Assembly (NCBI GenBank): GCA_017557405.1
Contig: JAFYYV010000031.1
Location: 1-63,349 of the forward strand
Direction of reading: 5' to 3'
Length of the DNA: 63,349 bases
DNA from: Prevotella sp.
Lineage (GTDB): Bacteria; Bacteroidota; Bacteroidia; Bacteroidales; Bacteroidaceae
Shown: in pieces, positions 1 through 63,349 of the stretch
Layout: each line of letters begins with the position of its first letter
Numbering within the stretch: position 1 is the first letter of the stretch
Made by a program: the position numbers and the translations under genes
The notes under the pieces: model-generated
Databases searched by the model: none
Seen by the model: the letters and a program-made list of their open reading frames with translations, nothing else
What the model was told of the DNA's origin: nothing

Positions 1-156
1 TACCTTGGTTCTAAACCCTGGCAGAAGTTGAATGATTATCTTTTCCTGATAGGGTTCTTTCCCCGCTTGCACTCTGAAAGCGTCTCCTTACGTCGCCGAG
101 CGAACAGACGATTTCCTGAAAAAGTTTGCCCTCTCGTTTTGTGTTGTCAAAATTAA
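1..156 (+). other. Open frame without start at window edge
   Basis: Frame 1 is open from the first base to a TAA at 154-156 (51 codons) and has no start codon inside the window. It could be the 3' end of a gene that begins upstream. The translation is rich in Arg and Cys, ends in CCQN, and resembles no family I recognise. Chance openness is equally likely. Confidence 0.15.
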
Positions 157-163
157 TCGTTAT

Positions 164-460
164 CTACACATCTCGTCGCCACCATTCGTTTGAGTGTATC
201 TCCAAATACTCATTCATTGTGTACCAATCGTATTTTCCCCAATCTGTCGATGCGCCAAACAAACCTTTTGCCGAATTATAAATTAACCAATGAGTTGAAC
301 GTAGGATGCCACCTAAATAGTGAGTATACTCATGCTCATTATCTGGGTCATTCTTCAAATCTTCAAGCATTTGCTCGGTTTTAATCCATTTTCTTTCTTC
401 CATGACTTTTTTCGGCAAAGGTCGAAGATATTTCTTATAGGAGCAAATAATTTTGATCAC
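164..460 (-). CDS. Small hypothetical protein
   Basis: This is a 98-residue protein from a GTG at 460. An ATG at 403 (start MEERKW) would give 79 residues and is a credible alternative, although an AGGGA sits upstream of the GTG. The protein is acidic in the middle, very rich in aromatic residues at the C-terminus (KYDWYTMNEY, NEWWRR), and has no signal peptide or membrane segment. I do not recognise the family. The reading is favoured over its + strand shadows by the steady amino-acid composition and the many Trp/Tyr residues. It lies beside a defence-type gene pair on the opposite strand and shares their AT-rich composition, so it may belong to the same accessory block. Confidence 0.45.
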   Translation of the reverse strand: MIKIICSYKKYLRPLPKKVMEERKWIKTEQMLEDLKNDPDNEHEYTHYLGGILRSTHWLIYNSAKGLFGASTDWGKYDWYTMNEYLEIHSNEWWRRDV

Positions 461-561
461 TTTAGATCCCTTTTGTATAGTTTAGATCATTCCATGCTTT
501 GTTTTTAGCCCTCAAAAGACACTTTTTCCACATTATTTATCTGATGTATCGAAAAAAGTTT

Positions 562-569
562 TATCTTTG
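562..569 (+). promoter_or_regulatory. Bacteroidetes -7 box for the GIY-YIG gene
   Basis: TATCTTTG matches the Bacteroidetes -7 consensus TAnnTTTG and ends 22 bases before the ATG at 591. No convincing -33 TTTG is visible. The box overlaps a TTG at 567 that would otherwise extend the gene, which argues for the ATG at 591 as the true start. Confidence 0.55.
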
Positions 570-590
570 TGCACAAAAATAACTAAAAAC

Positions 591-1949
591 ATGGCAAAAG
601 TTTTTCAGATTCTAGTTCCTGACAACACATTAGTTTCACGTATCATCAGTTGTGAAAATCAGGTTACGGAGTTGTTCGTGATAGATAGGGCAGATAAGAA
701 TTTCGTTTCAGATTATTCTTCTGACCTAACTAAGCCAGCTTTGTATATTCTCATAAATAGAGATGCGAAGAAATTATATGTTGGAGAAACTGACGACTCG
801 TTTAAACGTCTGAAGAACCATGAGGCTAAAGATTTTTGGACGGAGGCTATTGTATTCCATTCAACAGGTGACACACTCTCTACAACCGAAGTGAAATGGT
901 TGGAGGCAAAGACATACGAATCTTTAACAGAGTTAGGTTATTATGACCTCTCTGAAAACAAACAGAAGCCTCAATTTCCGCCCCTAAAAAGAAATCAAAT
1001 CTATACCCTCGAACCAATTTTTGAAGAAGCAAAAAACTATATTTGCGCAGCTGGATTTGATATCTTTTTGAAAGAAAGCGAGGCTGAATCTCAAGCTGAA
1101 TCGGACCTCACAAAGGATTCTTCATTCGAAAAAGAAGAAAATACGCCATCTTATCACGTTTTTAGGGTTAACATCAAACATACCGATGCTCGCATTTGCT
1201 TTTATCCAAATGATGGTAAATTTGTTGTTTTGGCAGGAAGCAAGGTCAGGCGAGATTGTACAGAAAGTTTTGCCAACAAGGCAGCTATTGCTAAACGAGA
1301 GGAAGTTTTTGATGATAGAACGTGGAGTCTTCCTCAGTCAGATAGTGTTATGTTACTCAGAGATGTTGAGTTTTTTACAAACACCCCTAACGTCCCCGTT
1401 CAATTTTGCACAGCACGTTCTACAAACGCCATTACAACATTAATTGATAATGAGGGGAAAACGTTTGCAGAGGTATTCCCCAAAACACACTCCACTCAAG
1501 AAAACACAGAGAATACAAATACAAACGAGAGTGATTTTCTTGGAAGATGCATCCAAAGGCTCAAGGAAAGTGTTGGTTGTAATCTAACAAAGCAAAGCAG
1601 GAATGTCTATACATCATCGGATGGCAAAGCAGGATTTATTATTAGAACTTCTAAGGTATACCCGCAAGGGAAACGAGAAAAATATTGGTTTGCCTATAGA
1701 AAAACAAATGCAATATCGAATTGTAATCAGCAATTTGTTGTTTATGGTTGCAAGGATGAGAATACCATTATTAAATTACCAATATCTGAGATTAATAAAC
1801 AATTAGAGGCATTAAACGACACCAAAGATGCTAATGGAAATCCATTATATTGGCATATTGTTTTCTATAAAGACATTGATGGAAAAATAACTTGGCTGAA
1901 ATCAAAACCCAAAGTTCACGAAATAGATATAACTGACAAACAATTATAG
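591..1949 (+). CDS. GIY-YIG nuclease-like protein with DUF4357 domain
   Basis: The protein has 452 residues. Residues 50-135 carry a GIY-YIG-type module in its LYIL...YVGETDD form, followed by KRLKNHE and a WLEAK segment typical of the family. Residues about 195-290 resemble DUF4357 (GKFVVLAGSK, then Arg-rich and LLRDVEFF). The C-terminal third has a kyWFAYR...VVYGC...LP...YWHIVFY pattern that I associate with restriction-type proteins but cannot name. Linkers at about 165-190 and 305-325 are acidic and low in complexity. The start is the ATG at 591, because a TAnnTTTG box lies just before it. The AIPR gene starts 67 bases downstream on the same strand, and the pair is more AT-rich than the rest of the window. 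A DNA-targeting defence role is an inference from domains and neighbour only. Confidence 0.75.
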   Translation: MAKVFQILVPDNTLVSRIISCENQVTELFVIDRADKNFVSDYSSDLTKPALYILINRDAKKLYVGETDDSFKRLKNHEAKDFWTEAIVFHSTGDTLSTTEVKWLEAKTYESLTELGYYDLSENKQKPQFPPLKRNQIYTLEPIFEEAKNYICAAGFDIFLKESEAESQAESDLTKDSSFEKEENTPSYHVFRVNIKHTDARICFYPNDGKFVVLAGSKVRRDCTESFANKAAIAKREEVFDDRTWSLPQSDSVMLLRDVEFFTNTPNVPVQFCTARSTNAITTLIDNEGKTFAEVFPKTHSTQENTENTNTNESDFLGRCIQRLKESVGCNLTKQSRNVYTSSDGKAGFIIRTSKVYPQGKREKYWFAYRKTNAISNCNQQFVVYGCKDENTIIKLPISEINKQLEALNDTKDANGNPLYWHIVFYKDIDGKITWLKSKPKVHEIDITDKQL

Positions 1950-2016
1950 TTTTTCTTCCTTATATGTCAAATAATATATAACTTTTGCTAACGTATAACT
2001 AAACAACTGAATTATC

Positions 2017-3885
2017 ATGAACGACAATCTATTAGTCTACCTGAAAAGTCTTGAAGAGAATACTGCCATAACTATGGATAATGAGCAGTTGAGTCATCGT
2101 GAAACTGCTTTTACAACTTATGTGCTTTCACAGATTGCAACAAAGGTTGGTGCTGATAATTATGAAGTGGTGCATGCAGATATTAAAAATTCGGCAGGTA
2201 GTTGTCTAGGTGAAATCTTCGCCTATAACGAGAGTGCCAATCAGGAGGTGTTGACATTGTTCTACACCATCTATGATTCATCTTCATCGAATGAGATTAA
2301 AGTGCTTACAGATACTGATGTGCAACCTGCATGGAATCGCCTACAAGGATTCTATGAGAAAGCTATACGTGGTGCATATTATGACATGGATGAGAATGAC
2401 CCTGCTTATGAAGTATCAAAAATGATTGACGACCACAAGAACACGTATCAAACCATCCGTTTCTATGTACTTTCAAATTGTGCAATTAGGCAATCCACTC
2501 CTCGTAAACTTCGTATTCGAAGTAAAGAAACAGACAGCAATGTGTGGGATTTAAAGAAATTGGCAGGTAACCTCACAAATACATCAGATCATGTTGAAAT
2601 CAATATTGATTTTGAGAATGATGAGGATTACTGCATGTACAAGATTCCATACATCCAGATGACTCCAAACGAGCATGGATATCGTTGTCTGCTGATGATG
2701 TTCCCAGGCAAATTGCTCTATAAATTATATAGAAAATGGAACACGGATTTGCTTATGTATAACGTGCGCTATTGGCTCACTTTCAAAAAAACAAAACGCA
2801 AGCATACCAATGCCGATATTCGTGAGACATTGAGAAACGAGAAATCAATGTTCTTGGCATATAACAATGGTATTACAGCTATTGCTACGAATGTGAAAAC
2901 TGATGAATACAATGAGACAACCAACGTTGGTGAAGAAGACCCTAGTGGATATACATCAAACGATATGGTTTCTATGGGCATCTTGAAAGCTATCAAGAAT
3001 TTCCAAATTGTAAATGGTGGTCAAACAACAGCTTCTATCTTCAAAGCCCGCGAAGCAGAAAGTAATATTAATCTTATTGGTACTTTTGTACAAGTTAAAC
3101 TCATTGTCATCTCGGAAGACCAAAATGTGAATGAACTTGCTAGTAAGATTTCTCGAAGCAGCAATAGCCAAAATGCTGTAAAAGATTCAGACTTTAGTGT
3201 TAGTGAGCAATTCAACACCAAGATGCAAGAACTCTCTCGTACTATCAAAATTCCTAGTGACAAGGGAGACATTGAATATTGGTTCTATGAGCGTATTCGT
3301 GGCCAATATGAAGAGGAGTATTCTAGAAACACACGCAAAGAAGATAGAGAAACTTTCATTTCTAAATATCCCAAAGCAAAACGTTTTATCAAGGAGACAA
3401 TGGCTATAGCCAGAAAGAGTTGGGACCTCGACCCTTGCGAGGCTGTAAAAGGTGCAGGTACTACTTACGATTCATTTATAACTGATATACGAGAGAAGGG
3501 AACCGTTCCAGATGATGTCTATTACAAGGAAACAATTGGCTTGCTCATCATTTATAATTTCCTGAAATCACGCCCAGAAAACAAAACGTATAAGAATGCA
3601 AAGGCTCCTGTAATTGCTTATAGCATAGCATATGCGCATTATATCACATTCGACTCATTGAGCCTGTTGCAGATTTGGCAACGTCAAGACCTCACGGATG
3701 ACCAAAAGAAGGGTTTCAACAAACTCTGTGAAATCATGTTTAAGATGTTGAATATGGCGGCCGATGCTGAAGGTTCAACCGTTTTGTCTATTAGTAAGCG
3801 GAAAGATGTTTTCCGTGATATTTGTGACAAAATTAATGCTGAAGATAGTACTGCTATCAGAAGGCTGATATTGAATAGCGATTAG
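2017..3885 (+). CDS. AIPR-family (abortive infection phage resistance) protein
   Basis: The protein has 622 residues and is soluble, with no signal peptide. The central and C-terminal parts match the AIPR family (PF10592): NVRYWLTFKKTKR, IRETLRNEKSMFLAYNNGITA at about 270-290, the signature FQIVNGGQTTASIFKA at about 329-344, VQVKLIVI, and SRSSNSQNAVKDSDF. AIPR proteins occur in phage-resistance and restriction-linked loci, but their biochemistry is poorly defined. The gene lies 67 bases after the GIY-YIG/DUF4357 gene on the same strand, so co-transcription is likely. A near match to the -7 box (TAACTTTTG, one base too long) ends at 1987. A BRO-N antirepressor remnant lies just downstream. Family assignment is firm; function in defence is inferred from the family and context. 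Confidence 0.85.
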   Translation: MNDNLLVYLKSLEENTAITMDNEQLSHRETAFTTYVLSQIATKVGADNYEVVHADIKNSAGSCLGEIFAYNESANQEVLTLFYTIYDSSSSNEIKVLTDTDVQPAWNRLQGFYEKAIRGAYYDMDENDPAYEVSKMIDDHKNTYQTIRFYVLSNCAIRQSTPRKLRIRSKETDSNVWDLKKLAGNLTNTSDHVEINIDFENDEDYCMYKIPYIQMTPNEHGYRCLLMMFPGKLLYKLYRKWNTDLLMYNVRYWLTFKKTKRKHTNADIRETLRNEKSMFLAYNNGITAIATNVKTDEYNETTNVGEEDPSGYTSNDMVSMGILKAIKNFQIVNGGQTTASIFKAREAESNINLIGTFVQVKLIVISEDQNVNELASKISRSSNSQNAVKDSDFSVSEQFNTKMQELSRTIKIPSDKGDIEYWFYERIRGQYEEEYSRNTRKEDRETFISKYPKAKRFIKETMAIARKSWDLDPCEAVKGAGTTYDSFITDIREKGTVPDDVYYKETIGLLIIYNFLKSRPENKTYKNAKAPVIAYSIAYAHYITFDSLSLLQIWQRQDLTDDQKKGFNKLCEIMFKMLNMAADAEGSTVLSISKRKDVFRDICDKINAEDSTAIRRLILNSD

Positions 3886-4077
3886 TCATTGCCATTGCTA
3901 TCGACGTTATCCCAAACAAAAGAAATAACAGAATAATACCTTGTAAATCTTCATGATGTGGCTCTGTCGCCATTTCAGTGTGAATCGGACGCTGTTTGGT
4001 AGGCAGAGCCTTTTTTATTTCCCTTCGGGCACGGAGCACACAGAGAAGAGAGACGAGTTGCGATGCAATTTAAATAA

Positions 4078-4185
4078 GAGGCTATACGCAACCATGTCGA
4101 TAATGAAGACAAAGGGGTGTCCGAAATGGGCACCCCTGGTGGAACTCAGAAAGTTACATTTATCAACGAGAGCGGACTTGTAGTT
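4078..4185 (+). pseudogene. Remnant of a BRO-N phage antirepressor gene
   Basis: Read from 4078 in one frame, the sequence encodes EAIRNHVDNEDKG, then GTPGGTQKV and TFINESGL, the most conserved stretch of the BRO-N domain (PF02498) of phage antirepressors. An in-frame TAA lies immediately before it (4075-4077), and the match stops dead after the Gly-Leu where the family continues with Tyr-Ser-Leu. Only about 34 codons survive, so this is a relic without start or end. The rest of the 317-base gap between the AIPR gene and the helicase holds nothing else I can identify. The same bases form a hairpin at 4114-4136, which I take as coincidental. Confidence 0.75.
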
Positions 4186-4202
4186 GAAAGCACTGCACCG
4201 AT

Positions 4203-7200
4203 TCAGTGCGCTGCTTCTTCTCCTTTTATATATTCGATGAGGTTCTTGAACAGGGGGTTGGTGGAGAGAATCTTCTCGTTGCCAGTGAGGATGAGGCGTT
4301 TGCGGGCGCGAGTGAGGGCGACATTCAGTTTGCGGTCGATGATTCGTCCGTCTTCCTCGAAGCAGTTGCTGGTGAGGAAATCGAGTTGATAGCGATGTTG
4401 GATGGTGAAGGAATAGATGATGACATCGCGTTGCGAACCTTGATAGCGCTCGACGGTATCGATGGTGATGGATTGTAGTTCGGGAATGCCCAGCTTTTCG
4501 ATTTCACGTCGTATCATGGCAATCTGGTTGCGATAGGGGACGATGACACCAACGGTCTTGTCGGGGTCGAAGATCTTGTTTTCCTCTTGATGTTGCTGAT
4601 AGACTTTCTGGAGCTCGTTGGCGACAATGCGGGCTTCCTCAAGATTCGACTTGTCGGAGAGGGTATGAAGCCCCCTCTGTTGGGTGTTATTCGCTGTCTT
4701 TGAGGGGATGAACACGACGCGTGGCGTGGTGGTGGGTTCTTCCTGATGGGGCAGCGGAACAGGTTGCAACTGCTCGAGCTGGTAGAACATGCGGTTGGGC
4801 CATTCGGCGATGTCAGGGTGCATACGCCCTTGGTAGCGCAGGATGCCGAGGAAACAGCCCCCTCCCGTCCTCCCCCCGTAGGGGAGGAGATTGTTGGATA
4901 ATGAATTTTCGACAGATGGACACAGATGTTGGATGTTGCGCAGCAGTCGTTCGAAGAGGGAGTCGCGGCAGTTGGTGAGTCCGATGGACAGCAACAGAGG
5001 GTCGTCGACAGCCGACTCTTGTTCGCTTTGTTGGACGACGGCTGGCAGTTGTTTGTGGTCGCCGATGAGGATGAATCGTTTGATTTGCGGTCGGCAGAGC
5101 AATCCGATGATGTTGGGTTCGAGAATCTGACTGGCTTCGTCGACGATGGCGAGCGAGAAGCGGGTGATGTTGAAGAGGATGGTGCGCGACATGAGGGTGG
5201 CCGTCGTGGCGACAATGACACGCGCTGAGGTGATGGTGCTCTTGATGGCTGAGAGGGTGGGGTTTTCCCTCACGGCATTCTCGAGCAGATGGCTTCGGAA
5301 CCGTGGGTCGCAGGAGGACTCGTATCCGATGCGCAGGAAAGGGATGTCGGCGTTGCAGAGCATGTCGCAAATCTCGTCTACAGCTCGATTGGTGTAGGCC
5401 ATGAGGAGGAGGGTGGCAGTGGGGTTTGTCAGCTCTTCCTCGACCAGGAAACGCAGGGCCATTGTGGTCTTTCCTGTTCCAGGAGGACCGATGAGCAGGA
5501 AGTAATCCAACGCTTGTTTCGCGCGCAGGAGGATGTCGTCGTAGTTGGGATGATAGTGGCGAGTGAGTTGGAGGCTGCTGTCGTTTCGTGGTGGACGCTG
5601 TCCGAGCAGGAGGGCTCGGCGGTCGGCGTCGGCGGTGATGAACTGGTGGAGTCCCGACATAGCGGCATTGGTGGTGGCGTCGGTGGGAGAATGTTCTACG
5701 GCAAAGACGTTCGTAGCACCCAGCGTGTCGATGCTCTGCTGGTTGGTGAGGTGCAACGTGAGTTGCTTCACCGAGAGCTCGCTGATGTTGGCTTTGTGGA
5801 GGATGCTCTTTCGTGCATCGGGGCCTTCGGCGGGGTCGTAGGCGTAGAGGTAAACAAGGTCGCCGCGTCGGAAGTTGGGTAGGAAGTCGATGCCTTGCTC
5901 GGGGATGTCCAGGGTGAGGGAAAGCCCCCTCCAACCTCCCCCAAAAGGGTGAGGCTTAACTTCTTCTAGACATTGCTTTCCCCTTCGGCCATCGACCTTT
6001 GCTTCCCGACTAAGCTCGCCCATTCCCGACGTTTCATCGCTTACCCGTTGCCTTTGTTGGTTGATGGTCAATCCTACGTATATGTTTCCCGTTTCGAGTT
6101 TCTCGTAGAGCGGCATGTTCCAGAGGTCGGAGGCGGCTCCGCTGCCTGCGTTGTTGGCACATCCCACTTTCGAGAGCAGTTGCTCTTTTATCACGAAGGT
6201 GGCCATGCGGCAGAAGTAGGCGCGCTCGAGCGGCGGCATGTTCTGCAGGGGTGTGGTGATTCTGTCGAGCTCGGGCAGCAGGTATCTTTCCCAGAAGAAA
6301 CCGCTGCATTGCTCGGTGTTCATGGTGTCGGGCGTGAGGTCAGGGAGGATGTCCTGGAATCCGTTTTGTGCGATGCGGTATTCGTCGGCCACGATGCAGT
6401 TGCGCAGTTTGATGGCTTCCCGCAACAGTTTTTGCAGGGGCGCCACCTCGATGAGCCCGTCGGGAAGTTGGTATTTCGAATAGAGCAGCAGCATGTCAAT
6501 CTGTCGCGACGAGACGTTGAAATTGTTGGCGAGGATGGCATAATAGAGCAGCATCTGCACGTAGTGTTTTTCGACGTGTTGCCCATAACGTCCGTGCGTG
6601 TTCCGCTCGATGTTCATGTTCTTCCCAGCCTTCTGCTCCACAAGGAGCTTCATGTCGGTGGTAATGAGGTCGGCGCGCCCTTGAATGCCGAGTTGTTCGC
6701 AGATGAACGAGGGCTCGGTCATGGCCTTCTCACGCGGGTGTTTCTTGAACAGTTCGTCCACGCTGTCGATGATGTTCTTGCGTTGAATCTCAGCGTCTTG
6801 CTTGAAGGATTTGGGTTCGAAGTCTTCGCAGGCACTGAAGGCGAGCGCTTGCTCTTTGAAACTGGCGCGCAGGGTCTCGGCGAACGGCGTGTCGGGATTG
6901 TGCAGGATGTCGTCGAGGAACTTGCCGGCGAGGTTTCCCATCAGGATGTGTCGGTTGGTGTTTCTCGGTGCGAGTCGGCGGAGTTGGTAGAGGAGGTGGT
7001 GATGACCGTATTCCTCGAAGCAAGCCGCGAGGCTGCTGATGTCGATGAGGTAGTCGGGTTCGACGACGACGAGATGAGGGATGAGGGTGATATTGGGTGT
7101 TGGGTGTTGGGTGTTAGGTGTTGGAGATTGGGTGTTAGGATTCCCGCTGAAGCGCCTACCCGTAGCCTTTGTTGGGTGTTGGCTGATGGGGGATGGATAT

Positions 7201-7805
7201 TGGCAATCGAGCAGGTTGAGTTGCATTCCTTCGTGGAGGATGTCGTCAAGGTAGGACAGGTCGATGTATTCGGGTGTGTCTTTGAGGTTGATGTGGATGA
7301 TGTCGGGCGTTTGCGTATTGGTGGTGATGGCTTGAATGCCGTCGTCATCGATTTTTTGGATGATGCAACGGATATTGGATGAGTGATGAAGGATGAAGGA
7401 TGAAGGATTAGGGATGTGAGGGGAAAGAGTTGAGGGAGGGATGGGTATGATAGAAGGGATGGACTTTTTAAACACAGCAGAAACGAACTCGGCGGTGGCT
7501 CTGAGGTCGAGGGCTACCTCCTCATCGGTGAGTTCGTGTTTGAGGGAGATGCTGTGGTGTCGTGCCCGCTGGATGGCTATGGTGTGGGCGGCACTCATCT
7601 GGTGCATCTTGGCGAGAGCGTCGATTTGCGAAGAGAGGTTGCCGAAGTTGTGCTGCGATTGTCGGAGCCCATGCTGGCAGGTGAGCATGAGGGCTTGCGT
7701 GATGTTTTTCTTGATGTCGTCTTGTGTCGTGTTGTGAGTGTCGATGACATCGATGAGTTTCTGGAACAGCTCTTCAGCGTTTATGTTGTTTGGTTCATGG
7801 TCCAT
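4203..7805 (-). CDS. Dna2-like helicase-nuclease (PD-(D/E)XK plus SF1 helicase)
   Basis: The protein has 1200 residues. The N-terminal half carries a PD-(D/E)XK nuclease core (GRADLITTDMKLLVEQKAGK, about residues 372-392). The C-terminal half is a superfamily 1 helicase of the Dna2/UPF1 type: Walker A GPPGTGKT near 772, AYTNRAVDE, DEAS near 886, GDHKQLPA near 913, QGRMHP near 990, TVERYQGSQRD, and ALTRARKR near 1161. It should unwind and cut DNA. Four repeat-derived stretches interrupt it in frame, at about residues 130-142, 210-237, 582-628 and 970-983; the last lies just before the QGRMHP motif. All core motifs survive, so it is probably active. The start ATG at 7805 lies 25 bases from a TAnnTTTG box. 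Whether it belongs to defence or to housekeeping repair cannot be told from the sequence. Confidence 0.85.
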   Translation of the reverse strand: MDHEPNNINAEELFQKLIDVIDTHNTTQDDIKKNITQALMLTCQHGLRQSQHNFGNLSSQIDALAKMHQMSAAHTIAIQRARHHSISLKHELTDEEVALDLRATAEFVSAVFKKSIPSIIPIPPSTLSPHIPNPSSFILHHSSNIRCIIQKIDDDGIQAITTNTQTPDIIHINLKDTPEYIDLSYLDDILHEGMQLNLLDCQYPSPISQHPTKATGRRFSGNPNTQSPTPNTQHPTPNITLIPHLVVVEPDYLIDISSLAACFEEYGHHHLLYQLRRLAPRNTNRHILMGNLAGKFLDDILHNPDTPFAETLRASFKEQALAFSACEDFEPKSFKQDAEIQRKNIIDSVDELFKKHPREKAMTEPSFICEQLGIQGRADLITTDMKLLVEQKAGKNMNIERNTHGRYGQHVEKHYVQMLLYYAILANNFNVSSRQIDMLLLYSKYQLPDGLIEVAPLQKLLREAIKLRNCIVADEYRIAQNGFQDILPDLTPDTMNTEQCSGFFWERYLLPELDRITTPLQNMPPLERAYFCRMATFVIKEQLLSKVGCANNAGSGAASDLWNMPLYEKLETGNIYVGLTINQQRQRVSDETSGMGELSREAKVDGRRGKQCLEEVKPHPFGGGWRGLSLTLDIPEQGIDFLPNFRRGDLVYLYAYDPAEGPDARKSILHKANISELSVKQLTLHLTNQQSIDTLGATNVFAVEHSPTDATTNAAMSGLHQFITADADRRALLLGQRPPRNDSSLQLTRHYHPNYDDILLRAKQALDYFLLIGPPGTGKTTMALRFLVEEELTNPTATLLLMAYTNRAVDEICDMLCNADIPFLRIGYESSCDPRFRSHLLENAVRENPTLSAIKSTITSARVIVATTATLMSRTILFNITRFSLAIVDEASQILEPNIIGLLCRPQIKRFILIGDHKQLPAVVQQSEQESAVDDPLLLSIGLTNCRDSLFERLLRNIQHLCPSVENSLSNNLLPYGGRTGGGCFLGILRYQGRMHPDIAEWPNRMFYQLEQLQPVPLPHQEEPTTTPRVVFIPSKTANNTQQRGLHTLSDKSNLEEARIVANELQKVYQQHQEENKIFDPDKTVGVIVPYRNQIAMIRREIEKLGIPELQSITIDTVERYQGSQRDVIIYSFTIQHRYQLDFLTSNCFEEDGRIIDRKLNVALTRARKRLILTGNEKILSTNPLFKNLIEYIKGEEAAH
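4856..4897. repeat. 42-bp GC-rich palindromic element, copy 1 (in helicase)
   Basis: This 42-bp stretch contains CCCCC...GGGG inverted halves and is the exact reverse complement of 59547-59588. In the helicase it is read as NNLLPYGGRTGGGC, in a different frame from the copy in the HAD gene. Confidence 0.85.
5921..6060. repeat. Composite repeat block inside helicase gene
   Basis: Bases 5923-5956 form a 34-bp palindrome-like element that is the exact reverse complement of 62852-62885. They are followed by a divergent copy of the ATTCC-hairpin-TACCCGTAGCCTTT element ending near 6057. Together they add roughly 45 residues to the helicase (about residues 582-628) without breaking the frame. Confidence 0.75.
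7095..7170. repeat. Heptamer array plus 31-bp hairpin element in helicase gene
   Basis: Bases 7095-7136 are six 7-base units (GGGTGTT x3, AGGTGTT, GGAGATT, GGGTGTT). The 31-bp element at 7140-7170 is identical to 59083-59113. In the protein this gives a Pro/Thr/Asn/Gln-rich stretch at about residues 212-237. Confidence 0.85.
7381..7415. repeat. Heptamer array inside helicase gene
   Basis: Five 7-base units: GAGTGAT, GAAGGAT three times, then TAGGGAT. The same unit types recur at 55341-55375 inside a different gene. Confidence 0.8.
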
Positions 7806-7829
7806 AGTTCATGATTCATAATTATTTTG

Positions 7830-7837
7830 CAAAAATA
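7830..7837 (-). promoter_or_regulatory. -7 box for the helicase gene
   Basis: On the minus strand these bases read TATTTTTG, matching TAnnTTTG, 25 bases before the helicase ATG. A TTG (complement of 7857-7859) lies 19 bases further upstream as a weak -33 box. It interleaves with the divergent clpS promoter. Confidence 0.55.
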
Positions 7838-7847
7838 CATTATTTAT

Positions 7848-7878
7848 TTTGTATTTCAATGATTTTCGTGTAATTTTG
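7848..7878 (+). promoter_or_regulatory. Promoter of clpS-clpA
   Basis: TTTG at 7848-7851, then 19 bases, then TAATTTTG at 7871-7878: a full Bacteroidetes sigma promoter. It ends only 5 bases before the clpS ATG at 7884, so the leader is extremely short or absent. Confidence 0.65.
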
Positions 7879-7883
7879 CAACT

Positions 7884-8189
7884 ATGGCAAAAGAACAATC
7901 AACAATTCGCGAGCGTGAGCGTTTGGATGTGCGTGAGCCTCGCCGCTACCAGGTCATCATCTTCAACGACGACTTCACCACGATGGAGTTTGTCGTGAGG
8001 CTTTTGATCAGCGTTTTCCACAAGTCGCCAGCAGAAGCCGAGCAGCTGATGATGATGGTTCATCGGTCGGAGAAGGCCGTGGTGGGGATTTACAGTTACG
8101 ACGTCGCCGTGTCGAAGGTGCAGAGGGGCTTGGCGATGGCGCGACAGGAAGGTTTTCCTCTGCGATTGACTTATCAACCCGAAGAATGA
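7884..8189 (+). CDS. clpS: ATP-dependent Clp protease adaptor ClpS
   Basis: The protein has 101 residues, normal for ClpS. The signature NDD at about 27-30, TTMEFVVRLL, EAEQLMMMVH and GFPLRLTYQPEE match the adaptor that holds N-terminal Leu/Phe/Trp/Tyr residues and hands substrates to ClpA. It starts at the ATG at 7884, directly after a full promoter. clpA begins one base after its stop, so the two are translationally coupled. The Aat transferase that makes Leu/Phe N-degrons follows clpA, so the three form one pathway. The cytoplasmic N-degron role is established for the family and not shown here. Confidence 0.95.
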   Translation: MAKEQSTIRERERLDVREPRRYQVIIFNDDFTTMEFVVRLLISVFHKSPAEAEQLMMMVHRSEKAVVGIYSYDVAVSKVQRGLAMARQEGFPLRLTYQPEE

Positions 8190-8190
8190 T

Positions 8191-10503
8191 ATGGAATACA
8201 CCGAGAAAATGAGCCGCCTGCTTCATCAGGCGTATATATATGCCACCACCAATCGTTTCGAACTCCTGATACCCGAACATCTGTTGCTGGCTTTCGTGCA
8301 AGACACCCAATTCCGTGCGGCATTGATGGTTTGCGAGGTGGATGTTGACGAGCTGGAGCACGAGTTGAAGACTTTTCTCGACGAACAGGAAAGGGTTCCC
8401 GAAGGACAAGACTACGAGCTCGACATGTCGTACCAGTTTGGCAACATGCGTTCGTTGGCAGCCAATCACGCCATCTATGCTTCGCGCGACCATCTCGACG
8501 TCACGCATTTCGTCTATGCGATGATGGAACTGGAGGAGTCGATGGCGGCTTTCCTGCTGAACAAACATCTTGGCGATAACAAGGGCGAGTTCCTCTCCAC
8601 GTTGATCTCGATGCTCTCTGACGCGGAGCAGCCACTGCAGAATGACGATGACGCCGCCTATGTTGGTGCTTCGGAGGAGTCGGAAGAGGAGGATACGTCG
8701 TGGAAGACGTTGGTGACCTGCATGAACGACACGGTGGACCAACACAACCCGCTCATCGGACGTGAACAGGAACTGGAACGCACGATACAGGTGCTTTGCC
8801 GCAAGGACAAGAACAACCCGCTGCACGTGGGCGAGCCAGGTGTGGGCAAGACGGCGCTGGTGTATGGATTGGCGGCTCGCATAGAGCACGGAGAGGTGCC
8901 CGACCGATTGAAAGGCAGTCGTATCTACCAGATGGATATGGGTACGATGTTGGCGGGAACTCAGTTTCGTGGCGACTTCGAGAAACGCATCAAGCAGGTG
9001 ATGGATGGTGCTGAAAAGGAGGGGCACGCCATTGTCTATATCGACGAGATACACAATATGATTGGTGCAGGTCGTACAGGCGATGGAGGTCCTGATGCCT
9101 CGAACATGCTGAAACCTTATCTCGAACGGGGTGACATCCGTTTCATCGGTTCCACCACCTACGAGGAATACAACCGTCATTTTGCCCGTCAGCGCGGTAT
9201 CGTGCGACGTTTCCAACAGATTGACATCGCCGAACCGAGCGTGGAGGATACCATCGAGATTTTGAAAGGATTGCGTCCGCAATATGAGTTGTTCCACAAT
9301 GTGACTTACAGCGACGACATCATCGAATATACCGTGCGACAGAGTGCCCGGCTCATCGTCGACCGCCAGCTTCCTGATAAGGCCATCGACTTGATTGACG
9401 AGGCTGGTGCCTACCTTGAGATGACTCGGAATAGGGGGCAGGAGACTGCTACAGAGGAAACGCCGACGGTGGAAGAAACATTGGAACCGCAACCCGTCAC
9501 TCGTTCGCTCATTGCCGACATTCTGGCAAAGGTGTGCAAGGTGGATGCGGCGGCCATGAAGGAGGAAGACAACTCGGAACTCGCTACACTCCGCGACCGC
9601 ATGTTGGCAAAGATTTATGGGCAGAACAGCGCCATCGACCAGGTGGTGGAGGCCATTCAGATGGCAAAGGCCGGATTGCTCGACGACGACAAGCCTTTGG
9701 CTTCGTTGCTCTTCGTGGGTCCTACGGGCGTTGGAAAAACCGAGGTGGCACGACAGTTGGCCAACGAGCTGGGTGTGCAGTTGGTAAGGTTTGACATGAG
9801 TGAATACACCGAACGACATGCAGTTGCCAAACTCATCGGTTCGCCGGCTGGATATGTGGGCTACGAGGATGGCGGTTTGTTGACCGATGCCATCCGTAAG
9901 ACACCCAACTGCGTGTTGCTGTTGGACGAAATAGAGAAGGCCCACCAGGACATCTACAACATCCTGCTGCAGGTGATGGATTATGCCCGACTGACCGACA
10001 ATCGCGGTCAGAAGGCCGATTTCCGTAACGTGGTGCTCATTATGACCTCGAATGCAGGTGCGCAATTTGCCTCGCAGGCGAACATCGGATTCCAGTCGAA
10101 GGTGTCGCGTGGTGAAGCGATGTTGGCACAGGTGAAGAAGACGTTCAAACCTGAGTTCATCAATCGTCTCTCAGGAACCGTCGTTTTCCGCGATATGGAC
10201 GAGGAGATGGCTTCGATGATTCTCGACAAGAAACTGCGTGAGCTGGAGCAGAAACTGCAGGCGAAGAATGTGACCCTCGACCTCAGCGAAGAAGCTCGCA
10301 AACGATTGCTTGAGAAAGGTTTTACTCGGGAGTATGGTGCACGCGAGATGGATCGCGTCATCAGTCATGACCTGAAACCATTGCTCATGCGCGAGATACT
10401 CTTCGGGCAGTTGCAGAAAGGTGGAAAGGCCTTGCTGTGCCTGCAAGAAGGAGAACTGGCGTTGACGTGCCAGACGGCGTTGCTGGAAGAAAAAAGTGAG
10501 TGA
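8191..10503 (+). CDS. clpA: ATP-dependent Clp protease ATP-binding subunit ClpA
   Basis: The protein has 770 residues, close to typical ClpA. It has an N-terminal Clp_N repeat domain (about 1-145), an acidic linker, and two AAA+ modules: Walker A GEPGVGKT at 214-221 with Walker B IVYIDEIHN, and Walker A GPTGVGKT at 510-517 with LLLDEIEKAH. An IGF tripeptide in ANIGFQSK (about residue 630) is the expected ClpP-docking loop. There is no ClpB-type coiled-coil middle domain, which fits ClpA or ClpC, and the adjacent clpS settles it as ClpA. It unfolds substrates for ClpP in the cytoplasm. No clpP is in the window. The long opposite-strand frame over this gene is a codon shadow. Confidence 0.95.
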   Translation: MEYTEKMSRLLHQAYIYATTNRFELLIPEHLLLAFVQDTQFRAALMVCEVDVDELEHELKTFLDEQERVPEGQDYELDMSYQFGNMRSLAANHAIYASRDHLDVTHFVYAMMELEESMAAFLLNKHLGDNKGEFLSTLISMLSDAEQPLQNDDDAAYVGASEESEEEDTSWKTLVTCMNDTVDQHNPLIGREQELERTIQVLCRKDKNNPLHVGEPGVGKTALVYGLAARIEHGEVPDRLKGSRIYQMDMGTMLAGTQFRGDFEKRIKQVMDGAEKEGHAIVYIDEIHNMIGAGRTGDGGPDASNMLKPYLERGDIRFIGSTTYEEYNRHFARQRGIVRRFQQIDIAEPSVEDTIEILKGLRPQYELFHNVTYSDDIIEYTVRQSARLIVDRQLPDKAIDLIDEAGAYLEMTRNRGQETATEETPTVEETLEPQPVTRSLIADILAKVCKVDAAAMKEEDNSELATLRDRMLAKIYGQNSAIDQVVEAIQMAKAGLLDDDKPLASLLFVGPTGVGKTEVARQLANELGVQLVRFDMSEYTERHAVAKLIGSPAGYVGYEDGGLLTDAIRKTPNCVLLLDEIEKAHQDIYNILLQVMDYARLTDNRGQKADFRNVVLIMTSNAGAQFASQANIGFQSKVSRGEAMLAQVKKTFKPEFINRLSGTVVFRDMDEEMASMILDKKLRELEQKLQAKNVTLDLSEEARKRLLEKGFTREYGAREMDRVISHDLKPLLMREILFGQLQKGGKALLCLQEGELALTCQTALLEEKSE

Positions 10504-10530
10504 AAACGAGGGATTGTGCGATATATTTTG

Positions 10531-10538
10531 TATATTTG
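10531..10538 (+). promoter_or_regulatory. -7 box for aat
   Basis: TATATTTG matches TAnnTTTG, 24 bases before the aat ATG and 27 bases after the clpA stop. No good TTTG is seen at the expected spacing upstream. It suggests that aat can be transcribed separately from clpSA. Confidence 0.45.
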
Positions 10539-10562
10539 CAAACACGTAACGATGTATAGACG

Positions 10563-11231
10563 ATGGTAGTTGAACTCGACGATGACTTGTGGTTTCCCGA
10601 CCCTCATATTGGCGACCCCGACGGATTGTTCGCCATTGGAGGCGATTTAAGCATCGATCGGCTGCTGTTGGCCTACAGTCATGGAATATTCCCGTGGTTC
10701 TCGTTTCGTGATTCGGTGGAGCCCTATTGGTATTGTCCCATGCGTCGTTTCGTGATATTCCCCAGTGAGATCCACGTGTCGCACAGCATGCGGACGTTGA
10801 TGCGGAAAGAACGCTACCACCTGTCGATGAACGAGGATTTCGAACATGTCATCGCGAACTGCTCGCAGTTGCGTATCGAGGAGGAAGGTGCGTGGTTGGG
10901 CCCTGACATCATTGAGGCTTACACCGAACTCCACAAGCAAGGATTTGCGACGAGTGTGGAGGTGTGGGACTCGGAGGACATTGACCCCGCAACGGGTAGG
11001 GAACGGCTTGTGGGAGGCCTCTATGGGGTGACATTGGGGTGTTCCTTCTTTGGTGAGAGCATGTTCTCGTTGGTACCGAACGCGTCGAAGTTGGCGCTGG
11101 TTTATCTGGCGAAGTTCATGGAGGAGAAGGGTGGCGTGCTGATTGACTGCCAGTTTGAGACCCCACATCTGAAGAGTATGGGTGGTCGGTATATCGACTA
11201 CGATGAATATATGGCTCTGCTGAGAGATTAA
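10563..11231 (+). CDS. aat: Leucyl/phenylalanyl-tRNA--protein transferase
   Basis: The protein has 222 residues. It transfers Leu or Phe from aminoacyl-tRNA to the N-terminus of proteins that begin with Lys or Arg, creating degrons read by ClpS. Family signatures are clear: LWFPDPHIGDPDGLFAIGGD at the N-terminus, AYSHGIFPWF, WLGPDIIEAYTELHKQG, LVGGLYGVTLGCSFFGESMF, NASKLAL and LIDCQFETPHL. The ATG at 10563 is chosen over the out-of-frame ATG at 10552. Its position after clpS-clpA completes a Leu/N-degron cassette. It is a soluble cytoplasmic enzyme. Confidence 0.95.
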   Translation: MVVELDDDLWFPDPHIGDPDGLFAIGGDLSIDRLLLAYSHGIFPWFSFRDSVEPYWYCPMRRFVIFPSEIHVSHSMRTLMRKERYHLSMNEDFEHVIANCSQLRIEEEGAWLGPDIIEAYTELHKQGFATSVEVWDSEDIDPATGRERLVGGLYGVTLGCSFFGESMFSLVPNASKLALVYLAKFMEEKGGVLIDCQFETPHLKSMGGRYIDYDEYMALLRD

Positions 11232-11272
11232 AATGAATGAATCAAAGGATTATAAACTTACAAACTGAATTC

Positions 11273-11935
11273 ATGAGAAAGATAATGTTGATGCTGCTTT
11301 TTGCATCTTTCGTCAGTTCATCGGCGATGGCTCAGGCTTTGAAGCAGCGTGGTGGTTCGGTCGAGGCTTTGGTGCCTGAAGGTTGGACTCACAAAGAGGA
11401 AGTCGGCGATATGAACAAGGACGGACTGCCCGATATGGTGGTTGTGGCGACTCCGAACTTCAAGGAGAACATGCTAGAGCGCGAAGACGGTTATGTCTAT
11501 AACATGAACGAACCACAGTTGGCCATCTATTTTGGTGAGTCGTCGGGTGGTTACTCGTTGTGGAAGAAGTACGAAGGACTGCTTCCTGCTGATAGCGAAT
11601 ACATCTCTGTGGACATCTCGTTGTCAATCACCGACCGCGGTGTGCTTCGCATAGGCATATCCACCTTCGCGAGCATGGGCTCTAACGAAGTGGGAGGCCC
11701 CACGTATGTCTATCGTTGGCAAAACGGTGACTTCTTCCTGATTGGCAAAGATGTGACAAGTCAGTCGCGCTATTCGGGTGAGTTGATTGAGGTGAGCGAG
11801 AACTATCTGACGTTCAAGCGGCAGGAGAAGCACTCGGGTGTGTTTGTTGACTCGGATGTGAAGGAGTCGGAGAAGTGGACAAAGATTCCGCGTACGCCGC
11901 TGAAACGATTGGGAACGTTTGAGATGGATGAGTAA
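11273..11935 (+). CDS. Secreted FG-GAP-like protein of unknown function
   Basis: The protein has 220 residues from the ATG at 11273. An upstream ATG would place extra residues before what is clearly a signal peptide (MRKIMLMLLFASFVSSSAMAQ). After cleavage there is a VCBS/FG-GAP-like motif, GDMNKDGLPDMVVVAT, at about 48-63, which usually forms a calcium-binding loop of a beta-propeller blade. The rest is beta-rich without recognised catalytic residues. Bases 11251-11272, just before the start, resemble the repeat unit that precedes the GH43 start at 12986. The role is unknown. Confidence 0.7.
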   Translation: MRKIMLMLLFASFVSSSAMAQALKQRGGSVEALVPEGWTHKEEVGDMNKDGLPDMVVVATPNFKENMLEREDGYVYNMNEPQLAIYFGESSGGYSLWKKYEGLLPADSEYISVDISLSITDRGVLRIGISTFASMGSNEVGGPTYVYRWQNGDFFLIGKDVTSQSRYSGELIEVSENYLTFKRQEKHSGVFVDSDVKESEKWTKIPRTPLKRLGTFEMDE

Positions 11936-11973
11936 AAAGGTATAAAGAGTATAAAGAGAAATAAAGGGCGTAA

Positions 11974-12954
11974 ATGAAGAATGAGGAAAACAGTTTGGTG
12001 AGGTTTCTGAAGGATTGGACGCTGCCAGTAGCAATTGGCTTGGGTACGATATTGTATCTAGTGTTTGCCTTCGTTCCTGTCCTCGATGGTGCAGCTCGGT
12101 TGATGGCTCCGTTTTTCGATGCTATTCTGCCGTTGTTCATGTTCCTCATTCTCTTCGTAACGTTCTGCAAGGTCGATTTCCACAAACTGCGTCCGACGGC
12201 GTGGCATCTGTGGGTGGGCGTGTTTCAGATAGTGTTCATCGCCATCATGATGTCGCTGATTCTCGCCTACAAGATGACAGGCGACACGTTGGTGTTGATG
12301 GAGGCATTGCTCACGTGCATCGTGGCTCCTTGTGCTGCCGCTGCGCCTGTGGTGACCCAGAAATTGGGTGGTGACCTGGAGGGAATGACCACATGGACGC
12401 TGCTCTCCAACCTCATCACTGCGCTGTTCATCCCCATCTGCTTCCCGATGGTAGAGAAAGGAGCTGACATCACGTTCATGAAGGCCTTCCTGACAATACT
12501 CTATCAGGTGTGTATGGTGCTGGTGGTTCCGATGTTGTTGGCGTATATCGTGAAACATCATTTTCACCGCTTGCATCGTCGAATCATCTCGGTGAAGGAC
12601 CTTTCCTACTACTTGTGGGCATTCTCGCTGATGATTGTGTCGGGAACGACGGTGAAGAACATCTGCCACGCCAATACATCCGCTACGTTCCTGCTGGTGA
12701 TAGGCGGTTTGGGATTGGTACTCTGCATCGTACAGTTCGCCGTAGGTCGTTGGATAGGCCATTATTTCGGTGCCACCATAGAGGCAGGACAAGGGTTGGG
12801 ACAAAAGAATACTGCGTTCGCCATCTGGATTGCCTACACCTATCTGAATCCCCTCTCCTCAGTGGGACCTGGCTGTTACATCCTGTGGCAGAACATCATC
12901 AATTCGGTGGAAATACATAAGAATTCAAAAACTCATAAATTTAAAAACTCATAA
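11974..12954 (+). CDS. Bile acid:sodium symporter-like membrane transporter
   Basis: The protein has 326 residues and nine or ten predicted membrane segments beginning near residue 15. The layout, with GTIL..., a polar CIVAPCAAAAPVVTQKLGGD segment and a conserved QGLGQKNTAFAIW motif near the C-terminus, fits the bile acid:sodium symporter/arsenite-carrier superfamily. The substrate is unknown, and bile acid should not be assumed. The last ten or so residues (NSKTHKFKNS) are encoded by a 16-bp tandem repeat that also contains the stop codon, so the tail is not ancestral. A GH43 gene starts 31 bases downstream. Confidence 0.75.
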   Translation: MKNEENSLVRFLKDWTLPVAIGLGTILYLVFAFVPVLDGAARLMAPFFDAILPLFMFLILFVTFCKVDFHKLRPTAWHLWVGVFQIVFIAIMMSLILAYKMTGDTLVLMEALLTCIVAPCAAAAPVVTQKLGGDLEGMTTWTLLSNLITALFIPICFPMVEKGADITFMKAFLTILYQVCMVLVVPMLLAYIVKHHFHRLHRRIISVKDLSYYLWAFSLMIVSGTTVKNICHANTSATFLLVIGGLGLVLCIVQFAVGRWIGHYFGATIEAGQGLGQKNTAFAIWIAYTYLNPLSSVGPGCYILWQNIINSVEIHKNSKTHKFKNS

Positions 12955-12985
12955 ACTCAAAAACTTATAAACTTAAAAACTGAAT
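12922..12985 (+). repeat. Four 16-bp tandem repeats across a stop codon
   Basis: Units start at 12922, 12938, 12954 and 12970 and follow the pattern AAyTyAAAAACTyATA. The first two encode the transporter C-terminus, the stop TAA (12952-12954) bridges units 2 and 3, and the last unit ends directly at the ATG of the next gene (12986). Confidence 0.9.
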
Positions 12986-14014
12986 ATGAAAAAGATTCTA
13001 TTGATTTTAGCATTATTTGCCAGCGTATCGGCGTCGGCTCAGAACAAGGTGAAAGGAACGTATGGCTACCTTTATTGCCACATGAGCGACCGCGGTGAAT
13101 ACACCGCCTATGCGGTGAGTCGCGACGGCATGAACTATCAGGACATTCTCGAGGGCAACGCCATTATGGATTCCGAGGAGCACGCTCGCATCGAAGGCGG
13201 GCAACGCGATGCTTTCATCACACGCGCTTGGAATGGGAAAGGGTATGTAATGGTCAACACCGACATGTGTGTGCGCAAGTCGCACATCTGGGACAACTAT
13301 GGTATCGACCTATTGAAGAGCGACGACCTCATTCATTGGACGAGCGTGACTTTCGATTTCCGCAAGGGCACGTCTATCTTCTGCAATCCTTCTGCACCGA
13401 GCGTCTATAAGGATTGGTCGACCATCAACCGTGTGTGGGCTCCGCAAATCTTCTGGGATCCCAACTACGTGTGGGAAGATGGTTCGAAGGGTGGTTATCT
13501 GATTTATTATTCAATGCTCAACCGTCCCGAAGAGAAATACGATCGCATGTACTACTCGTATGCCGACAAGACCTTCACGCGTCTCACTCAGCCGCGTCTG
13601 CTCTTCGATTGGGGCTATGCAACCATCGATGCCGATATCAACCTGTTGGACGACGGTCTCTATCACATGCTCATCAAAAAGGAGGGTGGCAAGCCTGGCA
13701 TCTATACCGCTACTTCGAAGAACCTCACCAGTGGATGGGGCGAACCAGTGGAGAACGACTACGTGTCGTTTGAAGGACGTAAGAACTGCGAGGGTAGCAG
13801 CGCCTTCCAACTCATCGGTGACAAGACGTGGCGTGTGGCCTACATTCAGTACAGCGATAATCCCAAACATTATCGCATCTGCAAGGCTGACGAGCATCTG
13901 CGTAACTTCCACGACCCTGTCGACATCAAGGGTGTTACGGCTCCGCAGCATGGTTCGTTCATGCGGATTACGAAAAAGGAATACAAACGGTTGTTGAAGT
14001 TGAACAAAAAGTAA
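12986..14014 (+). CDS. Secreted GH43-like glycosidase
   Basis: The protein has 342 residues with a signal peptide ending in SASAQ. The fold is inferred to be a five-bladed propeller from repeated segments: GYLYCHMSDRGEYTAYAVSRDG, DDLIHWT, VWAPQIFWDPN with GGYLIYYSM, TIDADINLLDDGLYHMLIK and GREPVEN-like blades. These match the GH43 and related arabinosidase/xylosidase families, with NRVWAPQIFWD the most diagnostic. The GH43 acid may be the Glu in NCEGSSAF (about 270). It probably trims arabinose or xylose from glycans in the periplasm or at the surface. A rho-independent terminator follows. No SusC/D or transporter for the product is adjacent. Confidence 0.75.
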   Translation: MKKILLILALFASVSASAQNKVKGTYGYLYCHMSDRGEYTAYAVSRDGMNYQDILEGNAIMDSEEHARIEGGQRDAFITRAWNGKGYVMVNTDMCVRKSHIWDNYGIDLLKSDDLIHWTSVTFDFRKGTSIFCNPSAPSVYKDWSTINRVWAPQIFWDPNYVWEDGSKGGYLIYYSMLNRPEEKYDRMYYSYADKTFTRLTQPRLLFDWGYATIDADINLLDDGLYHMLIKKEGGKPGIYTATSKNLTSGWGEPVENDYVSFEGRKNCEGSSAFQLIGDKTWRVAYIQYSDNPKHYRICKADEHLRNFHDPVDIKGVTAPQHGSFMRITKKEYKRLLKLNKK

Positions 14015-14047
14015 AATACAAGCGACTCAGCAAGGACAAAAAAGCAA

Positions 14048-14077
14048 ACGGGAACCACAAGCGTGGCTCCCGTTTTT
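14048..14077. terminator. Bidirectional terminator hairpin
   Basis: An 11-bp GC-rich stem (ACGGGAACCAC / GTGGCTCCCGT, one mismatch) with a 4-base loop followed by TTTTT. It sits between the convergent GH43 and TonB-receptor genes. Confidence 0.8.
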
Positions 14078-14106
14078 CTATTATTCGTGGAGAAAGTTTC
14101 ATATAC

Positions 14107-16260
14107 TCATAGCGCGATTGGAACTGAGACTTTTATTCCGAAGTTGCGTCCCATGTTGAACACGCCTCTTCGTCCTGTCACGTTGTTCACATCGGCATAT
14201 TTCAGTCGACTCAGGTGGTTCTGGTAGGCTCTGTTCAGCAGGTTGTTCGCCGTGAGACTGATGCTGAAGAGCGTTTTTCCATGCAGCAACACATCGGTTC
14301 CAGCCGCAGCGTTGAGCAAAGTGTACGAGGGTGTTGCCGTCTCCGTGTCGTTGGCGGTGAACACATGGTCTTGCTCCAAATGGCACTCCAGTCCTATTGA
14401 TGCATACGACTCAGCTACATGTTTGCATTGACGCAGTAGGTCGCAACGCACATTCATCGTCCAGCGAGGCTCGGGTGTATAGGGCAGATAACGGCTGTCG
14501 TTGCCTTGGTGCAGCAGTCGGGTAGCTACATACGAGAATGTGTTTTCGATGTGCAGCTTGCGGAAAGGATGTACCACCACGCTGGCCTCGCCACCCCATA
14601 ACCGTGCTGTTCCTGCCGTGTAGCGGAATCCGTCGTATCCCACTGACTCTTCGTTGCTTTCGTGCAGTGCCTTTTCCTCCGCAGCCGTCATGCGTTGCAG
14701 GAAGATGAAGTTGTCGATATGGTTGGCAAAAAGTGACAGTTGTGCCGAGATGATGTGCGACGAATAGTCAATACCGAAGTCGATTTGCCAACTATACTCA
14801 GGTTTCAATCCATCGTTTCCCATCTCATAGCGCAGCGATCCTTCGTGCACACCGTTCGACCCCAGTTCACTCAAGTTCGGGGCACGGAATCCACGCGATG
14901 CATTCAGTCGGATGTGTAGGTTGTCGCTGGCGCAATAGGTCGTTCCAATGCTTCCCGACAGGCCGTTGAGATTTTTCTTGAAGTCGTGGAATCGTTCTTC
15001 CTCTTCTCCTTCATCCCCTTGCGAATGCAAACGACGTTGGTCGAAACGAAGTCCACCACTCAGATTCCAGCGGTCCCACGTGCGGGTAGCAGTGGTAAAA
15101 ATGCCAAAATCGAATAGCTTGTAGGCTGGAATGAGCGCCTCTTCACCTTTGTTCAGCGATTGCTGCCACATACCGTTCACGTCCGTAGAAACCTTCCATC
15201 CGCCACCGAAGTCGCCCGAGATGTAGCGCACATCGTAGTTCATCGTGTGGAGCATGAAGTCCAGTTCTGCTTCGTCTGGTTCCTCAAACTCCTGTCTGCG
15301 ATTCTGTTGGTAGCCCACCACAGCGTTCAAGCGACCACCGTCACCCACATAGAAAGAGTTGTCCAACACAGCCTTGTAGTGATGAATCTGTTGGAAGGGC
15401 GTTGTCTTCCCATATCCCTTCGGCTTCCAGTCGTCGCTCGCCTCCAATTCGCCTGTGTCTTCATCGCGTTCACCTTCGATAATACTCGGAGTCAGATGAT
15501 AGTATCCGAGTGTCAGATGCGAGAAGCCCCACTGTTTGTTGAGGCCCACCAGCGCGTTTGCAGCCCGTTCGTGGAACTGCGAGCCAGGCACTCTTCCGTC
15601 CCATTTGTTTTTGTAGGCATGTGCCATCTTCTCGCTATATCTCATGTTCCACACAACTCCCTGCTTGTTGCCGCCGAAGTTCAGCGAATAGTCGAACAGA
15701 CCGTTATTCGTCTGGTATTCCGTCTGCACATTCGCCTTCATCGTCCCTTGTGGAAGGGTAGGACTCGAACGGAACACAATCACACCGGCCATTGCGTCCG
15801 AGCCATACATTAGCGATGCCGGACCTTTCAGGATTTCTACTGAGTTCACGCTCGCTGCGTCAATCTCAATTCCATGTTCGTCACCCCATTGCTGACCCTC
15901 TTGTCTGACTCCGTCGTTTACCACCGCTACGCGGTTGTATCCCAAGCCGCGAATTACCGGCTTTGAAATACCGCTACCGGTCGTCAGTTGTGAGATGCCC
16001 GGCATACGGGCGATGGCGTCGATGACATTCGTTGATGAAGATCGTGTCAATTCTTTGTTTGATACTACCAGGAAGGGAAGTGGCGATTCACGCAAAAGGG
16101 ATTGTCCTGTCACTCCATTCACCACCACCTCACTCAGTTTCACGTGCAATTCGTCTTCTTCGCACGTGCTGTCGCTCTCTGCGACATGTTGATGCACTGA
16201 TTGTGCTGCCACCCCTAAATGAAAGGGTAACAGCAACATCAGAAGATATTGTTTTCTCAT
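14107..16260 (-). CDS. TonB-dependent outer-membrane receptor
   Basis: The protein has 717 residues and a signal peptide ending in GVAAQS. The plug domain (about 45-160) shows LSEVVVNG (TonB-box region), LPFLVVSNKEL, VIDAIARMPGI, PVIRGLGYNRVAVVNDGV and VEILKGPASLMYGSDAMAGVI; a 22-stranded barrel follows. It imports a ligand driven by TonB, probably a metal or metal complex: the mature N-terminus is rich in His, Cys, Asp and Glu (SVHQHVAESDSTCEEDE), and a small His/Cys-rich protein is encoded directly upstream. It lacks the CarboxypepD-like N-terminal domain of SusC proteins and has no SusD partner. Ligand identity cannot be read from the sequence. Confidence 0.9.
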   Translation of the reverse strand: MRKQYLLMLLLPFHLGVAAQSVHQHVAESDSTCEEDELHVKLSEVVVNGVTGQSLLRESPLPFLVVSNKELTRSSSTNVIDAIARMPGISQLTTGSGISKPVIRGLGYNRVAVVNDGVRQEGQQWGDEHGIEIDAASVNSVEILKGPASLMYGSDAMAGVIVFRSSPTLPQGTMKANVQTEYQTNNGLFDYSLNFGGNKQGVVWNMRYSEKMAHAYKNKWDGRVPGSQFHERAANALVGLNKQWGFSHLTLGYYHLTPSIIEGERDEDTGELEASDDWKPKGYGKTTPFQQIHHYKAVLDNSFYVGDGGRLNAVVGYQQNRRQEFEEPDEAELDFMLHTMNYDVRYISGDFGGGWKVSTDVNGMWQQSLNKGEEALIPAYKLFDFGIFTTATRTWDRWNLSGGLRFDQRRLHSQGDEGEEEERFHDFKKNLNGLSGSIGTTYCASDNLHIRLNASRGFRAPNLSELGSNGVHEGSLRYEMGNDGLKPEYSWQIDFGIDYSSHIISAQLSLFANHIDNFIFLQRMTAAEEKALHESNEESVGYDGFRYTAGTARLWGGEASVVVHPFRKLHIENTFSYVATRLLHQGNDSRYLPYTPEPRWTMNVRCDLLRQCKHVAESYASIGLECHLEQDHVFTANDTETATPSYTLLNAAAGTDVLLHGKTLFSISLTANNLLNRAYQNHLSRLKYADVNNVTGRRGVFNMGRNFGIKVSVPIAL

Positions 16261-16344
16261 GTTCTAATTGTTGCTTGAAAATGTTAAATGTGAATTGTAA
16301 TTGAAGTCGTCCTGTCAAACTGTTGGACGACAATTCAGGGGATT

Positions 16345-16689
16345 TCAAGCAACTGGAGGGGCACGTGACGAACGATGGAGAATAGTCAGGCACACCAGTG
16401 CCTCATTTCTCGGTTGATAATTGACAACCGCCCATTGACAATCAACAGCCTCTGTTGTCTGACTAGTCATGTAGGGCGTCGTACTCAGTTGGCAAAGCAG
16501 ACAGGCGTCTATGGTCGTACCACCAGCCGAGACATGGCTGCTGTGATGCACGTGGTGGGCGCATTCTACACATTCCTCCTGCCCCTCCATCATCGGGTGG
16601 TGGCGGTGGAACGTGGTCAGCAGCAGCATCGGTACGAATACCGATAGCATAATCCACGACGAAAGGCGACGTCTCTGTCTGATTTGCAT
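16345..16689 (-). CDS. Small His/Cys-rich membrane-anchored protein
   Basis: The protein has 114 residues with one hydrophobic segment (about 11-26) near the N-terminus, then a metal-ligand-like stretch: HRHHP, CVEC, HHVHH and CLLC within about 60 residues. It resembles the short HYC_CC_PP-type proteins found next to TonB receptors in Bacteroidetes, though I cannot confirm that without a search. The receptor gene starts 84 bases downstream on the same strand, and a -7 box lies 8 bases before the start, so the two form an operon. A role in periplasmic metal handling or sensing is inferred from residues and context only. Confidence 0.65.
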   Translation of the reverse strand: MQIRQRRRLSSWIMLSVFVPMLLLTTFHRHHPMMEGQEECVECAHHVHHSSHVSAGGTTIDACLLCQLSTTPYMTSQTTEAVDCQWAVVNYQPRNEALVCLTILHRSSRAPPVA

Positions 16690-16697
16690 ATCGGGTG

Positions 16698-16705
16698 CAA
16701 AGGTA
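16698..16705 (-). promoter_or_regulatory. -7 box for the small protein/TonB receptor operon
   Basis: The minus strand reads TACCTTTG, matching TAnnTTTG, 8 bases from the predicted start at 16689. It is divergent from the DUF4932 promoter. Confidence 0.55.
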
Positions 16706-16766
16706 CGAACAATTCTTGAAAGTGAAAACTAATTAACAGTTTTTTTGCGAGCTAGAACCCTTGATA

Positions 16767-16798
16767 TTTGGAGATACGAAATACTTTACGTACCTTTG
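16767..16798 (+). promoter_or_regulatory. Promoter of the DUF4932 gene
   Basis: TTTG at 16767-16770, 20 bases, then TACCTTTG at 16791-16798. Both Bacteroidetes boxes are present at canonical spacing, 30 bases before the ATG at 16829. Confidence 0.7.
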
Positions 16799-16828
16799 TG
16801 GTTGTAAAAGAAATTGATAAAACATTAT

Positions 16829-17938
16829 ATGAAAAAGAAAACTATTCTCACTGTATTGTTCGCCTTGCTTACCTTGTCGGCAATGGCTCAGAAGAAGACA
16901 AACGACGCAATCAAAGTCGAGGTGTCGGAGACCGTCGAATTGATGAGCATCCTGTCTCGAATAGCGGGTTTTCAGGAGTACTGCATGAACATGGGTGGAC
17001 AATACACGAAGGACACGGAAACGTGGTTTGCCGAATTTAAAAGCCATCCCATTATTCCCTATTATCAGAACATTCGCGCCAAGCAGGGAGTCAGTCATGA
17101 TGCTGTGATGAGTATGGCCATCCATCTCGAAATTGACAAAGGAAAAATCAAGTTCATCGGTGATAAGGGCGAGTTGGATCGCTGGAAAAATGTGGATATT
17201 GATGACTTCATTGTCCGTCTCAACGACTTTTATACTGCTACACGCTTCCATGAGTTCTTCGAGCAGCACAAGGTTTTCTATGCAGAAGGTCTGCGCACCT
17301 ATGAGGCGAATGTGATGAAGTATTTCCATCAGGATTGGTACGCCCGTTTTTATGGCACCGAACCCACAGAGCAGTTCCGCGTCGTCATCGGTTTTACGAA
17401 CGGCGGTGGCAACTATGGTCCCAGTCGACAACTGCCTGGCCAGAGCAAGGAAGTCTTTGCCATCGCTGGCTACTATGTCGACCCAGAGACAGGAAAAGTT
17501 TTTGAGGACGGTATGGCTTATGCCTCGACGCTCATTCACGAGTTCAACCACTCATTTGTCAATCCTCTGCTTGAGAAAGAGACCAACGTAACGATGTTGA
17601 AAGACATCGGCCAGAATCTGCTGAGGCTCTCTCCCATTGGCATGAAACGGCAGAACTATGCTTCGTGGAACACAGTCCTCAATGAGAGCGTCGTTCGAGC
17701 CGCCGTCATCATCTATATGCTCGACAACGGTTATTCTGCCAAACAACTTCAGCAAGAGATGTACGACCAAGTATGCCGCGATTTCCGTTGGATGCCCGAA
17801 CTCGTCACCGCCTTGCGTCATTACGCTACCCATCGCGACCTGTATCCGACACTCAACGATTACAATCCTGAAATCGCCCGCTGCCTGCGCAGTTTTCTTG
17901 ACACGGAGACCGTAAGGATGAAGAAGGCGTTGGAATGA
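16829..17938 (+). CDS. Secreted DUF4932-type putative metalloprotease
   Basis: The protein has 369 residues from the ATG at 16829; a TTG at 16814 would put residues ahead of the signal peptide (MKKKTILTVLFALLTLSAMAQ). It resembles DUF4932 proteins of Bacteroidetes. The key feature is HEFNH (residues 237-241), an HExxH zinc motif inside TLIHEFNHSFVNPLLEKE. A downstream NESVVRAAVIIY segment could supply the third ligand through its Glu. The product is exported and probably periplasmic or a surface protein. The substrate is unknown, and proteolysis is inferred from the motif. It has its own promoter and terminator, so it is monocistronic. Confidence 0.75.
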   Translation: MKKKTILTVLFALLTLSAMAQKKTNDAIKVEVSETVELMSILSRIAGFQEYCMNMGGQYTKDTETWFAEFKSHPIIPYYQNIRAKQGVSHDAVMSMAIHLEIDKGKIKFIGDKGELDRWKNVDIDDFIVRLNDFYTATRFHEFFEQHKVFYAEGLRTYEANVMKYFHQDWYARFYGTEPTEQFRVVIGFTNGGGNYGPSRQLPGQSKEVFAIAGYYVDPETGKVFEDGMAYASTLIHEFNHSFVNPLLEKETNVTMLKDIGQNLLRLSPIGMKRQNYASWNTVLNESVVRAAVIIYMLDNGYSAKQLQQEMYDQVCRDFRWMPELVTALRHYATHRDLYPTLNDYNPEIARCLRSFLDTETVRMKKALE

Positions 17939-17943
17939 ACCCT

Positions 17944-17990
17944 AGGGACGTATGCCTTATCAATTCGAAGACATATGTCCCTTTAATACT
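17944..17990. terminator. Terminator hairpin between convergent genes
   Basis: AGGGACGTATG (17944-17954) pairs with CATATGTCCCT (17972-17982) with one G-T pair, followed by a T-rich run. It lies between the DUF4932 gene and the TolB-like gene. Confidence 0.6.
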
Positions 17991-18008
17991 TTTATTTCTT
18001 ATTACGCT

Positions 18009-19508
18009 TTATTTCCCCTTGAACTTTGACGTGTATTTCACGCTCACAGCATCGCCTTTGAGCACATCGGCGAACGTTTGAGGTTTGATGGTGACAGGAC
18101 CGCGCATGAACTCGGGAATGTTGTAGCACCGCATGAACTGGCGATGATAGTCGGGGTCTTCAGAAGGCAGTTCGAATGGTTTTGTAGCCTTTCCATCCTT
18201 GTCGATATGGGCAATGAACGGGCGTGTGAAGACTCCGTCGTTGCGGCGACTGCTGAAGATAATCCAGCGCCCATTGCTCGACCACGAATGATAACTTTCG
18301 GTCTCGTTGGAGTTGCACTCGGTGAGTGAGTGTACCTCACCCGTCTGCAGATCCATCATCCAGAGGTCGGCATCTCGGTGCCAAATGTGGAAATAACCGA
18401 ACTTTCCCATTGTGAAGAGCAGGAAGCGCCCATCGGGAGAGATGCGTGGGAAGGTGGCACTCTGGTCGATGGCAGAAGCGTCGAACACGAGTTCACGTGG
18501 TCCGAACTCTCGGGTGTCGGGGTCGAAACTCTTGCGGAAGATGTTGTATTTCAGTTCCTTGTAACGCTTCACCACCTCAGCACCCTTCGTCCGCGTCGTG
18601 TCTTGGCGTTCGAAATGGGCACTGCAGTAAAAGAGCGTCTTACCATCGGGGCTCCATGCTGGGAATACCTCGAACTCCGTGTCGTCGTTCTCCAGATTCG
18701 TCACCTCGTCGTTATCGATATCGTAGGCGATGATGTCGCTCTCTTCGTCGAAGACCTCCACCTTGTTCGAGTCGGCAGTATGGAAATTCTGATGCGTGAG
18801 GTCGGTGGCATAAACAATGAGGTTTTGAGTAGGATGCCACGCTGGATAGACACCCGCTGAGAGGATGGAATCGTTCCTCATGTTCACCTTTTTGATCTTC
18901 CCGTCGATGGTAACGATAGTGCCTCCGTTGTGTTGACGTGCATGGAACTGCATGTGCTGTGGGTTGTATTGTTGGAAGTGGTGGCAGTTGATACACTGAC
19001 CGTCTTTCTCGAATCCACACAACATATTGTCGTAGATGACACGTTCGTCGTAGTTCTCCAAACACCGTTGGTTGATGGTCAGGGCTTCATACGATTCATA
19101 CGAAGGCGCAATCAATCGATAGCTGATGTATGGGTCGATGGAGTCGGGTGAAACGTGAATGTTGAAAGGTTTGAAGCGGTTCCACTGGGAGTCGTTGCGT
19201 GTGAAAACTTCCACGGTGATGTCGCCCCCTTTTGCCTTCTCCGTCAGTTTTCGCCAGTCGTCGATGTCGGGTTGTCCGTTGCATACGATGACTTCATCGC
19301 CAACAGCGTAGCGAGCTACCATCTCATCGCTCGCACCATCGAATTCGAAGGTCAGCGGTGCAATATTCACGGGCACCGTAACGTCGATATAGTCGGGATA
19401 TATGGTGGGTAGTTTGCCCGTTTCCTTGTACTCAGTGGGCACCTTCGGACCGCCACAGGCAGTGAGTAGCAGACCACAGGTGATGAGCAGAAATTGCAGT
19501 TTCTTCAT
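18009..19508 (-). CDS. TolB-like beta-propeller lipoprotein with a CxxCH motif
   Basis: The protein has 499 residues. The N-terminus is a lipoprotein signal (LLLTAC, lipid Cys near residue 18). PD40/TolB-like repeats follow: GVYPAWHPTQNLIVYATD, EVFPAWSPDGKTLFYCS, FPRISPDGRFLLFTMG and SYHSWSSNGRWIIFSSRRNDG. At 172-176 lies CINCH, the heme c attachment motif CxxCH, followed by another His. Homologues in Bacteroidetes are often labelled cytochrome c biogenesis proteins, probably for this motif. A single CxxCH could bind heme or be incidental. The gene lies four bases after the polytopic membrane protein gene (19513-21402) on the same strand, so the two probably work together in the envelope. Confidence 0.7.
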   Translation of the reverse strand: MKKLQFLLITCGLLLTACGGPKVPTEYKETGKLPTIYPDYIDVTVPVNIAPLTFEFDGASDEMVARYAVGDEVIVCNGQPDIDDWRKLTEKAKGGDITVEVFTRNDSQWNRFKPFNIHVSPDSIDPYISYRLIAPSYESYEALTINQRCLENYDERVIYDNMLCGFEKDGQCINCHHFQQYNPQHMQFHARQHNGGTIVTIDGKIKKVNMRNDSILSAGVYPAWHPTQNLIVYATDLTHQNFHTADSNKVEVFDEESDIIAYDIDNDEVTNLENDDTEFEVFPAWSPDGKTLFYCSAHFERQDTTRTKGAEVVKRYKELKYNIFRKSFDPDTREFGPRELVFDASAIDQSATFPRISPDGRFLLFTMGKFGYFHIWHRDADLWMMDLQTGEVHSLTECNSNETESYHSWSSNGRWIIFSSRRNDGVFTRPFIAHIDKDGKATKPFELPSEDPDYHRQFMRCYNIPEFMRGPVTIKPQTFADVLKGDAVSVKYTSKFKGK

Positions 19509-19512
19509 ATTG

Positions 19513-21402
19513 TCAATATTCGGGTAGGTTTGACATCAAGTAATAATCATAGTAGAAAGTATGTCCATAGAGCGGGTACAATTCAGCGCGAGCATCCTCA
19601 ATATCCAGCCCGTCGCACCTTGAAGCAGCTTCCTCGAACTTTTCGTAGTCGTCCTTCACACCTTGGTTGAAGGGTATACGGTCGAGGTCGGTGCGTTTCT
19701 CCAGCTTACCGTAAAGGTAGGCGGCCTGCTGATAGATAATCGGCATGGGGCCATTTGGGTGGAGTTTGATGTATTCGGCGAAATGATAATTGAAGAGTTC
19801 AGGATCCTTCACCCACAGCGATGCCAGTAGCGACTGTTCTTGGAAGATGGGGTCGTATGGATAGCTGCAATTCGCTAGCTCATTCATCAAGAAGCTCTCC
19901 ACGTTTCCTTTATCTCCAGACAGCGTGTTGGGGTAGTGGAGCATGTGGGTGATGGGCTCCATTTCGCGGTCTTTCGCGATGAGTTCGGGATGCGCTAAGA
20001 ATTTCTCTGCGCTTTCCGCCCAGTCGTCGAAGTAGAGCGTGTGCTTCAGGATGTTGATATACTTTTGTGCCACGTTTTTCTCGCCATTGAGCAACGCACA
20101 TCGAACTAGGTATTTATAGTGTTCGGCACGCCAGTCGAACTCCACGCCCAGCTCTGTGCACAAACGGGTGCAGTAGTTCAGCATGCCATATTGATAATAA
20201 ATGAGCGTTCCTGATGACAACAACATGCGCATGCCGAAGGGAGCGTTGATTTCTTTCGAACCATTTTTGTATTGGTACATCTCCTCAGCTTGGCGCCCTA
20301 GACGCGAGAGTGCCAGATTACGCATCATCACTATGGCACGTGTAGGTTCTTCCTGCTGCTTGTCAGCCTCTTGCAGAACGCCTTCCCAGTCGGTCTTATC
20401 CACCAAGCGTTGCATCTTTATTTCACGGTGGAAATTCTCGTCCTTATACCAGAAATGAATGACACCCCAAACGGTAACGGCCAGCAATGCGACTTGCACT
20501 CCCCATTCCAACAACAAGGCTTTCGGCAGTTTTTTCGATGCCGCTTTTCCCTTTGCTTTCTTCTTTTGGTTGTTTTTCACCTTTGCGGGAGCAACGGTCT
20601 CTGTCGCTGTTTTTTTACCACGCGAAAGCGGCAGACAGACCATCACAACCATGAACAGCGCCAACAAGTAGAAGGGAATATAGTATTGGTGGTGATCCTC
20701 GGTAATGTAATAGAGGGGTAATCCTGCATAGTAAATGTTAGCAATATTCGTCTGGTAATAGACATAGCGATAGCAGAGTAGAGGAACAGCAATCGCACTT
20801 AATAGAGCTATTACGCTATACAGGAAGCCTTGTTTCTTACCCATAAGTCGCCACGACCAGATGCCCATCAGCAGTGTGGCAGCCAACCCATAAATGCCGA
20901 TAAGCGGATAGCCCAGCACGCAGGTCAAAACCATCCATGCGATTCGCAGTCCATACCGCTCGGGCAGACTGCGAAACACCCACAGAGCTGCCACTGCCGC
21001 CGTCGTGCCCATGGTTGCCACGAAGAAATGTCCGCGCAGTTTCAGCATGTAGATCCAGTAACCCATATCGACGTCTGTTATCAGCAAGAGGGCAATGGGA
21101 ATGAGCAACAGCGATGCCCATTTGGCAGGGATGGCAAACGTCTTCTTGAGCAGGAACAACAGCAACAGCCACCAGCCGCAGAGCATGGCGACACCCATCC
21201 ACGCATGGTAAAAGAACTGCGTGAACCATGTGCCAAGGTAGGTCAGGAAACCTGCGGGCACTACCATCTGCTGTTTGAAGAAGAGGGGAGTGTCGAGGAA
21301 TAGGTTCAGTTCCTGTACTTTCCATAGAAAGTCACTCTCGCAAATCAATAACCCGCAGGCAATCGCTGCAAGAGCCGCTATCCAAATAAAGATATATTTC
21401 AT
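19513..21402 (-). CDS. Polytopic membrane protein with C-terminal soluble domain (DUF6057-like)
   Basis: The protein has 629 residues. About ten hydrophobic segments occupy residues 1-275, then a Lys-rich charged linker (KVKNNQKKKAKGKAASKK), another membrane span (about 295-315), and a 300-residue helical C-terminal domain that looks TPR-like (ALSRLGRQAEEMYQYKNGSKE, YINILKHTLYFDDWAESAEKFL). It resembles Bacteroidetes proteins annotated DUF6057, recalled from memory. No catalytic motif is recognised. It precedes the TolB-like CxxCH lipoprotein with a 4-base gap. A -7 box (TAAATTTG) lies 28 bases before the start. Confidence 0.7.
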   Translation of the reverse strand: MKYIFIWIAALAAIACGLLICESDFLWKVQELNLFLDTPLFFKQQMVVPAGFLTYLGTWFTQFFYHAWMGVAMLCGWWLLLLFLLKKTFAIPAKWASLLLIPIALLLITDVDMGYWIYMLKLRGHFFVATMGTTAAVAALWVFRSLPERYGLRIAWMVLTCVLGYPLIGIYGLAATLLMGIWSWRLMGKKQGFLYSVIALLSAIAVPLLCYRYVYYQTNIANIYYAGLPLYYITEDHHQYYIPFYLLALFMVVMVCLPLSRGKKTATETVAPAKVKNNQKKKAKGKAASKKLPKALLLEWGVQVALLAVTVWGVIHFWYKDENFHREIKMQRLVDKTDWEGVLQEADKQQEEPTRAIVMMRNLALSRLGRQAEEMYQYKNGSKEINAPFGMRMLLSSGTLIYYQYGMLNYCTRLCTELGVEFDWRAEHYKYLVRCALLNGEKNVAQKYINILKHTLYFDDWAESAEKFLAHPELIAKDREMEPITHMLHYPNTLSGDKGNVESFLMNELANCSYPYDPIFQEQSLLASLWVKDPELFNYHFAEYIKLHPNGPMPIIYQQAAYLYGKLEKRTDLDRIPFNQGVKDDYEKFEEAASRCDGLDIEDARAELYPLYGHTFYYDYYLMSNLPEY

Positions 21403-21430
21403 ATCGTTTCAACGAATTTTTATTGATGCG

Positions 21431-21438
21431 CAAATTTA
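21431..21438 (-). promoter_or_regulatory. -7 box for the DUF6057-like/TolB-like operon
   Basis: The minus strand reads TAAATTTG (TAnnTTTG), 28 bases upstream of the start at 21402. No clear -33 box is visible. Confidence 0.5.
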
Positions 21439-21574
21439 ATAAACTTCTCATGAAAAAAGAGAATAAGGTGAAAGAAAGTCTTTGTATCTTTACAAAATTA
21501 ACATTTATATACAAGAAAAACTCGGAAATATACACATCACTTCTGTTTTTTTCTTTATTCTACATTTTTATTTG

Positions 21575-21582
21575 TACCTTTG
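21575..21582 (+). promoter_or_regulatory. -7 box for glnN
   Basis: TACCTTTG matches TAnnTTTG, 31 bases before the ATG at 21614. It lies inside an apparent upstream extension of the glutamine synthetase frame, which supports 21614 as the real start. Confidence 0.6.
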
Positions 21583-21613
21583 CCCCCGCAAACGTTCAGA
21601 CAAACAAAAGGAT

Positions 21614-23836
21614 ATGGCAAACTTAAGATTCCAGGTTGTAGAAGAGGCTTTCATGAAAAAGCCGATGGAGGTTGCTGCTCCTACGGAGCGTCCATCGGAA
21701 TATTTCGGAAAGAATGTGTTCACCCGCGCCAAAATGTTCAAATATTTGCAGCGCGACGTCTATGAGAAGCTCATCGACGTTATCGACAACGGAGCACCAC
21801 TTGACCGCTCTATTGCCGATGCCGTTGCAAAAGGCATGAAACAATGGGCCGACGAACAGGGAGTGACGCACTACACACACTGGTTCCAACCCCTTACAGA
21901 AGGCACTGCCGAGAAACATGACGCTTTCATCGAGCACGACGGAAAAGGTGGTATGATGGAAGAGTTCAGTGGTAAACTGCTCGTGCAGCAGGAACCCGAT
22001 GCATCGTCGTTCCCCAGCGGAGGCATTCGTGCCACCTTTGAGGCGCGCGGTTATAGTGCTTGGGATCCTACTAGCCCAGTCTTTATCATCGACGACACCC
22101 TCTGTATCCCTACCATCTTCATTTCCTACACGGGTGAGGCGCTCGACTACAAGGCTCCTCTGAAACGTTCGCTGCGTGCTGTCGGAGAGGCTGCCGCTGC
22201 CGTGGCCCACTATTTCGACCCGAATGTGAAGAAGGTAATTTCGAACCTCGGATGGGAACAAGAGTATTTCCTTGTCGACGAGGGCCTTTATTCGGCACGT
22301 CCCGACCTGATGCTCACAGGGCGCACGCTCATGGGACACGACTCGGCGAAGAACCAGCAGATGGACGACCACTACTTCGGAACCATCCCCGACCGCGTGC
22401 AGGTGTTCATGAAAGACCTCGAGGTGCAGGCCTTGCAGTTGGGCATCCCTTGCAAGACGCGACATAACGAGGTGGCGCCCAACCAGTTTGAGTTCGCCCC
22501 CATTTACGAGGAGACCAACCTTGCAGTGGACCACAACATGTTGCTCATGCAACTCATGAAGAAGGTTGCCCGCAAACACGGATTCCGTGTGCTGCTCCAC
22601 GAAAAGCCATTTGCTGGCATCAACGGCAGCGGAAAACACAACAACTGGTCGCTATCGACCGACACGGGTGTACTGCTGCATGCACCGGGAAAGACGCCCG
22701 AGCAGAACCTGCGTTTCGTGACGTTCATTGTCGAGACTCTCATGGGCGTTTATCGTCACAACGGACTGCTAAAAGCCAGTATCATGAGTGCCACCAACGC
22801 TCATCGACTAGGCGCCAACGAGGCACCGCCTGCCATCATCTCCAGCTTCCTTGGTCGTCAGGTGAGCGAACTGCTCGACCATATCGAGAAGGCCGACAAG
22901 GAAGACCTTTTCGTGGTCGCAGGCAAGCAACGCATGGAGATTGACATCCCCGAAATCCCCGAGCTACTCATCGACAACACCGACCGCAACCGCACCAGTC
23001 CCTTCGCCTTCACCGGAAACCGTTTCGAGTTCCGTGCCGTGGGTAGCGAAGCCAACTGTGCCAGTGCGATGATTGCCCTGAATTCAGCGGTTGCCGAGGC
23101 TTTGGTTGACTTCAAGAAGCGGGTTGACGAACGCGTCAAAGAGATTTCCGAGAAGACGGAGTTCACCGAAAAGGGACACAATGCCGTCATGCATGCCATC
23201 ATCGAGGTGCTGCGCGAGGACATCCGTACCTGCAAGCCCATTCATTTCGATGGCAACGGCTATAGCGACGAATGGGTGGAAGAGGCCACACGCCGCGGAC
23301 TCGACGTCGAAAAGTCATGCCCCATCATCTTCGACCGTTACTTGGACGAGGAGACCATTCGGATGTTCGAGAGCCTGGGCGTCATGAACCGCAAGGAGTT
23401 GGCTGCCCGCAACGAGGTGAAGTGGGAGACCTATACGAAGAAGATTCAGATTGAGGCCCGCGTGATGGGCGACCTCTCGATGAACCACATCATCCCAGTC
23501 GCAACGCATTATCAGAGCCAGTTGGCGAAGAACGTACAGAACATGTACAGCATCTTCGATGAGGCTGAAGCCGACAGTCTGACCGCTCGTAACAAGAAGA
23601 TTATCAAGGAGATTGCCCAGCGCACGCAAACCATCGAGACGGGCGTTGACGAGTTGATTGCCGCCCGTAAGGTGGCCAACAAGATTGAGAACGAGCGGGC
23701 GAAGGCCATCGCCTACCACGACACCGTGGCGCCGAAGATAGAGGAGATTCGCCACCAGATTGACAAGTTGGAGTTGATTGTGAGCGACGAACTCTGGACG
23801 CTCCCGAAGTATCGCGAACTGTTGTTCATTCGATAA
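21614..23836 (+). CDS. glnN: Glutamine synthetase type III
   Basis: The protein has 740 residues from the ATG at 21614 (MANLRFQVVEEAFMKKP), close to the usual length of GSIII and far longer than GlnA type I. It makes glutamine from glutamate, ammonia and ATP in the cytoplasm. Signatures include FKRS-free GSIII elements: RPSEYFGKNVFTRAKM, FPSGGIRATFEARGYSAWDPTSP, NLGWEQEYFLVD, CKTRHNEVAPNQFEFAPIYEE, and GINGSGKHNNWSLSTD in the active site, plus a C-terminal helical region. The upstream in-frame extension to 21482 is rejected because it spans the promoter. GSIII is a typical main GS of Bacteroidetes. A strong terminator follows. The gene stands alone. Confidence 0.95.
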   Translation: MANLRFQVVEEAFMKKPMEVAAPTERPSEYFGKNVFTRAKMFKYLQRDVYEKLIDVIDNGAPLDRSIADAVAKGMKQWADEQGVTHYTHWFQPLTEGTAEKHDAFIEHDGKGGMMEEFSGKLLVQQEPDASSFPSGGIRATFEARGYSAWDPTSPVFIIDDTLCIPTIFISYTGEALDYKAPLKRSLRAVGEAAAAVAHYFDPNVKKVISNLGWEQEYFLVDEGLYSARPDLMLTGRTLMGHDSAKNQQMDDHYFGTIPDRVQVFMKDLEVQALQLGIPCKTRHNEVAPNQFEFAPIYEETNLAVDHNMLLMQLMKKVARKHGFRVLLHEKPFAGINGSGKHNNWSLSTDTGVLLHAPGKTPEQNLRFVTFIVETLMGVYRHNGLLKASIMSATNAHRLGANEAPPAIISSFLGRQVSELLDHIEKADKEDLFVVAGKQRMEIDIPEIPELLIDNTDRNRTSPFAFTGNRFEFRAVGSEANCASAMIALNSAVAEALVDFKKRVDERVKEISEKTEFTEKGHNAVMHAIIEVLREDIRTCKPIHFDGNGYSDEWVEEATRRGLDVEKSCPIIFDRYLDEETIRMFESLGVMNRKELAARNEVKWETYTKKIQIEARVMGDLSMNHIIPVATHYQSQLAKNVQNMYSIFDEAEADSLTARNKKIIKEIAQRTQTIETGVDELIAARKVANKIENERAKAIAYHDTVAPKIEEIRHQIDKLELIVSDELWTLPKYRELLFIR

Positions 23837-23867
23837 AGAAACGACGCACAACACAAACCATAGAAAC

Positions 23868-23912
23868 AAAGAAGCGGCTTCTCAGATGTCTGAAGAGCCG
23901 CTTCTTCTTTAT
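23868..23912 (+). terminator. Terminator after glnN
   Basis: An inverted repeat (AAGAAGCGGCTTCT and AGAGCCGCTTCTT) with an 11-base loop, ending in TTCTTTATT. It lies 32 bases after the glnN stop. Confidence 0.75.
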
Positions 23913-23924
23913 TGTAGGCTATTA

Positions 23925-23959
23925 GCCTTCATCTTTCATCCCTCATCCTTCATCCCTCA
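23925..23959. repeat. Heptamer array starting at the GH20 stop codon
   Basis: Read on the minus strand, the GH20 stop TGA is the first three bases of TGAGGGA, TGAAGGA, TGAGGGA, TGAAAGA, TGAAGGC: five 7-base units from 23959 down to 23925. Confidence 0.8.
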
Positions 23960-25981
23960 TCTCTCACGATGATACGGATCGTACTCCAAGGGTAGGGCGT
24001 AACGCCCTTCGAGGTCGGTGAAGACGAAGGTGAACATCCATTTGTTCAGTTGTATGCCGTCCACAGGGACATAGGGCAGCTTCATGAACACCTTGTTCCA
24101 CCCTTTCTCCAGATGCAGCACGAGGGGTGGACGCGATGTCATATTCACATCGCCCAGCGGCGTCTCGAGTGGTACGATTTCTCCATGGTATTTCCAAAGA
24201 GGAGCCAGCACCTCCACATCGTTCAGCCAGATGCGCGAGCCCTTGCAATCCCACTTCACGTATTCAGGCACCCGCTCTGCCCTCGAACGGCTGTAGTTCT
24301 GCAGTTCGATGAGCGCCCCCACCTTTTGCTCCATTTCCGAATAGACGTAGGTCCACGCGTAAGCCGTGTAGCCGGTCTTGATGTTGCCATATAACGAAGG
24401 GATGCGGTCGCCCCAGCCGTGGCGCAGGTAGATGGTCGCACCAGTCGCCAACTGTGGTTCGTAGCGTTTCCCCTCGAAGAGATAGCCGCTTTGCGGACCT
24501 TGCCGTTCGGGAGGCAGCTCGGTCGAAGGGTCTCCGCCATTGGGGAAGGGACCGCACACCTGCCAACGCACATGACTTTGCGCGACGTATGGGATGGGCT
24601 CATCACGCAGCGACATCATCTTATGGAACAGGAAACGACTCTCCCAATCCTTGAAATCCTCGAACTCAGGACCTTCGTTTGGCAGTCGTGCCCCAATGGT
24701 CTCGATGTAATTCTTGCCACCGCCCGTCCAAGCTCGCGACGCCATTGCCACCACGTTGGCATAGAGGTTGTTCTCGCGGACAATGTCCTCGGTCGAAGCC
24801 AGTCGATGGTCGTTCCACACAGCGGCAATCGCCCCCACAACGTCGGTCGAGCCTTCTTGCTGGTGGTAGATGTTGCTCAGGTAGGCGCCCGCCAAGTCGG
24901 CGAAGACGTCAAAATGGTTCAGATAGAGATAGCGGCTATCGATGTTGGATGCTCCAGGCATGGGTTTTCCTGTCGAGCCCCACATGTGCGCCATGTCCAC
25001 GTTTTGCGGTTTGCCCCCCGAGGGCGTCCACACCACGACCTTTCGTCCCAAAGAATGCACCCAGTCGATGATTTTGCCGAGGAATTCAGGGTTGGTGATG
25101 TTCACCTCGTCGGCACCGATATGAATATAAGGAGCATGGACGAACGTCGCCACCACCTCCGTGAGCACCGTTTTCAGTTGGGCTAGTCCTTGTGTGCTTT
25201 GCATGTCGACCCCCATGGCTCGTTTGAAGGCGGCGCTGTGGCCGGGCATGTCAATCTCGGGGATGATGTTCATGCCGTGTTTCAAGGCATACACCTCCAG
25301 TTCGCGGCATTCCGCTTGCGTGTAGTAGCTCCCGGCATCGCGTGTCATCGATGCGGCTGAGGTCAGCTGCGGATAGGCGGTCACCTCGAATCGCCACGCG
25401 GGGTTGTCGGTCAGGTGCAGATGCAGCGTGTTCACCTTGAAGCGAGAGAGCAGTCGAATCTGCTTCTTCAACTCGTCCACAGGGATGAACTGCCGACCCA
25501 CGTCGTGCATGAAGCCGCGCAGTTTGAAGGCTGGATAGTCGATGATCTCGACCAACTCGAGTCCTGTGCGGTGCTTGTATCCCTCGGCCATCTGCTGCAT
25601 CGTCTGCACAGCACGGATGACGCCCGTCGGCGTGACGGCGTCGATGGTGACGCGTTGTTCGGTGACATCGATGCGATAGGCCTCGTTTTCATAGCCAGAG
25701 AGCTCGTAGTCGGTGGCTCCGGCTATCTTGTCCACGATGTGGACCTCGATGCGCGCTTTCGACTTCTCAACAATCTCGCAATTGTTCGCTTCGAGGAACT
25801 CGCGTAGCAGTTCGCATTGCGTGGGGTCGTTGACGCACACCTTGCGTCCCAGGGCGAAGTATTTGCCTTCGACCTTGACGTTCACCTGTCGAGGCTTGGG
25901 CAACAAATGACACACTCTTGCTGCAGCCGGCAAGACGCTGAGCAGTGGCAAGAGTGCGATTATGATGAATTTCTTATTCAT
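23957..25981 (-). CDS. Secreted beta-N-acetylhexosaminidase, GH20
   Basis: The protein has 674 residues with a signal peptide ending in PAAAR. An N-terminal GH20b domain (about 20-150) precedes the catalytic barrel: LRGFMHDVGRQFIPVDELKKQ, LHLHLTDNPAWRFE, IIPEIDMPGHSAAFKRA and HIGADEV with the paired Asp291-Glu292 of substrate-assisted catalysis. A C-terminal region of about 190 residues follows and looks like a beta-sandwich. It cleaves terminal GlcNAc/GalNAc from glycans in the periplasm or at the surface. The DUF3298 gene ends 9 bases upstream on the same strand, so the two are probably co-transcribed. Length and motifs are complete. Confidence 0.9.
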   Translation of the reverse strand: MNKKFIIIALLPLLSVLPAAARVCHLLPKPRQVNVKVEGKYFALGRKVCVNDPTQCELLREFLEANNCEIVEKSKARIEVHIVDKIAGATDYELSGYENEAYRIDVTEQRVTIDAVTPTGVIRAVQTMQQMAEGYKHRTGLELVEIIDYPAFKLRGFMHDVGRQFIPVDELKKQIRLLSRFKVNTLHLHLTDNPAWRFEVTAYPQLTSAASMTRDAGSYYTQAECRELEVYALKHGMNIIPEIDMPGHSAAFKRAMGVDMQSTQGLAQLKTVLTEVVATFVHAPYIHIGADEVNITNPEFLGKIIDWVHSLGRKVVVWTPSGGKPQNVDMAHMWGSTGKPMPGASNIDSRYLYLNHFDVFADLAGAYLSNIYHQQEGSTDVVGAIAAVWNDHRLASTEDIVRENNLYANVVAMASRAWTGGGKNYIETIGARLPNEGPEFEDFKDWESRFLFHKMMSLRDEPIPYVAQSHVRWQVCGPFPNGGDPSTELPPERQGPQSGYLFEGKRYEPQLATGATIYLRHGWGDRIPSLYGNIKTGYTAYAWTYVYSEMEQKVGALIELQNYSRSRAERVPEYVKWDCKGSRIWLNDVEVLAPLWKYHGEIVPLETPLGDVNMTSRPPLVLHLEKGWNKVFMKLPYVPVDGIQLNKWMFTFVFTDLEGRYALPLEYDPYHRER

Positions 25982-25990
25982 TTCTGGGAT

Positions 25991-26833
25991 TCATCTCCTT
26001 TTATTGCCGGTTTTCACCAGCTGGGCGGCCTCTTTGGTGAGGAAAGGCAAGGCCTCGTCGATGGGGATTTCCGCTGTAGGCGCACCCTGCGCCCACGGGC
26101 AGATTTGGTAGTATTGGTATTCTATGTGAACAGCGTCGGGTGTGAGGAAAGCGACACTGGGCAACGGCAGCAGCTCGAGTTTCTCCATGCTCAGATAGTC
26201 CTCTATCCCCTTGCGGTATTCGCTGGTGTCGCCGTCGGCATCGTCCGAGGCGAGGATGGCCTTCCACAGAAGAGGTTGGATGGCCTCGTCCACATTGTCC
26301 CTGAAAATGTCGTCTATGCGCTTGCCGTCGCGTTTGCGGAAGGTGACGCCGTCCGAGTAGCGTTCGCCGTGCACGCCCCCTTCGAAGTCGCCGAAGTAGC
26401 AGGCAAAGCTGACAAATTCTTCGGTCTCGGCGGCCTTCGGGATATAGATGTTCACATAGAACGTCACATTGTATTCCTCGCCCGCTTCCTTCATCGACTC
26501 GGCATATTCCCGTTGCTCGCTTCCGTACTGCGTGGCAAGCTTCGTGGCCAACTCACTGAGGAACTGGTTGAACGTCTCCTCGTCGCATTTGTTGGTGGGC
26601 GCTGCGAGGTTCTCCCCTCGGTATGAATCGAGCCTCTCGAGGATGTAGCCGACGACCTTGCTCCGCAACGGCTCCTGCACGTTGACAGGGAAATCCACCG
26701 ACACTCGCGAGGTGGCTCCAGGGGTTTCCACCTCGTAGGTGATGTTCTTGTAGGGCGTCTCCCTCTCCGTCTTCCCCCATAGGGAGGAAGCCTGCACCAG
26801 AAGGAGGGCGAAAAACAGAATCTTTTTCATCAT
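25991..26833 (-). CDS. Secreted DUF3298 (RsiV-like) protein
   Basis: The protein has 280 residues with a signal peptide (MMKKILFFALLLVQASSLWG). The C-terminal half shows the DUF3298 pattern FACYFGDFEGGVHGERYSDGV, then TFRKRDGKRIDDIFRDNVDEA and a PYxxG-like end, as in the RsiV anti-sigma ectodomain. There is no membrane anchor or sigma partner here, so it is simply an exported protein of unknown function. It precedes the GH20 gene by 9 bases. A perfect hairpin lies between its start and the end of the GH51 gene upstream. Confidence 0.75.
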   Translation of the reverse strand: MMKKILFFALLLVQASSLWGKTERETPYKNITYEVETPGATSRVSVDFPVNVQEPLRSKVVGYILERLDSYRGENLAAPTNKCDEETFNQFLSELATKLATQYGSEQREYAESMKEAGEEYNVTFYVNIYIPKAAETEEFVSFACYFGDFEGGVHGERYSDGVTFRKRDGKRIDDIFRDNVDEAIQPLLWKAILASDDADGDTSEYRKGIEDYLSMEKLELLPLPSVAFLTPDAVHIEYQYYQICPWAQGAPTAEIPIDEALPFLTKEAAQLVKTGNKRR

Positions 26834-26846
26834 TTGCCTATTAAAA

Positions 26847-26866
26847 GCCCCTCCTTGAGGAGGGGC
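26847..26866. terminator. GC-rich hairpin after the GH51 gene
   Basis: GCCCCTCC, loop TTGA, GGAGGGGC: a perfect 8-bp stem between the GH51 stop (26873) and the DUF3298 start. The sequence belongs to the same AGCCCC-type repeat family seen elsewhere in the window, so it may be a repeat that also terminates transcription. Confidence 0.55.
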
Positions 26867-26872
26867 GTGGCT

Positions 26873-28897
26873 TTAGAACTTATACACCACGAAGGTGCGT
26901 GCGGGCACGGTGAACCGTGCGGTGTTCTTGTCGATGCTGAGGTTGATGGCAGCCTGCTCCACCGGTCGGATGACGTCGGGGCGCTGCACGGTGTTGCATG
27001 CCATGGGGTCGTTGCTGTGGAAGAAGGTCGTTTGGATGTCCTTGGGCAGCGTCTTCAATCCCTTGAAGGTGATCTGCACGTCTTGCGGCTGGTCGCCGAT
27101 GTTCACCAACTTCACGATATACTTCTTCGTGTTCTTGTCGTACACGGCCGAGGCGCAGAGTCCGTCCTGGCCCGTCACAGCCTTCTTGTTCTCGGTGAGC
27201 GACAGCACGTTGGTACCCACGTTCTGGGCGTAGAGCTGCTGCACGTAGTAGTTGGGTGTGCGCACGGTGGCGAGGTTGTCCATCCAGATGAGGTCGGGAC
27301 GCCACTGCCAACCCTCCTCGTGGGCGAAGAGGGGAGCGTAGGTGGCCATGTGCACCACGTCGGCATTGCGCTCGATGCCCGTCATGAGGGCAGCCTCGTA
27401 GAGGGCTCCTTCGAAGACGTTCTTGCCTTCGGGCACGGGCAGTGCGGGCTGCGAGACGTGGCAGGCATATTCGCCGGCAAACACCTTCGGACCCTTGCGG
27501 TCGTAGTTGTCGTAGCGGGTGATGTTCTCGGTGAACCACTTCTGGTCGCGATAGTAGTGCTCATCCACCAAGTCGGCCTTCAGGCGACGCATCTGCTCCC
27601 AGCCGTAGCTGAACTGCTTGCCACCCTTGTCGTCGGGCTCAGGACCCGAGCTTCCCACAATCTTCATGTTGGGATAGCGGGCGCGGATGGCTTTCACGAA
27701 GTGCTCCAGACGCTCGGGATAGAGCGGTCCCCACTGCTCGTTGCCCACGCCGATGAACTTCAAGTTGAAGGGTGCGGGATGACCCATGTCGGCGCGCAGC
27801 TTGCCCCACTTCGTGTCGGTCGAGCCGTTGCAGAACTCTATGAGGTCGAGGCAGTCGTCGATGTAGGGCTGCAGGTCGCTCGTAGCCACGTGCACACGGG
27901 CGGCGTCGCGGTCGTCGTTCTGGTATTGGCAGGCCAAACCGACATTCAGGATGGGCAGCGGTTCGGCTCCGATGTACTCAGACAGGCAGAACAGCTCGTA
28001 GAAGCCCATGCCGTACGACTGGAAGTAGTTGGGGAACAGGCGATGCGGGAATGTATAGTTCCAGCGGTTCTCGTTCAGCGGACGGTTCTCCACCTGTCCC
28101 ACCGAGTGTTTCCACTGGTAGCGCGAGGCGAGGTCGGTGCCCTCCACGATGCAGCCGCCGGGGAAGCGGAACACGCCCGGATGCAGGTCCTTCAGGTCTT
28201 GCACGAGGTCGGCACGCAGACATCCGTTCCAAGCGTCGGCAGGGAAGAGGCTCACGTGGTCGAGGTCGGCAGCGGCGCCATTCTCGAGATAGATGCGCAC
28301 GAAGCCTTTCGCGTCGGTGCGGGGTGCCGTCAGCTGGGCGGTGTATTTCTTCCAGCTGTCGCCGCTGATGTCGATGCTCTTGCGCGTCATCACCTCGTTG
28401 TCGCTACCGAGGAGCTCCACCCTGATCTTGGCCGACTGTCCGCCACGTGTGCGGGCATAGACCGAGAAGTTGTAGCCGAGGCCTTTCTTCAGTCCGATGC
28501 CGAAGTATCCGTGGTTCTCAATACCCGTCTGCTTCTCGCGGTGGCCGTCGTCCTTCAGCGTCACGTAGTGCGGGTTCTGGTCGAAGGCGGGGCGCTCCTG
28601 GTTCAGCGCCACGTTGCCGAAGACGTTCCATCCCTGCAGTCCGCCGCTGATGCGCTCGCCGCTCGGAGTGATGTGGAGAGGCGCCTCGAACGAGCGGTTC
28701 TCGATGAGCTCGGCATAGAGTCCGCCGTCGGCTCCGAAGTTGATGTCTTCGAAGAAGATGCCATACATGGTTGACTGGATGGGGGCGCCGGGCTTCGTGT
28801 TGAGCACGAGCTGACGCTGGGCGTTGGCAGTTCCGATGGAGGCGACAGCCAAAGCGAAGCATAGGGCTACGTGTCTAGTTCTTTTCATTTTGTTCAT
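26873..28897 (-). CDS. Secreted alpha-L-arabinofuranosidase, GH51
   Basis: The protein has 674 residues from the ATG at 28897; the longer open frame back to 29032 crosses a promoter box and precedes the signal peptide (ALCFALAVASIGTANAQ). GH51 hallmarks are MYGIFFEDINFGADGGLYAE and IENRSFEAPL at the N-terminus, a carbohydrate-binding-like region at about 90-230, GVGNEQW with the acid/base Glu near 387, and FAGEYACH with the nucleophile Glu near 476. It removes alpha-L-arabinofuranose from arabinans, arabinoxylans or arabinogalactans outside the cytoplasm. It stands alone, with a -7 box 40 bases upstream. The locus is 7 kb from the GH2/GH105/GH16-GH43 cluster, which could use the same substrate. 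Confidence 0.9.
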   Translation of the reverse strand: MNKMKRTRHVALCFALAVASIGTANAQRQLVLNTKPGAPIQSTMYGIFFEDINFGADGGLYAELIENRSFEAPLHITPSGERISGGLQGWNVFGNVALNQERPAFDQNPHYVTLKDDGHREKQTGIENHGYFGIGLKKGLGYNFSVYARTRGGQSAKIRVELLGSDNEVMTRKSIDISGDSWKKYTAQLTAPRTDAKGFVRIYLENGAAADLDHVSLFPADAWNGCLRADLVQDLKDLHPGVFRFPGGCIVEGTDLASRYQWKHSVGQVENRPLNENRWNYTFPHRLFPNYFQSYGMGFYELFCLSEYIGAEPLPILNVGLACQYQNDDRDAARVHVATSDLQPYIDDCLDLIEFCNGSTDTKWGKLRADMGHPAPFNLKFIGVGNEQWGPLYPERLEHFVKAIRARYPNMKIVGSSGPEPDDKGGKQFSYGWEQMRRLKADLVDEHYYRDQKWFTENITRYDNYDRKGPKVFAGEYACHVSQPALPVPEGKNVFEGALYEAALMTGIERNADVVHMATYAPLFAHEEGWQWRPDLIWMDNLATVRTPNYYVQQLYAQNVGTNVLSLTENKKAVTGQDGLCASAVYDKNTKKYIVKLVNIGDQPQDVQITFKGLKTLPKDIQTTFFHSNDPMACNTVQRPDVIRPVEQAAINLSIDKNTARFTVPARTFVVYKF

Positions 28898-28936
28898 AGA
28901 TTGAGAATTAGTTTGTTGTTTTTGGTAATGTGTCTG

Positions 28937-28944
28937 CAAATATA
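28937..28944 (-). promoter_or_regulatory. -7 box for the GH51 gene
   Basis: The minus strand reads TATATTTG, matching TAnnTTTG, 39 bases before the ATG at 28897. Confidence 0.5.
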
Positions 28945-29275
28945 CAACATTTTTTGCATTTTCCGAAAGCGTAAGGGTGAAAATCGTGAGGCGTATAGGT
29001 TTTTGTCCACCTTTTTCATCCTTTTTGTCCACTCATGCCTTGCTCTTTCAAGCGAGATTTCCCTATCGTAAGCGCTATTCGCAATGTAGTTTAAAGGGCT
29101 CCCCCGCTTCGCAACGGGAAAGGTGCTTTCTACTTGCAGTTCGGCGACAGAATCATAAAAACTTGGTATTTTTATTTACAAAATTTTGTCGACTTTTCCG
29201 TTCAATCTAGAAAAGAAAAACGAGTGAGAAAACGACTTTTTTGCTCCAATTCTCCCATTTTCCACACATGAAATT

Positions 29276-29407
29276 GTCACATGTGGCATCTGAGGCGCTC
29301 ATAGTTATGCTTTGACCCGCTTACATGTGGCATCTGACGCCCTCAAAGCATAGCTATGACAAGCTCATTCCATACATTTGACCACCTCATTGCATAGCTT
29401 TGACAAC
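29276..29407 (+). repeat. Six degenerate 22-bp tandem units
   Basis: Units start at 29276, 29298, 29320, 29342, 29364 and 29386, each exactly 22 bases. Units 1 and 3 share ACATGTGGCATCTGA; units 2, 4, 5 and 6 follow CTCAtdnCATAGctwTGACnnn. There are no spacers, so this is not CRISPR. The same period and consensus recur at 63119-63184. Confidence 0.8.
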
Positions 29408-29432
29408 GCTATAAAATGTAAAGAAAACGGAA

Positions 29433-29720
29433 GTGGCTGATTGTCAATACTTTCCAAGAACGCTCAAAACTCGCGTATTTGCCCACGAGGAACATTTTTT
29501 TCAAAACGTTGGCCTTCTCGTGGCACCAAAATTCGGAATTTTCTTTACAAAAGAAGCGTTTAGGCTTGGGAGGTGCTATTTACCAACATGTTCGTTACAT
29601 TATGGTTACAAAAAAGTCTCACAATTGTTCCAATTCATAGTGAAAAATGGCAATTGTTATCTCCATTTTCTGCTACGAGGCTGCCCTTTGAGTACAAAAT
29701 ACCCTCCAAATGGGGACTAA
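29433..29720 (+). CDS. Doubtful small ORF in repeat region
   Basis: A 95-residue frame from a GTG, with many Phe, Tyr and Cys residues and no recognised domain, promoter or signal. It overlaps repeat-rich DNA and may be chance. It is kept only because it is the longest frame in the gap. Confidence 0.15.
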   Translation: MADCQYFPRTLKTRVFAHEEHFFQNVGLLVAPKFGIFFTKEAFRLGRCYLPTCSLHYGYKKVSQLFQFIVKNGNCYLHFLLRGCPLSTKYPPNGD

Positions 29721-29925
29721 GTGTTGAATTTTAGAACTACTAAAATGTGCGCAAAGTGTAGAGAAAAACATCGAAACAAGCTTTTTTTACTTGTTTTTGA
29801 GGCTTTTTAGAGGAAAAATCAGCATGTTTTTGTCCATTTTACAGGTTTTGAAATACAAGTGCCGAACTCTTGTGGATTCATATCTTATTGATAATCAGCC
29901 TTTTAGAAGAATCTTAAACTAATCA

Positions 29926-30099
29926 AGCGTTTCAGTTTCAGTTGTTTCAGTTAAATTTTGAAGGGTATGTATTTTCGCTCCAACTTGTATTTTCTAATAT
30001 AACTTATTAATTATTAATTAGTTATATAGTTTAAGAAAGAGGGTTTGAAAAATAACTGACCCTCATTTTTTTAATTGAAACTGAAATAACTGAAACGCT
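29926..30099. repeat. Large imperfect inverted repeat
   Basis: The arm at 29926-29955 starts AGCGTTTCAG and contains tandem TTTCAGTT-like units. The arm at 30070-30099 ends CTGAAACGCT and is its imperfect reverse complement. Between them lies an AT-rich near-palindrome centred near 30011. The whole could fold into a hairpin of about 175 nt. It lies downstream of the OMP gene and upstream of the GH51 gene. Confidence 0.65.
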
Positions 30100-30196
30100 C
30101 GGTTGTGATTACTTGTAGCAGGAAAGGCGTTCCATGATGTTTTTCTTTTGTAATGATGAAGCAGGTAAAGATGAAACTCATGGGGACGCCTTGCTA

Positions 30197-32791
30197 TTAA
30201 AGTCGATTCTTCTCGGCATTACCAGCTCCAGTTCCCTTGTACTTCGACGGGGTGACATTGAAGCGATAGCGCAGGGAGAGCTGGACGCAACGGGAGTCGT
30301 TGTTCTCCTCCTTATGAATCATCAAGCGATTGCTGTAGAGTGTGAAGCGGTTGATGCCGCCATTAAAGAGGTCATTGCCTGTCAGTTTGATGTTTAGACG
30401 CCGTTTGAGGAAGTCCTTGCTCACGCTGAGCGAGAGTATGGCATTGGTACAGTCGAACCAAGCATTCTGCTGATAGCCATGCGTGTGCATATTGAAGTCA
30501 GCTTGCAACAACCAGTCGTGAGGTAAGGTTACGATATTCCCTAACTGCAAAACCAACATAGGATGGTTGAAATTCTTTTCTTCGTCAAGGAATGTTGATT
30601 TGAACCACGGCTTCATCAGCGACACGTTGTATTGTGGCGTCCATGTGGCTTGGCCCAGCTTAACATTCTTCTGTGCGCCGAGCGTGACAGTAATCCAGTC
30701 GGCGTGGTCGTAGTTCTTGTGGGTGACGAAGTTTACTTTCGAATCTTCTTCCAGACTGCTCGCCGTGTAGAGAATAGGATCAACACAATGAGAGAAGTTC
30801 GCAGCCAGATAGAGCCACTTCCACATCGCCATCGCGTTTAGGTTGTGGTATTTGATAGATTTCAGATAGGGGTTGCCCGTCTGTCGATTCAAGCGGTTTT
30901 CATAGATAACATCGCTACTCAATTGCCAATACGACGGTCGAGTTGTGCGCTTTGCGTAACTGAAAGATAGTTGTAGATTCTTGGCTGATGTAGAAACTGA
31001 AATGGACGGAAATAGGTCGTCGTAGGAACGGCATTGCTCGTCGCGACGCAGACCATTTGCAAAGTATTCAGATTCCACATGTTCGTAACGCAAACCAGCG
31101 GACAGTTGGAAGTGTCCAAGACGTTGGCGCAGTTCCATGAATGGTGCAATATTGCTTTCGTGCTGCTCGTTGTTGCTGTTGGCAATGTATCCCTCCTGAT
31201 TGTCAAATCTGCTTTTCCAACGCGTATTGGTGTATTCCTCGCCGACTTCTATCTGACCTTTCCATAGTGGATGGGTAACAAATAGTTTCTCAGCAAACAG
31301 ATTGCTGCGTGTCTGACTCTCTGTATTCACATCGCGGTCTTCGTACTCGGCGCTGAGTTCCTGCTGCTGATTGCGACTCTGCTGTTTGCGGGCGGTATAA
31401 TCTGCGTTGAAGTCGATGCTGAGTTGCCCCACTTTTCCTGTGTAGTAAAGGTTCACCTGATGGATGGGGGTGTTCTTGTCACACCGGACGCTGCTGTTCT
31501 GCAGATGGTCGTATGTCTTCCCGTCAGCCAGCAAATCATCATCATACTTGCTGCGGGTCTTCACGTAGTCGTAAGTGTTCTGGTAGAAGCCACCGAAAGA
31601 ATGGTTGTCGTTGATCTGGTAGTTGAAACCGAAGCGTCCTTCTAAGAAAGGATTGTGAACATTATCCTTCTGCTTATTGTTAATCACCCAAAGTGTATCG
31701 GCAAAGACGGTCTGCTCGAACTCGCCACTGCTTTTCCTTCTGTTGTAGGCGCCGAAGAGGTTGGCAAAGAGTTCCAATCCCCCCGTGCGGTAGGTCAAAT
31801 TGATGCGCTCGTTGTTTGCGTAACCGTGCCCTCTGCGGCTCCACGATGTCAACTCCACGCCCAGGCCTTCGCCCGCAGCGCGCTTGGTGCGGATGATGAT
31901 GACTGCATTAACCGAAGCATCATAGCGAGCACCCGGGTTCTGAATAACCTCGACGTTCTTGATGTTGTCCGATTGGACGTTCTTCAGTTCGTTCAAGTCG
32001 GTCAATTTGCGATTGTTCAGGTAAATGAGCGGAGCACCCTTTCCTAAGATTTCAAAACCTTCGCCCCGCTTTGCAATCATCGGAACGCGTGTGAGTACAT
32101 CCTCTGCTGTTCCAAGCCGCTCCATCACGGTTCCTTCCACGTTCATCATCAGCGAGTTTCCCTGTAATTGAACTTTTGGACGTTCACCCTGCACTACCAC
32201 ACCATTCAAGGTGTAGTTATCGGGCTGCATCCGTATGGTTCCCATTTCGGACTGACTGCAAAGACGATAAATGGTTTTATAACCAACATAGGAGATGCGG
32301 GCGAGGACTTTTTCCTGCTCGTAAGGGATGGCAAAATAACCGCTCTCGTTCGAAACCCCACCACAGAGCAGAGTGGAATCTTGGGGCGAGAGCAAGGCGA
32401 TGTTGGCGTAAGCCACAGGTTGCCCTTGTTCGTCGACGATGGTGCCCGTCAGGTGGCGGTCGGTCTTATGGGTACACTCCACGAAGATTTCAAGATTGTC
32501 GGGGGCAATGGTCATGCGGACGGGATAGAAGCCAATCATCTGCTGGATAGCTTCGGGCAACGTCTTGCGATTGACCGATGTCGTGATGCGGAAGTCCTCC
32601 AACTCGTTGTAAATGAAGCTGATGGCTATGTCCGTCTGCTCCCGGCTCAACTGAAGCAGGGCCTCGCTGAGCGACACATTATTATATTGTCGGGTGATGC
32701 GCATTCCCGCTGAAGCGCCCATCCGTTGCCTTTGGCTATGCGCTACGCTAAATGACAAAAGAAGAACAAGAAGTAAGCTCAGACGTCTCAT
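30197..32791 (-). CDS. STN/CarboxypepD outer-membrane beta-barrel protein
   Basis: The protein has 864 residues with a signal peptide ending in VAHS. Domains in order: an STN-like domain (about 35-110: VSLSEALLQLSREQTDIAIS, LPEAIQQMIGF), a CarboxypepD-regulatory domain (about 117-200: LTGTIVDEQGQPVAYANIAL), a plug (about 200-310: GNSLMMNVEGTVMERLGTAEDVL, NNRKLTDLNELKNV, VEVIQNPGARYDAS) and a barrel of the OMP_b-brl_3 type to the C-terminus. It follows ECF sigma and anti-sigma genes, overlapping the latter by 4 bases, which suggests surface signalling or a sigma-controlled outer-membrane protein. The ligand is unknown. Residues just after signal cleavage (RQRMGASAGM) come from a dispersed repeat at 32703-32733. 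Confidence 0.85.
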   Translation of the reverse strand: MRRLSLLLVLLLSFSVAHSQRQRMGASAGMRITRQYNNVSLSEALLQLSREQTDIAISFIYNELEDFRITTSVNRKTLPEAIQQMIGFYPVRMTIAPDNLEIFVECTHKTDRHLTGTIVDEQGQPVAYANIALLSPQDSTLLCGGVSNESGYFAIPYEQEKVLARISYVGYKTIYRLCSQSEMGTIRMQPDNYTLNGVVVQGERPKVQLQGNSLMMNVEGTVMERLGTAEDVLTRVPMIAKRGEGFEILGKGAPLIYLNNRKLTDLNELKNVQSDNIKNVEVIQNPGARYDASVNAVIIIRTKRAAGEGLGVELTSWSRRGHGYANNERINLTYRTGGLELFANLFGAYNRRKSSGEFEQTVFADTLWVINNKQKDNVHNPFLEGRFGFNYQINDNHSFGGFYQNTYDYVKTRSKYDDDLLADGKTYDHLQNSSVRCDKNTPIHQVNLYYTGKVGQLSIDFNADYTARKQQSRNQQQELSAEYEDRDVNTESQTRSNLFAEKLFVTHPLWKGQIEVGEEYTNTRWKSRFDNQEGYIANSNNEQHESNIAPFMELRQRLGHFQLSAGLRYEHVESEYFANGLRRDEQCRSYDDLFPSISVSTSAKNLQLSFSYAKRTTRPSYWQLSSDVIYENRLNRQTGNPYLKSIKYHNLNAMAMWKWLYLAANFSHCVDPILYTASSLEEDSKVNFVTHKNYDHADWITVTLGAQKNVKLGQATWTPQYNVSLMKPWFKSTFLDEEKNFNHPMLVLQLGNIVTLPHDWLLQADFNMHTHGYQQNAWFDCTNAILSLSVSKDFLKRRLNIKLTGNDLFNGGINRFTLYSNRLMIHKEENNDSRCVQLSLRYRFNVTPSKYKGTGAGNAEKNRL
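32703..32733. repeat. 31-bp hairpin element copy in OMP gene
   Basis: Matches the 31-bp element of 7140-7170 with a few substitutions (CATCC and TTG in place of TACCC and TAG) and keeps the CGC-TGAA-GCG hairpin tip. It encodes the residues after the OMP signal-peptide cleavage site. Confidence 0.75.
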
Positions 32792-33387
32792 TTAACTATC
32801 AGTTTTTCAGGTTCGCGGATGATGTTTACTGCCTCAAAGTTGTTCAGTCGCTCCACTACTCGGTCGAGGTCCTCGCTGTGCTTCCAAACGAAGTGCAGAC
32901 GAAGTTGGCGAGCCTCATCGCGTTGGAATTCAACAGCAACACGGTAGTAATCGGCCATCTCAATGAGCATCGTGTCGAGCGGAACGTTGTCGAAGACGTG
33001 TGGCTCATCCCCATTTTCTCTCTCAATAGCGAGGGGAATGGAATGTCTTTTGGTTGTATCTGCAACTTGTGTGTGTGCTCTCCCCTCGTCTTTTGGAGAG
33101 GGGTTGGAGGTGAGGCTCCACATGTGAATGGCAGCGAGGGCGATGCCCGACACCATGAGGACGCTGATGATGGAGGCGGCGACCTTGAAGAATGAAGAAT
33201 GGGAGGGTGTAACAGGTTTTTCACTTTTCACTATTCCCTTTTCACTAATATATTTCTGCCACGCTGTTTCCACATTGGGCATACGGTCGAGTTCGTCCAT
33301 TATGGCCTCAATCTGCTCTTCTGAGTAGTTTTCGGGATGCTCCTGCATGTCAAGGAACATCTGCTTTTTCTCGTCTGGGGTTTGCAT
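32788..33387 (-). CDS. FecR-like anti-sigma factor
   Basis: The protein has 199 residues. A cytosolic N-terminal segment (about 1-65) with acidic helices is followed by one membrane span (about 69-88, VAASIISVLMVSGIALAAI) and a periplasmic C-terminal domain resembling the DUF4974/STN-like part of FecR proteins (FDNVPLDTMLIEMADYYRVAVEF...VVERLNNFEAVNI). It should hold the ECF sigma factor encoded just upstream (5-base gap). Its stop overlaps the OMP start (ATGA). A dispersed palindromic repeat (33078-33119) encodes SNPSPKDEGRAH right after the membrane span. The full FecR domain is missing, so it is shorter than typical. Confidence 0.75.
   Translation of the reverse strand: MQTPDEKKQMFLDMQEHPENYSEEQIEAIMDELDRMPNVETAWQKYISEKGIVKSEKPVTPSHSSFFKVAASIISVLMVSGIALAAIHMWSLTSNPSPKDEGRAHTQVADTTKRHSIPLAIERENGDEPHVFDNVPLDTMLIEMADYYRVAVEFQRDEARQLRLHFVWKHSEDLDRVVERLNNFEAVNIIREPEKLIVK
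33078..33119. repeat. Palindromic element in anti-sigma gene
   Basis: CTCTCC...GGAGAG core with the GGTTGGAGG..AGGCT tail seen in the 34-bp element family. It codes for a linker directly outside the membrane span of the anti-sigma factor. Confidence 0.6.
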
Positions 33388-33392
33388 AGTCC

Positions 33393-33863
33393 TTACTTGT
33401 TAAAATGGTTTCTGATTAGTTTCAAGGCGTGAGAAAGATGTTTCCATACGGCTACTTTGCTAATGCCCTCTGAGGAGGCAATTTCCTCATAACTGCACCC
33501 GTCGGTGAAGCGAAGGCGGAAGATGCGTTGCTCCTGAACGGACAAGTGAGCGAAGACAAATTCGTCAATGTCCGTCAACCGCTCGTCCTCAACCTCAGAA
33601 TCGTCTGTAGGTTCAACGATGCCGCTAGTCTCAAGAGGACTTGAAACATGGCGCAACCGTTTGAAGCATTGGTTTCGGACGCTTGTCAGCAGGTAGCGTT
33701 CCTCTGTTTCCGGTATCAAGACCATCTGCCCATGAAGCAGGTTCTCGAAGATATCGCTGACCACGTCCTCGCTTTCTTGCTCGTCGTAAAGAATGGTGCG
33801 TGCCACCCTGTACATCTTGGCATAATGCTGTTTGAACAACCGTTGAATGTCTCTTCTTTCCAT
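33393..33863 (-). CDS. ECF RNA polymerase sigma factor
   Basis: The protein has 156 residues from the ATG at 33863 (a GTG one codon earlier is possible). It shows sigma region 2 (FKQHYAKMYRVARTILYDEQESEDVVSDIFENL, about 9-42) and region 4 (LSVQEQRIFRLRFTDGCSYEEIA with a helix-turn-helix, KVAVWKHLSHALKLIRN, about 105-155). Length and layout match the Bacteroidetes ECF class that pairs with FecR anti-sigmas. It starts the operon sigma, anti-sigma, OMP. No TAnnTTTG box is evident upstream, which would fit autoregulation. Confidence 0.9.
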   Translation of the reverse strand: MERRDIQRLFKQHYAKMYRVARTILYDEQESEDVVSDIFENLLHGQMVLIPETEERYLLTSVRNQCFKRLRHVSSPLETSGIVEPTDDSEVEDERLTDIDEFVFAHLSVQEQRIFRLRFTDGCSYEEIASSEGISKVAVWKHLSHALKLIRNHFNK

Positions 33864-33988
33864 CACGTCTTTTACTGTAATACCCTTTAGACGTTCAAAA
33901 AGCTAACCGCGTATACATTTTTTCTTATTTTTTTGTTCGTTGGGCTTTAAATCGACCGAAAAGAAACCTAGGAATCAGGATTATTTTG

Positions 33989-34092
33989 TATATTTGCGGC
34001 ATAGAAACTTAAATCGTGTAGAAGGGACCTATAACCCCCAACGCATCAATAAACTAACAGGCGGAACCTCGTGGGCTCCGCCTGTTTTTTTT
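33989..34092 (+). ncRNA. Candidate small RNA or leader (promoter plus terminator, no ORF)
   Basis: TATATTTG (33989-33996) is a Bacteroidetes -7 box. About 60 bases further, ACAGGCGGA (34057-34065) pairs with TCCGCCTGT (34077-34085), followed by eight Ts. The intervening 60 bases contain no ATG and only a GTG followed at once by TAG. This predicts a transcript of about 90 nt starting near 34003. It could be a free small RNA or an attenuating leader for the sigma gene that starts at 34151. No -33 box is apparent. Confidence 0.5.
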
Positions 34093-34150
34093 GTATAAAA
34101 AAACGAGGGGTGGATTTAACTTTCGTAAGGTTCGTGTATCATATAAATGT

Positions 34151-34705
34151 ATGGAGATCGATATGGCACAAGGACAGCTGTTGGCGATGTTGGCCGATCC
34201 TGAGCGGCGCGAAGAGGGCTTCCGACTGCTGATGAGACAGTATGGAAAGACACTCTACTGGCACATCAGGCGCATCGTGGTGAGCCACGACGACGCGGAG
34301 GACGCTCTGCAGGAGACCTGCATCAAGATAGTGGGTGGCATCGAGAATTTCAGAGGCGAGAGCGGACTGAGGACGTGGATCTACCGCATTGCCACCAACG
34401 AGGCCTTGCACCAACTGAGACGGCAGACGCACCTTTTCCAGAGCATCGACGCTCTCAGCGACAAGCTACGCGAAAGACTCGAAGCCGAAACGCCATTGGA
34501 CTCCGAAGCAGCCGAGGTGCTCTTCCAAAAAGCACTGCTGACGCTGCCTACGCAACAGCGTATTGCCTTCAACCTGCACTACTACGACGAACTGAACTAC
34601 GACGAGATTGCCCGCATCACGGGCAAGAAAGCCGGAACACTGAGGACGAACTACCACTTCGCTACAGAGAAAATCAAGAATTACATCAAAGAACATTCAC
34701 TATGA
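34151..34705 (+). CDS. ECF RNA polymerase sigma factor
   Basis: The protein has 184 residues from the ATG at 34151 (another ATG at 34163); the longer frame from 34091 runs through the terminator. Region 2 is FRLLMRQYGKTLYWHIRRIV..HDDAEDALQETCIKI and FRGESGLRTWIYRIATNEAL. Region 4 is LPTQQRIAFNLHYYDELNYDEIARITGKKAGTLRTNYHFATEKI. It overlaps the next gene by 4 bases (ATGA), a coupled sigma/anti-sigma pair. This is a different ECF group from the sigma at 33393-33863, having the extended RTWIYRIATNEAL region 2.4. Confidence 0.9.
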   Translation: MEIDMAQGQLLAMLADPERREEGFRLLMRQYGKTLYWHIRRIVVSHDDAEDALQETCIKIVGGIENFRGESGLRTWIYRIATNEALHQLRRQTHLFQSIDALSDKLRERLEAETPLDSEAAEVLFQKALLTLPTQQRIAFNLHYYDELNYDEIARITGKKAGTLRTNYHFATEKIKNYIKEHSL

Positions 34706-35094
34706 AAGATTTGAAGGAGAATGAGCTGAATCTTAGCCCATCGGGCAAGGATTTTGAGGAAATAGGAAAGCAGATGCCCTATGCCGAGAGCGACGACTAT
34801 CTGGACCAACTGATAGCGCGCGCCACCGACGCGGCCATCGACCACGAGGCCGCAGGGAAGAAGCACGCGACGAGCGGCAAGAAGTTCGCCATTCGTGCCA
34901 CCCTCGCTGCCGCCGCCGTCGCAGCCCTGTTCTTCTTGGTATGGAGGAACCTACCCATGTCTGGAAGCGACGATGCTGCCACAGACAGCTTCGCCAGCGT
35001 GGAGATGGCTTATAACAACCTCAGCATAGAAGACCAGGAATACCTGCTGCAGGTGTACGAAGAAGACTTATTTATAAACGATAATACCGAATGA
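34702..35094 (+). CDS. Small membrane protein, probable anti-sigma factor
   Basis: The protein has 130 residues from the ATG at 34702, overlapping the sigma stop. An acidic cytosolic N-terminus (about 1-62) is followed by one membrane span (about 65-83, AIRATLAAAAVAALFFLVW) and a short periplasmic tail that ends SIEDQEYLLQVYEEDLFINDN. The layout and coupling fit an anti-sigma factor. I see no named domain. Its stop overlaps the start of the next gene (ATGA), giving a three-gene coupled operon. Confidence 0.75.
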   Translation: MKDLKENELNLSPSGKDFEEIGKQMPYAESDDYLDQLIARATDAAIDHEAAGKKHATSGKKFAIRATLAAAAVAALFFLVWRNLPMSGSDDAATDSFASVEMAYNNLSIEDQEYLLQVYEEDLFINDNTE

Positions 35095-35663
35095 CAATGA
35101 AAAAATTTCTATCCCTTGCCATCTGTGCCATCATGATGGCCGTTGGCAGTGCCTCAGCGCAGTCGCAAAGCAATCAGAACACCCCGAACAACCAGGGCAA
35201 ACAGAACAGACAGCAGCGCATGAGCCGTGAACAACTCGCCGAAGCCCAGGCCAAGCACATCGCACACGACCTGGCACTCGACGACGCCACTTCGCAGAAG
35301 CTTGTCAAGACCTTCTGCGACTACCAGAAAGAGATGTGGGCGCTCAATCAGAAGGGGCGCATGAAGAAGACCGACATGACTGAGGCCGAGGCCGAGCAAG
35401 CCATCAAGGACCGCTTCGAACAGAGCCAGAAGCTTCTCTCACTACGCGAGAAGTACTACAAGGAGTACAGCAAGTTCCTGACGCAGAAGCAGATACAGCG
35501 CGTCTACGACATGGAGAAACAGACCATGCACCGACTTGGTCAACGTGGCCAACGTGGTCAGATGGGGCAACGAGGACAGATGGGAAAGCGCCCTCAGATG
35601 GGAAAACGTCCTCAGCCTGGCCAGCGCCCACAGGGTTCGCCCCAGAATCGCCCTCGCCAATGA
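35091..35663 (+). CDS. Periplasmic Spy/CpxP-like protein with Gln/Arg/Gly tail
   Basis: The protein has 190 residues (an ATG at 35097 is also possible). It has a signal peptide (FLSLAICAIMMAVGSASAQ), a Gln/Asn-rich stretch, then a helical charged domain (about 45-145: REQLAEAQAKHIAHDLALDD, TEAEAEQAIKDRFEQSQKLL, LREKYYKEYSKFLTQKQIQRVY) like the LTXXQ region of Spy/CpxP stress chaperones. The last 45 residues are repeats of QRGQMG, KRPQMG and related units. Position after a sigma/anti-sigma pair suggests an envelope-stress regulon in which this is the effector or sensor. The function is inferred. Confidence 0.75.
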   Translation: MTMKKFLSLAICAIMMAVGSASAQSQSNQNTPNNQGKQNRQQRMSREQLAEAQAKHIAHDLALDDATSQKLVKTFCDYQKEMWALNQKGRMKKTDMTEAEAEQAIKDRFEQSQKLLSLREKYYKEYSKFLTQKQIQRVYDMEKQTMHRLGQRGQRGQMGQRGQMGKRPQMGKRPQPGQRPQGSPQNRPRQ

Positions 35664-35725
35664 ACCGACTGCCGCACTTCATGGTGTACACAAAACAAAC
35701 TACTCTATAGTTGGAATTCTTTGTT

Positions 35726-35762
35726 AAAGCCCCCTCCTTTCACACGGAAAGGAGGGGGCTTT
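35726..35762. terminator. Perfect 15-bp hairpin between convergent genes
   Basis: AAAGCCCCCTCCTTT (35726-35740) and its exact complement AAAGGAGGGGGCTTT (35748-35762) flank a 7-base loop. It is a likely two-way terminator and also a member of the AGCCCCCTCC repeat family. Heptamers TCAATTG, TCAATTG, TCAATTT follow (35762-35782). Confidence 0.8.
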
Positions 35763-35795
35763 CAATTGTCAATTGTCAATTTTGCCCATCGGGCG

Positions 35796-35826
35796 AAAGG
35801 CTACGGGTAGGCGCGTTAGCGGGAAT
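35796..35826 (-). repeat. 31-bp hairpin element copy, intergenic
   Basis: On the minus strand this matches the 31-bp element, with the hairpin tip changed from CGC-TGAA-GCG to CGC-TAAC-GCG, so the stem is kept and only the loop differs. Confidence 0.85.
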
Positions 35827-35852
35827 GGTTTCTCACGCACTTAATCGAAACT

Positions 35853-39221
<3,369 letters not shown>

Positions 39222-39268
39222 TTATATTTTAGTATTTATTTTTGAAGTCTTGTATCCCTTTACGCCTC

Positions 39269-40435
39269 TCACTTCCCTTTATACTTTTTTAAATGGCGAT
39301 AATACTCGCATGCCGCCAACAGGAAGGCGCCTGTTCCGAAGTTCGTCACCGATTTCTGGTCGACCACCTGTCCGGGGATGGCTTTCTCGCCGATGGGTTG
39401 CACATAGCCGACGGTTCCGTCGGGCTGCAAAGCGATGGTGGCAAGATATTCCCAAGCTTTGTCAATCACCGGCTGGTATCGCTTGGCATCGAGAATGCCG
39501 TTGTTGACGCCCCACTGCAGTCCGTAGCAGAAGAGGGCGGTGCCACTCGTCTCACGTCCAGGCGCCTGGTTGGGGTCGAGGATGGAGCGTGTCCAATAGC
39601 CTTCCTCCTGCTGGCTGGCGGCCACGGCAGCGGCCTGTCGCTTGTAATAGTCGATGTATTGCTTGCGGTGGCGATGGTTCTTGGGCAGGTCTTTCAACAC
39701 TTTCGCAAAGGCTGCCAGCACCCAACCGTCGCCCCGCGCCCAAAAGTCTTTCTTTCCTGCGGCCGTCTTGTGTTTGGGATAGACATATTTCCCGTCACGG
39801 AAATAGAAGCCCGTCTCGTTGTCGTACATGATAGAATTGGCATATTCCCAATTCTCGTGCATCTTGTCCAGATATTTCTCGTCGCCTGTGAGGAGGTACA
39901 TTTTCGTCATGACCGGCATCACCATGTAGAGGGCATCTGCCCACCACCAGTAGTCGTTGTCCTTGGAATCGGCCTCGAAGCCCATCACCTCGCGGGCGCG
40001 GGCGGTTTTGTAGTCGGCAGGGAACACCGAATTGAGGCCGAGATAGGTCTGGAAGCAAATCTGCCAGTCGCCGAAAAGCACGTGTTGCATCGACTCGCCA
40101 TATTGTTTGTAGAGCCATTTCTGTGGGTCTTTCTCCCGAGCGCCCTGCCAAAGGTTCTTATCAGCCCATTCGCGCGAGTAGTTCAGCCATGCCAGGTTGC
40201 CAAACGTGAAGAATGCCTCCATGTTGCCCGTGTGATAGACGGCAGGGTCCCAGAACGAGCGTTCCTGTCCGTGGGTTTGTTGCCACGTGTTGTTCACCCG
40301 ATATACGATGTCCTTCACCTCAGCCGCCGTCCATTGGCGAGCCTGTGCGACGCCTACTGACAAATGGCAAAGGATAAAGGACAAGCCTATTATCCTCATC
40401 CACCGTTTTGCTATTGTGATTTTTATTGCGTTCAT
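39269..40435 (-). CDS. GH105 unsaturated glucuronyl/rhamnogalacturonyl hydrolase
   Basis: The protein has 388 residues with an N-terminal signal (an inner ATG at 40398 gives MRIIGLSFILCHLSVG). An (alpha/alpha)6 barrel is indicated by WWWADALYMVMPVM, FWARGDGWVLAAFAKVL, GYWTRSILDPNQAPGRETSGTALF and YGLQWGVNNGIL, which match GH105 (YteR type). These enzymes hydrate and release delta-4,5-unsaturated uronic acid from oligosaccharides cut by a lyase. No lyase is in the window. It sits between DUF2264 and GH2 genes in one operon. The substrate could be rhamnogalacturonan or the glucuronic-acid caps of arabinogalactan. Confidence 0.85.
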   Translation of the reverse strand: MNAIKITIAKRWMRIIGLSFILCHLSVGVAQARQWTAAEVKDIVYRVNNTWQQTHGQERSFWDPAVYHTGNMEAFFTFGNLAWLNYSREWADKNLWQGAREKDPQKWLYKQYGESMQHVLFGDWQICFQTYLGLNSVFPADYKTARAREVMGFEADSKDNDYWWWADALYMVMPVMTKMYLLTGDEKYLDKMHENWEYANSIMYDNETGFYFRDGKYVYPKHKTAAGKKDFWARGDGWVLAAFAKVLKDLPKNHRHRKQYIDYYKRQAAAVAASQQEEGYWTRSILDPNQAPGRETSGTALFCYGLQWGVNNGILDAKRYQPVIDKAWEYLATIALQPDGTVGYVQPIGEKAIPGQVVDQKSVTNFGTGAFLLAACEYYRHLKKYKGK

Positions 40436-40439
40436 GAAT

Positions 40440-40491
40440 TTTTAATCTTTAATCTTTCATCTTTAATCTTTCATCTAGGCCGCAGGCCGTA
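40440..40491. repeat. Heptamer array plus GGCCTGCGGCCTA element
   Basis: Units of TTTAATC and TTTCATC (40440-40475) fill the GH105-DUF2264 junction. The 13-base GC palindrome at about 40477-40489 is shared, in reverse complement, with 58136-58148. Confidence 0.7.
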
Positions 40492-40493
40492 AA

Positions 40494-41771
40494 TTACCAT
40501 TTATCTTTCGTCTGGATGTCGTCAGCCCAACGATGGTCCTTGGGGAACGGTTTGCCATTCCACGCCTTCACTTGCGTCCACTCTTCGGCGGGGCACGTCC
40601 AGAAGTCGTGGTCGGCGGGTAGACCGAGGGGCATCAGAGAGAGGCTTGTCAGGTAAAGCGAGCCGTTATTGGTATACCAATCGGCCGTCTCGGGTTGATG
40701 CCCACAAAAACCAATGGTCAGGAATCCAGCATCGTTGTAGTTCTCTTGTTGGTCGTACATGCGGTGCATCACTTGCGTCAATGCGGCGCGCACCTGTCCG
40801 TTGGAGAGTTCCTCGGGCAGCGTCTGATACCACGCCATCAGAGCCAATGGTTGCAAGGCTGCCATGCGATAGGTAATTGACCGTCCGACGACCGGGAAGG
40901 TGCCCTCGGGTGAGATGAAACGCTCCAGGATGATGGCCATCTTTTGTGCCCGCTTCAACGCGCGGTCGTAGTATTTCTGGTAGTCGAAACGCGTGTTGGC
41001 TTTCGCGTCAACCATATTCTTCAATGTCTCCAGATACATGGAATGGAAGACGTAATTGGAATAGTAATCGAAGGCAAACACGGGACCGTCGGAATACCAA
41101 CCGTCGCCCACGTACCACTCTTCCACCTTGCGGATGGTGGTCATCACCCGGTAATCATCGTATTCTTTCAGCCCTGCCGCCTTTGCAATGAAGCTCTCGA
41201 TAGTGCTCGAGAAGAGCAGCCAATTCGTGTAGGGCGGTTCTATGCTTCGTAGTTTCTTGAATTCCTCGATATAGCGCTTTTTAGTCACTTCGTCCAACGG
41301 CATCCACAACGCATCGTAGGCACGAATGAAAGCCTCGACGAGGAAGGCGGCATCGACCAAATTCTGACCACTCACGCCCCAACAAAGATAGTCGGGCGAC
41401 TGCGGGTCGACAGCATTGCGGAACGACGCCAATGCCCACTCGCGCAACTGCTTGCGTTGTCGGCCTTCGGTTGTCTCGTCGTCGGGAAGTGCCAACCACG
41501 GAGCCACACCCGCCATCAAGCGCCCGAATGTCTCCATATAGACCACCTTGCGGTTGCGATTGTCGAACGACGGTGAGAACTCCGTCTTCATGTTTTTCTG
41601 CAGTTCGCCTTTCGCCATGTTCTCCAACACTGGTTGTGCCATGCAGTAGGCCTGTTCGCACCAGTATTCTCGGTCGGTCTTCACTTTCGGTTGCCGTTTC
41701 TTTGCCGTCAAAGCGGCGGGAAGCAAAATGGCCATCATCAGCAATGATAATCTGAATAGGGCTTTTTTCAT
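40494..41771 (-). CDS. DUF2264 (GH154-type) secreted protein
   Basis: The protein has 425 residues with a signal peptide (LSLLMMAILLPAALTA). It matches DUF2264: FSPSFDNRNRKVVYMETFGRLMAGVAPWLALP, YLCWGVSGQNLVDAAFLVEAFIRA, TNWLLFSSTIESFIAKAAG and EEWYVGDGWYSDGPVFAFDYYSNYVFHSMYLE. This family has been classed as GH154, with beta-glucuronidase activity reported for some members. Its place between a GH105 gene and a GH16/GH43 protein supports a role in uronic-acid removal from a plant glycan. A separate -7 box (41803-41810) means that it need not depend on the upstream gene. Confidence 0.85.
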   Translation of the reverse strand: MKKALFRLSLLMMAILLPAALTAKKRQPKVKTDREYWCEQAYCMAQPVLENMAKGELQKNMKTEFSPSFDNRNRKVVYMETFGRLMAGVAPWLALPDDETTEGRQRKQLREWALASFRNAVDPQSPDYLCWGVSGQNLVDAAFLVEAFIRAYDALWMPLDEVTKKRYIEEFKKLRSIEPPYTNWLLFSSTIESFIAKAAGLKEYDDYRVMTTIRKVEEWYVGDGWYSDGPVFAFDYYSNYVFHSMYLETLKNMVDAKANTRFDYQKYYDRALKRAQKMAIILERFISPEGTFPVVGRSITYRMAALQPLALMAWYQTLPEELSNGQVRAALTQVMHRMYDQQENYNDAGFLTIGFCGHQPETADWYTNNGSLYLTSLSLMPLGLPADHDFWTCPAEEWTQVKAWNGKPFPKDHRWADDIQTKDKW

Positions 41772-41802
41772 GTCGGGTAGTGGATGAGTTTGATATTTTT
41801 CG

Positions 41803-41810
41803 CAAAGATA
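41803..41810 (-). promoter_or_regulatory. -7 box for the DUF2264-GH105-GH2 operon
   Basis: The minus strand reads TATCTTTG, matching TAnnTTTG, 31 bases before the start at 41771. Confidence 0.5.
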
Positions 41811-41877
41811 GCAATTTATTTTCAGATTACATATATAATTATGTGGAAAAATGGTTGCCCGTGTTTTTGCCTGCCCA

Positions 41878-44730
41878 TCATTTGGATAGGGGTTTCCACT
41901 TGTCTTGCCATCTCACAATGGGCGTGCCGTCTTTGTCGAACTCGATGGGAAGCCAGATGTAGCGGGCATCGATGGGATGGCGTGGCCGCCAGATGTCGGC
42001 CATGAAGATTTGTTGCTTGCCCGTGTCGAGAATGTAGGTGCTTTGCCCTCCGAAGGTCAAGTCTTTGTTCGGTCCTATGCAAGGGTTGGGATGCTGCGTC
42101 CATGGCCCCAGGATGTTTTTGGCCGAGAACATACGCGCTTCGTTGGGATCCCACCCCGTGCATCCGCTGGTAATCATCCAGTAGGTGCCCTTGCGTTTGA
42201 AGATGGCAGGAGCCTCGTTGTGACCCGTAGGCGCCACACGCACGTAACGTCCCGTGTGGGTGGTGTAATCGTCAGAGAGCTCTGCGATTTGCAGGGTGAG
42301 GTTCTCCTCCGAAGAATAGATGTGATAGGCACGGCCGTCATCGTCCACGTAGATGGTCATATCGCGTGACATTTGTCCACCCTGCAGGTCGCGCTTCGTG
42401 TAGAGGCCTTTTTTGATGACATCGAGCCATTCGGGAGTCCAACTCTTGGGCTCGTGCTTCAGGTCGAGGGTGTCGAATACAGCCTTGTCGATGTTTTCGG
42501 GTAGGATGCCTGGGTTCACACGCCCTGAACGCAAGAAACGATAAGGCCCAGTAGGCGTGTCACTAATGGCCACGCCGGCACGCGCGGCATCGTATCCGCG
42601 TCCTTTCAGTTCGAGATGGAACCACATGACGTATTTCTTGGTCTTGGCATTGTAGACAACTTTCGGGCGTTCCAAGATGCATCCGCGTTCGATGTCGCTA
42701 CCAGTTTCGTCGCTAACCGACAATGCCACTCCTTCGTTCTTCCAGTTCATCAAGTCTTTCGATGAATAGCAAGTCACTCCTACGAGCGCGTTGCTGGTGG
42801 CTTCGGCCTTGTGTTCGCCGAACCAATAATAGGTGTCGCCTTGTTTGAGGACACCTCCGCCATGGGCGTTGATGTGTTGTCCGTCGGTGTCGGGCCACAA
42901 CCGACCTGGTTCGATGGCGTTTCGCTTGGCGGGTGTGGAAGGCTGGTAGTCGCCTTCAATCATGCGGCCCAACACGAGTTTGTCGCCTGAGAGGTCCACT
43001 TCGAAGAGATGTGGTACGCGGACATAGCGTCCGTTCACGTTCTTATGACTATGCACCGACATCAGCCATTGACCTTCAAGGGTTTTGAAGAGCATTCCGT
43101 GTCCGAAGTTGGGTGGTGTGATGGGCTGTGGCTCTTGTGTCCAAGGTCCGTTGAGTGTTCCGCTTTGCGAGTAGGCCACTCCTTGCGTATAGACATCGTG
43201 CACCCAACTTGTCCACAACATACCGAGTCTTCCTGTTCCTGTCTTGAAAAGATATGGACCATCGGTCACCTTGTTGGGGCCGAGTTTACCGTCAACGGTC
43301 TCGCGACTCCACGGGGAATCGAAGGCACGGAAGAGCACTTGCGCCTTGCCAATGGAACCGCTGAGGTCGGGTTTCAACTCGATTTTCTCGATGGTTCCAT
43401 TCCAGTTTTGCAACCACTCGCCACAGAAGACCATGTAAGGTTTCCCATCGCGGTCCACCCAGAATGTGCCGTCGAGTGTGGGTTGTGTGGCAGGCAGATA
43501 GGTCTCGTCCTCCATTGGGACGTAAGGACCTTCGGGTTTGTCACTCACAAGCACATGGCTGGCTCTCCTAGGAATGACGTTTCCACGCACGGTGTCGATT
43601 TTTATCTGCTCGTTAGTGAAGGTGGCGAAATAGTAGTATTTTCCTTTATAGGGATGCAGTTCGGCAGCCCAGATGGCTGGCCTTTCGCCCATCCACGAGT
43701 CGGGGTTGGTGCGCGCCACTTGGTATGGGCCAGTCCAGCGGTTCAGGTCGTAGCTGGTCCACAGTCTTCCACCCGTTCCAGTCATGTAATATTGCTGCGT
43801 GGCAGAGTCGGCAAGGATGCAGGGGTCGCTGAGGTTGATGGAATCGCGCGGTACGGTGCGTATTATTTCGCGCTGCCGTCGTGGCTGTTGCTGCTGGAAA
43901 ACGCGCACGTAGTCGATTTCGTAGCGCATGGGCATGGCGCTATTGTCGATGTCGCCACCATTGTCACCTCCGATGGCGAGGTTGAGCAACAGGTATTGCG
44001 GTCGTGTGAAGGGATTGATGTGCTGGCCGATGCTCCCGTTGACAGTCTGGCTCAAAGGAATGTCGTTGAGCAGTTCGTCGTCGAGGTAGATTTGTATGTT
44101 TCGGGGCGTCCAGTCCATTCGCCACACGTGAAACTTTTCTGCCCATGTGGGGTCTTTCGAGGTGAAATGGGTGAAAGGGATGCGCTTGGAATTCCATACG
44201 GGACTAAAATGCCGGTCGTTTCCCCAAGCGGCATTGGCCAGGATGTGAGGTTCGCCTTTGATACGATAGAATTCCATGACATCGATTTCACCGCACGAAG
44301 GCCACTCCATGTCTTTCCCGAGCAACCAAATGGCAGGCCACGAACCGCTGGCCGTGGGAATCTTCGCCTTCACTTCGAGGCGTCCGTAGAGAAAACTGAA
44401 ACTGCGTCGGGTGGTCAGCGAGGCAGAGGTGTACTCGATATTCTTACGTTGGCGACGCCAGTCGTTGGCGTCTTTCTGATAAAGGGGATTCTTGCGCTTG
44501 TCGCGTCGAGCCTCGATGACAAGGTTACCGCTTTCGCAACGCGCGTTCTCGCCCTGGTACCATTGTGCCTCATGGTTTCGTACGAAACCGCGTTCGGGTT
44601 CCCAGACGGCGGTGTCGGGTTGTCCATCGGTGTTGAATTCGTCGCTCCAGATGAGTCTCCACTCACGTTGGGCGTGTGTGGACAGGACGAAAATGGTAAA
44701 TAAGAGGATTAGTCTAAGTCTTGGTTTCAT
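41878..44730 (-). CDS. Three-catalytic-domain GH16-GH43-GH43 protein
   Basis: The protein has 950 residues with a signal peptide ending in STHAQ. Domain 1 (about 22-275) is GH16: EFNTDGQPDTAVW, GSWPAIWLLGK and CGEIDVMEF with Glu148 and Glu153. Domain 2 (about 290-600) is GH43-like: SDPCILAD with Asp302, AAELHPYKGKYYYFATF, TLDGTFWVDRDGKPYMVFCGEW; the usual catalytic-acid position reads TDGPYLFK, Asp490 instead of Glu. Domain 3 (about 612-948) is a second GH43: DTDGQHINAHGGGVL, YYWFGEHKAE, and EAPAIFKRKGTYWMITSGCTGWDPN with Glu839, close to exo-beta-1,3-galactanase-type members. Together these suggest cleavage of a beta-1,3-galactan backbone. It is divergent from the YqiA-type gene and has its own -7 box. 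Confidence 0.85.
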   Translation of the reverse strand: MKPRLRLILLFTIFVLSTHAQREWRLIWSDEFNTDGQPDTAVWEPERGFVRNHEAQWYQGENARCESGNLVIEARRDKRKNPLYQKDANDWRRQRKNIEYTSASLTTRRSFSFLYGRLEVKAKIPTASGSWPAIWLLGKDMEWPSCGEIDVMEFYRIKGEPHILANAAWGNDRHFSPVWNSKRIPFTHFTSKDPTWAEKFHVWRMDWTPRNIQIYLDDELLNDIPLSQTVNGSIGQHINPFTRPQYLLLNLAIGGDNGGDIDNSAMPMRYEIDYVRVFQQQQPRRQREIIRTVPRDSINLSDPCILADSATQQYYMTGTGGRLWTSYDLNRWTGPYQVARTNPDSWMGERPAIWAAELHPYKGKYYYFATFTNEQIKIDTVRGNVIPRRASHVLVSDKPEGPYVPMEDETYLPATQPTLDGTFWVDRDGKPYMVFCGEWLQNWNGTIEKIELKPDLSGSIGKAQVLFRAFDSPWSRETVDGKLGPNKVTDGPYLFKTGTGRLGMLWTSWVHDVYTQGVAYSQSGTLNGPWTQEPQPITPPNFGHGMLFKTLEGQWLMSVHSHKNVNGRYVRVPHLFEVDLSGDKLVLGRMIEGDYQPSTPAKRNAIEPGRLWPDTDGQHINAHGGGVLKQGDTYYWFGEHKAEATSNALVGVTCYSSKDLMNWKNEGVALSVSDETGSDIERGCILERPKVVYNAKTKKYVMWFHLELKGRGYDAARAGVAISDTPTGPYRFLRSGRVNPGILPENIDKAVFDTLDLKHEPKSWTPEWLDVIKKGLYTKRDLQGGQMSRDMTIYVDDDGRAYHIYSSEENLTLQIAELSDDYTTHTGRYVRVAPTGHNEAPAIFKRKGTYWMITSGCTGWDPNEARMFSAKNILGPWTQHPNPCIGPNKDLTFGGQSTYILDTGKQQIFMADIWRPRHPIDARYIWLPIEFDKDGTPIVRWQDKWKPLSK

Positions 44731-44810
44731 GATGGTTGTTTGTTTTCGTTTGTTTCACTTTATTTTATGACGATACATTGTTAGTAGTGCCATTCTGATA
44801 ATTAATGATG

Positions 44811-44818
44811 CAAATATA
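44811..44818 (-). promoter_or_regulatory. -7 box for the GH16-GH43-GH43 gene
   Basis: The minus strand reads TATATTTG, 80 bases before the ATG at 44730. It leaves room for a regulated leader. Confidence 0.45.
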
Positions 44819-44840
44819 CGAATAAAAACGGAAAAATCAT

Positions 44841-44848
44841 TATCTTTG
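44841..44848 (+). promoter_or_regulatory. -7 box for the YqiA-type hydrolase
   Basis: TATCTTTG matches TAnnTTTG, 54 bases before the ATG at 44903. It lies 22 bases from the divergent minus-strand box. Confidence 0.5.
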
Positions 44849-44902
44849 CGAAGGATTTTCCACAAGAAGTGACACTTTATGTAAATCGAGGAGAAGAATA
44901 GG

Positions 44903-45898
44903 ATGGAAATACAGAAACCGAAACAGTTTCCCGAACTGATGAAAGGGAAGAAGATGATGTATGTGCATGGCTTCGGCTCGTCGGCACAGACGGGCACCGT
45001 GCATCGCATACGAACGATGTTCCCCAATGCCGAAGTGGTGGCTCGCGACATGCCTGTACATCCTGGCGAGGCAATAGATTTGTTGCATGACTTGTGCGAG
45101 CGTGAACGTCCCGACCTCATCATTGGAACATCGATGGGGGGCATGTATACCGAGCAGCTCTACGGATACGATCGCATTTTGATTAATCCGGCGTTTCAGA
45201 TTGCCGACACGATGCGCGAGCACGGACTCACGGGCAAACAGCAGTTCTTCAATCCAAGGGAAGACGGTGTGCAGGAGTTTTATGTGGACAAGGCACTTGT
45301 GAAAGAGTATCGCGATGTGTCGGAACAATGCTTCTCGGCTGTAAACGACGATGAGCGTCGCCGAGTCTGGGGTCTTTTCGGTGACCAGGATACATTGGTG
45401 CATACGTTCGACCTTTTTTGCGAACATTACACACAGGCTGCCCATTTCCATGGCGAGCATCGCATGGACGACCATTCGTTCTTGCATGGTGTGGTGCCTG
45501 TAATTCGATGGATCGACGACCGTCAGGAAGGCCGTGAGCGCCCCATCGTTTACGTGGGTGTGGAAACGCTGATGGATGGAAGTTGCCGCCCCGCTTCGAG
45601 TATGCTGAAGGCTTTGGAGATGCTAATCGAGAACTATCAAGTTTATATCGTCTGCTCGGCTCCGACGAATCACCATAGGTATTTCGATGAAATGCAGACG
45701 TGGGTGGAACAGTTTGTTTCAACACCAGCACACGACCACCTCGTGTTCACCAACCGCCGCGACTTGTTGTTGGGTGACTATCTTGTGGACAAGGTGCCTG
45801 CCAAGGATTTTATGGGGGCAAGGCTGGCATTCGGGAGCGATGAGTTCAAGACTTGGGAGGAAGTAATCGTCTATTTCGAGCGGCTTGGCGGACAATGA
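44903..45898 (+). CDS. YqiA/YcfP alpha/beta hydrolase fused to degenerate 5'-nucleotidase-like domain
   Basis: The protein has 331 residues and is soluble. The N-terminal half (about 15-200) is a YqiA/YcfP-type alpha/beta hydrolase: MMYVHGFGSSAQTGT, the nucleophile elbow IIGTSMGGMY, an acid in FGDQDTLV, and the catalytic His region HRMDDHSFLHG. The C-terminal part (about 215-330) resembles a 5'(3')-deoxyribonucleotidase HAD domain (SSMLKALEMLIENYQVYIVCSAPTN, FTNRRDLLLGDYLVDK). Its first motif reads VYVGVETLMDG where the catalytic Asp-x-Asp should be, so this domain is probably inactive. The start ATG has GAGGAG upstream. The substrate is unknown. A terminator hairpin follows. Confidence 0.75.
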   Translation: MEIQKPKQFPELMKGKKMMYVHGFGSSAQTGTVHRIRTMFPNAEVVARDMPVHPGEAIDLLHDLCERERPDLIIGTSMGGMYTEQLYGYDRILINPAFQIADTMREHGLTGKQQFFNPREDGVQEFYVDKALVKEYRDVSEQCFSAVNDDERRRVWGLFGDQDTLVHTFDLFCEHYTQAAHFHGEHRMDDHSFLHGVVPVIRWIDDRQEGRERPIVYVGVETLMDGSCRPASSMLKALEMLIENYQVYIVCSAPTNHHRYFDEMQTWVEQFVSTPAHDHLVFTNRRDLLLGDYLVDKVPAKDFMGARLAFGSDEFKTWEEVIVYFERLGGQ

Positions 45899-45913
45899 GA
45901 ATTTAATATAATT

Positions 45914-45963
45914 ACGCCCGAAAAGCGAGCAATTATCGATGGTCAAACTCACTTTTCGGGCGT
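45914..45963. terminator. Terminator hairpin between convergent genes
   Basis: ACGCCCGAAAAG (45914-45925) pairs exactly with CTTTTCGGGCGT (45952-45963) around a 26-base loop, followed by TTTCTG. It separates the YqiA-type gene from rseP. Confidence 0.7.
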
Positions 45964-46020
45964 TTCTGTTGTTATTTCAATCCGTCTATCCGATGGTGTA
46001 TGTCAAGCTTTTGGTCATTT

Positions 46021-47421
46021 TTACATGTATCCGAGCCAACGCAGGATGTCGTTGAGGTTAGCAACGACCATGAGAAGGATGAGGATTCCGAATCCTATGT
46101 ATTCGGCACGGATGAGGAAATTCTCGCTCGGTTTTCGTCCCGTGATCATCTCATAGAGCAGGAAAAGAACATGTCCGCCATCGAGAGCAGGGATGGGCAG
46201 GATGTTCATGAATGCGAGGATGATGGAGAGGAATGCCGTCATGAGCCAGAAGGCGTGCCAATCCCACGTGGCGGGGAAGAGGTTGCCGATGGCTCCGAAT
46301 CCTCCGAGCGACTTCGCACCGTCAGCAGAAAATACGTATTTCAGGTCGGAAACGTAGCCGGAAAGCACGTTCCATCCGTATTTGATGCCTGCGGGGAAGC
46401 TTTCGAAGAAACCATATTTGCGAGTTGTAGTCTTATAGAGCGCACGATAGTTTTGCGTGAAGAAGCCGAACTGCAGGGCTGAGGGCAGCGTGACGTGTGC
46501 GGTGTATTGGGTATTAGTTGTCGCCGCTTTGTCATTGGTGAATGTGAGTGCGACACGTCGGATGGCAAGACTGTCTTCAGCGGTTGTGGCCTCATGGAGC
46601 ATATCTTGCAAACGTCCTATCTCGTTGGTGAATTCGTTGTAGGAATCAACTTTCTTCCCATTGATGGCTACGATTCGGTCGCCTTTCTGAAGATGCATGT
46701 AGTAAGCCGTTGTTCCGGGAATGACGCTGTCGATGACGGCAGGTATGAGTGGCGCGGCAAAGAGCGGTGTCGACTTGAGCATCGAGAGGAGGTTGATGTC
46801 ACCGGGAAGAGGAAGTGTCATTTCTTTTCCATTTCGCTTGATGCGGGCTTCTTGGGCGGTGGAGAGTTCACGGAAGAGGTCGGTGGAGAAGTCTTTGAAG
46901 TCGCCATTCTCGGTTCCGATGAGGATGTCGCCATCCTTGAATCCGAGTTCTTTGGCTTCTTGGTTGAACTTGAATCCAAGCGACATGTCGCTTGTAGCGA
47001 TGTATTGGTCGCCCCACGTGAAGAGCACCATGGAATAGATGAAAAGGGCAAGCAGGAAGTTGACGAGCACGCCACCAATCATGATGAGCAGTCGCTGCCA
47101 GGTGGGTTTGGCTCGGAACTCCCACGGCTGCACAGGTTGTTTCATTTGCTCGGTGTCGAACGATTCGTCGATCATGCCGGCAATCTTGCAGTAGCCTCCG
47201 AGTGGCAACCAACCGATGCCATATTGTGTGTTACTGTTTTTGGGCTTGAATTTGAAGAGTGAACCATCCCATTTTCCAATGCCGGCATCGAAGAACATGT
47301 AGAACTTGTCGACTTTGACACCGAAGAGCTTGGAGAAGAAGAAATGTCCTCCTTCGTGCAGAAGCACGAGAAGCGAGATGGCGAGAAGGAACTGAAGCAG
47401 TTTTATGATGAATATTTCCAT
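46021..47421 (-). CDS. rseP: Site-2 intramembrane protease RseP
   Basis: The protein has 466 residues. Zinc motif HEGGH at 22-26 lies in the first membrane span, and a second motif LPIPALDGGH carries Asp414 near the C-terminus. At least one PDZ domain (about 200-290, IPGTTAYYMHLQKGDRIVAING) sits between, with three or four further spans. It cleaves anti-sigma factors and signal-peptide remnants in the inner membrane. In this window two ECF/anti-sigma pairs exist, which are possible but unproven substrates. It is last in the leftward core-gene run and follows dxr by 37 bases. Confidence 0.95.
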   Translation of the reverse strand: MEIFIIKLLQFLLAISLLVLLHEGGHFFFSKLFGVKVDKFYMFFDAGIGKWDGSLFKFKPKNSNTQYGIGWLPLGGYCKIAGMIDESFDTEQMKQPVQPWEFRAKPTWQRLLIMIGGVLVNFLLALFIYSMVLFTWGDQYIATSDMSLGFKFNQEAKELGFKDGDILIGTENGDFKDFSTDLFRELSTAQEARIKRNGKEMTLPLPGDINLLSMLKSTPLFAAPLIPAVIDSVIPGTTAYYMHLQKGDRIVAINGKKVDSYNEFTNEIGRLQDMLHEATTAEDSLAIRRVALTFTNDKAATTNTQYTAHVTLPSALQFGFFTQNYRALYKTTTRKYGFFESFPAGIKYGWNVLSGYVSDLKYVFSADGAKSLGGFGAIGNLFPATWDWHAFWLMTAFLSIILAFMNILPIPALDGGHVLFLLYEMITGRKPSENFLIRAEYIGFGILILLMVVANLNDILRWLGYM

Positions 47422-47458
47422 GATTTTTTATTCGTTTATTCTTTTAATATTCTATTTT

Positions 47459-48628
47459 TTATTTTTGTAATGTTCCTAATATTTCGTTGGCTATGCGCCG
47501 TGCTTGGTCGTCCGTATTAAAGTAGGTATCGAGCGTCGGCGTGGGGTCGAACGTAGTTCGTTGCATCGTCTCGCTAATGATTTGCGGTATTTGCGGAAAC
47601 GAACATTTTCCCATTCTGAAGGCGTAGTTGACCACCTCGTTGGCGGCATTGAGAATGCATGGCATGTTTCCTCCTTTTTCAATGGCTTGGAAAGCAAGTT
47701 GTAAGCATTGGAACTTCTCGATGTCGGGCTCGAAGAACTCGAGCGGTTGGTTCTTGAATAGGTCGAGTCGTGGAACATTGAGCGGCAGGCGCTCAGGGAA
47801 GGAGAGCGAGTATTGAATGGGAAGGCGCATGTCGGGAAGCCCAAGCTGCGCTTTTACCGACCCGTCGCAGAATTGAACGGCAGAGTGGATGATGCTCTGC
47901 GGATGGATGAGTACTTGTATCTTGTGCGGCGGTTGGTTGAAAAGCCATTTGGCCTCGATGACCTCGAATCCTTTGTTCATAAGTGTAGCGGAGTCGATGG
48001 TGATTTTCGCGCCCATGTCCCACGTCGGGTGTTTGAGGGCGTCGCTGGCCGTCACGTTCTGCAATTGCTCATCGGAAAGGCTGCGGAAAGGTCCGCCAGA
48101 ACATGTGAGTAGTATTTTTTCGATAGTGTTTGGGAATTCTCCAACGATGGATTGGAAGATGGCGGAGTGTTCGCTATCGATGGGTAGGATGGGGACGTTG
48201 TTCTCCCCAGCAAGTTGGCAGATGAGTTCTCCAGCTACGACAAGTGTCTCTTTGTTGGCGAGCAGAATCTTCTTGTGGGCCTTAATGGCGTGAATGGTAG
48301 GTGAGAGTCCTGCAAATCCAACCATTGCCGCAATGACGCTATCGATAGGCTCGGCCTGCACGATTTCGTCAATGGCTTGTTGCCCAGCATAGACCTTGAT
48401 GTCTGGCATGTCATCGAGTAGGGTGCGCAATTGCTCATAATGCGCTTCGTTGGCGATGACCACCGCTGCTGGCTGAAACTCCCGCGCCTGCTTGGCAAGC
48501 AGTTCCACGCTGTTGTTGGCGGTGAGCGCATAGACTTGGTATCTGTCGCTGTGTTGTTGGATGACATCTAGGGCTTGGGTTCCAATAGAACCTGTACTAC
48601 CGAGGATGCATACTTGTTGTTTCTTCAT
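47459..48628 (-). CDS. dxr: 1-deoxy-D-xylulose 5-phosphate reductoisomerase
   Basis: The protein has 389 residues, the usual length. It catalyses the committed step of the MEP isoprenoid pathway, making 2-C-methyl-D-erythritol 4-phosphate with NADPH. Signatures: the nucleotide fold ILGSTGSIGTQALDVI at the N-terminus, KETLVVAGELI, DSEHSAIFQ, SGGPFRSLS, HPTWDMGAKITIDSATLMNKGFEVIEA and HPQSIIHSAVQFCDGS. It lies between rimM and rseP, a common arrangement in Bacteroidetes. The product feeds the polyprenyl phosphates needed by the UbiA-type enzyme further right. Confidence 0.97.
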   Translation of the reverse strand: MKKQQVCILGSTGSIGTQALDVIQQHSDRYQVYALTANNSVELLAKQAREFQPAAVVIANEAHYEQLRTLLDDMPDIKVYAGQQAIDEIVQAEPIDSVIAAMVGFAGLSPTIHAIKAHKKILLANKETLVVAGELICQLAGENNVPILPIDSEHSAIFQSIVGEFPNTIEKILLTCSGGPFRSLSDEQLQNVTASDALKHPTWDMGAKITIDSATLMNKGFEVIEAKWLFNQPPHKIQVLIHPQSIIHSAVQFCDGSVKAQLGLPDMRLPIQYSLSFPERLPLNVPRLDLFKNQPLEFFEPDIEKFQCLQLAFQAIEKGGNMPCILNAANEVVNYAFRMGKCSFPQIPQIISETMQRTTFDPTPTLDTYFNTDDQARRIANEILGTLQK

Positions 48629-48652
48629 ATTGAGTGTTGTGTGAAAGCAGTT

Positions 48653-49183
48653 TTATAAGGCCAGGAGTCCATCGGGAATGCTCATGGAGATGGTTTGCTG
48701 TTGGCAGTCGACCGCCTCGATGAGTTCTTCGTTGGCTGGTATGAGGACTCGGTGTTGTTCATCATCTTCTATCTCGAACAAGACGTTGATGGTTGAATCG
48801 TCGACACTCTTGATGGTTCCAACGCATCGGCTTGTCTGGGAATCGATGATCTTAAATCCTACGATCTGCGACCAAGTCATGTCCGAAAGTGGAGTGTTGG
48901 AAGTCTCATGTTGGTCGCGTTCGAAATAGACGATGCAGTTGGTGAACTCCCGTGCTTGGTCTTGCGTGTCGATGCCTTCGAGCTTGATGAGGGCTGTGTT
49001 GTCGTTGCGAAATCGGTATTCCTCAAAGAAGAACGGCACAAGAATCCCTTCGGTCTCGATGATGATATGGTCGGCATCGGTGCGGTCGAATACGTCATCG
49101 TCGAACATGAAGTTCATTTCTCCTTTCACACCATGAGGCTTCCCGATGCGTCCTATGGGATATACTTGCTGTTGTTGGATCAT
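48653..49183 (-). CDS. rimM: Ribosome maturation factor RimM
   Basis: The protein has 176 residues. The N-terminal RimM domain begins VYPIGRIGKPHGVKGEMNF and the PRC-barrel occupies about 95-170 (WSQIVGFKIID...VLIPANEELIEAVD). It helps 16S rRNA processing and 30S assembly by binding S19. It sits 15 bases after murA and 24 bases before dxr, within a co-directional run. Confidence 0.95.
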   Translation of the reverse strand: MIQQQQVYPIGRIGKPHGVKGEMNFMFDDDVFDRTDADHIIIETEGILVPFFFEEYRFRNDNTALIKLEGIDTQDQAREFTNCIVYFERDQHETSNTPLSDMTWSQIVGFKIIDSQTSRCVGTIKSVDDSTINVLFEIEDDEQHRVLIPANEELIEAVDCQQQTISMSIPDGLLAL

Positions 49184-49198
49184 CTTGAGTGTTGGATG

Positions 49199-50509
49199 TT
49201 AGTCGTTGACGCGTTTGATATTCGCCCCGAGTTTGTTGAGACGGAGTTCGATGTCTTCGTACCCTCGGTCGATTTGCGCGATATTGGCGATTCGGCTCGT
49301 TCCATTGGCACTGAGTGCGGCGATGAGCAGGGCGATACCTGCACGGATGTCGGGGCTTGTCATTCGTCCGGCTCTGAGTCGGATGCTGTGGTCGTGTCCA
49401 ACAACAACGGCTCGGTGAGGGTCGCAAAGAATGATCTGCGCGCCCATGTCGATGAGTTTGTCGACGAAGAAGAGTCGGCTTTCGAACATCTTCTGGTGGA
49501 AAAGCACACTTCCTTGTGCTTGTGTGGCGACGACGAGCAGCACAGAGAGCAAGTCGGGAGTAAGACCTGGCCATGGTGCATCGGCGAGCGTCATGATGGT
49601 TCCATCTATGAACGACTCTACTCGATAGTGAGGTTGCGGGGGAATGAAGAGATCATCACCCTCTTTCTGGATGTTGATGCCCAATCGTTGGAACGTGTCG
49701 GGAATGATGCCGAGGTCCTTGTAGGAGACATCTTTGATTCTGATACCATCGCCCACCATCGCAGCCATACCAATGAACGATCCCACTTCTATCATGTCGG
49801 GCAGTATCTTGTGCGTTGCCCCGTGGAGTTCCTTCACTCCAACAATGGTCAATAGGTTCGACGCGATGCCGGTGATGTTGGCACCCATCGCGTTGAGCAG
49901 ATGACAGAGCTGCTGGATGTATGGCTCGCAAGCGGCATTGTAGATGGTAGTTGTTCCTTCAGCGAGTGTAGCCGCCATGATGATGTTGGCGGTACCTGTG
50001 ACGGAAGCCTCATCGAGCAGCATATAACAACCTTTCAGGTGCGGGGCTTCGATGTGGTAGACGTTGCGTTTGTCTTCCCGCACGAATTGCGCACCGAGGT
50101 TCTTGAAACCAAGGAAGTGCGTGTCGAGTCGTCTTCTGCCAATCTTGTCTCCTCCTGGTTTGGCGATGGTCGCTTTTCCGAATCTTCCCAACAACGGTCC
50201 TATCATGAGCACTGACCCACGGAGCGAAGAACATTTTTCGATGAACTCGTTGCTTTGAAGATACTCCAAGTTCAACGACTCAGCCTTAAAGGAATAGTCG
50301 TGTCGTGAATGCTGTGTCACCTCTACGCCAATGTCCTTCAATAGTTTGATGAGGTTCTTCACGTCGAGGATGTCGGGAATATTGGAAATGCGTACCTCGC
50401 TACTGGTGAGCAAAGATGCACAAATGACCTGCAAGGCTTCGTTTTTCGCGCCTTGTGGGACGATGGTTCCTTTTAGAGGTCGTCCGCCTTCGATGATGAA
50501 TGACTCCAT
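49199..50509 (-). CDS. murA: UDP-N-acetylglucosamine 1-carboxyvinyltransferase with Asp in place of Cys
   Basis: The protein has 436 residues. It transfers enolpyruvate from PEP to UDP-GlcNAc, the first committed step of peptidoglycan synthesis. Signatures: IEGGRPLKGTIVPQGAKNEAL, SSLRGSVLMIGPLLGRFGKATIAKPGGDKIGRR, and RAGIALLIAALSANGTS. The catalytic loop that normally reads PGGCxIG reads PGGDKIG, so the Cys115-equivalent is Asp121. The family is known to tolerate this change, which removes the target of fosfomycin. It abuts the DUF4290 gene with no gap. Confidence 0.95.
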   Translation of the reverse strand: MESFIIEGGRPLKGTIVPQGAKNEALQVICASLLTSSEVRISNIPDILDVKNLIKLLKDIGVEVTQHSRHDYSFKAESLNLEYLQSNEFIEKCSSLRGSVLMIGPLLGRFGKATIAKPGGDKIGRRRLDTHFLGFKNLGAQFVREDKRNVYHIEAPHLKGCYMLLDEASVTGTANIIMAATLAEGTTTIYNAACEPYIQQLCHLLNAMGANITGIASNLLTIVGVKELHGATHKILPDMIEVGSFIGMAAMVGDGIRIKDVSYKDLGIIPDTFQRLGINIQKEGDDLFIPPQPHYRVESFIDGTIMTLADAPWPGLTPDLLSVLLVVATQAQGSVLFHQKMFESRLFFVDKLIDMGAQIILCDPHRAVVVGHDHSIRLRAGRMTSPDIRAGIALLIAALSANGTSRIANIAQIDRGYEDIELRLNKLGANIKRVND

Positions 50510-51103
50510 TTATTTCTTTTTTCGTTTTCGCTCGGGGTCTTTGAATTCGACTTTCTCGAATTTGAAGTTGTCGAGGTCGAGTTGTATTTTCCCATCGGTG
50601 AATCTCGCAATGTCGCTGACTACCTTCTCATCGTCAGCCGAACCATGGCTCCATTGTGCCAGGTTGCGTTTCATTTGGTTGGCGGTCATGCGAGCCAGTT
50701 CGTCGCGCTCGGGTCCAGGTTCCATGCTCTTGAGCTTCTCAAACATCTCGAAGATCATGTTGCCATAGTGGCGCACGGGGATCTCTGTCATGGGATATGG
50801 CAGTGGCTCCGGTTTGACGGCGATACGAGCGGCCTGCTGTACGTCGAATGGCCAGTCGATGTCGAGTTGGAACCTACTCATCAATGCCAGATGGTCCCAC
50901 AGTTTCTGCTGGTGGTCGTTGTTCTCCTTGTTCTGGGGGAACATGCGTTCCATAATACCAATGATGGTCTCTGCACAGCGTTGACGTTCGTCCCTGTCTT
51001 CAATCTGTATGGCATGGTCGACCATGTTTTGGATTTCGCGGCCGTATTCGGGCAGGATGAGTTTCTCGCGTTGGGTGTTGTAGTCCAATCCTTCGATGTT
51101 CAT
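50510..51103 (-). CDS. DUF4290 family protein
   Basis: The protein has 197 residues and is soluble, with a Lys/Arg-rich C-terminus (DPERKRKKK). The N-terminus LDYNTQREKLILPEYGREIQNMVDHAI fits DUF4290, a Bacteroidetes-restricted family almost always found before murA. The function is unknown. The conserved pairing suggests a cell-wall or growth-related task. The start ATG at 51103 is the first in frame. The stop is directly adjacent to the murA start. Confidence 0.85.
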   Translation of the reverse strand: MNIEGLDYNTQREKLILPEYGREIQNMVDHAIQIEDRDERQRCAETIIGIMERMFPQNKENNDHQQKLWDHLALMSRFQLDIDWPFDVQQAARIAVKPEPLPYPMTEIPVRHYGNMIFEMFEKLKSMEPGPERDELARMTANQMKRNLAQWSHGSADDEKVVSDIARFTDGKIQLDLDNFKFEKVEFKDPERKRKKK

Positions 51104-51159
51104 ATTGATGATTTACAATTATACAATTTACAATTTCTATTTATTCACAATGATACGAT

Positions 51160-51852
51160 TTACAATAGTTTCTTGGGTTGCTTGGCCACGAAGTCCTTCA
51201 GGTAGAAAGGCACGAAGTAGGCCACGTCTTCAAATTGTTGGTCGAAGAATCTCCGTTCAGCCAATGGGAACATCCATCGAGCGAGTGGTTCGATGCCTTC
51301 GATAAGCCGTGCATTGGGGTGATGGATACTGTCGATGCATTTGGCGGCTCCGTTTCCGAAGAAATAGACGGGGCGTTCGTCCAGATATTGCTTGTAGGTC
51401 TCACCATCCACCACATCGGCGCCGACTGGTCTTATTTCGTGGAGCGCGCGGTCGTAGAGGGCTGCATAGACCTCCATTCGACGTGCGTCGATCATGGGAC
51501 ATAACAGTGCGTTCTCCTCTTTCACCATCTCGCGCAACAGTATAGGGACACAAAGCAGTTGCAACGTGGGGACGGCAATCAGTCGGGCGTCGCGTCCGTA
51601 GCAGATCCCTTTGGCAGTCGACACGCCGATTCGCAGTCCTGTGTAGGAACCTGGTCCTTGGCTGACAGCTACCGCATCAAGATGCATCAGTTGTGAATCG
51701 ATGTAACTGAGTGCCTCGTCGATGAAAACACCCGACTTCACAGAGTGGTTCGGCCCCGAGTGGTCTTCGCGTTCAAAGACGCATGCACCATCCTGACTGA
51801 CGGCCACCGAACACACATCGGTGCTTGTTTCTATGTGCAGAATACACGACAT
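51160..51852 (-). CDS. tsaB: tRNA threonylcarbamoyladenosine biosynthesis protein TsaB
   Basis: The protein has 230 residues from the ATG at 51852 (MSCILHIETSTDVCSVAV); an upstream TTG at 51882 is rejected because a -7 box lies there. The ASKHA-fold motifs IETST, HSVKSGVFIDEAL, VSQGPGSYTGLRIGVSTAKG and CPMIDARRMEVYAAL are typical. It partners TsaD in making t6A37 on tRNAs. It begins the leftward core-gene run and is divergent from yicC. Confidence 0.95.
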   Translation of the reverse strand: MSCILHIETSTDVCSVAVSQDGACVFEREDHSGPNHSVKSGVFIDEALSYIDSQLMHLDAVAVSQGPGSYTGLRIGVSTAKGICYGRDARLIAVPTLQLLCVPILLREMVKEENALLCPMIDARRMEVYAALYDRALHEIRPVGADVVDGETYKQYLDERPVYFFGNGAAKCIDSIHHPNARLIEGIEPLARWMFPLAERRFFDQQFEDVAYFVPFYLKDFVAKQPKKLL

Positions 51853-51879
51853 ATTGTTGTTTTTTCTTATAAAGATTTG

Positions 51880-51887
51880 CAAAAATA
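51880..51887 (-). promoter_or_regulatory. -7 box for the tsaB run
   Basis: The minus strand reads TATTTTTG (TAnnTTTG), 27 bases before the ATG at 51852. Confidence 0.5.
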
Positions 51888-51909
51888 CACATTTTTCGTC
51901 GAAATTTCG

Positions 51910-51917
51910 TACTTTTG
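51910..51917 (+). promoter_or_regulatory. -7 box for the yicC-gmk-nadD run
   Basis: TACTTTTG matches TAnnTTTG, 25 bases before the yicC ATG at 51943 and divergent from the tsaB box. Confidence 0.55.
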
Positions 51918-51942
51918 CAGAAATTTAACGATAAAACAGTTT

Positions 51943-52818
51943 ATGATACAGTCAATGACAGGCTATGGCAAAGCTGTTGTGGCCTTTAAAGAGAAGAAAA
52001 TCAATGTTGAGGTAAAGTCGCTCAACAGCAAGTCGCTCGACCTCTCGACGCGCATTGCTCCGCTCTATCGCGAGAAGGAGATGGAGATTCGTCAGATGGT
52101 AACAAAGGCTTTAGAACGTGGAAAAGTCGATTTCGCGATTTGGATTGAACGCGAGGCAGGCGCTGAAGCTGTACCCATCAACCAAGCGCTCGTTGAGAAC
52201 TATTATCAGCAGATCAAGACCATCGCAGCTCAGACGGGTATTCCCGAGCCGCAGGATTGGTTCTATACCTTGCTCCGCATGCCCGATGTGACTACCAAGA
52301 CCGATAGTGAGGTGCTTGGCGACGAAGAATGGGCTGCTGCTCGTCAGGCTATAGAAGCCGCTCTGCAGCAGTTGGTGGACTTCCGCATTCAGGAGGGTGC
52401 CGCCCTTGAGCGCAAATTCACTGAGAAAATTGACAACATTGAGGCTCTGTTGGCTTCCATCGAACCCTTCGAAAAGGCGCGTGTGGAGAAGATTCGCCAA
52501 CGTATCGTGGACGGACTAAAGGAGATTCCCGAGGTGGAATACGACAAGAATCGTTTGGAGCAGGAGCTCATTTATTATATCGAAAAACTCGACATCAGCG
52601 AGGAAAAGCAGCGACTTGCTAACCATCTGAATTACTTCCGAGAAACCATGCGCGAAGGCCATGGACAGGGCAAGAAACTGGGCTTTATCGCACAAGAAAT
52701 GGGTCGCGAAATCAATACCACCGGCTCGAAGAGCAACCAGGCAGAGATGCAGAATATCGTCGTGAAAATGAAAGACGAACTGGAGCAAATCAAAGAGCAG
52801 GTACTCAATGCACTTTAA
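51943..52818 (+). CDS. yicC: YicC family endoribonuclease
   Basis: The protein has 291 residues from the ATG at 51943. The N-terminus MIQSMTGYGKAVVAFKEKKINVEVKSLNSKSLDL and the C-terminal DUF1732 part (NRLEQELIYYIEKLDISEEKQRLANHLNYF, GKKLGFIAQEMGREINTTGSKS) define the family. E. coli YicC is an RNase. The upstream extension to 51745 is rejected because it crosses the promoter. It leads a co-directional run with gmk and nadD, a usual arrangement in Bacteroidetes. Confidence 0.95.
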   Translation: MIQSMTGYGKAVVAFKEKKINVEVKSLNSKSLDLSTRIAPLYREKEMEIRQMVTKALERGKVDFAIWIEREAGAEAVPINQALVENYYQQIKTIAAQTGIPEPQDWFYTLLRMPDVTTKTDSEVLGDEEWAAARQAIEAALQQLVDFRIQEGAALERKFTEKIDNIEALLASIEPFEKARVEKIRQRIVDGLKEIPEVEYDKNRLEQELIYYIEKLDISEEKQRLANHLNYFRETMREGHGQGKKLGFIAQEMGREINTTGSKSNQAEMQNIVVKMKDELEQIKEQVLNAL

Positions 52819-52840
52819 AAAGTCAACAACAAATAACGCT

Positions 52841-53470
52841 ATGGAAAAATTCAACAACACTCCCTTGTCTTCTTCCCAAGAGGATGTACAAGAAAAAGAA
52901 CTTGGGAAACTTCTCATTGTCTCCGCCCCCTCTGGTTCAGGCAAGAGCACCATTGTAAACTGGTTGATGGAGACACATCCCGAGCTCAACCTTGCGTTTT
53001 CCATCTCGTGCACCAGCCGTGCACCACGTGGAACCGAGCAGAACGGTGTGGAATATTTCTTCCTGACTCCCGAAGAATTCAAGGAGAAAATCGCCAACGA
53101 TGAGTTCCTGGAATACGAAGAAGTCTATGAAGATCGTTTCTACGGAACGTTGAAAGAGCAGGTCGTCCGACAGCGTGCGATGGGGCAGAATGTTGTCTTC
53201 GACGTCGATGTTAAAGGCGGTTGCAACATCAAGCAACATTATGGCGACGAAGCGCTCAGCATCTTCATCCAACCTCCTTCCATCGAGGAGTTGCGCCGTA
53301 GGCTCGTGAACCGTGGAACTGACACCCCAGAGGCCATCGAAGACCGTTTGTCGAAGGCTTCCTATGAACTCACGTTTGCCCCGCGTTTCGACTGTGTCGT
53401 GGTGAATGACGATCTCGAGACAGCCGAAGCTGACGCTTACAGAATCATCAGCGAGTTCCTCAATCAATGA
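52841..53470 (+). CDS. gmk: Guanylate kinase
   Basis: The protein has 209 residues from the ATG at 52841; an ATG at 52808 overlapping yicC would add 11 residues without family match. It phosphorylates GMP to GDP. P-loop SAPSGSGKST, SISCTSRAPRGTEQNGVEYFF, EYEEVYEDRFYGT, VVFDVDVKGG and the lid region FIQPPSIEELRRRLVNRGTD are all present. Its stop overlaps the nadD start by 4 bases (ATGA). Confidence 0.95.
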   Translation: MEKFNNTPLSSSQEDVQEKELGKLLIVSAPSGSGKSTIVNWLMETHPELNLAFSISCTSRAPRGTEQNGVEYFFLTPEEFKEKIANDEFLEYEEVYEDRFYGTLKEQVVRQRAMGQNVVFDVDVKGGCNIKQHYGDEALSIFIQPPSIEELRRRLVNRGTDTPEAIEDRLSKASYELTFAPRFDCVVVNDDLETAEADAYRIISEFLNQ

Positions 53471-54045
53471 AAAAGCGCGTCGGCATCTACGGAGGCTCTT
53501 TCAACCCCATCCACAAAGGGCATATCGCGCTGGCCAAGCAGATTTTGAAGCAGGCGCGGCTCGATGAGGTGTGGTTCATGGTGTCGCCTCTTAATCCGTT
53601 CAAGGTGGCCGATGCCGACCTGCTTGACGACCATTTGCGGTTGCAGATGACACAGAAGGCACTTGCCTCCGAACCCCGGCTGCTTGCTTGCGATTACGAG
53701 TTCCATCTGCCTCGTCCCTCCTATACATGGGACACGCTGCAGGCTCTTTGTCGCGATTATCCTGACTATGAGTTTGTACTCCTTATAGGAGCCGACAACT
53801 GGGTGAAGTTCGACCGTTGGTATCACTCTGCCGACTTGCTCCAGAATTTCCAGATCGTCGTCTATCCGCGTGAAAATTCGCCTATCGATGCCGACACATT
53901 GCCGTCGAATGTGCTGTTGGTGAATACCAAGCTTTATCGCATGAGCAGCACCGACATCCGCCAGCGCATCCGCGAAGGGCGACCCATCAAACGATTGGTA
54001 CCTGCCGCCATTCTTGACGATGTGGCAGTTTATCGGAAAATCTAG
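53467..54045 (+). CDS. nadD: Nicotinate-nucleotide adenylyltransferase
   Basis: The protein has 192 residues. It makes deamido-NAD from nicotinate mononucleotide and ATP. Signatures: VGIYGGSFNPIHKGHIALA with the HxGH motif, WFMVSPLNPFK, LIGADNWVKFDRWYHS and the C-terminal MSSTDIRQRIREGRPI (ISSTxIR motif). It overlaps gmk by 4 bases and leads into the envelope-gene run 40 bases downstream. Confidence 0.95.
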   Translation: MKKRVGIYGGSFNPIHKGHIALAKQILKQARLDEVWFMVSPLNPFKVADADLLDDHLRLQMTQKALASEPRLLACDYEFHLPRPSYTWDTLQALCRDYPDYEFVLLIGADNWVKFDRWYHSADLLQNFQIVVYPRENSPIDADTLPSNVLLVNTKLYRMSSTDIRQRIREGRPIKRLVPAAILDDVAVYRKI

Positions 54046-54085
54046 TATCTTGCACTTCAAATAATTTAAGGTGAAAGGCATCAGT

Positions 54086-55954
54086 ATGACACTACGAAAC
54101 ATCCTTGGCAAAGCATTGAGCGCAGTGTTCCGTCCTATTGGCGCGAACGCCCGTTTCTTCGTATTCCTCTATGTGCTCGGGGTGGTGTGTGCTTGGCTGA
54201 CGTTGCCGCCGTATAAGACCGCTCGACTCTACCACAATCTTTATCTCGAGTTGTTCTTCGACCTCTACGTGCTCTGCGCCTTCCTCATGCTCATTCCCCA
54301 GCGTGTACGCCGATGGGTGAGGGGAGTAGTGGCTGTGGTGCTCTATGTGTTGGCCATCATCGACGTTTATTGTTATGTGAAGTTCGGTTCGACCATCACG
54401 CCCACGATGCTTCTGCTTGTGGGTGAGACCGACGAGCGAGAAGCAGGTGAGTTTATAGCTTCGTTCTTCTCTTCCGATGTTGTTTTCGGTAAGGTGGGAT
54501 GGCTGTTGCTGATAGCTCTTGCCCATATCGCATGTGCCGTGTGGGGTGGAAAGTTGCGGAAGATGTTGGGTGGCCCCCTCCCAACCATTCCCGAGCAAAG
54601 CTCGCCTACCCGTAGCCTTTCCCCCCGTAGGGGAGGATACAGTTGGGTGTTGGAGGCTTTGGCTGGCCTTGCCACTTTGGTGCTGCTGGTTTGGTCGTCC
54701 ATTACGAGTTGGCCCAACAAGCAGGCATTTTGGCGGATGATGAATCTGCAGACGCCCGGACAGGTAGAGGCCGAACTCAATCGACCCGATTGCGTGAATT
54801 GTTATGAGTCGCCCTATCGACTTGCCTTCAGCATCCGCTCGAACCAGTTGGCGGCCAAGCAGATAGACAAGCTCATCGAAGTGTCTCACCGTGTGCAGGT
54901 GGACAGTTGTTCCTATCGGTCGCCCCACATCGTCTTGATTATCGGTGAGAGTTTTGGTCGCCACCATTCTCAGCAGTATGGCTACTTCATGCCGACCACA
55001 CCACGACAGATACAGCGTGAGCACACAGGATTGTTGGTGCCGTTCACCGATGTTGTTGCTTCGTGGAACCTCACGAGTTTCGTCTTCAAGAGTCTTTTCT
55101 CCATGCATGTGGTGGGGCAGGAGGGTGAGTGGTGCGACTATCCGCTCTTTCCCGAGCTGTTCCGCAAGGCAGGCTACGATGTTACATTCCTGACCAACCA
55201 GTTCTTGCCGAAAGCCAAGGAGGCTGTCTACGACTTCTCGGGCGGGTTCTTCTTGAATAATCCCAAACTCTCAGCGGCCATGTTCGACCATCGCAATGAA
55301 AAGACGCACATCTTTGACGAAGGATTGTTGGCAGATTATGATAGGATGAAGGATGAAGGAATAGGGATGAAGGATGGAAAGCCTCGCTTGACCATTTTCC
55401 ATCTGTTGGGACAGCATCTGAACTATCGCACACGTTGTCCGAACAGCAAGAAACATTTCAAACCCGAGGATTACAACGAGCGTCGCCCTGAACTGAATGC
55501 CAAACAGCGTCGCCTGTTGTCCGACTACGACAACGCCTGCCTTTACAATGATTCCATTGTCGACCAGATTTGCCGTCGAATGGAGAACGAAGAGGCTATC
55601 GTCATCTATATGCCCGATCATGGAGAAGAGTGCTACGAGGGTACACGGGGCATCATCTGCCGCAACCACTCAGCTGAGATTGACCGCGACTTGGCACGCT
55701 ATGAATTTGAGATACCCTTCTGGATATGGTGCTCACCCCGCTATGCCGCCGTGCATCCCGAGGTGTTCAAACAGGTCATCGAAGCGCGTCAGCGTCCGCT
55801 CATGACCGATGCCGTTGCTCACACGCTGCTCTATCTGGCTGGCATAGAGTCGTCTTGGTACAAGCCCGAGTATGACGTGTTGTCGGCCGACTACAACGAA
55901 AAACGTCCACGAATATTGAAGAATACAACCGATTATGACCAACTTGCTGAATAG
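54086..55954 (+). CDS. Phosphoethanolamine transferase-like membrane sulfatase-fold protein
   Basis: The protein has 622 residues from the ATG at 54086 (a GTG at 54071 is possible). About five membrane spans fill residues 20-240, followed by a periplasmic alkaline-phosphatase/sulfatase-fold domain: HIVLIIGESFGRHHSQQYGY (metal Glu near 288), NLTSFVFKSLFSMHV (probable Thr nucleophile), DVTFLTNQ, ITIFHLLGQH-like and YMPDHGEECYEG. It resembles EptA/CptA enzymes that add phosphoethanolamine to lipid A. Two repeat blocks are read in frame: residues about 162-190 between membrane spans and about 419-431. It overlaps the next acyltransferase gene by 20 bases. Confidence 0.85.
   Translation: MTLRNILGKALSAVFRPIGANARFFVFLYVLGVVCAWLTLPPYKTARLYHNLYLELFFDLYVLCAFLMLIPQRVRRWVRGVVAVVLYVLAIIDVYCYVKFGSTITPTMLLLVGETDEREAGEFIASFFSSDVVFGKVGWLLLIALAHIACAVWGGKLRKMLGGPLPTIPEQSSPTRSLSPRRGGYSWVLEALAGLATLVLLVWSSITSWPNKQAFWRMMNLQTPGQVEAELNRPDCVNCYESPYRLAFSIRSNQLAAKQIDKLIEVSHRVQVDSCSYRSPHIVLIIGESFGRHHSQQYGYFMPTTPRQIQREHTGLLVPFTDVVASWNLTSFVFKSLFSMHVVGQEGEWCDYPLFPELFRKAGYDVTFLTNQFLPKAKEAVYDFSGGFFLNNPKLSAAMFDHRNEKTHIFDEGLLADYDRMKDEGIGMKDGKPRLTIFHLLGQHLNYRTRCPNSKKHFKPEDYNERRPELNAKQRRLLSDYDNACLYNDSIVDQICRRMENEEAIVIYMPDHGEECYEGTRGIICRNHSAEIDRDLARYEFEIPFWIWCSPRYAAVHPEVFKQVIEARQRPLMTDAVAHTLLYLAGIESSWYKPEYDVLSADYNEKRPRILKNTTDYDQLAE
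54571..54653. repeat. Composite palindromic repeat block inside transferase gene
   Basis: GGCCCCCTCC, then a hairpin element (54587-54620) whose tip is CGAGC-AAA-GCTCG rather than CGC-TGAA-GCG, then CCCCCCGTAGGGGAGG as in the 42-bp element, then a GGGTGTT heptamer. It encodes residues about 162-190, between membrane segments. Confidence 0.8.
55341..55375. repeat. Heptamer array inside transferase gene
   Basis: ATAGGAT, GAAGGAT, GAAGGAA, TAGGGAT, GAAGGAT: five 7-base units, read as MKDEGIGMKD. The units match those in the helicase gene at 7381-7415. Confidence 0.8.
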
Positions 55955-57014
55955 ACAACAGTGCCAGGCGTTGCGTGGAATCGCCATCATTGGCATCTTC
56001 CTGCACAACTATTGCCATTGGCTGAAAGGAATCGTCAGGGAGAACGAATACCAGTTCTTCCAGCGCAATGTCGCAGGTCTTGATGGCGTGTTGTTCCACC
56101 CCGATTGGAATCTGCCCATCCATCTGCTGTCGTTCTTTGGACACTATGGCGTTCCGCTGTTCCTGTTCCTCAGCGCATACGGTTTGGTGTTGAAATACGA
56201 GTCGCGTCCTTATCCTCTTTCCAACGGAAACGGGACGGATAAGTTCTGGACTCCGCTGAAAGGCAGTTGGCGGTTCATTCGCTATCATTTCCTGAAACTC
56301 TTCAAGATGATGGTTGTCGGATATGTTGCCTTCGTGCTGATTGACTTCATCACACCCCACCACCATCACTATCAGCTGCTCGACATTGTGGGACAGCTAT
56401 TGATGTTCAACAATGTGATGCCCGATCCTGACCACATTATCTGGCCTGGACCTTATTGGTTCTTCGGATTGATGTTGCAGCTTTACATCGTTTATCGACT
56501 GCTGCTCTATCGTAGGCATTGGGGAGTAACAGTTGCCTTGATGGTCGTCTGCACGCTGATACCGTTGTTCATGGCCCCCGAAGGCGAGGCACTCAATCGC
56601 TATCGTTACAACTTTATGGGAGGCATGCTGCCCTTCGGATTCGGATTGCTTTGCGCTCGATTCCCGATGTATCTGAAGAAGACCTATTGCTGGCTGTTCG
56701 CCTTGCTTTCCGCGATGCTCATCTACAACGAGAGCCACGACTTCCTCGGTTGGTTGTTGGTACCTGTGTTCGTCTGTTCGTTGGGCGTCACCATCGTGAA
56801 AGTGATGCCACAATGGTTGTTGCGTCCGTTGGAGTGGATGGGCGGCATATCGGCTGCTTTGTTCGTCTGCCATCCCATCACACGAAAGATACTGATACCC
56901 TTGTCGCATGGCGGCGATGTCTATGCAGGGCTGTTGCTCTACGTGGTGGCTTCCATCTGTGTCGCTTGGCTTTTCAGCGAACTCTTCAAGCGCATTCCGA
57001 ATCCGAAATATTGA
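55935..57014 (+). CDS. Acyltransferase family 3 membrane protein
   Basis: The protein has 359 residues with about ten membrane spans. The N-terminus QCQALRGIAIIGIFLHNYCHW has the conserved RGIAI and His of acyltransferase_3 (OafA-type) proteins. GHYGVPLFLFLSAYGL is the second conserved segment. These O-acylate sugars of surface glycans or lipids. It starts 20 bases inside the preceding gene, so translation is coupled. Its stop codon is the first part of a TTGAACA heptamer array. Confidence 0.8.
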   Translation: MTNLLNRQQCQALRGIAIIGIFLHNYCHWLKGIVRENEYQFFQRNVAGLDGVLFHPDWNLPIHLLSFFGHYGVPLFLFLSAYGLVLKYESRPYPLSNGNGTDKFWTPLKGSWRFIRYHFLKLFKMMVVGYVAFVLIDFITPHHHHYQLLDIVGQLLMFNNVMPDPDHIIWPGPYWFFGLMLQLYIVYRLLLYRRHWGVTVALMVVCTLIPLFMAPEGEALNRYRYNFMGGMLPFGFGLLCARFPMYLKKTYCWLFALLSAMLIYNESHDFLGWLLVPVFVCSLGVTIVKVMPQWLLRPLEWMGGISAALFVCHPITRKILIPLSHGGDVYAGLLLYVVASICVAWLFSELFKRIPNPKY

Positions 57015-57052
57015 ACGTTGAAGATTGAACATTGAACATTGAGCATTGAAGA
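57011..57052. repeat. TTGAACA heptamer array starting at a stop codon
   Basis: Six 7-base units: TTGAACG, TTGAAGA, TTGAACA, TTGAACA, TTGAGCA, TTGAAGA. The stop TGA of the acyltransferase (57012-57014) lies in the first unit. Two more units (57099-57112) end exactly at the next ATG (57113). Confidence 0.9.
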
Positions 57053-57112
57053 TTCTTACACCTAAAGGTATAAGCGTTTTGGAAAAACGATTAGAAAATT
57101 GAACGTTGAACA

Positions 57113-58177
57113 ATGAACTGGAAGATAAAAGACATTGAACTGGCTAACATCAGTCGCTTCCGAGGCGAGCTGATGGGGGCTGCGATGTTGTTCGTCATCC
57201 TGTTCCATGTGTCGTTGCCACGTTCCGATGCTTTCTTCGGACTTCGTCGCATGGGAAACATTGGAGTCGACATCTTCTTGTTCCTCAGTGGAATAGGCCT
57301 GTGGTTCTCGTGGATGAAAGAGACCCCCCAAGCCCCCCTGTTTAGGGGAGTGAATGGGTTCGCCACTCGTTTGAAGCATTTCTATCAGCGTCGTTTCCTA
57401 CGCATCTACCCCGCTTGGCTCATCATGGCCAGCTTGTTCTATGTGCCCGACTACCTAGGACCTCGCAAGTTCTCGCAGACGTTTGTCGATTTGTTGGGCG
57501 ATGTGCTCATCAATTGGGATTTCTGGCTCTACGACGAGTTGACCTTCTGGTATGTCCCCAGCATCATGATGCTCTATCTGTTTGCTCCGTTCTACATGGC
57601 GCTCATCGACCGACATCCTGTTTACAAATGGTTGCCGGTGGTGATGGTCATGTGGTGCATTCTGGTGCAGTGGGTGACGCCCATTCATCAGGCAGTGGGC
57701 CATCTGGAGATATTCTGGAGTCGAGTACCCATCTTCTTTATCGGCATCAATATGGGCGAGATGGTGCGCCGCAAGGAAACCATCGATGGAGCGGGCATCT
57801 GGATGATTCTGCTCATGTTCGGAATGGCCCTCTCGGCAAGCCTCTTCTTGGAGCAGGTACGCCACGGGCAGTTCCCCTTGTTCATCGAGCGCATGCTCTA
57901 CATTCCATTGACGGTCACGAGTGTGCTGCTGTTGAATCGCGTGTTCCGCCGCACGCCACGATGGCTGAACGGCATCATGAAGTGGGTGGGCGCATTGAGT
58001 TTGGAGGCCTATCTGATACACCTCCATTTCGTATTGGTCTACATCGAGCCCTATCGATTGGGTTATTGGTGGACTTTCCTACTCACGGTGGCCATCACGC
58101 TGCCGTTGTCGTGGCTGCTGTTTAAAATCACGAGCGGCCTGCGGCCTAAAGGAAAAAGGATAAAAGAAAAAGGATAA
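57113..58177 (+). CDS. Acyltransferase family 3 membrane protein
   Basis: The protein has 354 residues with about ten spans. RGELMGAAMLFVILFHVSLPRSD and NIGVDIFLFLSGIGLWFSW are the acyltransferase_3 signatures, followed by FYQRRFLRIYPAWLI. It is a second, divergent member next to the one at 55935-57014. A palindromic repeat (57320-57355) inserts ETPQAPLFRGVNG between the second span and the FYQRR motif. The C-terminus LRPKGKRIKEKG is encoded by a GC palindrome plus a GGATAAA-type array. Target unknown; a lipid or surface sugar is likely. Confidence 0.8.
   Translation: MNWKIKDIELANISRFRGELMGAAMLFVILFHVSLPRSDAFFGLRRMGNIGVDIFLFLSGIGLWFSWMKETPQAPLFRGVNGFATRLKHFYQRRFLRIYPAWLIMASLFYVPDYLGPRKFSQTFVDLLGDVLINWDFWLYDELTFWYVPSIMMLYLFAPFYMALIDRHPVYKWLPVVMVMWCILVQWVTPIHQAVGHLEIFWSRVPIFFIGINMGEMVRRKETIDGAGIWMILLMFGMALSASLFLEQVRHGQFPLFIERMLYIPLTVTSVLLLNRVFRRTPRWLNGIMKWVGALSLEAYLIHLHFVLVYIEPYRLGYWWTFLLTVAITLPLSWLLFKITSGLRPKGKRIKEKG
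57320..57355. repeat. Palindromic element in acyltransferase gene
   Basis: CCCCCC..GCCCCCCTGTTTAGGGGAG core, related to the AGCCCCCTCC family. It codes for a short loop between conserved motifs. Confidence 0.6.
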
Positions 58178-58189
58178 AGGAGATTAAAA

Positions 58190-59068
58190 ATGAAAGGAAT
58201 GTTACGTCTTATCCGACCGAAGCATTGGATGAAGAACACCTTCGTGTTCCTCCCCATCTTCTTCAGCGGGCTTGTCTTCAATGGTCAGGCCATGTTCGCG
58301 GCATTTGTCGTGTTCCTGTCGTTCAGTTTCGCCGCTTCGTCGATTTATTGTTTCAACGACCTCGTTGATGTGGAGGCCGACCGCCGCCATCCTGTGAAAT
58401 GCCTGCGTCCTGTGGCTTCAGGAGCGGTGTCTGTAGGCAATGCCTATGCGCTGATGGGGTTGATGATATTGTTGTCGATGCTCGTCCTGTTGCTGTTGCC
58501 CGTCAACCGACTGCCCGTCTATGGCATCATCCTGTTCTATTGGCTGCTGAACCTCGCCTATTGCAAATGGCTGAAAAACTATGCTATTGTCGATGTCTGC
58601 GTGGTGGCCTTCGGCTTCGTGTTGCGCATATTGGCTGGAGGTGTTGCCGCAGCGGTGACACTCACCAACTGGATTGTACTGATGACCTTCCTGCTGACGC
58701 TCTTCCTCTCGTTTGCCAAACGCCGCGATGACGTGCTACGCATGCAACAGACGGGAGAACCACCCCGCCGCAATACCAGTCGCTACAATCTGACGTTCAT
58801 CAACCAGGCCATCACCATCACGGCCTCCGTCACGTTGGTCTGCTACATCATGTACACCGTCTCACCCCAGGTGACAGCCCGTTTCCACACCGATTACCTC
58901 TATCTGACGAGTGTGTTCGTGCTGGTGGGGTTGCTCCGATACATCCAGATAGCAGTGGTCGACAACAAGAGTGGCGACCCGACGAAAGTCATTCTTCACG
59001 ACCGCTTCACGCAGCTTGTGGTGCTGTTGTGGGGATTGTCGTTTGCGGTGATAATTTACTTCCTATAG
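58190..59068 (+). CDS. UbiA-type polyprenyl-phosphate phosphoribosyltransferase
   Basis: The protein has 292 residues and about nine spans. It starts LRLIRPKHWMKNTFVFLPIFFSG, and carries the first Asp-rich motif NDLVDVEADRRHPVKCLRPVASG (about 54-76), typical of decaprenyl-phosphate phosphoribose (DPPR) synthases. The second region is FAKRRDDVLRM. The family transfers 5-phosphoribose from PRPP to polyprenyl phosphate. A HAD phosphatase and a GtrA-like protein follow, as in the mycobacterial arabinose-donor pathway. The stop TAG overlaps the first bases of a repeat element. Confidence 0.85.
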   Translation: MKGMLRLIRPKHWMKNTFVFLPIFFSGLVFNGQAMFAAFVVFLSFSFAASSIYCFNDLVDVEADRRHPVKCLRPVASGAVSVGNAYALMGLMILLSMLVLLLLPVNRLPVYGIILFYWLLNLAYCKWLKNYAIVDVCVVAFGFVLRILAGGVAAAVTLTNWIVLMTFLLTLFLSFAKRRDDVLRMQQTGEPPRRNTSRYNLTFINQAITITASVTLVCYIMYTVSPQVTARFHTDYLYLTSVFVLVGLLRYIQIAVVDNKSGDPTKVILHDRFTQLVVLLWGLSFAVIIYFL

Positions 59069-59128
59069 CCCCCTCCAACCTCATTCCCGCTGAAGCGCCT
59101 ACCCGTAGCCTTTCCCAGAAAGGGGAGA
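59066..59128. repeat. Composite repeat at the UbiA gene stop codon
   Basis: AGCCCCCTCCAACCTC (from 59067) followed by the 31-bp element at 59083-59113, identical to 7140-7170, then CCCAGAAAGGGG. A GGATAAA array continues to the HAD start codon (59148). Confidence 0.85.
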
Positions 59129-59147
59129 CCTAAAGGATAAAGGATAA

Positions 59148-59828
59148 ATGATAAAGGATAAAGTATATGCCTTCGACTTCGATGGAACGTTGACTACGCG
59201 CGATACGTTTTTGGCGTTCATCCGCCACGCAAGGGGCAATCTCGCGTTCTTGTGGGGTATGCTGCTCCATTCGCCGTGGTTGGTGCTGATGAAGCTGGGT
59301 TTCTATCCCAACTGGAAGGCGAAGCAGCGTGTGTTCGCCCATTTCTTCAAGGGGATGACCATCGATGATTTCAATCAGCAATGCTGGTTCTTCGCCTACG
59401 ACAAACGAAGCCTGATTCGTCCGAAAGCCATCGAAGCCATCCGACAAGCGCAGATGGAGGGCTCCCACGTGCTGATAGTGAGTGCAAGCGTGGAGAATTG
59501 GGTCGGCCGATGCATCGAAGCCGCATTGGCCACCGCTCCCCAACAGCCAACAATCTCCTCCCCTACGGGGGGAGGACGGGAGGGGGCTCCCAACGTCCAA
59601 CAGTCAACATCCATCACCTTTTTGTGTACTCATATCGAGGTGGAAGACGAGCATCTCACGGGTCGGTTGCTTGGGAAGAACTGCTACGGAGTGGAGAAGG
59701 TGAACCGCATCCAGGAGGCTCTCCCCCAGCGTGAGGGCTACGAGTTGATTGCTTACGGCGACAGCCGAGGCGACAAAGAAATGCTTGAATATGCAGACGA
59801 AAGACATTATAAACCGTTTAGACGTTGA
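59148..59828 (+). CDS. HAD superfamily (subfamily IB) phosphatase
   Basis: The protein has 226 residues. HAD motif I is DFDGTLT (about 10-16), motif II is VSAS (about 110), and the Lys/motif III-IV region is EKVNRIQEALPQREGYELIAYGDSRGDKEML. It is probably the phosphatase that acts on the phosphoribosyl-polyprenol made by the adjacent UbiA-type enzyme, by analogy with mycobacteria. The 42-bp repeat (59547-59588) inserts about 20 residues rich in Pro, Gly and Ser (ISSPTGGGREGAP) between motif II and the cap segment FLCTHIEVEDEHLTGRLLG. The frame stays open and all motifs remain. It overlaps the GtrA gene by 38 bases. Confidence 0.85.
   Translation: MIKDKVYAFDFDGTLTTRDTFLAFIRHARGNLAFLWGMLLHSPWLVLMKLGFYPNWKAKQRVFAHFFKGMTIDDFNQQCWFFAYDKRSLIRPKAIEAIRQAQMEGSHVLIVSASVENWVGRCIEAALATAPQQPTISSPTGGGREGAPNVQQSTSITFLCTHIEVEDEHLTGRLLGKNCYGVEKVNRIQEALPQREGYELIAYGDSRGDKEMLEYADERHYKPFRR
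59547..59588. repeat. 42-bp palindromic element, copy 2 (in HAD gene)
   Basis: Exact reverse complement of 4856-4897. Here the bases are read in a different frame, as PTISSPTGGGREGA. Confidence 0.9.
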
Positions 59829-60237
59829 CAAGCGCCAGAAACTGGGCGAGATTGTTCGCTTTGGCATCGTGGGCGTGGCGGCTACGGTGGTGCAGTATGT
59901 GGTGTATTGGATATTAATCCAATTCAATCCAACACCCAACACCCAGGAGGGGGCCTCCGACAACCACCTCTGGCCCACCATCGCCATGACGTTGGGTTAT
60001 GCCATCAGTTTTGTCTTCAACTTCTATGCCTCCACCCATTTCACCTTCCGTGTGGAAGCCAACGTGAAGCATGGTGTGGGGTTCGCTTTTTCCCATCTTG
60101 TCAACTATCTGTTGCAGATGGTGGTGCTCAATTTCTTCTTATGGTTGGGACTCAGCAAGACAATCGCTCCGTTGCCCATGTTCTGCATTTGCGTGCCTGT
60201 TAATTTCCTGTTGGTAAGATTCTTTTTGAAACGATGA
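59791..60237 (+). CDS. GtrA family membrane protein (flippase-like)
   Basis: The protein has 148 residues from the ATG at 59791, with four membrane spans typical of GtrA. EIVRFGIVGVAATVVQYVVYWILI, MTLGYAISFVFNFYASTHFTF and FLLVRFFLK match the family. GtrA proteins move polyprenyl-linked sugars across the inner membrane; the mycobacterial member works with the DPA pathway. A short stretch after span 1 (NPTPNTQEG) comes from a heptamer-like CAACACC repeat. Its stop overlaps the next start (ATGA). Confidence 0.85.
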   Translation: MQTKDIINRLDVDKRQKLGEIVRFGIVGVAATVVQYVVYWILIQFNPTPNTQEGASDNHLWPTIAMTLGYAISFVFNFYASTHFTFRVEANVKHGVGFAFSHLVNYLLQMVVLNFFLWLGLSKTIAPLPMFCICVPVNFLLVRFFLKR

Positions 60238-61676
60238 GAGACTTCATAGACCTTTTCCGCATCCGCTGCGATGAGCGTAGGGTGGCGTTGTTCGCCTTGT
60301 TGGCATTCATAGCCCTCAACGCCATCATCATTTGCCAGTACTACTACCTGTTCACGCCCCTCCACGGCGACTACTGGAAGCTGTTCATAGGGCAGTTCCG
60401 CGTGTCGGGCTTCGACCCCATTACCTATGCGGTGGTGTCCGACTGGGCGGCGAAATACAATGTCTATCGCCATCCGCTGCTCGCCTTCTTCATGTATCTG
60501 CCCTACCTGCTCAATCAGGCCTGCATGAGCCTCACGGGCATGAACTTCGCCATCTTCATCGTGGCTGCCATGCTGGTGTTTGCGGCGTTCTATTCGTTCA
60601 TGTTCCTCGTGCGCATCTTCTGCGATGTGGTGGGCATCAGGCTGTTCGATGCAGTTCTGCTCTCGTCGTTGTGCTTCTCGTTCGCCTACGTCATGCTCTC
60701 CGCCATCGTGCCCGACCATTTCATCCTTTCGATGTTCATGCTCCTCATGGTGCTCGCCATGGCAGGTCTGAAAATCAAACACAAACGGCATTTCACCATC
60801 CTCGAGACCATCCTGCTCTTCATCTTCACCGCAGGCATCTCGCTCAACAACGGGGTGAAGGTGTTCATGGCAGCCCTCATCACCAACTGGCGCCGCTTCT
60901 TCCGACCGAAATACCTGTTGCTGGCGGTCATATTGCCATCGGCGCTCATCTGGCTCTTCGCCCGTTGGGAATACCGCGCCTTTGTGTGGCCTGAGGAGAT
61001 GGCTCGCAAGGAGGCAAAGGCGAAGCGCAACAAACAACTGACCGAGAAAATCTACCGCGACTATGCCGACACGGCCCGTGTGAAGGACTCTGCAAGCGTT
61101 CGCGCAGGGGTGAAGAAGATTGTGCAACAGCGTGCGCAAGCAAAATACAAACGCGACCATCAGAAGCCTTGGAACAAGAACGCCGGCAAACCCATTGCGC
61201 AGGGCGAGTTCATGCGGTGGACCGACATCAGTACGCCCCGACTTCAATCTTCTGTGGAGAATCTCTTCGGCGAGTCTATCCAACTGCATCAGGACCATCT
61301 CTTGCAGGATGTGCTGAAAGACAACCGCCCGGTCATCGTGCCCTATCGGTGGGTGGCGAACTACGTGGTCGAAGGCATCCTTGTGCTGCTCTTCCTGCTC
61401 GGTCTGCTCTGTGGAGCCCGCTCGCGATTCCTGTGGACGGCGATGGCCTTCTTCGCCTTCGACATGGCGTTGCATGTGGGGTTGGGGTTCGGTTTGAACG
61501 AGGTGTATATCATGTCGGCACACTGGCTGTTCGTGATACCCTTGGCCATGGGCTATCTGTTCAAGGCCGTGCGTGGTGGCTTGCTCGTCTCGCTCCGCGT
61601 GCTCACCGTGGCCCTCTTCCTCTGGCTGCTGGGGTACAATCTTTTCTTCCTCTTGAAATACATGCTCGCATTCTAA
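60234..61676 (+). CDS. Polytopic membrane protein (DUF6080-like), paralogue 1
   Basis: The protein has 480 residues. There are about eleven spans, with a charged loop at about 255-330 (EEMARKEAKAKRNKQLTEK). It begins LFRIRCDERRVALFALLAF, with FRVSGFDPITYAVVSDWAAKYNVYRHPLLAFF, FAYVMLSAIVPDHFILSMF, FTAGISLNNGVKVF and LFGESIQLHQDHLL. The topology and DPITY/PDHF motifs look like a GT-C type membrane glycosyltransferase, though no catalytic pair is proven. It overlaps the GtrA gene by 4 bases. I associate the family with DUF6080 from memory. A closely similar gene follows at once. Confidence 0.7.
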   Translation: MRDFIDLFRIRCDERRVALFALLAFIALNAIIICQYYYLFTPLHGDYWKLFIGQFRVSGFDPITYAVVSDWAAKYNVYRHPLLAFFMYLPYLLNQACMSLTGMNFAIFIVAAMLVFAAFYSFMFLVRIFCDVVGIRLFDAVLLSSLCFSFAYVMLSAIVPDHFILSMFMLLMVLAMAGLKIKHKRHFTILETILLFIFTAGISLNNGVKVFMAALITNWRRFFRPKYLLLAVILPSALIWLFARWEYRAFVWPEEMARKEAKAKRNKQLTEKIYRDYADTARVKDSASVRAGVKKIVQQRAQAKYKRDHQKPWNKNAGKPIAQGEFMRWTDISTPRLQSSVENLFGESIQLHQDHLLQDVLKDNRPVIVPYRWVANYVVEGILVLLFLLGLLCGARSRFLWTAMAFFAFDMALHVGLGFGLNEVYIMSAHWLFVIPLAMGYLFKAVRGGLLVSLRVLTVALFLWLLGYNLFFLLKYMLAF

Positions 61677-61688
61677 ACCCTCCGACAC

Positions 61689-62969
61689 GTGGCGCGACTC
61701 TTCAACCTCTTCCGCATCCGACGAGACGAACTCCTGCCTGCCCTCGTGGCGCTGCTCGTCATGCTGGTGTTCCACTATCTCATCATCAGCAAGTTCTATT
61801 GTCTCTTCGCCGACTACTACCGCCCTGAGACGTGGCGCACCTTCATGCGCAATTTCCACATGTCGGGCTTTGATCCCATTACCTATGATGTGGTGTCATC
61901 GTGGCGTATGGGCTACAACATCATCCGCCATCCTCTGCTGCCGTTCTTCATGCTCCCGTTGTGGGCGGTCAATCAGTTGTTGTGGTGGCTGACGGGTGTG
62001 AATTGCACGCAATTCGTTGTGGGAGCGTTGCTGCTGTTCTGCTCGTTCTATTCGTTCATCTTCCTCCATCGCATCCTGCGCGAGGTGGTGGGTGTCAGTC
62101 TTGCTGTGGCCAATCTGCTGACAGCCCTTTTCTTCGCCTTCGCCTACGTGCTGGTGGCCATCATCGTGCCCGACCATTTTTGCCTATCCCTCTTCCTCCT
62201 GCTGCTCACGCTCTATCGTGCAGGCATCCACCTTCGTCGTGGCACCACGTTCAGCCTGGCAGAGGTCTTACTGCTTTTCTTCTTCACGGCTGGCGTGACG
62301 CTCTCCAATGGGCTTCTGGTGTTGTGGGTGGCGTTCATGGTGAACAAGCGCAGCTTCTTCCGTCGTCGTTTCCTCCTTTCGATAATCGCCGCCGGATGTC
62401 TCATGTTGGCGCTCGGACTCGTCGTCAACAAACTTGTCAGCGACCCGCGCGACAAACAGGTGACTGAGTGGGTGGACGAACGACCTCCATTGATGGGCAC
62501 TGTCATCGAGAACTTCTTCGGTGAGAGCATCCAGTTGCATCGCAAGCACATCCTGGGTGATGTCTTGGTGACGCGTCCTGCCATCGTTGCCTACACGTGG
62601 AAGGCGCAATATGCTGTTGAGGCAGTCCTCGTTGCCCTCTGGCTGCTCGGTGTGTGGTGTGGTCGCCGCAGCCGTTACCTCTGGCTCGTCATGGGGTGCA
62701 TGGGCTATTCCGTTCTCCTCCATCTCATCGTGGGCTTCGCAGCCAACGAGGTCTATATCATGGCCTGCCATTGGATCTACGCCCTTCCCATCTGCTATGC
62801 CTATCTCTTCGCAAGCCTCCAATTCTGCAAAAACCATCCTTCATCTACCATAGCCTCACCCTTTTGGGGGAGGTTGGAGGGGGCTATCTTCTTCGCCATC
62901 ACGGCTTACCTCTGGATCTATCATTCTATACTCCTCTATCGCTACTTGACGTGGCCACTCATCAAGTAA
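61689..62969 (+). CDS. Polytopic membrane protein (DUF6080-like), paralogue 2
   Basis: The protein has 426 residues from a GTG at 61689, which lies 12 bases after the previous stop; no closer ATG preserves the LFNLFRIRRDE start. It shares motifs with paralogue 1: MSGFDPITYDVVSSW, PLLPFF, FAYVLVAIIVPDHFCLSLF, FFTAGVTLSNGLLV, FFGESIQLHRKH and ANEVYIMACHW. It lacks the long charged loop of paralogue 1. A 34-bp repeat (62852-62885), identical to one in the helicase gene, encodes TIASPFWGRLEGA just before the last span. Function as for paralogue 1. Confidence 0.7.
   Translation: MARLFNLFRIRRDELLPALVALLVMLVFHYLIISKFYCLFADYYRPETWRTFMRNFHMSGFDPITYDVVSSWRMGYNIIRHPLLPFFMLPLWAVNQLLWWLTGVNCTQFVVGALLLFCSFYSFIFLHRILREVVGVSLAVANLLTALFFAFAYVLVAIIVPDHFCLSLFLLLLTLYRAGIHLRRGTTFSLAEVLLLFFFTAGVTLSNGLLVLWVAFMVNKRSFFRRRFLLSIIAAGCLMLALGLVVNKLVSDPRDKQVTEWVDERPPLMGTVIENFFGESIQLHRKHILGDVLVTRPAIVAYTWKAQYAVEAVLVALWLLGVWCGRRSRYLWLVMGCMGYSVLLHLIVGFAANEVYIMACHWIYALPICYAYLFASLQFCKNHPSSTIASPFWGRLEGAIFFAITAYLWIYHSILLYRYLTWPLIK
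62852..62885. repeat. 34-bp palindromic element, copy 2
   Basis: Exact reverse complement of 5923-5956, read in a different frame from the helicase copy. Confidence 0.9.
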
Positions 62970-63118
62970 TGAACAACGCCCGCCGGCTCTTCAATCATCC
63001 CTCATCCTTTTACTCTACAAAGATAGTAATAAATTATCACATCTCCAAATTTCGAGGGCTGTGACGAGTGAAAATTTGTTAATTTCCCCGCGTTTTTGTA
63101 TTAATTATTTTTAAGGCT

Positions 63119-63184
63119 GTCAAAGGCCATCTTTGACCTGCTCATTTCATAGCTTTGAGCCCGTCATTTGTGGCTTTTCGCGAA
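63119..63184 (+). repeat. Three 22-bp units matching the 29-kb array
   Basis: Units start at 63119, 63141 and 63163. The first two follow GTCAAAGGCCATCTTTGACC and CTCATTTCATAGCTTTGAGC, close to the consensus of 29276-29407; the third is degenerate. Confidence 0.7.
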
Positions 63185-63256
63185 ATTGAAGGTGCACGTG
63201 CTGAAAAAGGAGAAAATTCTCGCGTATTGTGAAAATGTGTTAACGTGTGGGCGATT

Positions 63257-63291
63257 TATAACATTATAACATTATAACATTATAACATTAA
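63257..63291 (+). repeat. TAACATTA tandem (8-base units)
   Basis: Four perfect or near-perfect TAACATTA units next to the 22-bp units at the window edge. Confidence 0.85.
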
Positions 63292-63349
63292 GCTTTTTCG
63301 ATGTCCACAAATCGCCCTCCTCTACTATGGGTTATTATAATATATAATA

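Follow-up and report, generated by a model that had tools for sequence, protein, structure and literature searches.

The stretch of DNA analysed here, called the window throughout, is a 63,349-nucleotide contig of a Prevotella sp. genome. It contains an SF1 helicase-type gene (AAA_11/AAA_12; 4203..7805, minus strand), which is host to several repeat-derived insertions, and a HAD-IB family phosphatase gene (59148..59828, plus strand). Both genes carry a copy of a palindromic element, termed B, that is interpreted below as a solo end of a larger unit. The helicase copy lies at 4856..4897 on the minus strand and is read as NNLLPYGGRTGGGC, the second copy lies at 59547..59588 on the plus strand of the phosphatase gene. 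The sequence-only reading had described these as an identical 42-bp palindromic pair, and this is borne out, the two 42-nt arms being exact reverse complements with 100% complementarity. It had also placed both copies in frame but in differing frames, which is what we find, with NNLLPYGGRTGGG in the helicase open reading frame and PTISSPTGGGREGA in that of the phosphatase. The positions it gave within the proteins are correct. In the helicase the element is just ahead of QGRMHP and in the phosphatase it follows SAS, names that we take to be those of the conserved helicase and HAD motifs.

The homologues of both proteins lack the element. HAD matches were found in 20 of 40 genomes, including the window's own, and residues 125–152 are unaligned in all 19 matching relatives, with the alignment running up to about residue 124 and resuming at about residue 153. 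The site is spanned without the segment in 18 of these 19, the nineteenth sequence ends short there. For the helicase the site of the 42-mer is spanned without the element in 20 of 21 aligned sequences, which come from 20 genomes, and the remaining one ends short. The clean insertions proposed at the outset are therefore seen in the alignments of both proteins, and a search for the same residues in distant homologues, which would have marked the segment as old, found none. In one relative (G008) the same helicase loop holds a different insert and the HAD protein another, both repeat-derived as judged by eye.

Because relatives are without the inserted residues, the alignments identify the window copies as insertions and not as ancestral protein. 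That the residues are ancestral and look repetitive by chance is an explanation for which we found no supporting point. It is ruled out by the family matches described below, by the relatives, and by shuffled sequence, as the 32-nt core of the element has two matches in the window and none in 100 dinucleotide shuffles, and we regard it as next to impossible.

The helicase has further inserts at residues ~203–240 and ~590–625, which are built from other repeats and are missing from the relatives that span these sites. An A-type dispersed repeat, AAAGGCTACGGGTAGGCGCTTCAGCGGGAAT, is in frame at 7140..7170 (minus strand), where residues ~203–240 are missing from spanning relatives, and is flanked by an in-frame tandem array of a 7-base repeat of the TTGGGTG / CCAACAC type (7093..7136, minus strand). 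A second in-frame 7-base array, read as SSFILHHSS, is present at 7377..7416 (minus strand). A related palindromic element of the CTCACCC TTTT GGGGGAGG type lies at 5920..5956 (minus strand) in a region also missing from spanning relatives, and an A2-type dispersed repeat adjoins it in frame at 5972..6014 (minus strand). Outside the helicase there is a composite element, made up of an A repeat and part of a B hairpin, at 54587..54653 (minus strand) in the predicted gene 54086–55954, a B-related palindrome at 62852..62888 (plus strand) in the predicted gene 61689–62969, and an intergenic A-type repeat just upstream of the HAD gene at 59083..59113 (minus strand). In 12 of 44 cases an A or B element has a 7-base array no more than 40 bp away, compared with 1% of random coding positions and 5% of random intergenic positions.

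The pair in the window belongs to a family. The window is one of 54 contigs (C19) in a genome of 3.56 Mb, whose closest named relatives identified here are Prevotella and kin, and a repeat search of this genome with a 21-base core gave 33 matches at up to three mismatches, the reversed-pattern control gave none. The hairpin-forming part of the 42-mer is only about 21 bases, with a stem of 8 and a loop of 5. The recurring unit is about 32–34 nt with the layout AGCCCCCTCC-N3-hairpin, and the family consensus is CCTCCCCTACGGGGGGAGG-N3-GGGAGGGGGCT, in which the spacer is variable. The extra CCAACAAT common to both 42-mers seems by eye to belong to a separate 7-base repeat. The GTA(G) of the palindrome is at the loop rather than at the foot of the stem. 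Rfam has no match in the window at its gathering threshold.

Palindromes are translated within genes of this genome, which confirms the original observation. Coding signal flanks the core on both sides in 18 of the 30 copies examined out of 33. These 18 in-frame copies use five phases (10, 3, 2, 2 and 1 copies), the commonest reading being (S)SPTGGGxEGA; no copy uses the sixth, in which the consensus has a stop codon. Hosts identified by Pfam include LplA, TsaE, ABC-F, GH31, LacZ, RecQ, an M16 peptidase, a glycosyltransferase, two AAA_11/AAA_12 helicases (one in the window and one on contig C30), a RecD-like helicase and a TonB-receptor plug protein, while some of the remaining hosts have Pfam matches below the curated cut-off or none. 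The extra residues are local insertions relative to solved homologues in TsaE, RecQ, LacZ and LplA; further searches of the PDB gave no match at the thresholds used. The suggestion that the DNA has inserted into genes and is tolerated as protein is thus supported, as far as sequence comparison goes, by clean insertions and by the use of several frames. Inserted residues in the predicted proteins of such bacteria can be dispersed DNA repeats and not functional loops.

The share of copies within genes was counted in an 861-kb sample of the same genome, which is non-random, consisting of the window and contigs picked for matches, and in which genes were called by a simple codon-score script. A profile search of this sample gave 26 copies. 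Nine are intergenic and 17 are in predicted genes, although one of these genes, of 66 residues, is doubtful. A looser pattern found 34 copies with 20 in genes, and the coding fraction of the sample is 80%.

The B form, allowing one mismatch, is found in nine of 100 genomes of the same genus and reaches a high copy number only in the window's genome (27), G068 (14) and G044 (6). Among the copies examined in other species, nine of 21 pass the coding test. These include two copies at one site in what appears by eye to be mfd, in two species, and one B site common to G044 and G068.

Genes for DUF559 (PF04480) nucleases are associated with such hairpins. There are five DUF559 matches above the Pfam cut-off in the window's genome, and the domain has a solved relative, 3hrl (E 4.8e-14). 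DUF559 was matched in 62 of 100 genomes of the genus and in 78 of 148 genomes of the phylum. Among the nine genomes with B copies, eight also have a DUF559 match, one of which is a short fragment (G107), against the 62 of 100 overall; in G048, the exception, a single B copy is present without a DUF559 match.

We scored the flanks of these genes by a strict rule, which takes a perfect stem of at least 7, a loop of 3–8 and 70% GC, no more than 170 bases from the gene. By this rule three of the five DUF559 loci in the window's genome have hairpins on both sides and two on one side, none has neither; by eye all five have an inverted end on both sides, of the AGnCC...GGnCT kind. The best-scoring 29 loci from each of the genus and phylum searches, which are not a random selection, have hairpins on both sides in 13 and eight cases, on one side in nine and 13, and on neither in seven and eight, respectively. 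Control windows in helicase, HAD and Y1 loci (n=59) gave none with both, five with one and 54 with neither. The flanks of 578 other predicted genes in the window's genome gave none with both and 21 with one, two DUF559-bearing predicted genes having been set aside from this control, and both of these scored neither at the ends of the host gene. Fisher's test of the genus DUF559 loci against these other genes gives P ~3e-19, the two groups being from different genomes. A further 20 DUF559 loci, picked for long reading frames, have hairpins on both sides in 13 cases, on one side in five and on neither in two.

The two ends of a DUF559 locus also resemble each other. When the left and right ends of the window's genome and the genus (n=34) were permuted, none of 20,000 permutations reached the observed sum, and the true partner ranked first in 10 of 34 and among the top three in 18 of 34. 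In the phylum set (n=29) 217 of 20,000 permutations reached the observed sum and 10 of 29 ranked first. In the control set (n=59) the figures are 13,057 of 20,000 and 0 of 59. The five units of the window's genome have left-right ranks of 10, 1, 2, 21 and 3 among 34, the weakly matched ones being L210 (rank 10) and L213 (rank 21). The right end of the DUF559 unit on contig C16 belongs to the B family of the window and finds itself and eight other places in the 861-kb sample, its left end finds only itself.

The sequence-only reading had suggested a search for a transposase of RAYT or other type. The window's genome contains one Y1-type open reading frame (C16:297880–298914), and a Y1 match was found in 29 of 60 genomes searched, the window's own included. 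These matches, and the occurrence of REPs within coding genes in the part of the REP literature available (PMC3733652), would be expected if the hairpins were ordinary REP-type repeats moved by RAYT (Y1, HUH), with the DUF559 genes as unrelated passengers. We saw no B hairpin beside the Y1 reading frame of the window's genome, however, and the hairpins are not tied to this gene. Of 30 Y1 loci fetched, 11 were tested, and these have hairpins on both sides in no case, on one side in two and on neither in nine, compared with 13 of 29 and nine of 29 DUF559 genus loci with both and with one. Matched left and right ends are also unexpected for passenger genes. We therefore reject RAYT as the mover and consider an origin of this kind distinctly unlikely; the DUF559 (Vsr-like) nuclease is the better candidate.

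A target-site signature was likewise proposed as a check, and no duplication was found among 28 solo copies, which gave a sum of 36 against a mean of 45 after shuffling. This argues against a DDE transposase and would fit insertion by a single-strand or repair-based route. It is also expected under a passive spread of hairpins and units, in which GC-rich palindromes undergo recombination, gene conversion or template switching and the nuclease has a role only in repair or defence. The proximity of the elements to 7-base arrays (12/44) would then suggest a general tolerance of repeats. A DUF559 protein of Caulobacter is called Vsr-like, as far as the available text of that report goes (PMC12907096), a point in favour of this reading. 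Only one of the five units of the window's genome was found to have an end that recurs as several solo copies in the sample; among the others, the left end of L213 has a second place above threshold besides its own ends and one more unit has a weak match elsewhere. That DUF559 is paired with inverted ends which match each other but vary from one copy to the next is what a mobile unit predicts, and we think passive spread unlikely.

DUF559 units also occur within conserved genes. An ABC-F gene of the window's genome (C16:34047–36497) carries DUF559 internally, with B-type hairpins in inverted orientation on either side of the domain. Its relatives align as two adjoining pieces around residues 343–495, and the unit is missing from all 14 relatives examined, one of which (G003) has a short unrelated insert there. 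In G044 a unit is present at the same ABC-F site. In G061 and G046 the helicase family of the window has a unit after the GPPGTGKT motif and ahead of the motif that comes next; this site is without the unit in the window and in the other aligned relatives, among which G003 and G006 have small inserts of other kinds and one sequence ends short. The ABC-F insertion is bordered by Ala-His on both sides, which may be a short duplication or a chance occurrence.

Pfam places DUF559 between parts of the host protein in LeuRS (two cases), GLF and MetH. In the helicase, in an epimerase and in a GAF protein, the part of the host beyond the unit was recognised by alignment or by eye, and further hosts recognised by eye are HsdR, HsdM, a type IIG-like enzyme and a DegT-type aminotransferase. 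Many other DUF559 frames run on into a downstream gene (by eye Gmk, IspF and RNase HI) and interrupt none. LeuRS is an essential enzyme. The interrupted LeuRS is the sole LeuRS over the family cut-off in all seven genomes tested, of which five are listed as 100% complete and two as 77–81%, and two are single contigs. Three different sites in the enzyme are occupied.

The occurrence of a unit in the only copy found of an essential gene might suggest that intein-like splicing or ribosome bypass keeps the inserts out of the protein, either by removal after transcription or by skipping during translation. The reading frame is open through the inserts, however, and Pfam has no match to an intein or splicing (Hint) domain at E 0.001 in eight host proteins. 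At the same loops some relatives have short inserts of other kinds, in frame and of repeat origin by eye, which also speaks against removal. We consider removal or skipping very unlikely.

The dispersed copies, the clean insertions, the several frames, the inverted ends that match at the level of the group and the nested units are direct observations on sequence. They point to a mobile DUF559 nuclease unit in which the hairpin ends encode linkers, so that no splicing is needed, and of which the window copies would be solo ends; we hold this to be the probable explanation. The autonomous form would be a single small Vsr-like PD-(D/E)XK (DUF559) gene between two inverted copies of a hairpin, and the whole unit may sit in frame in a conserved gene that has no splicing domain. 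The hairpin element would insert into genes and be tolerated through translation, mostly as a linker rich in Gly, Ser and Pro. The nuclease would recognise and move its own hairpins, solo copies would be by-products of such units, and host proteins would presumably keep working with the extra residues, with the ends acting as linkers. Movement and catalysis of the unit are what we infer here. No PD-(D/E)XK nuclease is known to join DNA strands, which means that a partner or repair by the host would have to take part.

Short palindromes within genes are already known in Rickettsia and some other bacteria. The Rickettsia palindromic elements (RPEs) are described, in the portion of the report available, as palindromic DNA of about 150 bp that is in frame in many unrelated genes and is translated with a conserved peptide (PMC10969869). 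The likeness to RPEs claimed for the window copies holds for the way of working, as palindromic DNA is in frame in unrelated protein genes here too. It fails for the size of about 150 bp and for the conserved peptide: the unit here is 32–42 nt, is read in five phases with 10 of 18 copies in the commonest, occurs in a Prevotella-like host and has similar hairpins flanking a nuclease gene.

The elements resemble the REP/REPIN-RAYT (TnpA-REP) system in consisting of short hairpins, solo or in inverted pairs, around a nuclease gene, to judge from the accessible parts of two accounts, of which one describes REPs within genes, many of them DNA repair genes (PMC3733652), and the other HUH subclasses and REPtrons (PMC6006769). 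They differ in that the enzyme is a DUF559 PD-(D/E)XK and not an HUH/Y1 protein, and in that the foot of the stem has no GTAG or CGTC tag. Furthermore REPs are mostly intergenic, whereas 17 of 26 copies here are in predicted genes and the unit itself is nested in genes.

The DUF559 units as a group have terminal inverted repeats (10 of 34 rank first), as do MITEs and DDE insertion sequences, and the solo copies have a single end. Unlike in MITEs and DDE elements, no target-site duplication was found in the 28 solo copies. Inteins and homing endonuclease genes, Vsr-like ones among them, place a nuclease gene in frame within conserved genes, some of which are essential. DUF559 is similarly in frame in conserved single-copy genes (LeuRS in 7/7 genomes, and ABC-F). 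The differences from these elements are that no splicing domain was found, that the ends are hairpins and that solo copies occur at many unrelated sites.

More broadly, DUF559 with hairpin ends may be a widespread and undescribed class of mobile element, with one gene, two hairpins and no recombinase or splicing, that enters essential genes such as that for LeuRS and persists there owing to the flexible linkers that its ends encode, and its solo ends may account for orphan palindromes in many bacteria, possibly including one E. coli family. We put this forward tentatively, with marginally more doubt than belief. In the literature searched, which covered no preprints and few subscription journals, none of the 14 papers that mention DUF559 ties it in its title to hairpin or mobile repeats. 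If the nuclease is the mover, it becomes possible to test where many orphan hairpin repeats come from, and the units would show how, in nature, a domain can be inserted in essential enzymes through linkers that it encodes itself.

The E. coli DUF559 gene, ycjD, has matches in 3365 of 5426 genomes and adjoins GC-rich palindromes similar in make-up to those of the units described here. Unlike in these units, the GC-rich palindromes are downstream only, and upstream there is a different, less GC-rich hairpin. One palindrome downstream of ycjD is repeated at a median of 19 places per genome. This repeat might be BoxC. For BoxC, the available part of a report on E. coli stem-loop families gives 22 elements found, of 50 nt, and 32 published, of 56 nt (PMC2267715). 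As a candidate for an empty site at strain level, ycjD was rejected, as strain 222, the one strain examined that lacks the gene, has other genes beside fabI and offers no clean site.

DUF559 is also present on mobile DNA. Among 50,697 phage records there are two matches, and the one examined is flanked by hairpins to left and right when a looser rule is applied. A plasmid collection contains 34 records with DUF559. Four of these were examined, from E. coli KE47 and three cyanobacterial plasmids, and each has GC-rich palindromes nearby, as judged by the looser rule or by eye, these being left out of the counts above.

The genome carries a second dispersed repeat family besides the B element (a hairpin repeat of about 32-42 nt). 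This A-type repeat comprises AAAGGCTACGGGTAGGCGCTTCAGCGGGAAT and a longer form, and it is present in the window at 7140-7170, 32703-32733, 35796-35826, 54587-54620 and 59083-59113; within some genes it is read in frame.

Tandem arrays of a 7-base unit are found in the window at 7093-7136 and 7377-7416, with further arrays in the other sampled contigs of this genome. Arrays of this kind (CCAACAC and CATCCTT types) can likewise lie in frame within genes. Comparison of MiaB with 7mjv reveals a clean insert of 10 residues derived from a 7-base array; the insert in ManA (compared with 1qwr) is less clear. After merging, the 861-kb sample of this genome, which was not chosen at random, contained 123 arrays at least 21 bp long, of which 41 are inside predicted genes. 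Across the genus the CCAACAN array pattern is present in 28 of 100 genomes, with very high counts in two of them (G080 and G095). It is also found in seven of the nine genomes that bear the B element; G083 is one of the seven, yet its arrays are not above its own control.

The helicase encoded at 4203-7805 (minus strand) is similar to the PADLOC MkoA model (E 6.8e-59, residues 754-1194) and also resembles the NCBIfam PLuB helicase model, under that model's curated cut-off. From the alignment, the loops after GPPGTGKT and before QGRMHP look like insertion hot spots. In these loops some relatives have differing inserts, and a DUF559 unit (a Vsr-like nuclease gene between two inverted hairpins) is present in two.

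Escherichia coli has a DUF559 gene in ycjD (locus L323, 2440-3077), which was matched in 3365 of 5426 genomes. Downstream of ycjD is a palindrome from a repeat family that occupies a median of 19 places in each genome; directly upstream is a different hairpin.

Locus L106 contains, at 17880-18914 (equivalent to 297880-298914 of contig C16 from this genome), a 344-residue ORF of the Y1 (HUH-like) type. This ORF has a match in 29 of the 60 genomes searched, counting this one. The window also contains two imperfect direct repeats of 43 nt each, ACATGTGGCATCTGA..., in a gap between predicted genes (29279-29365).
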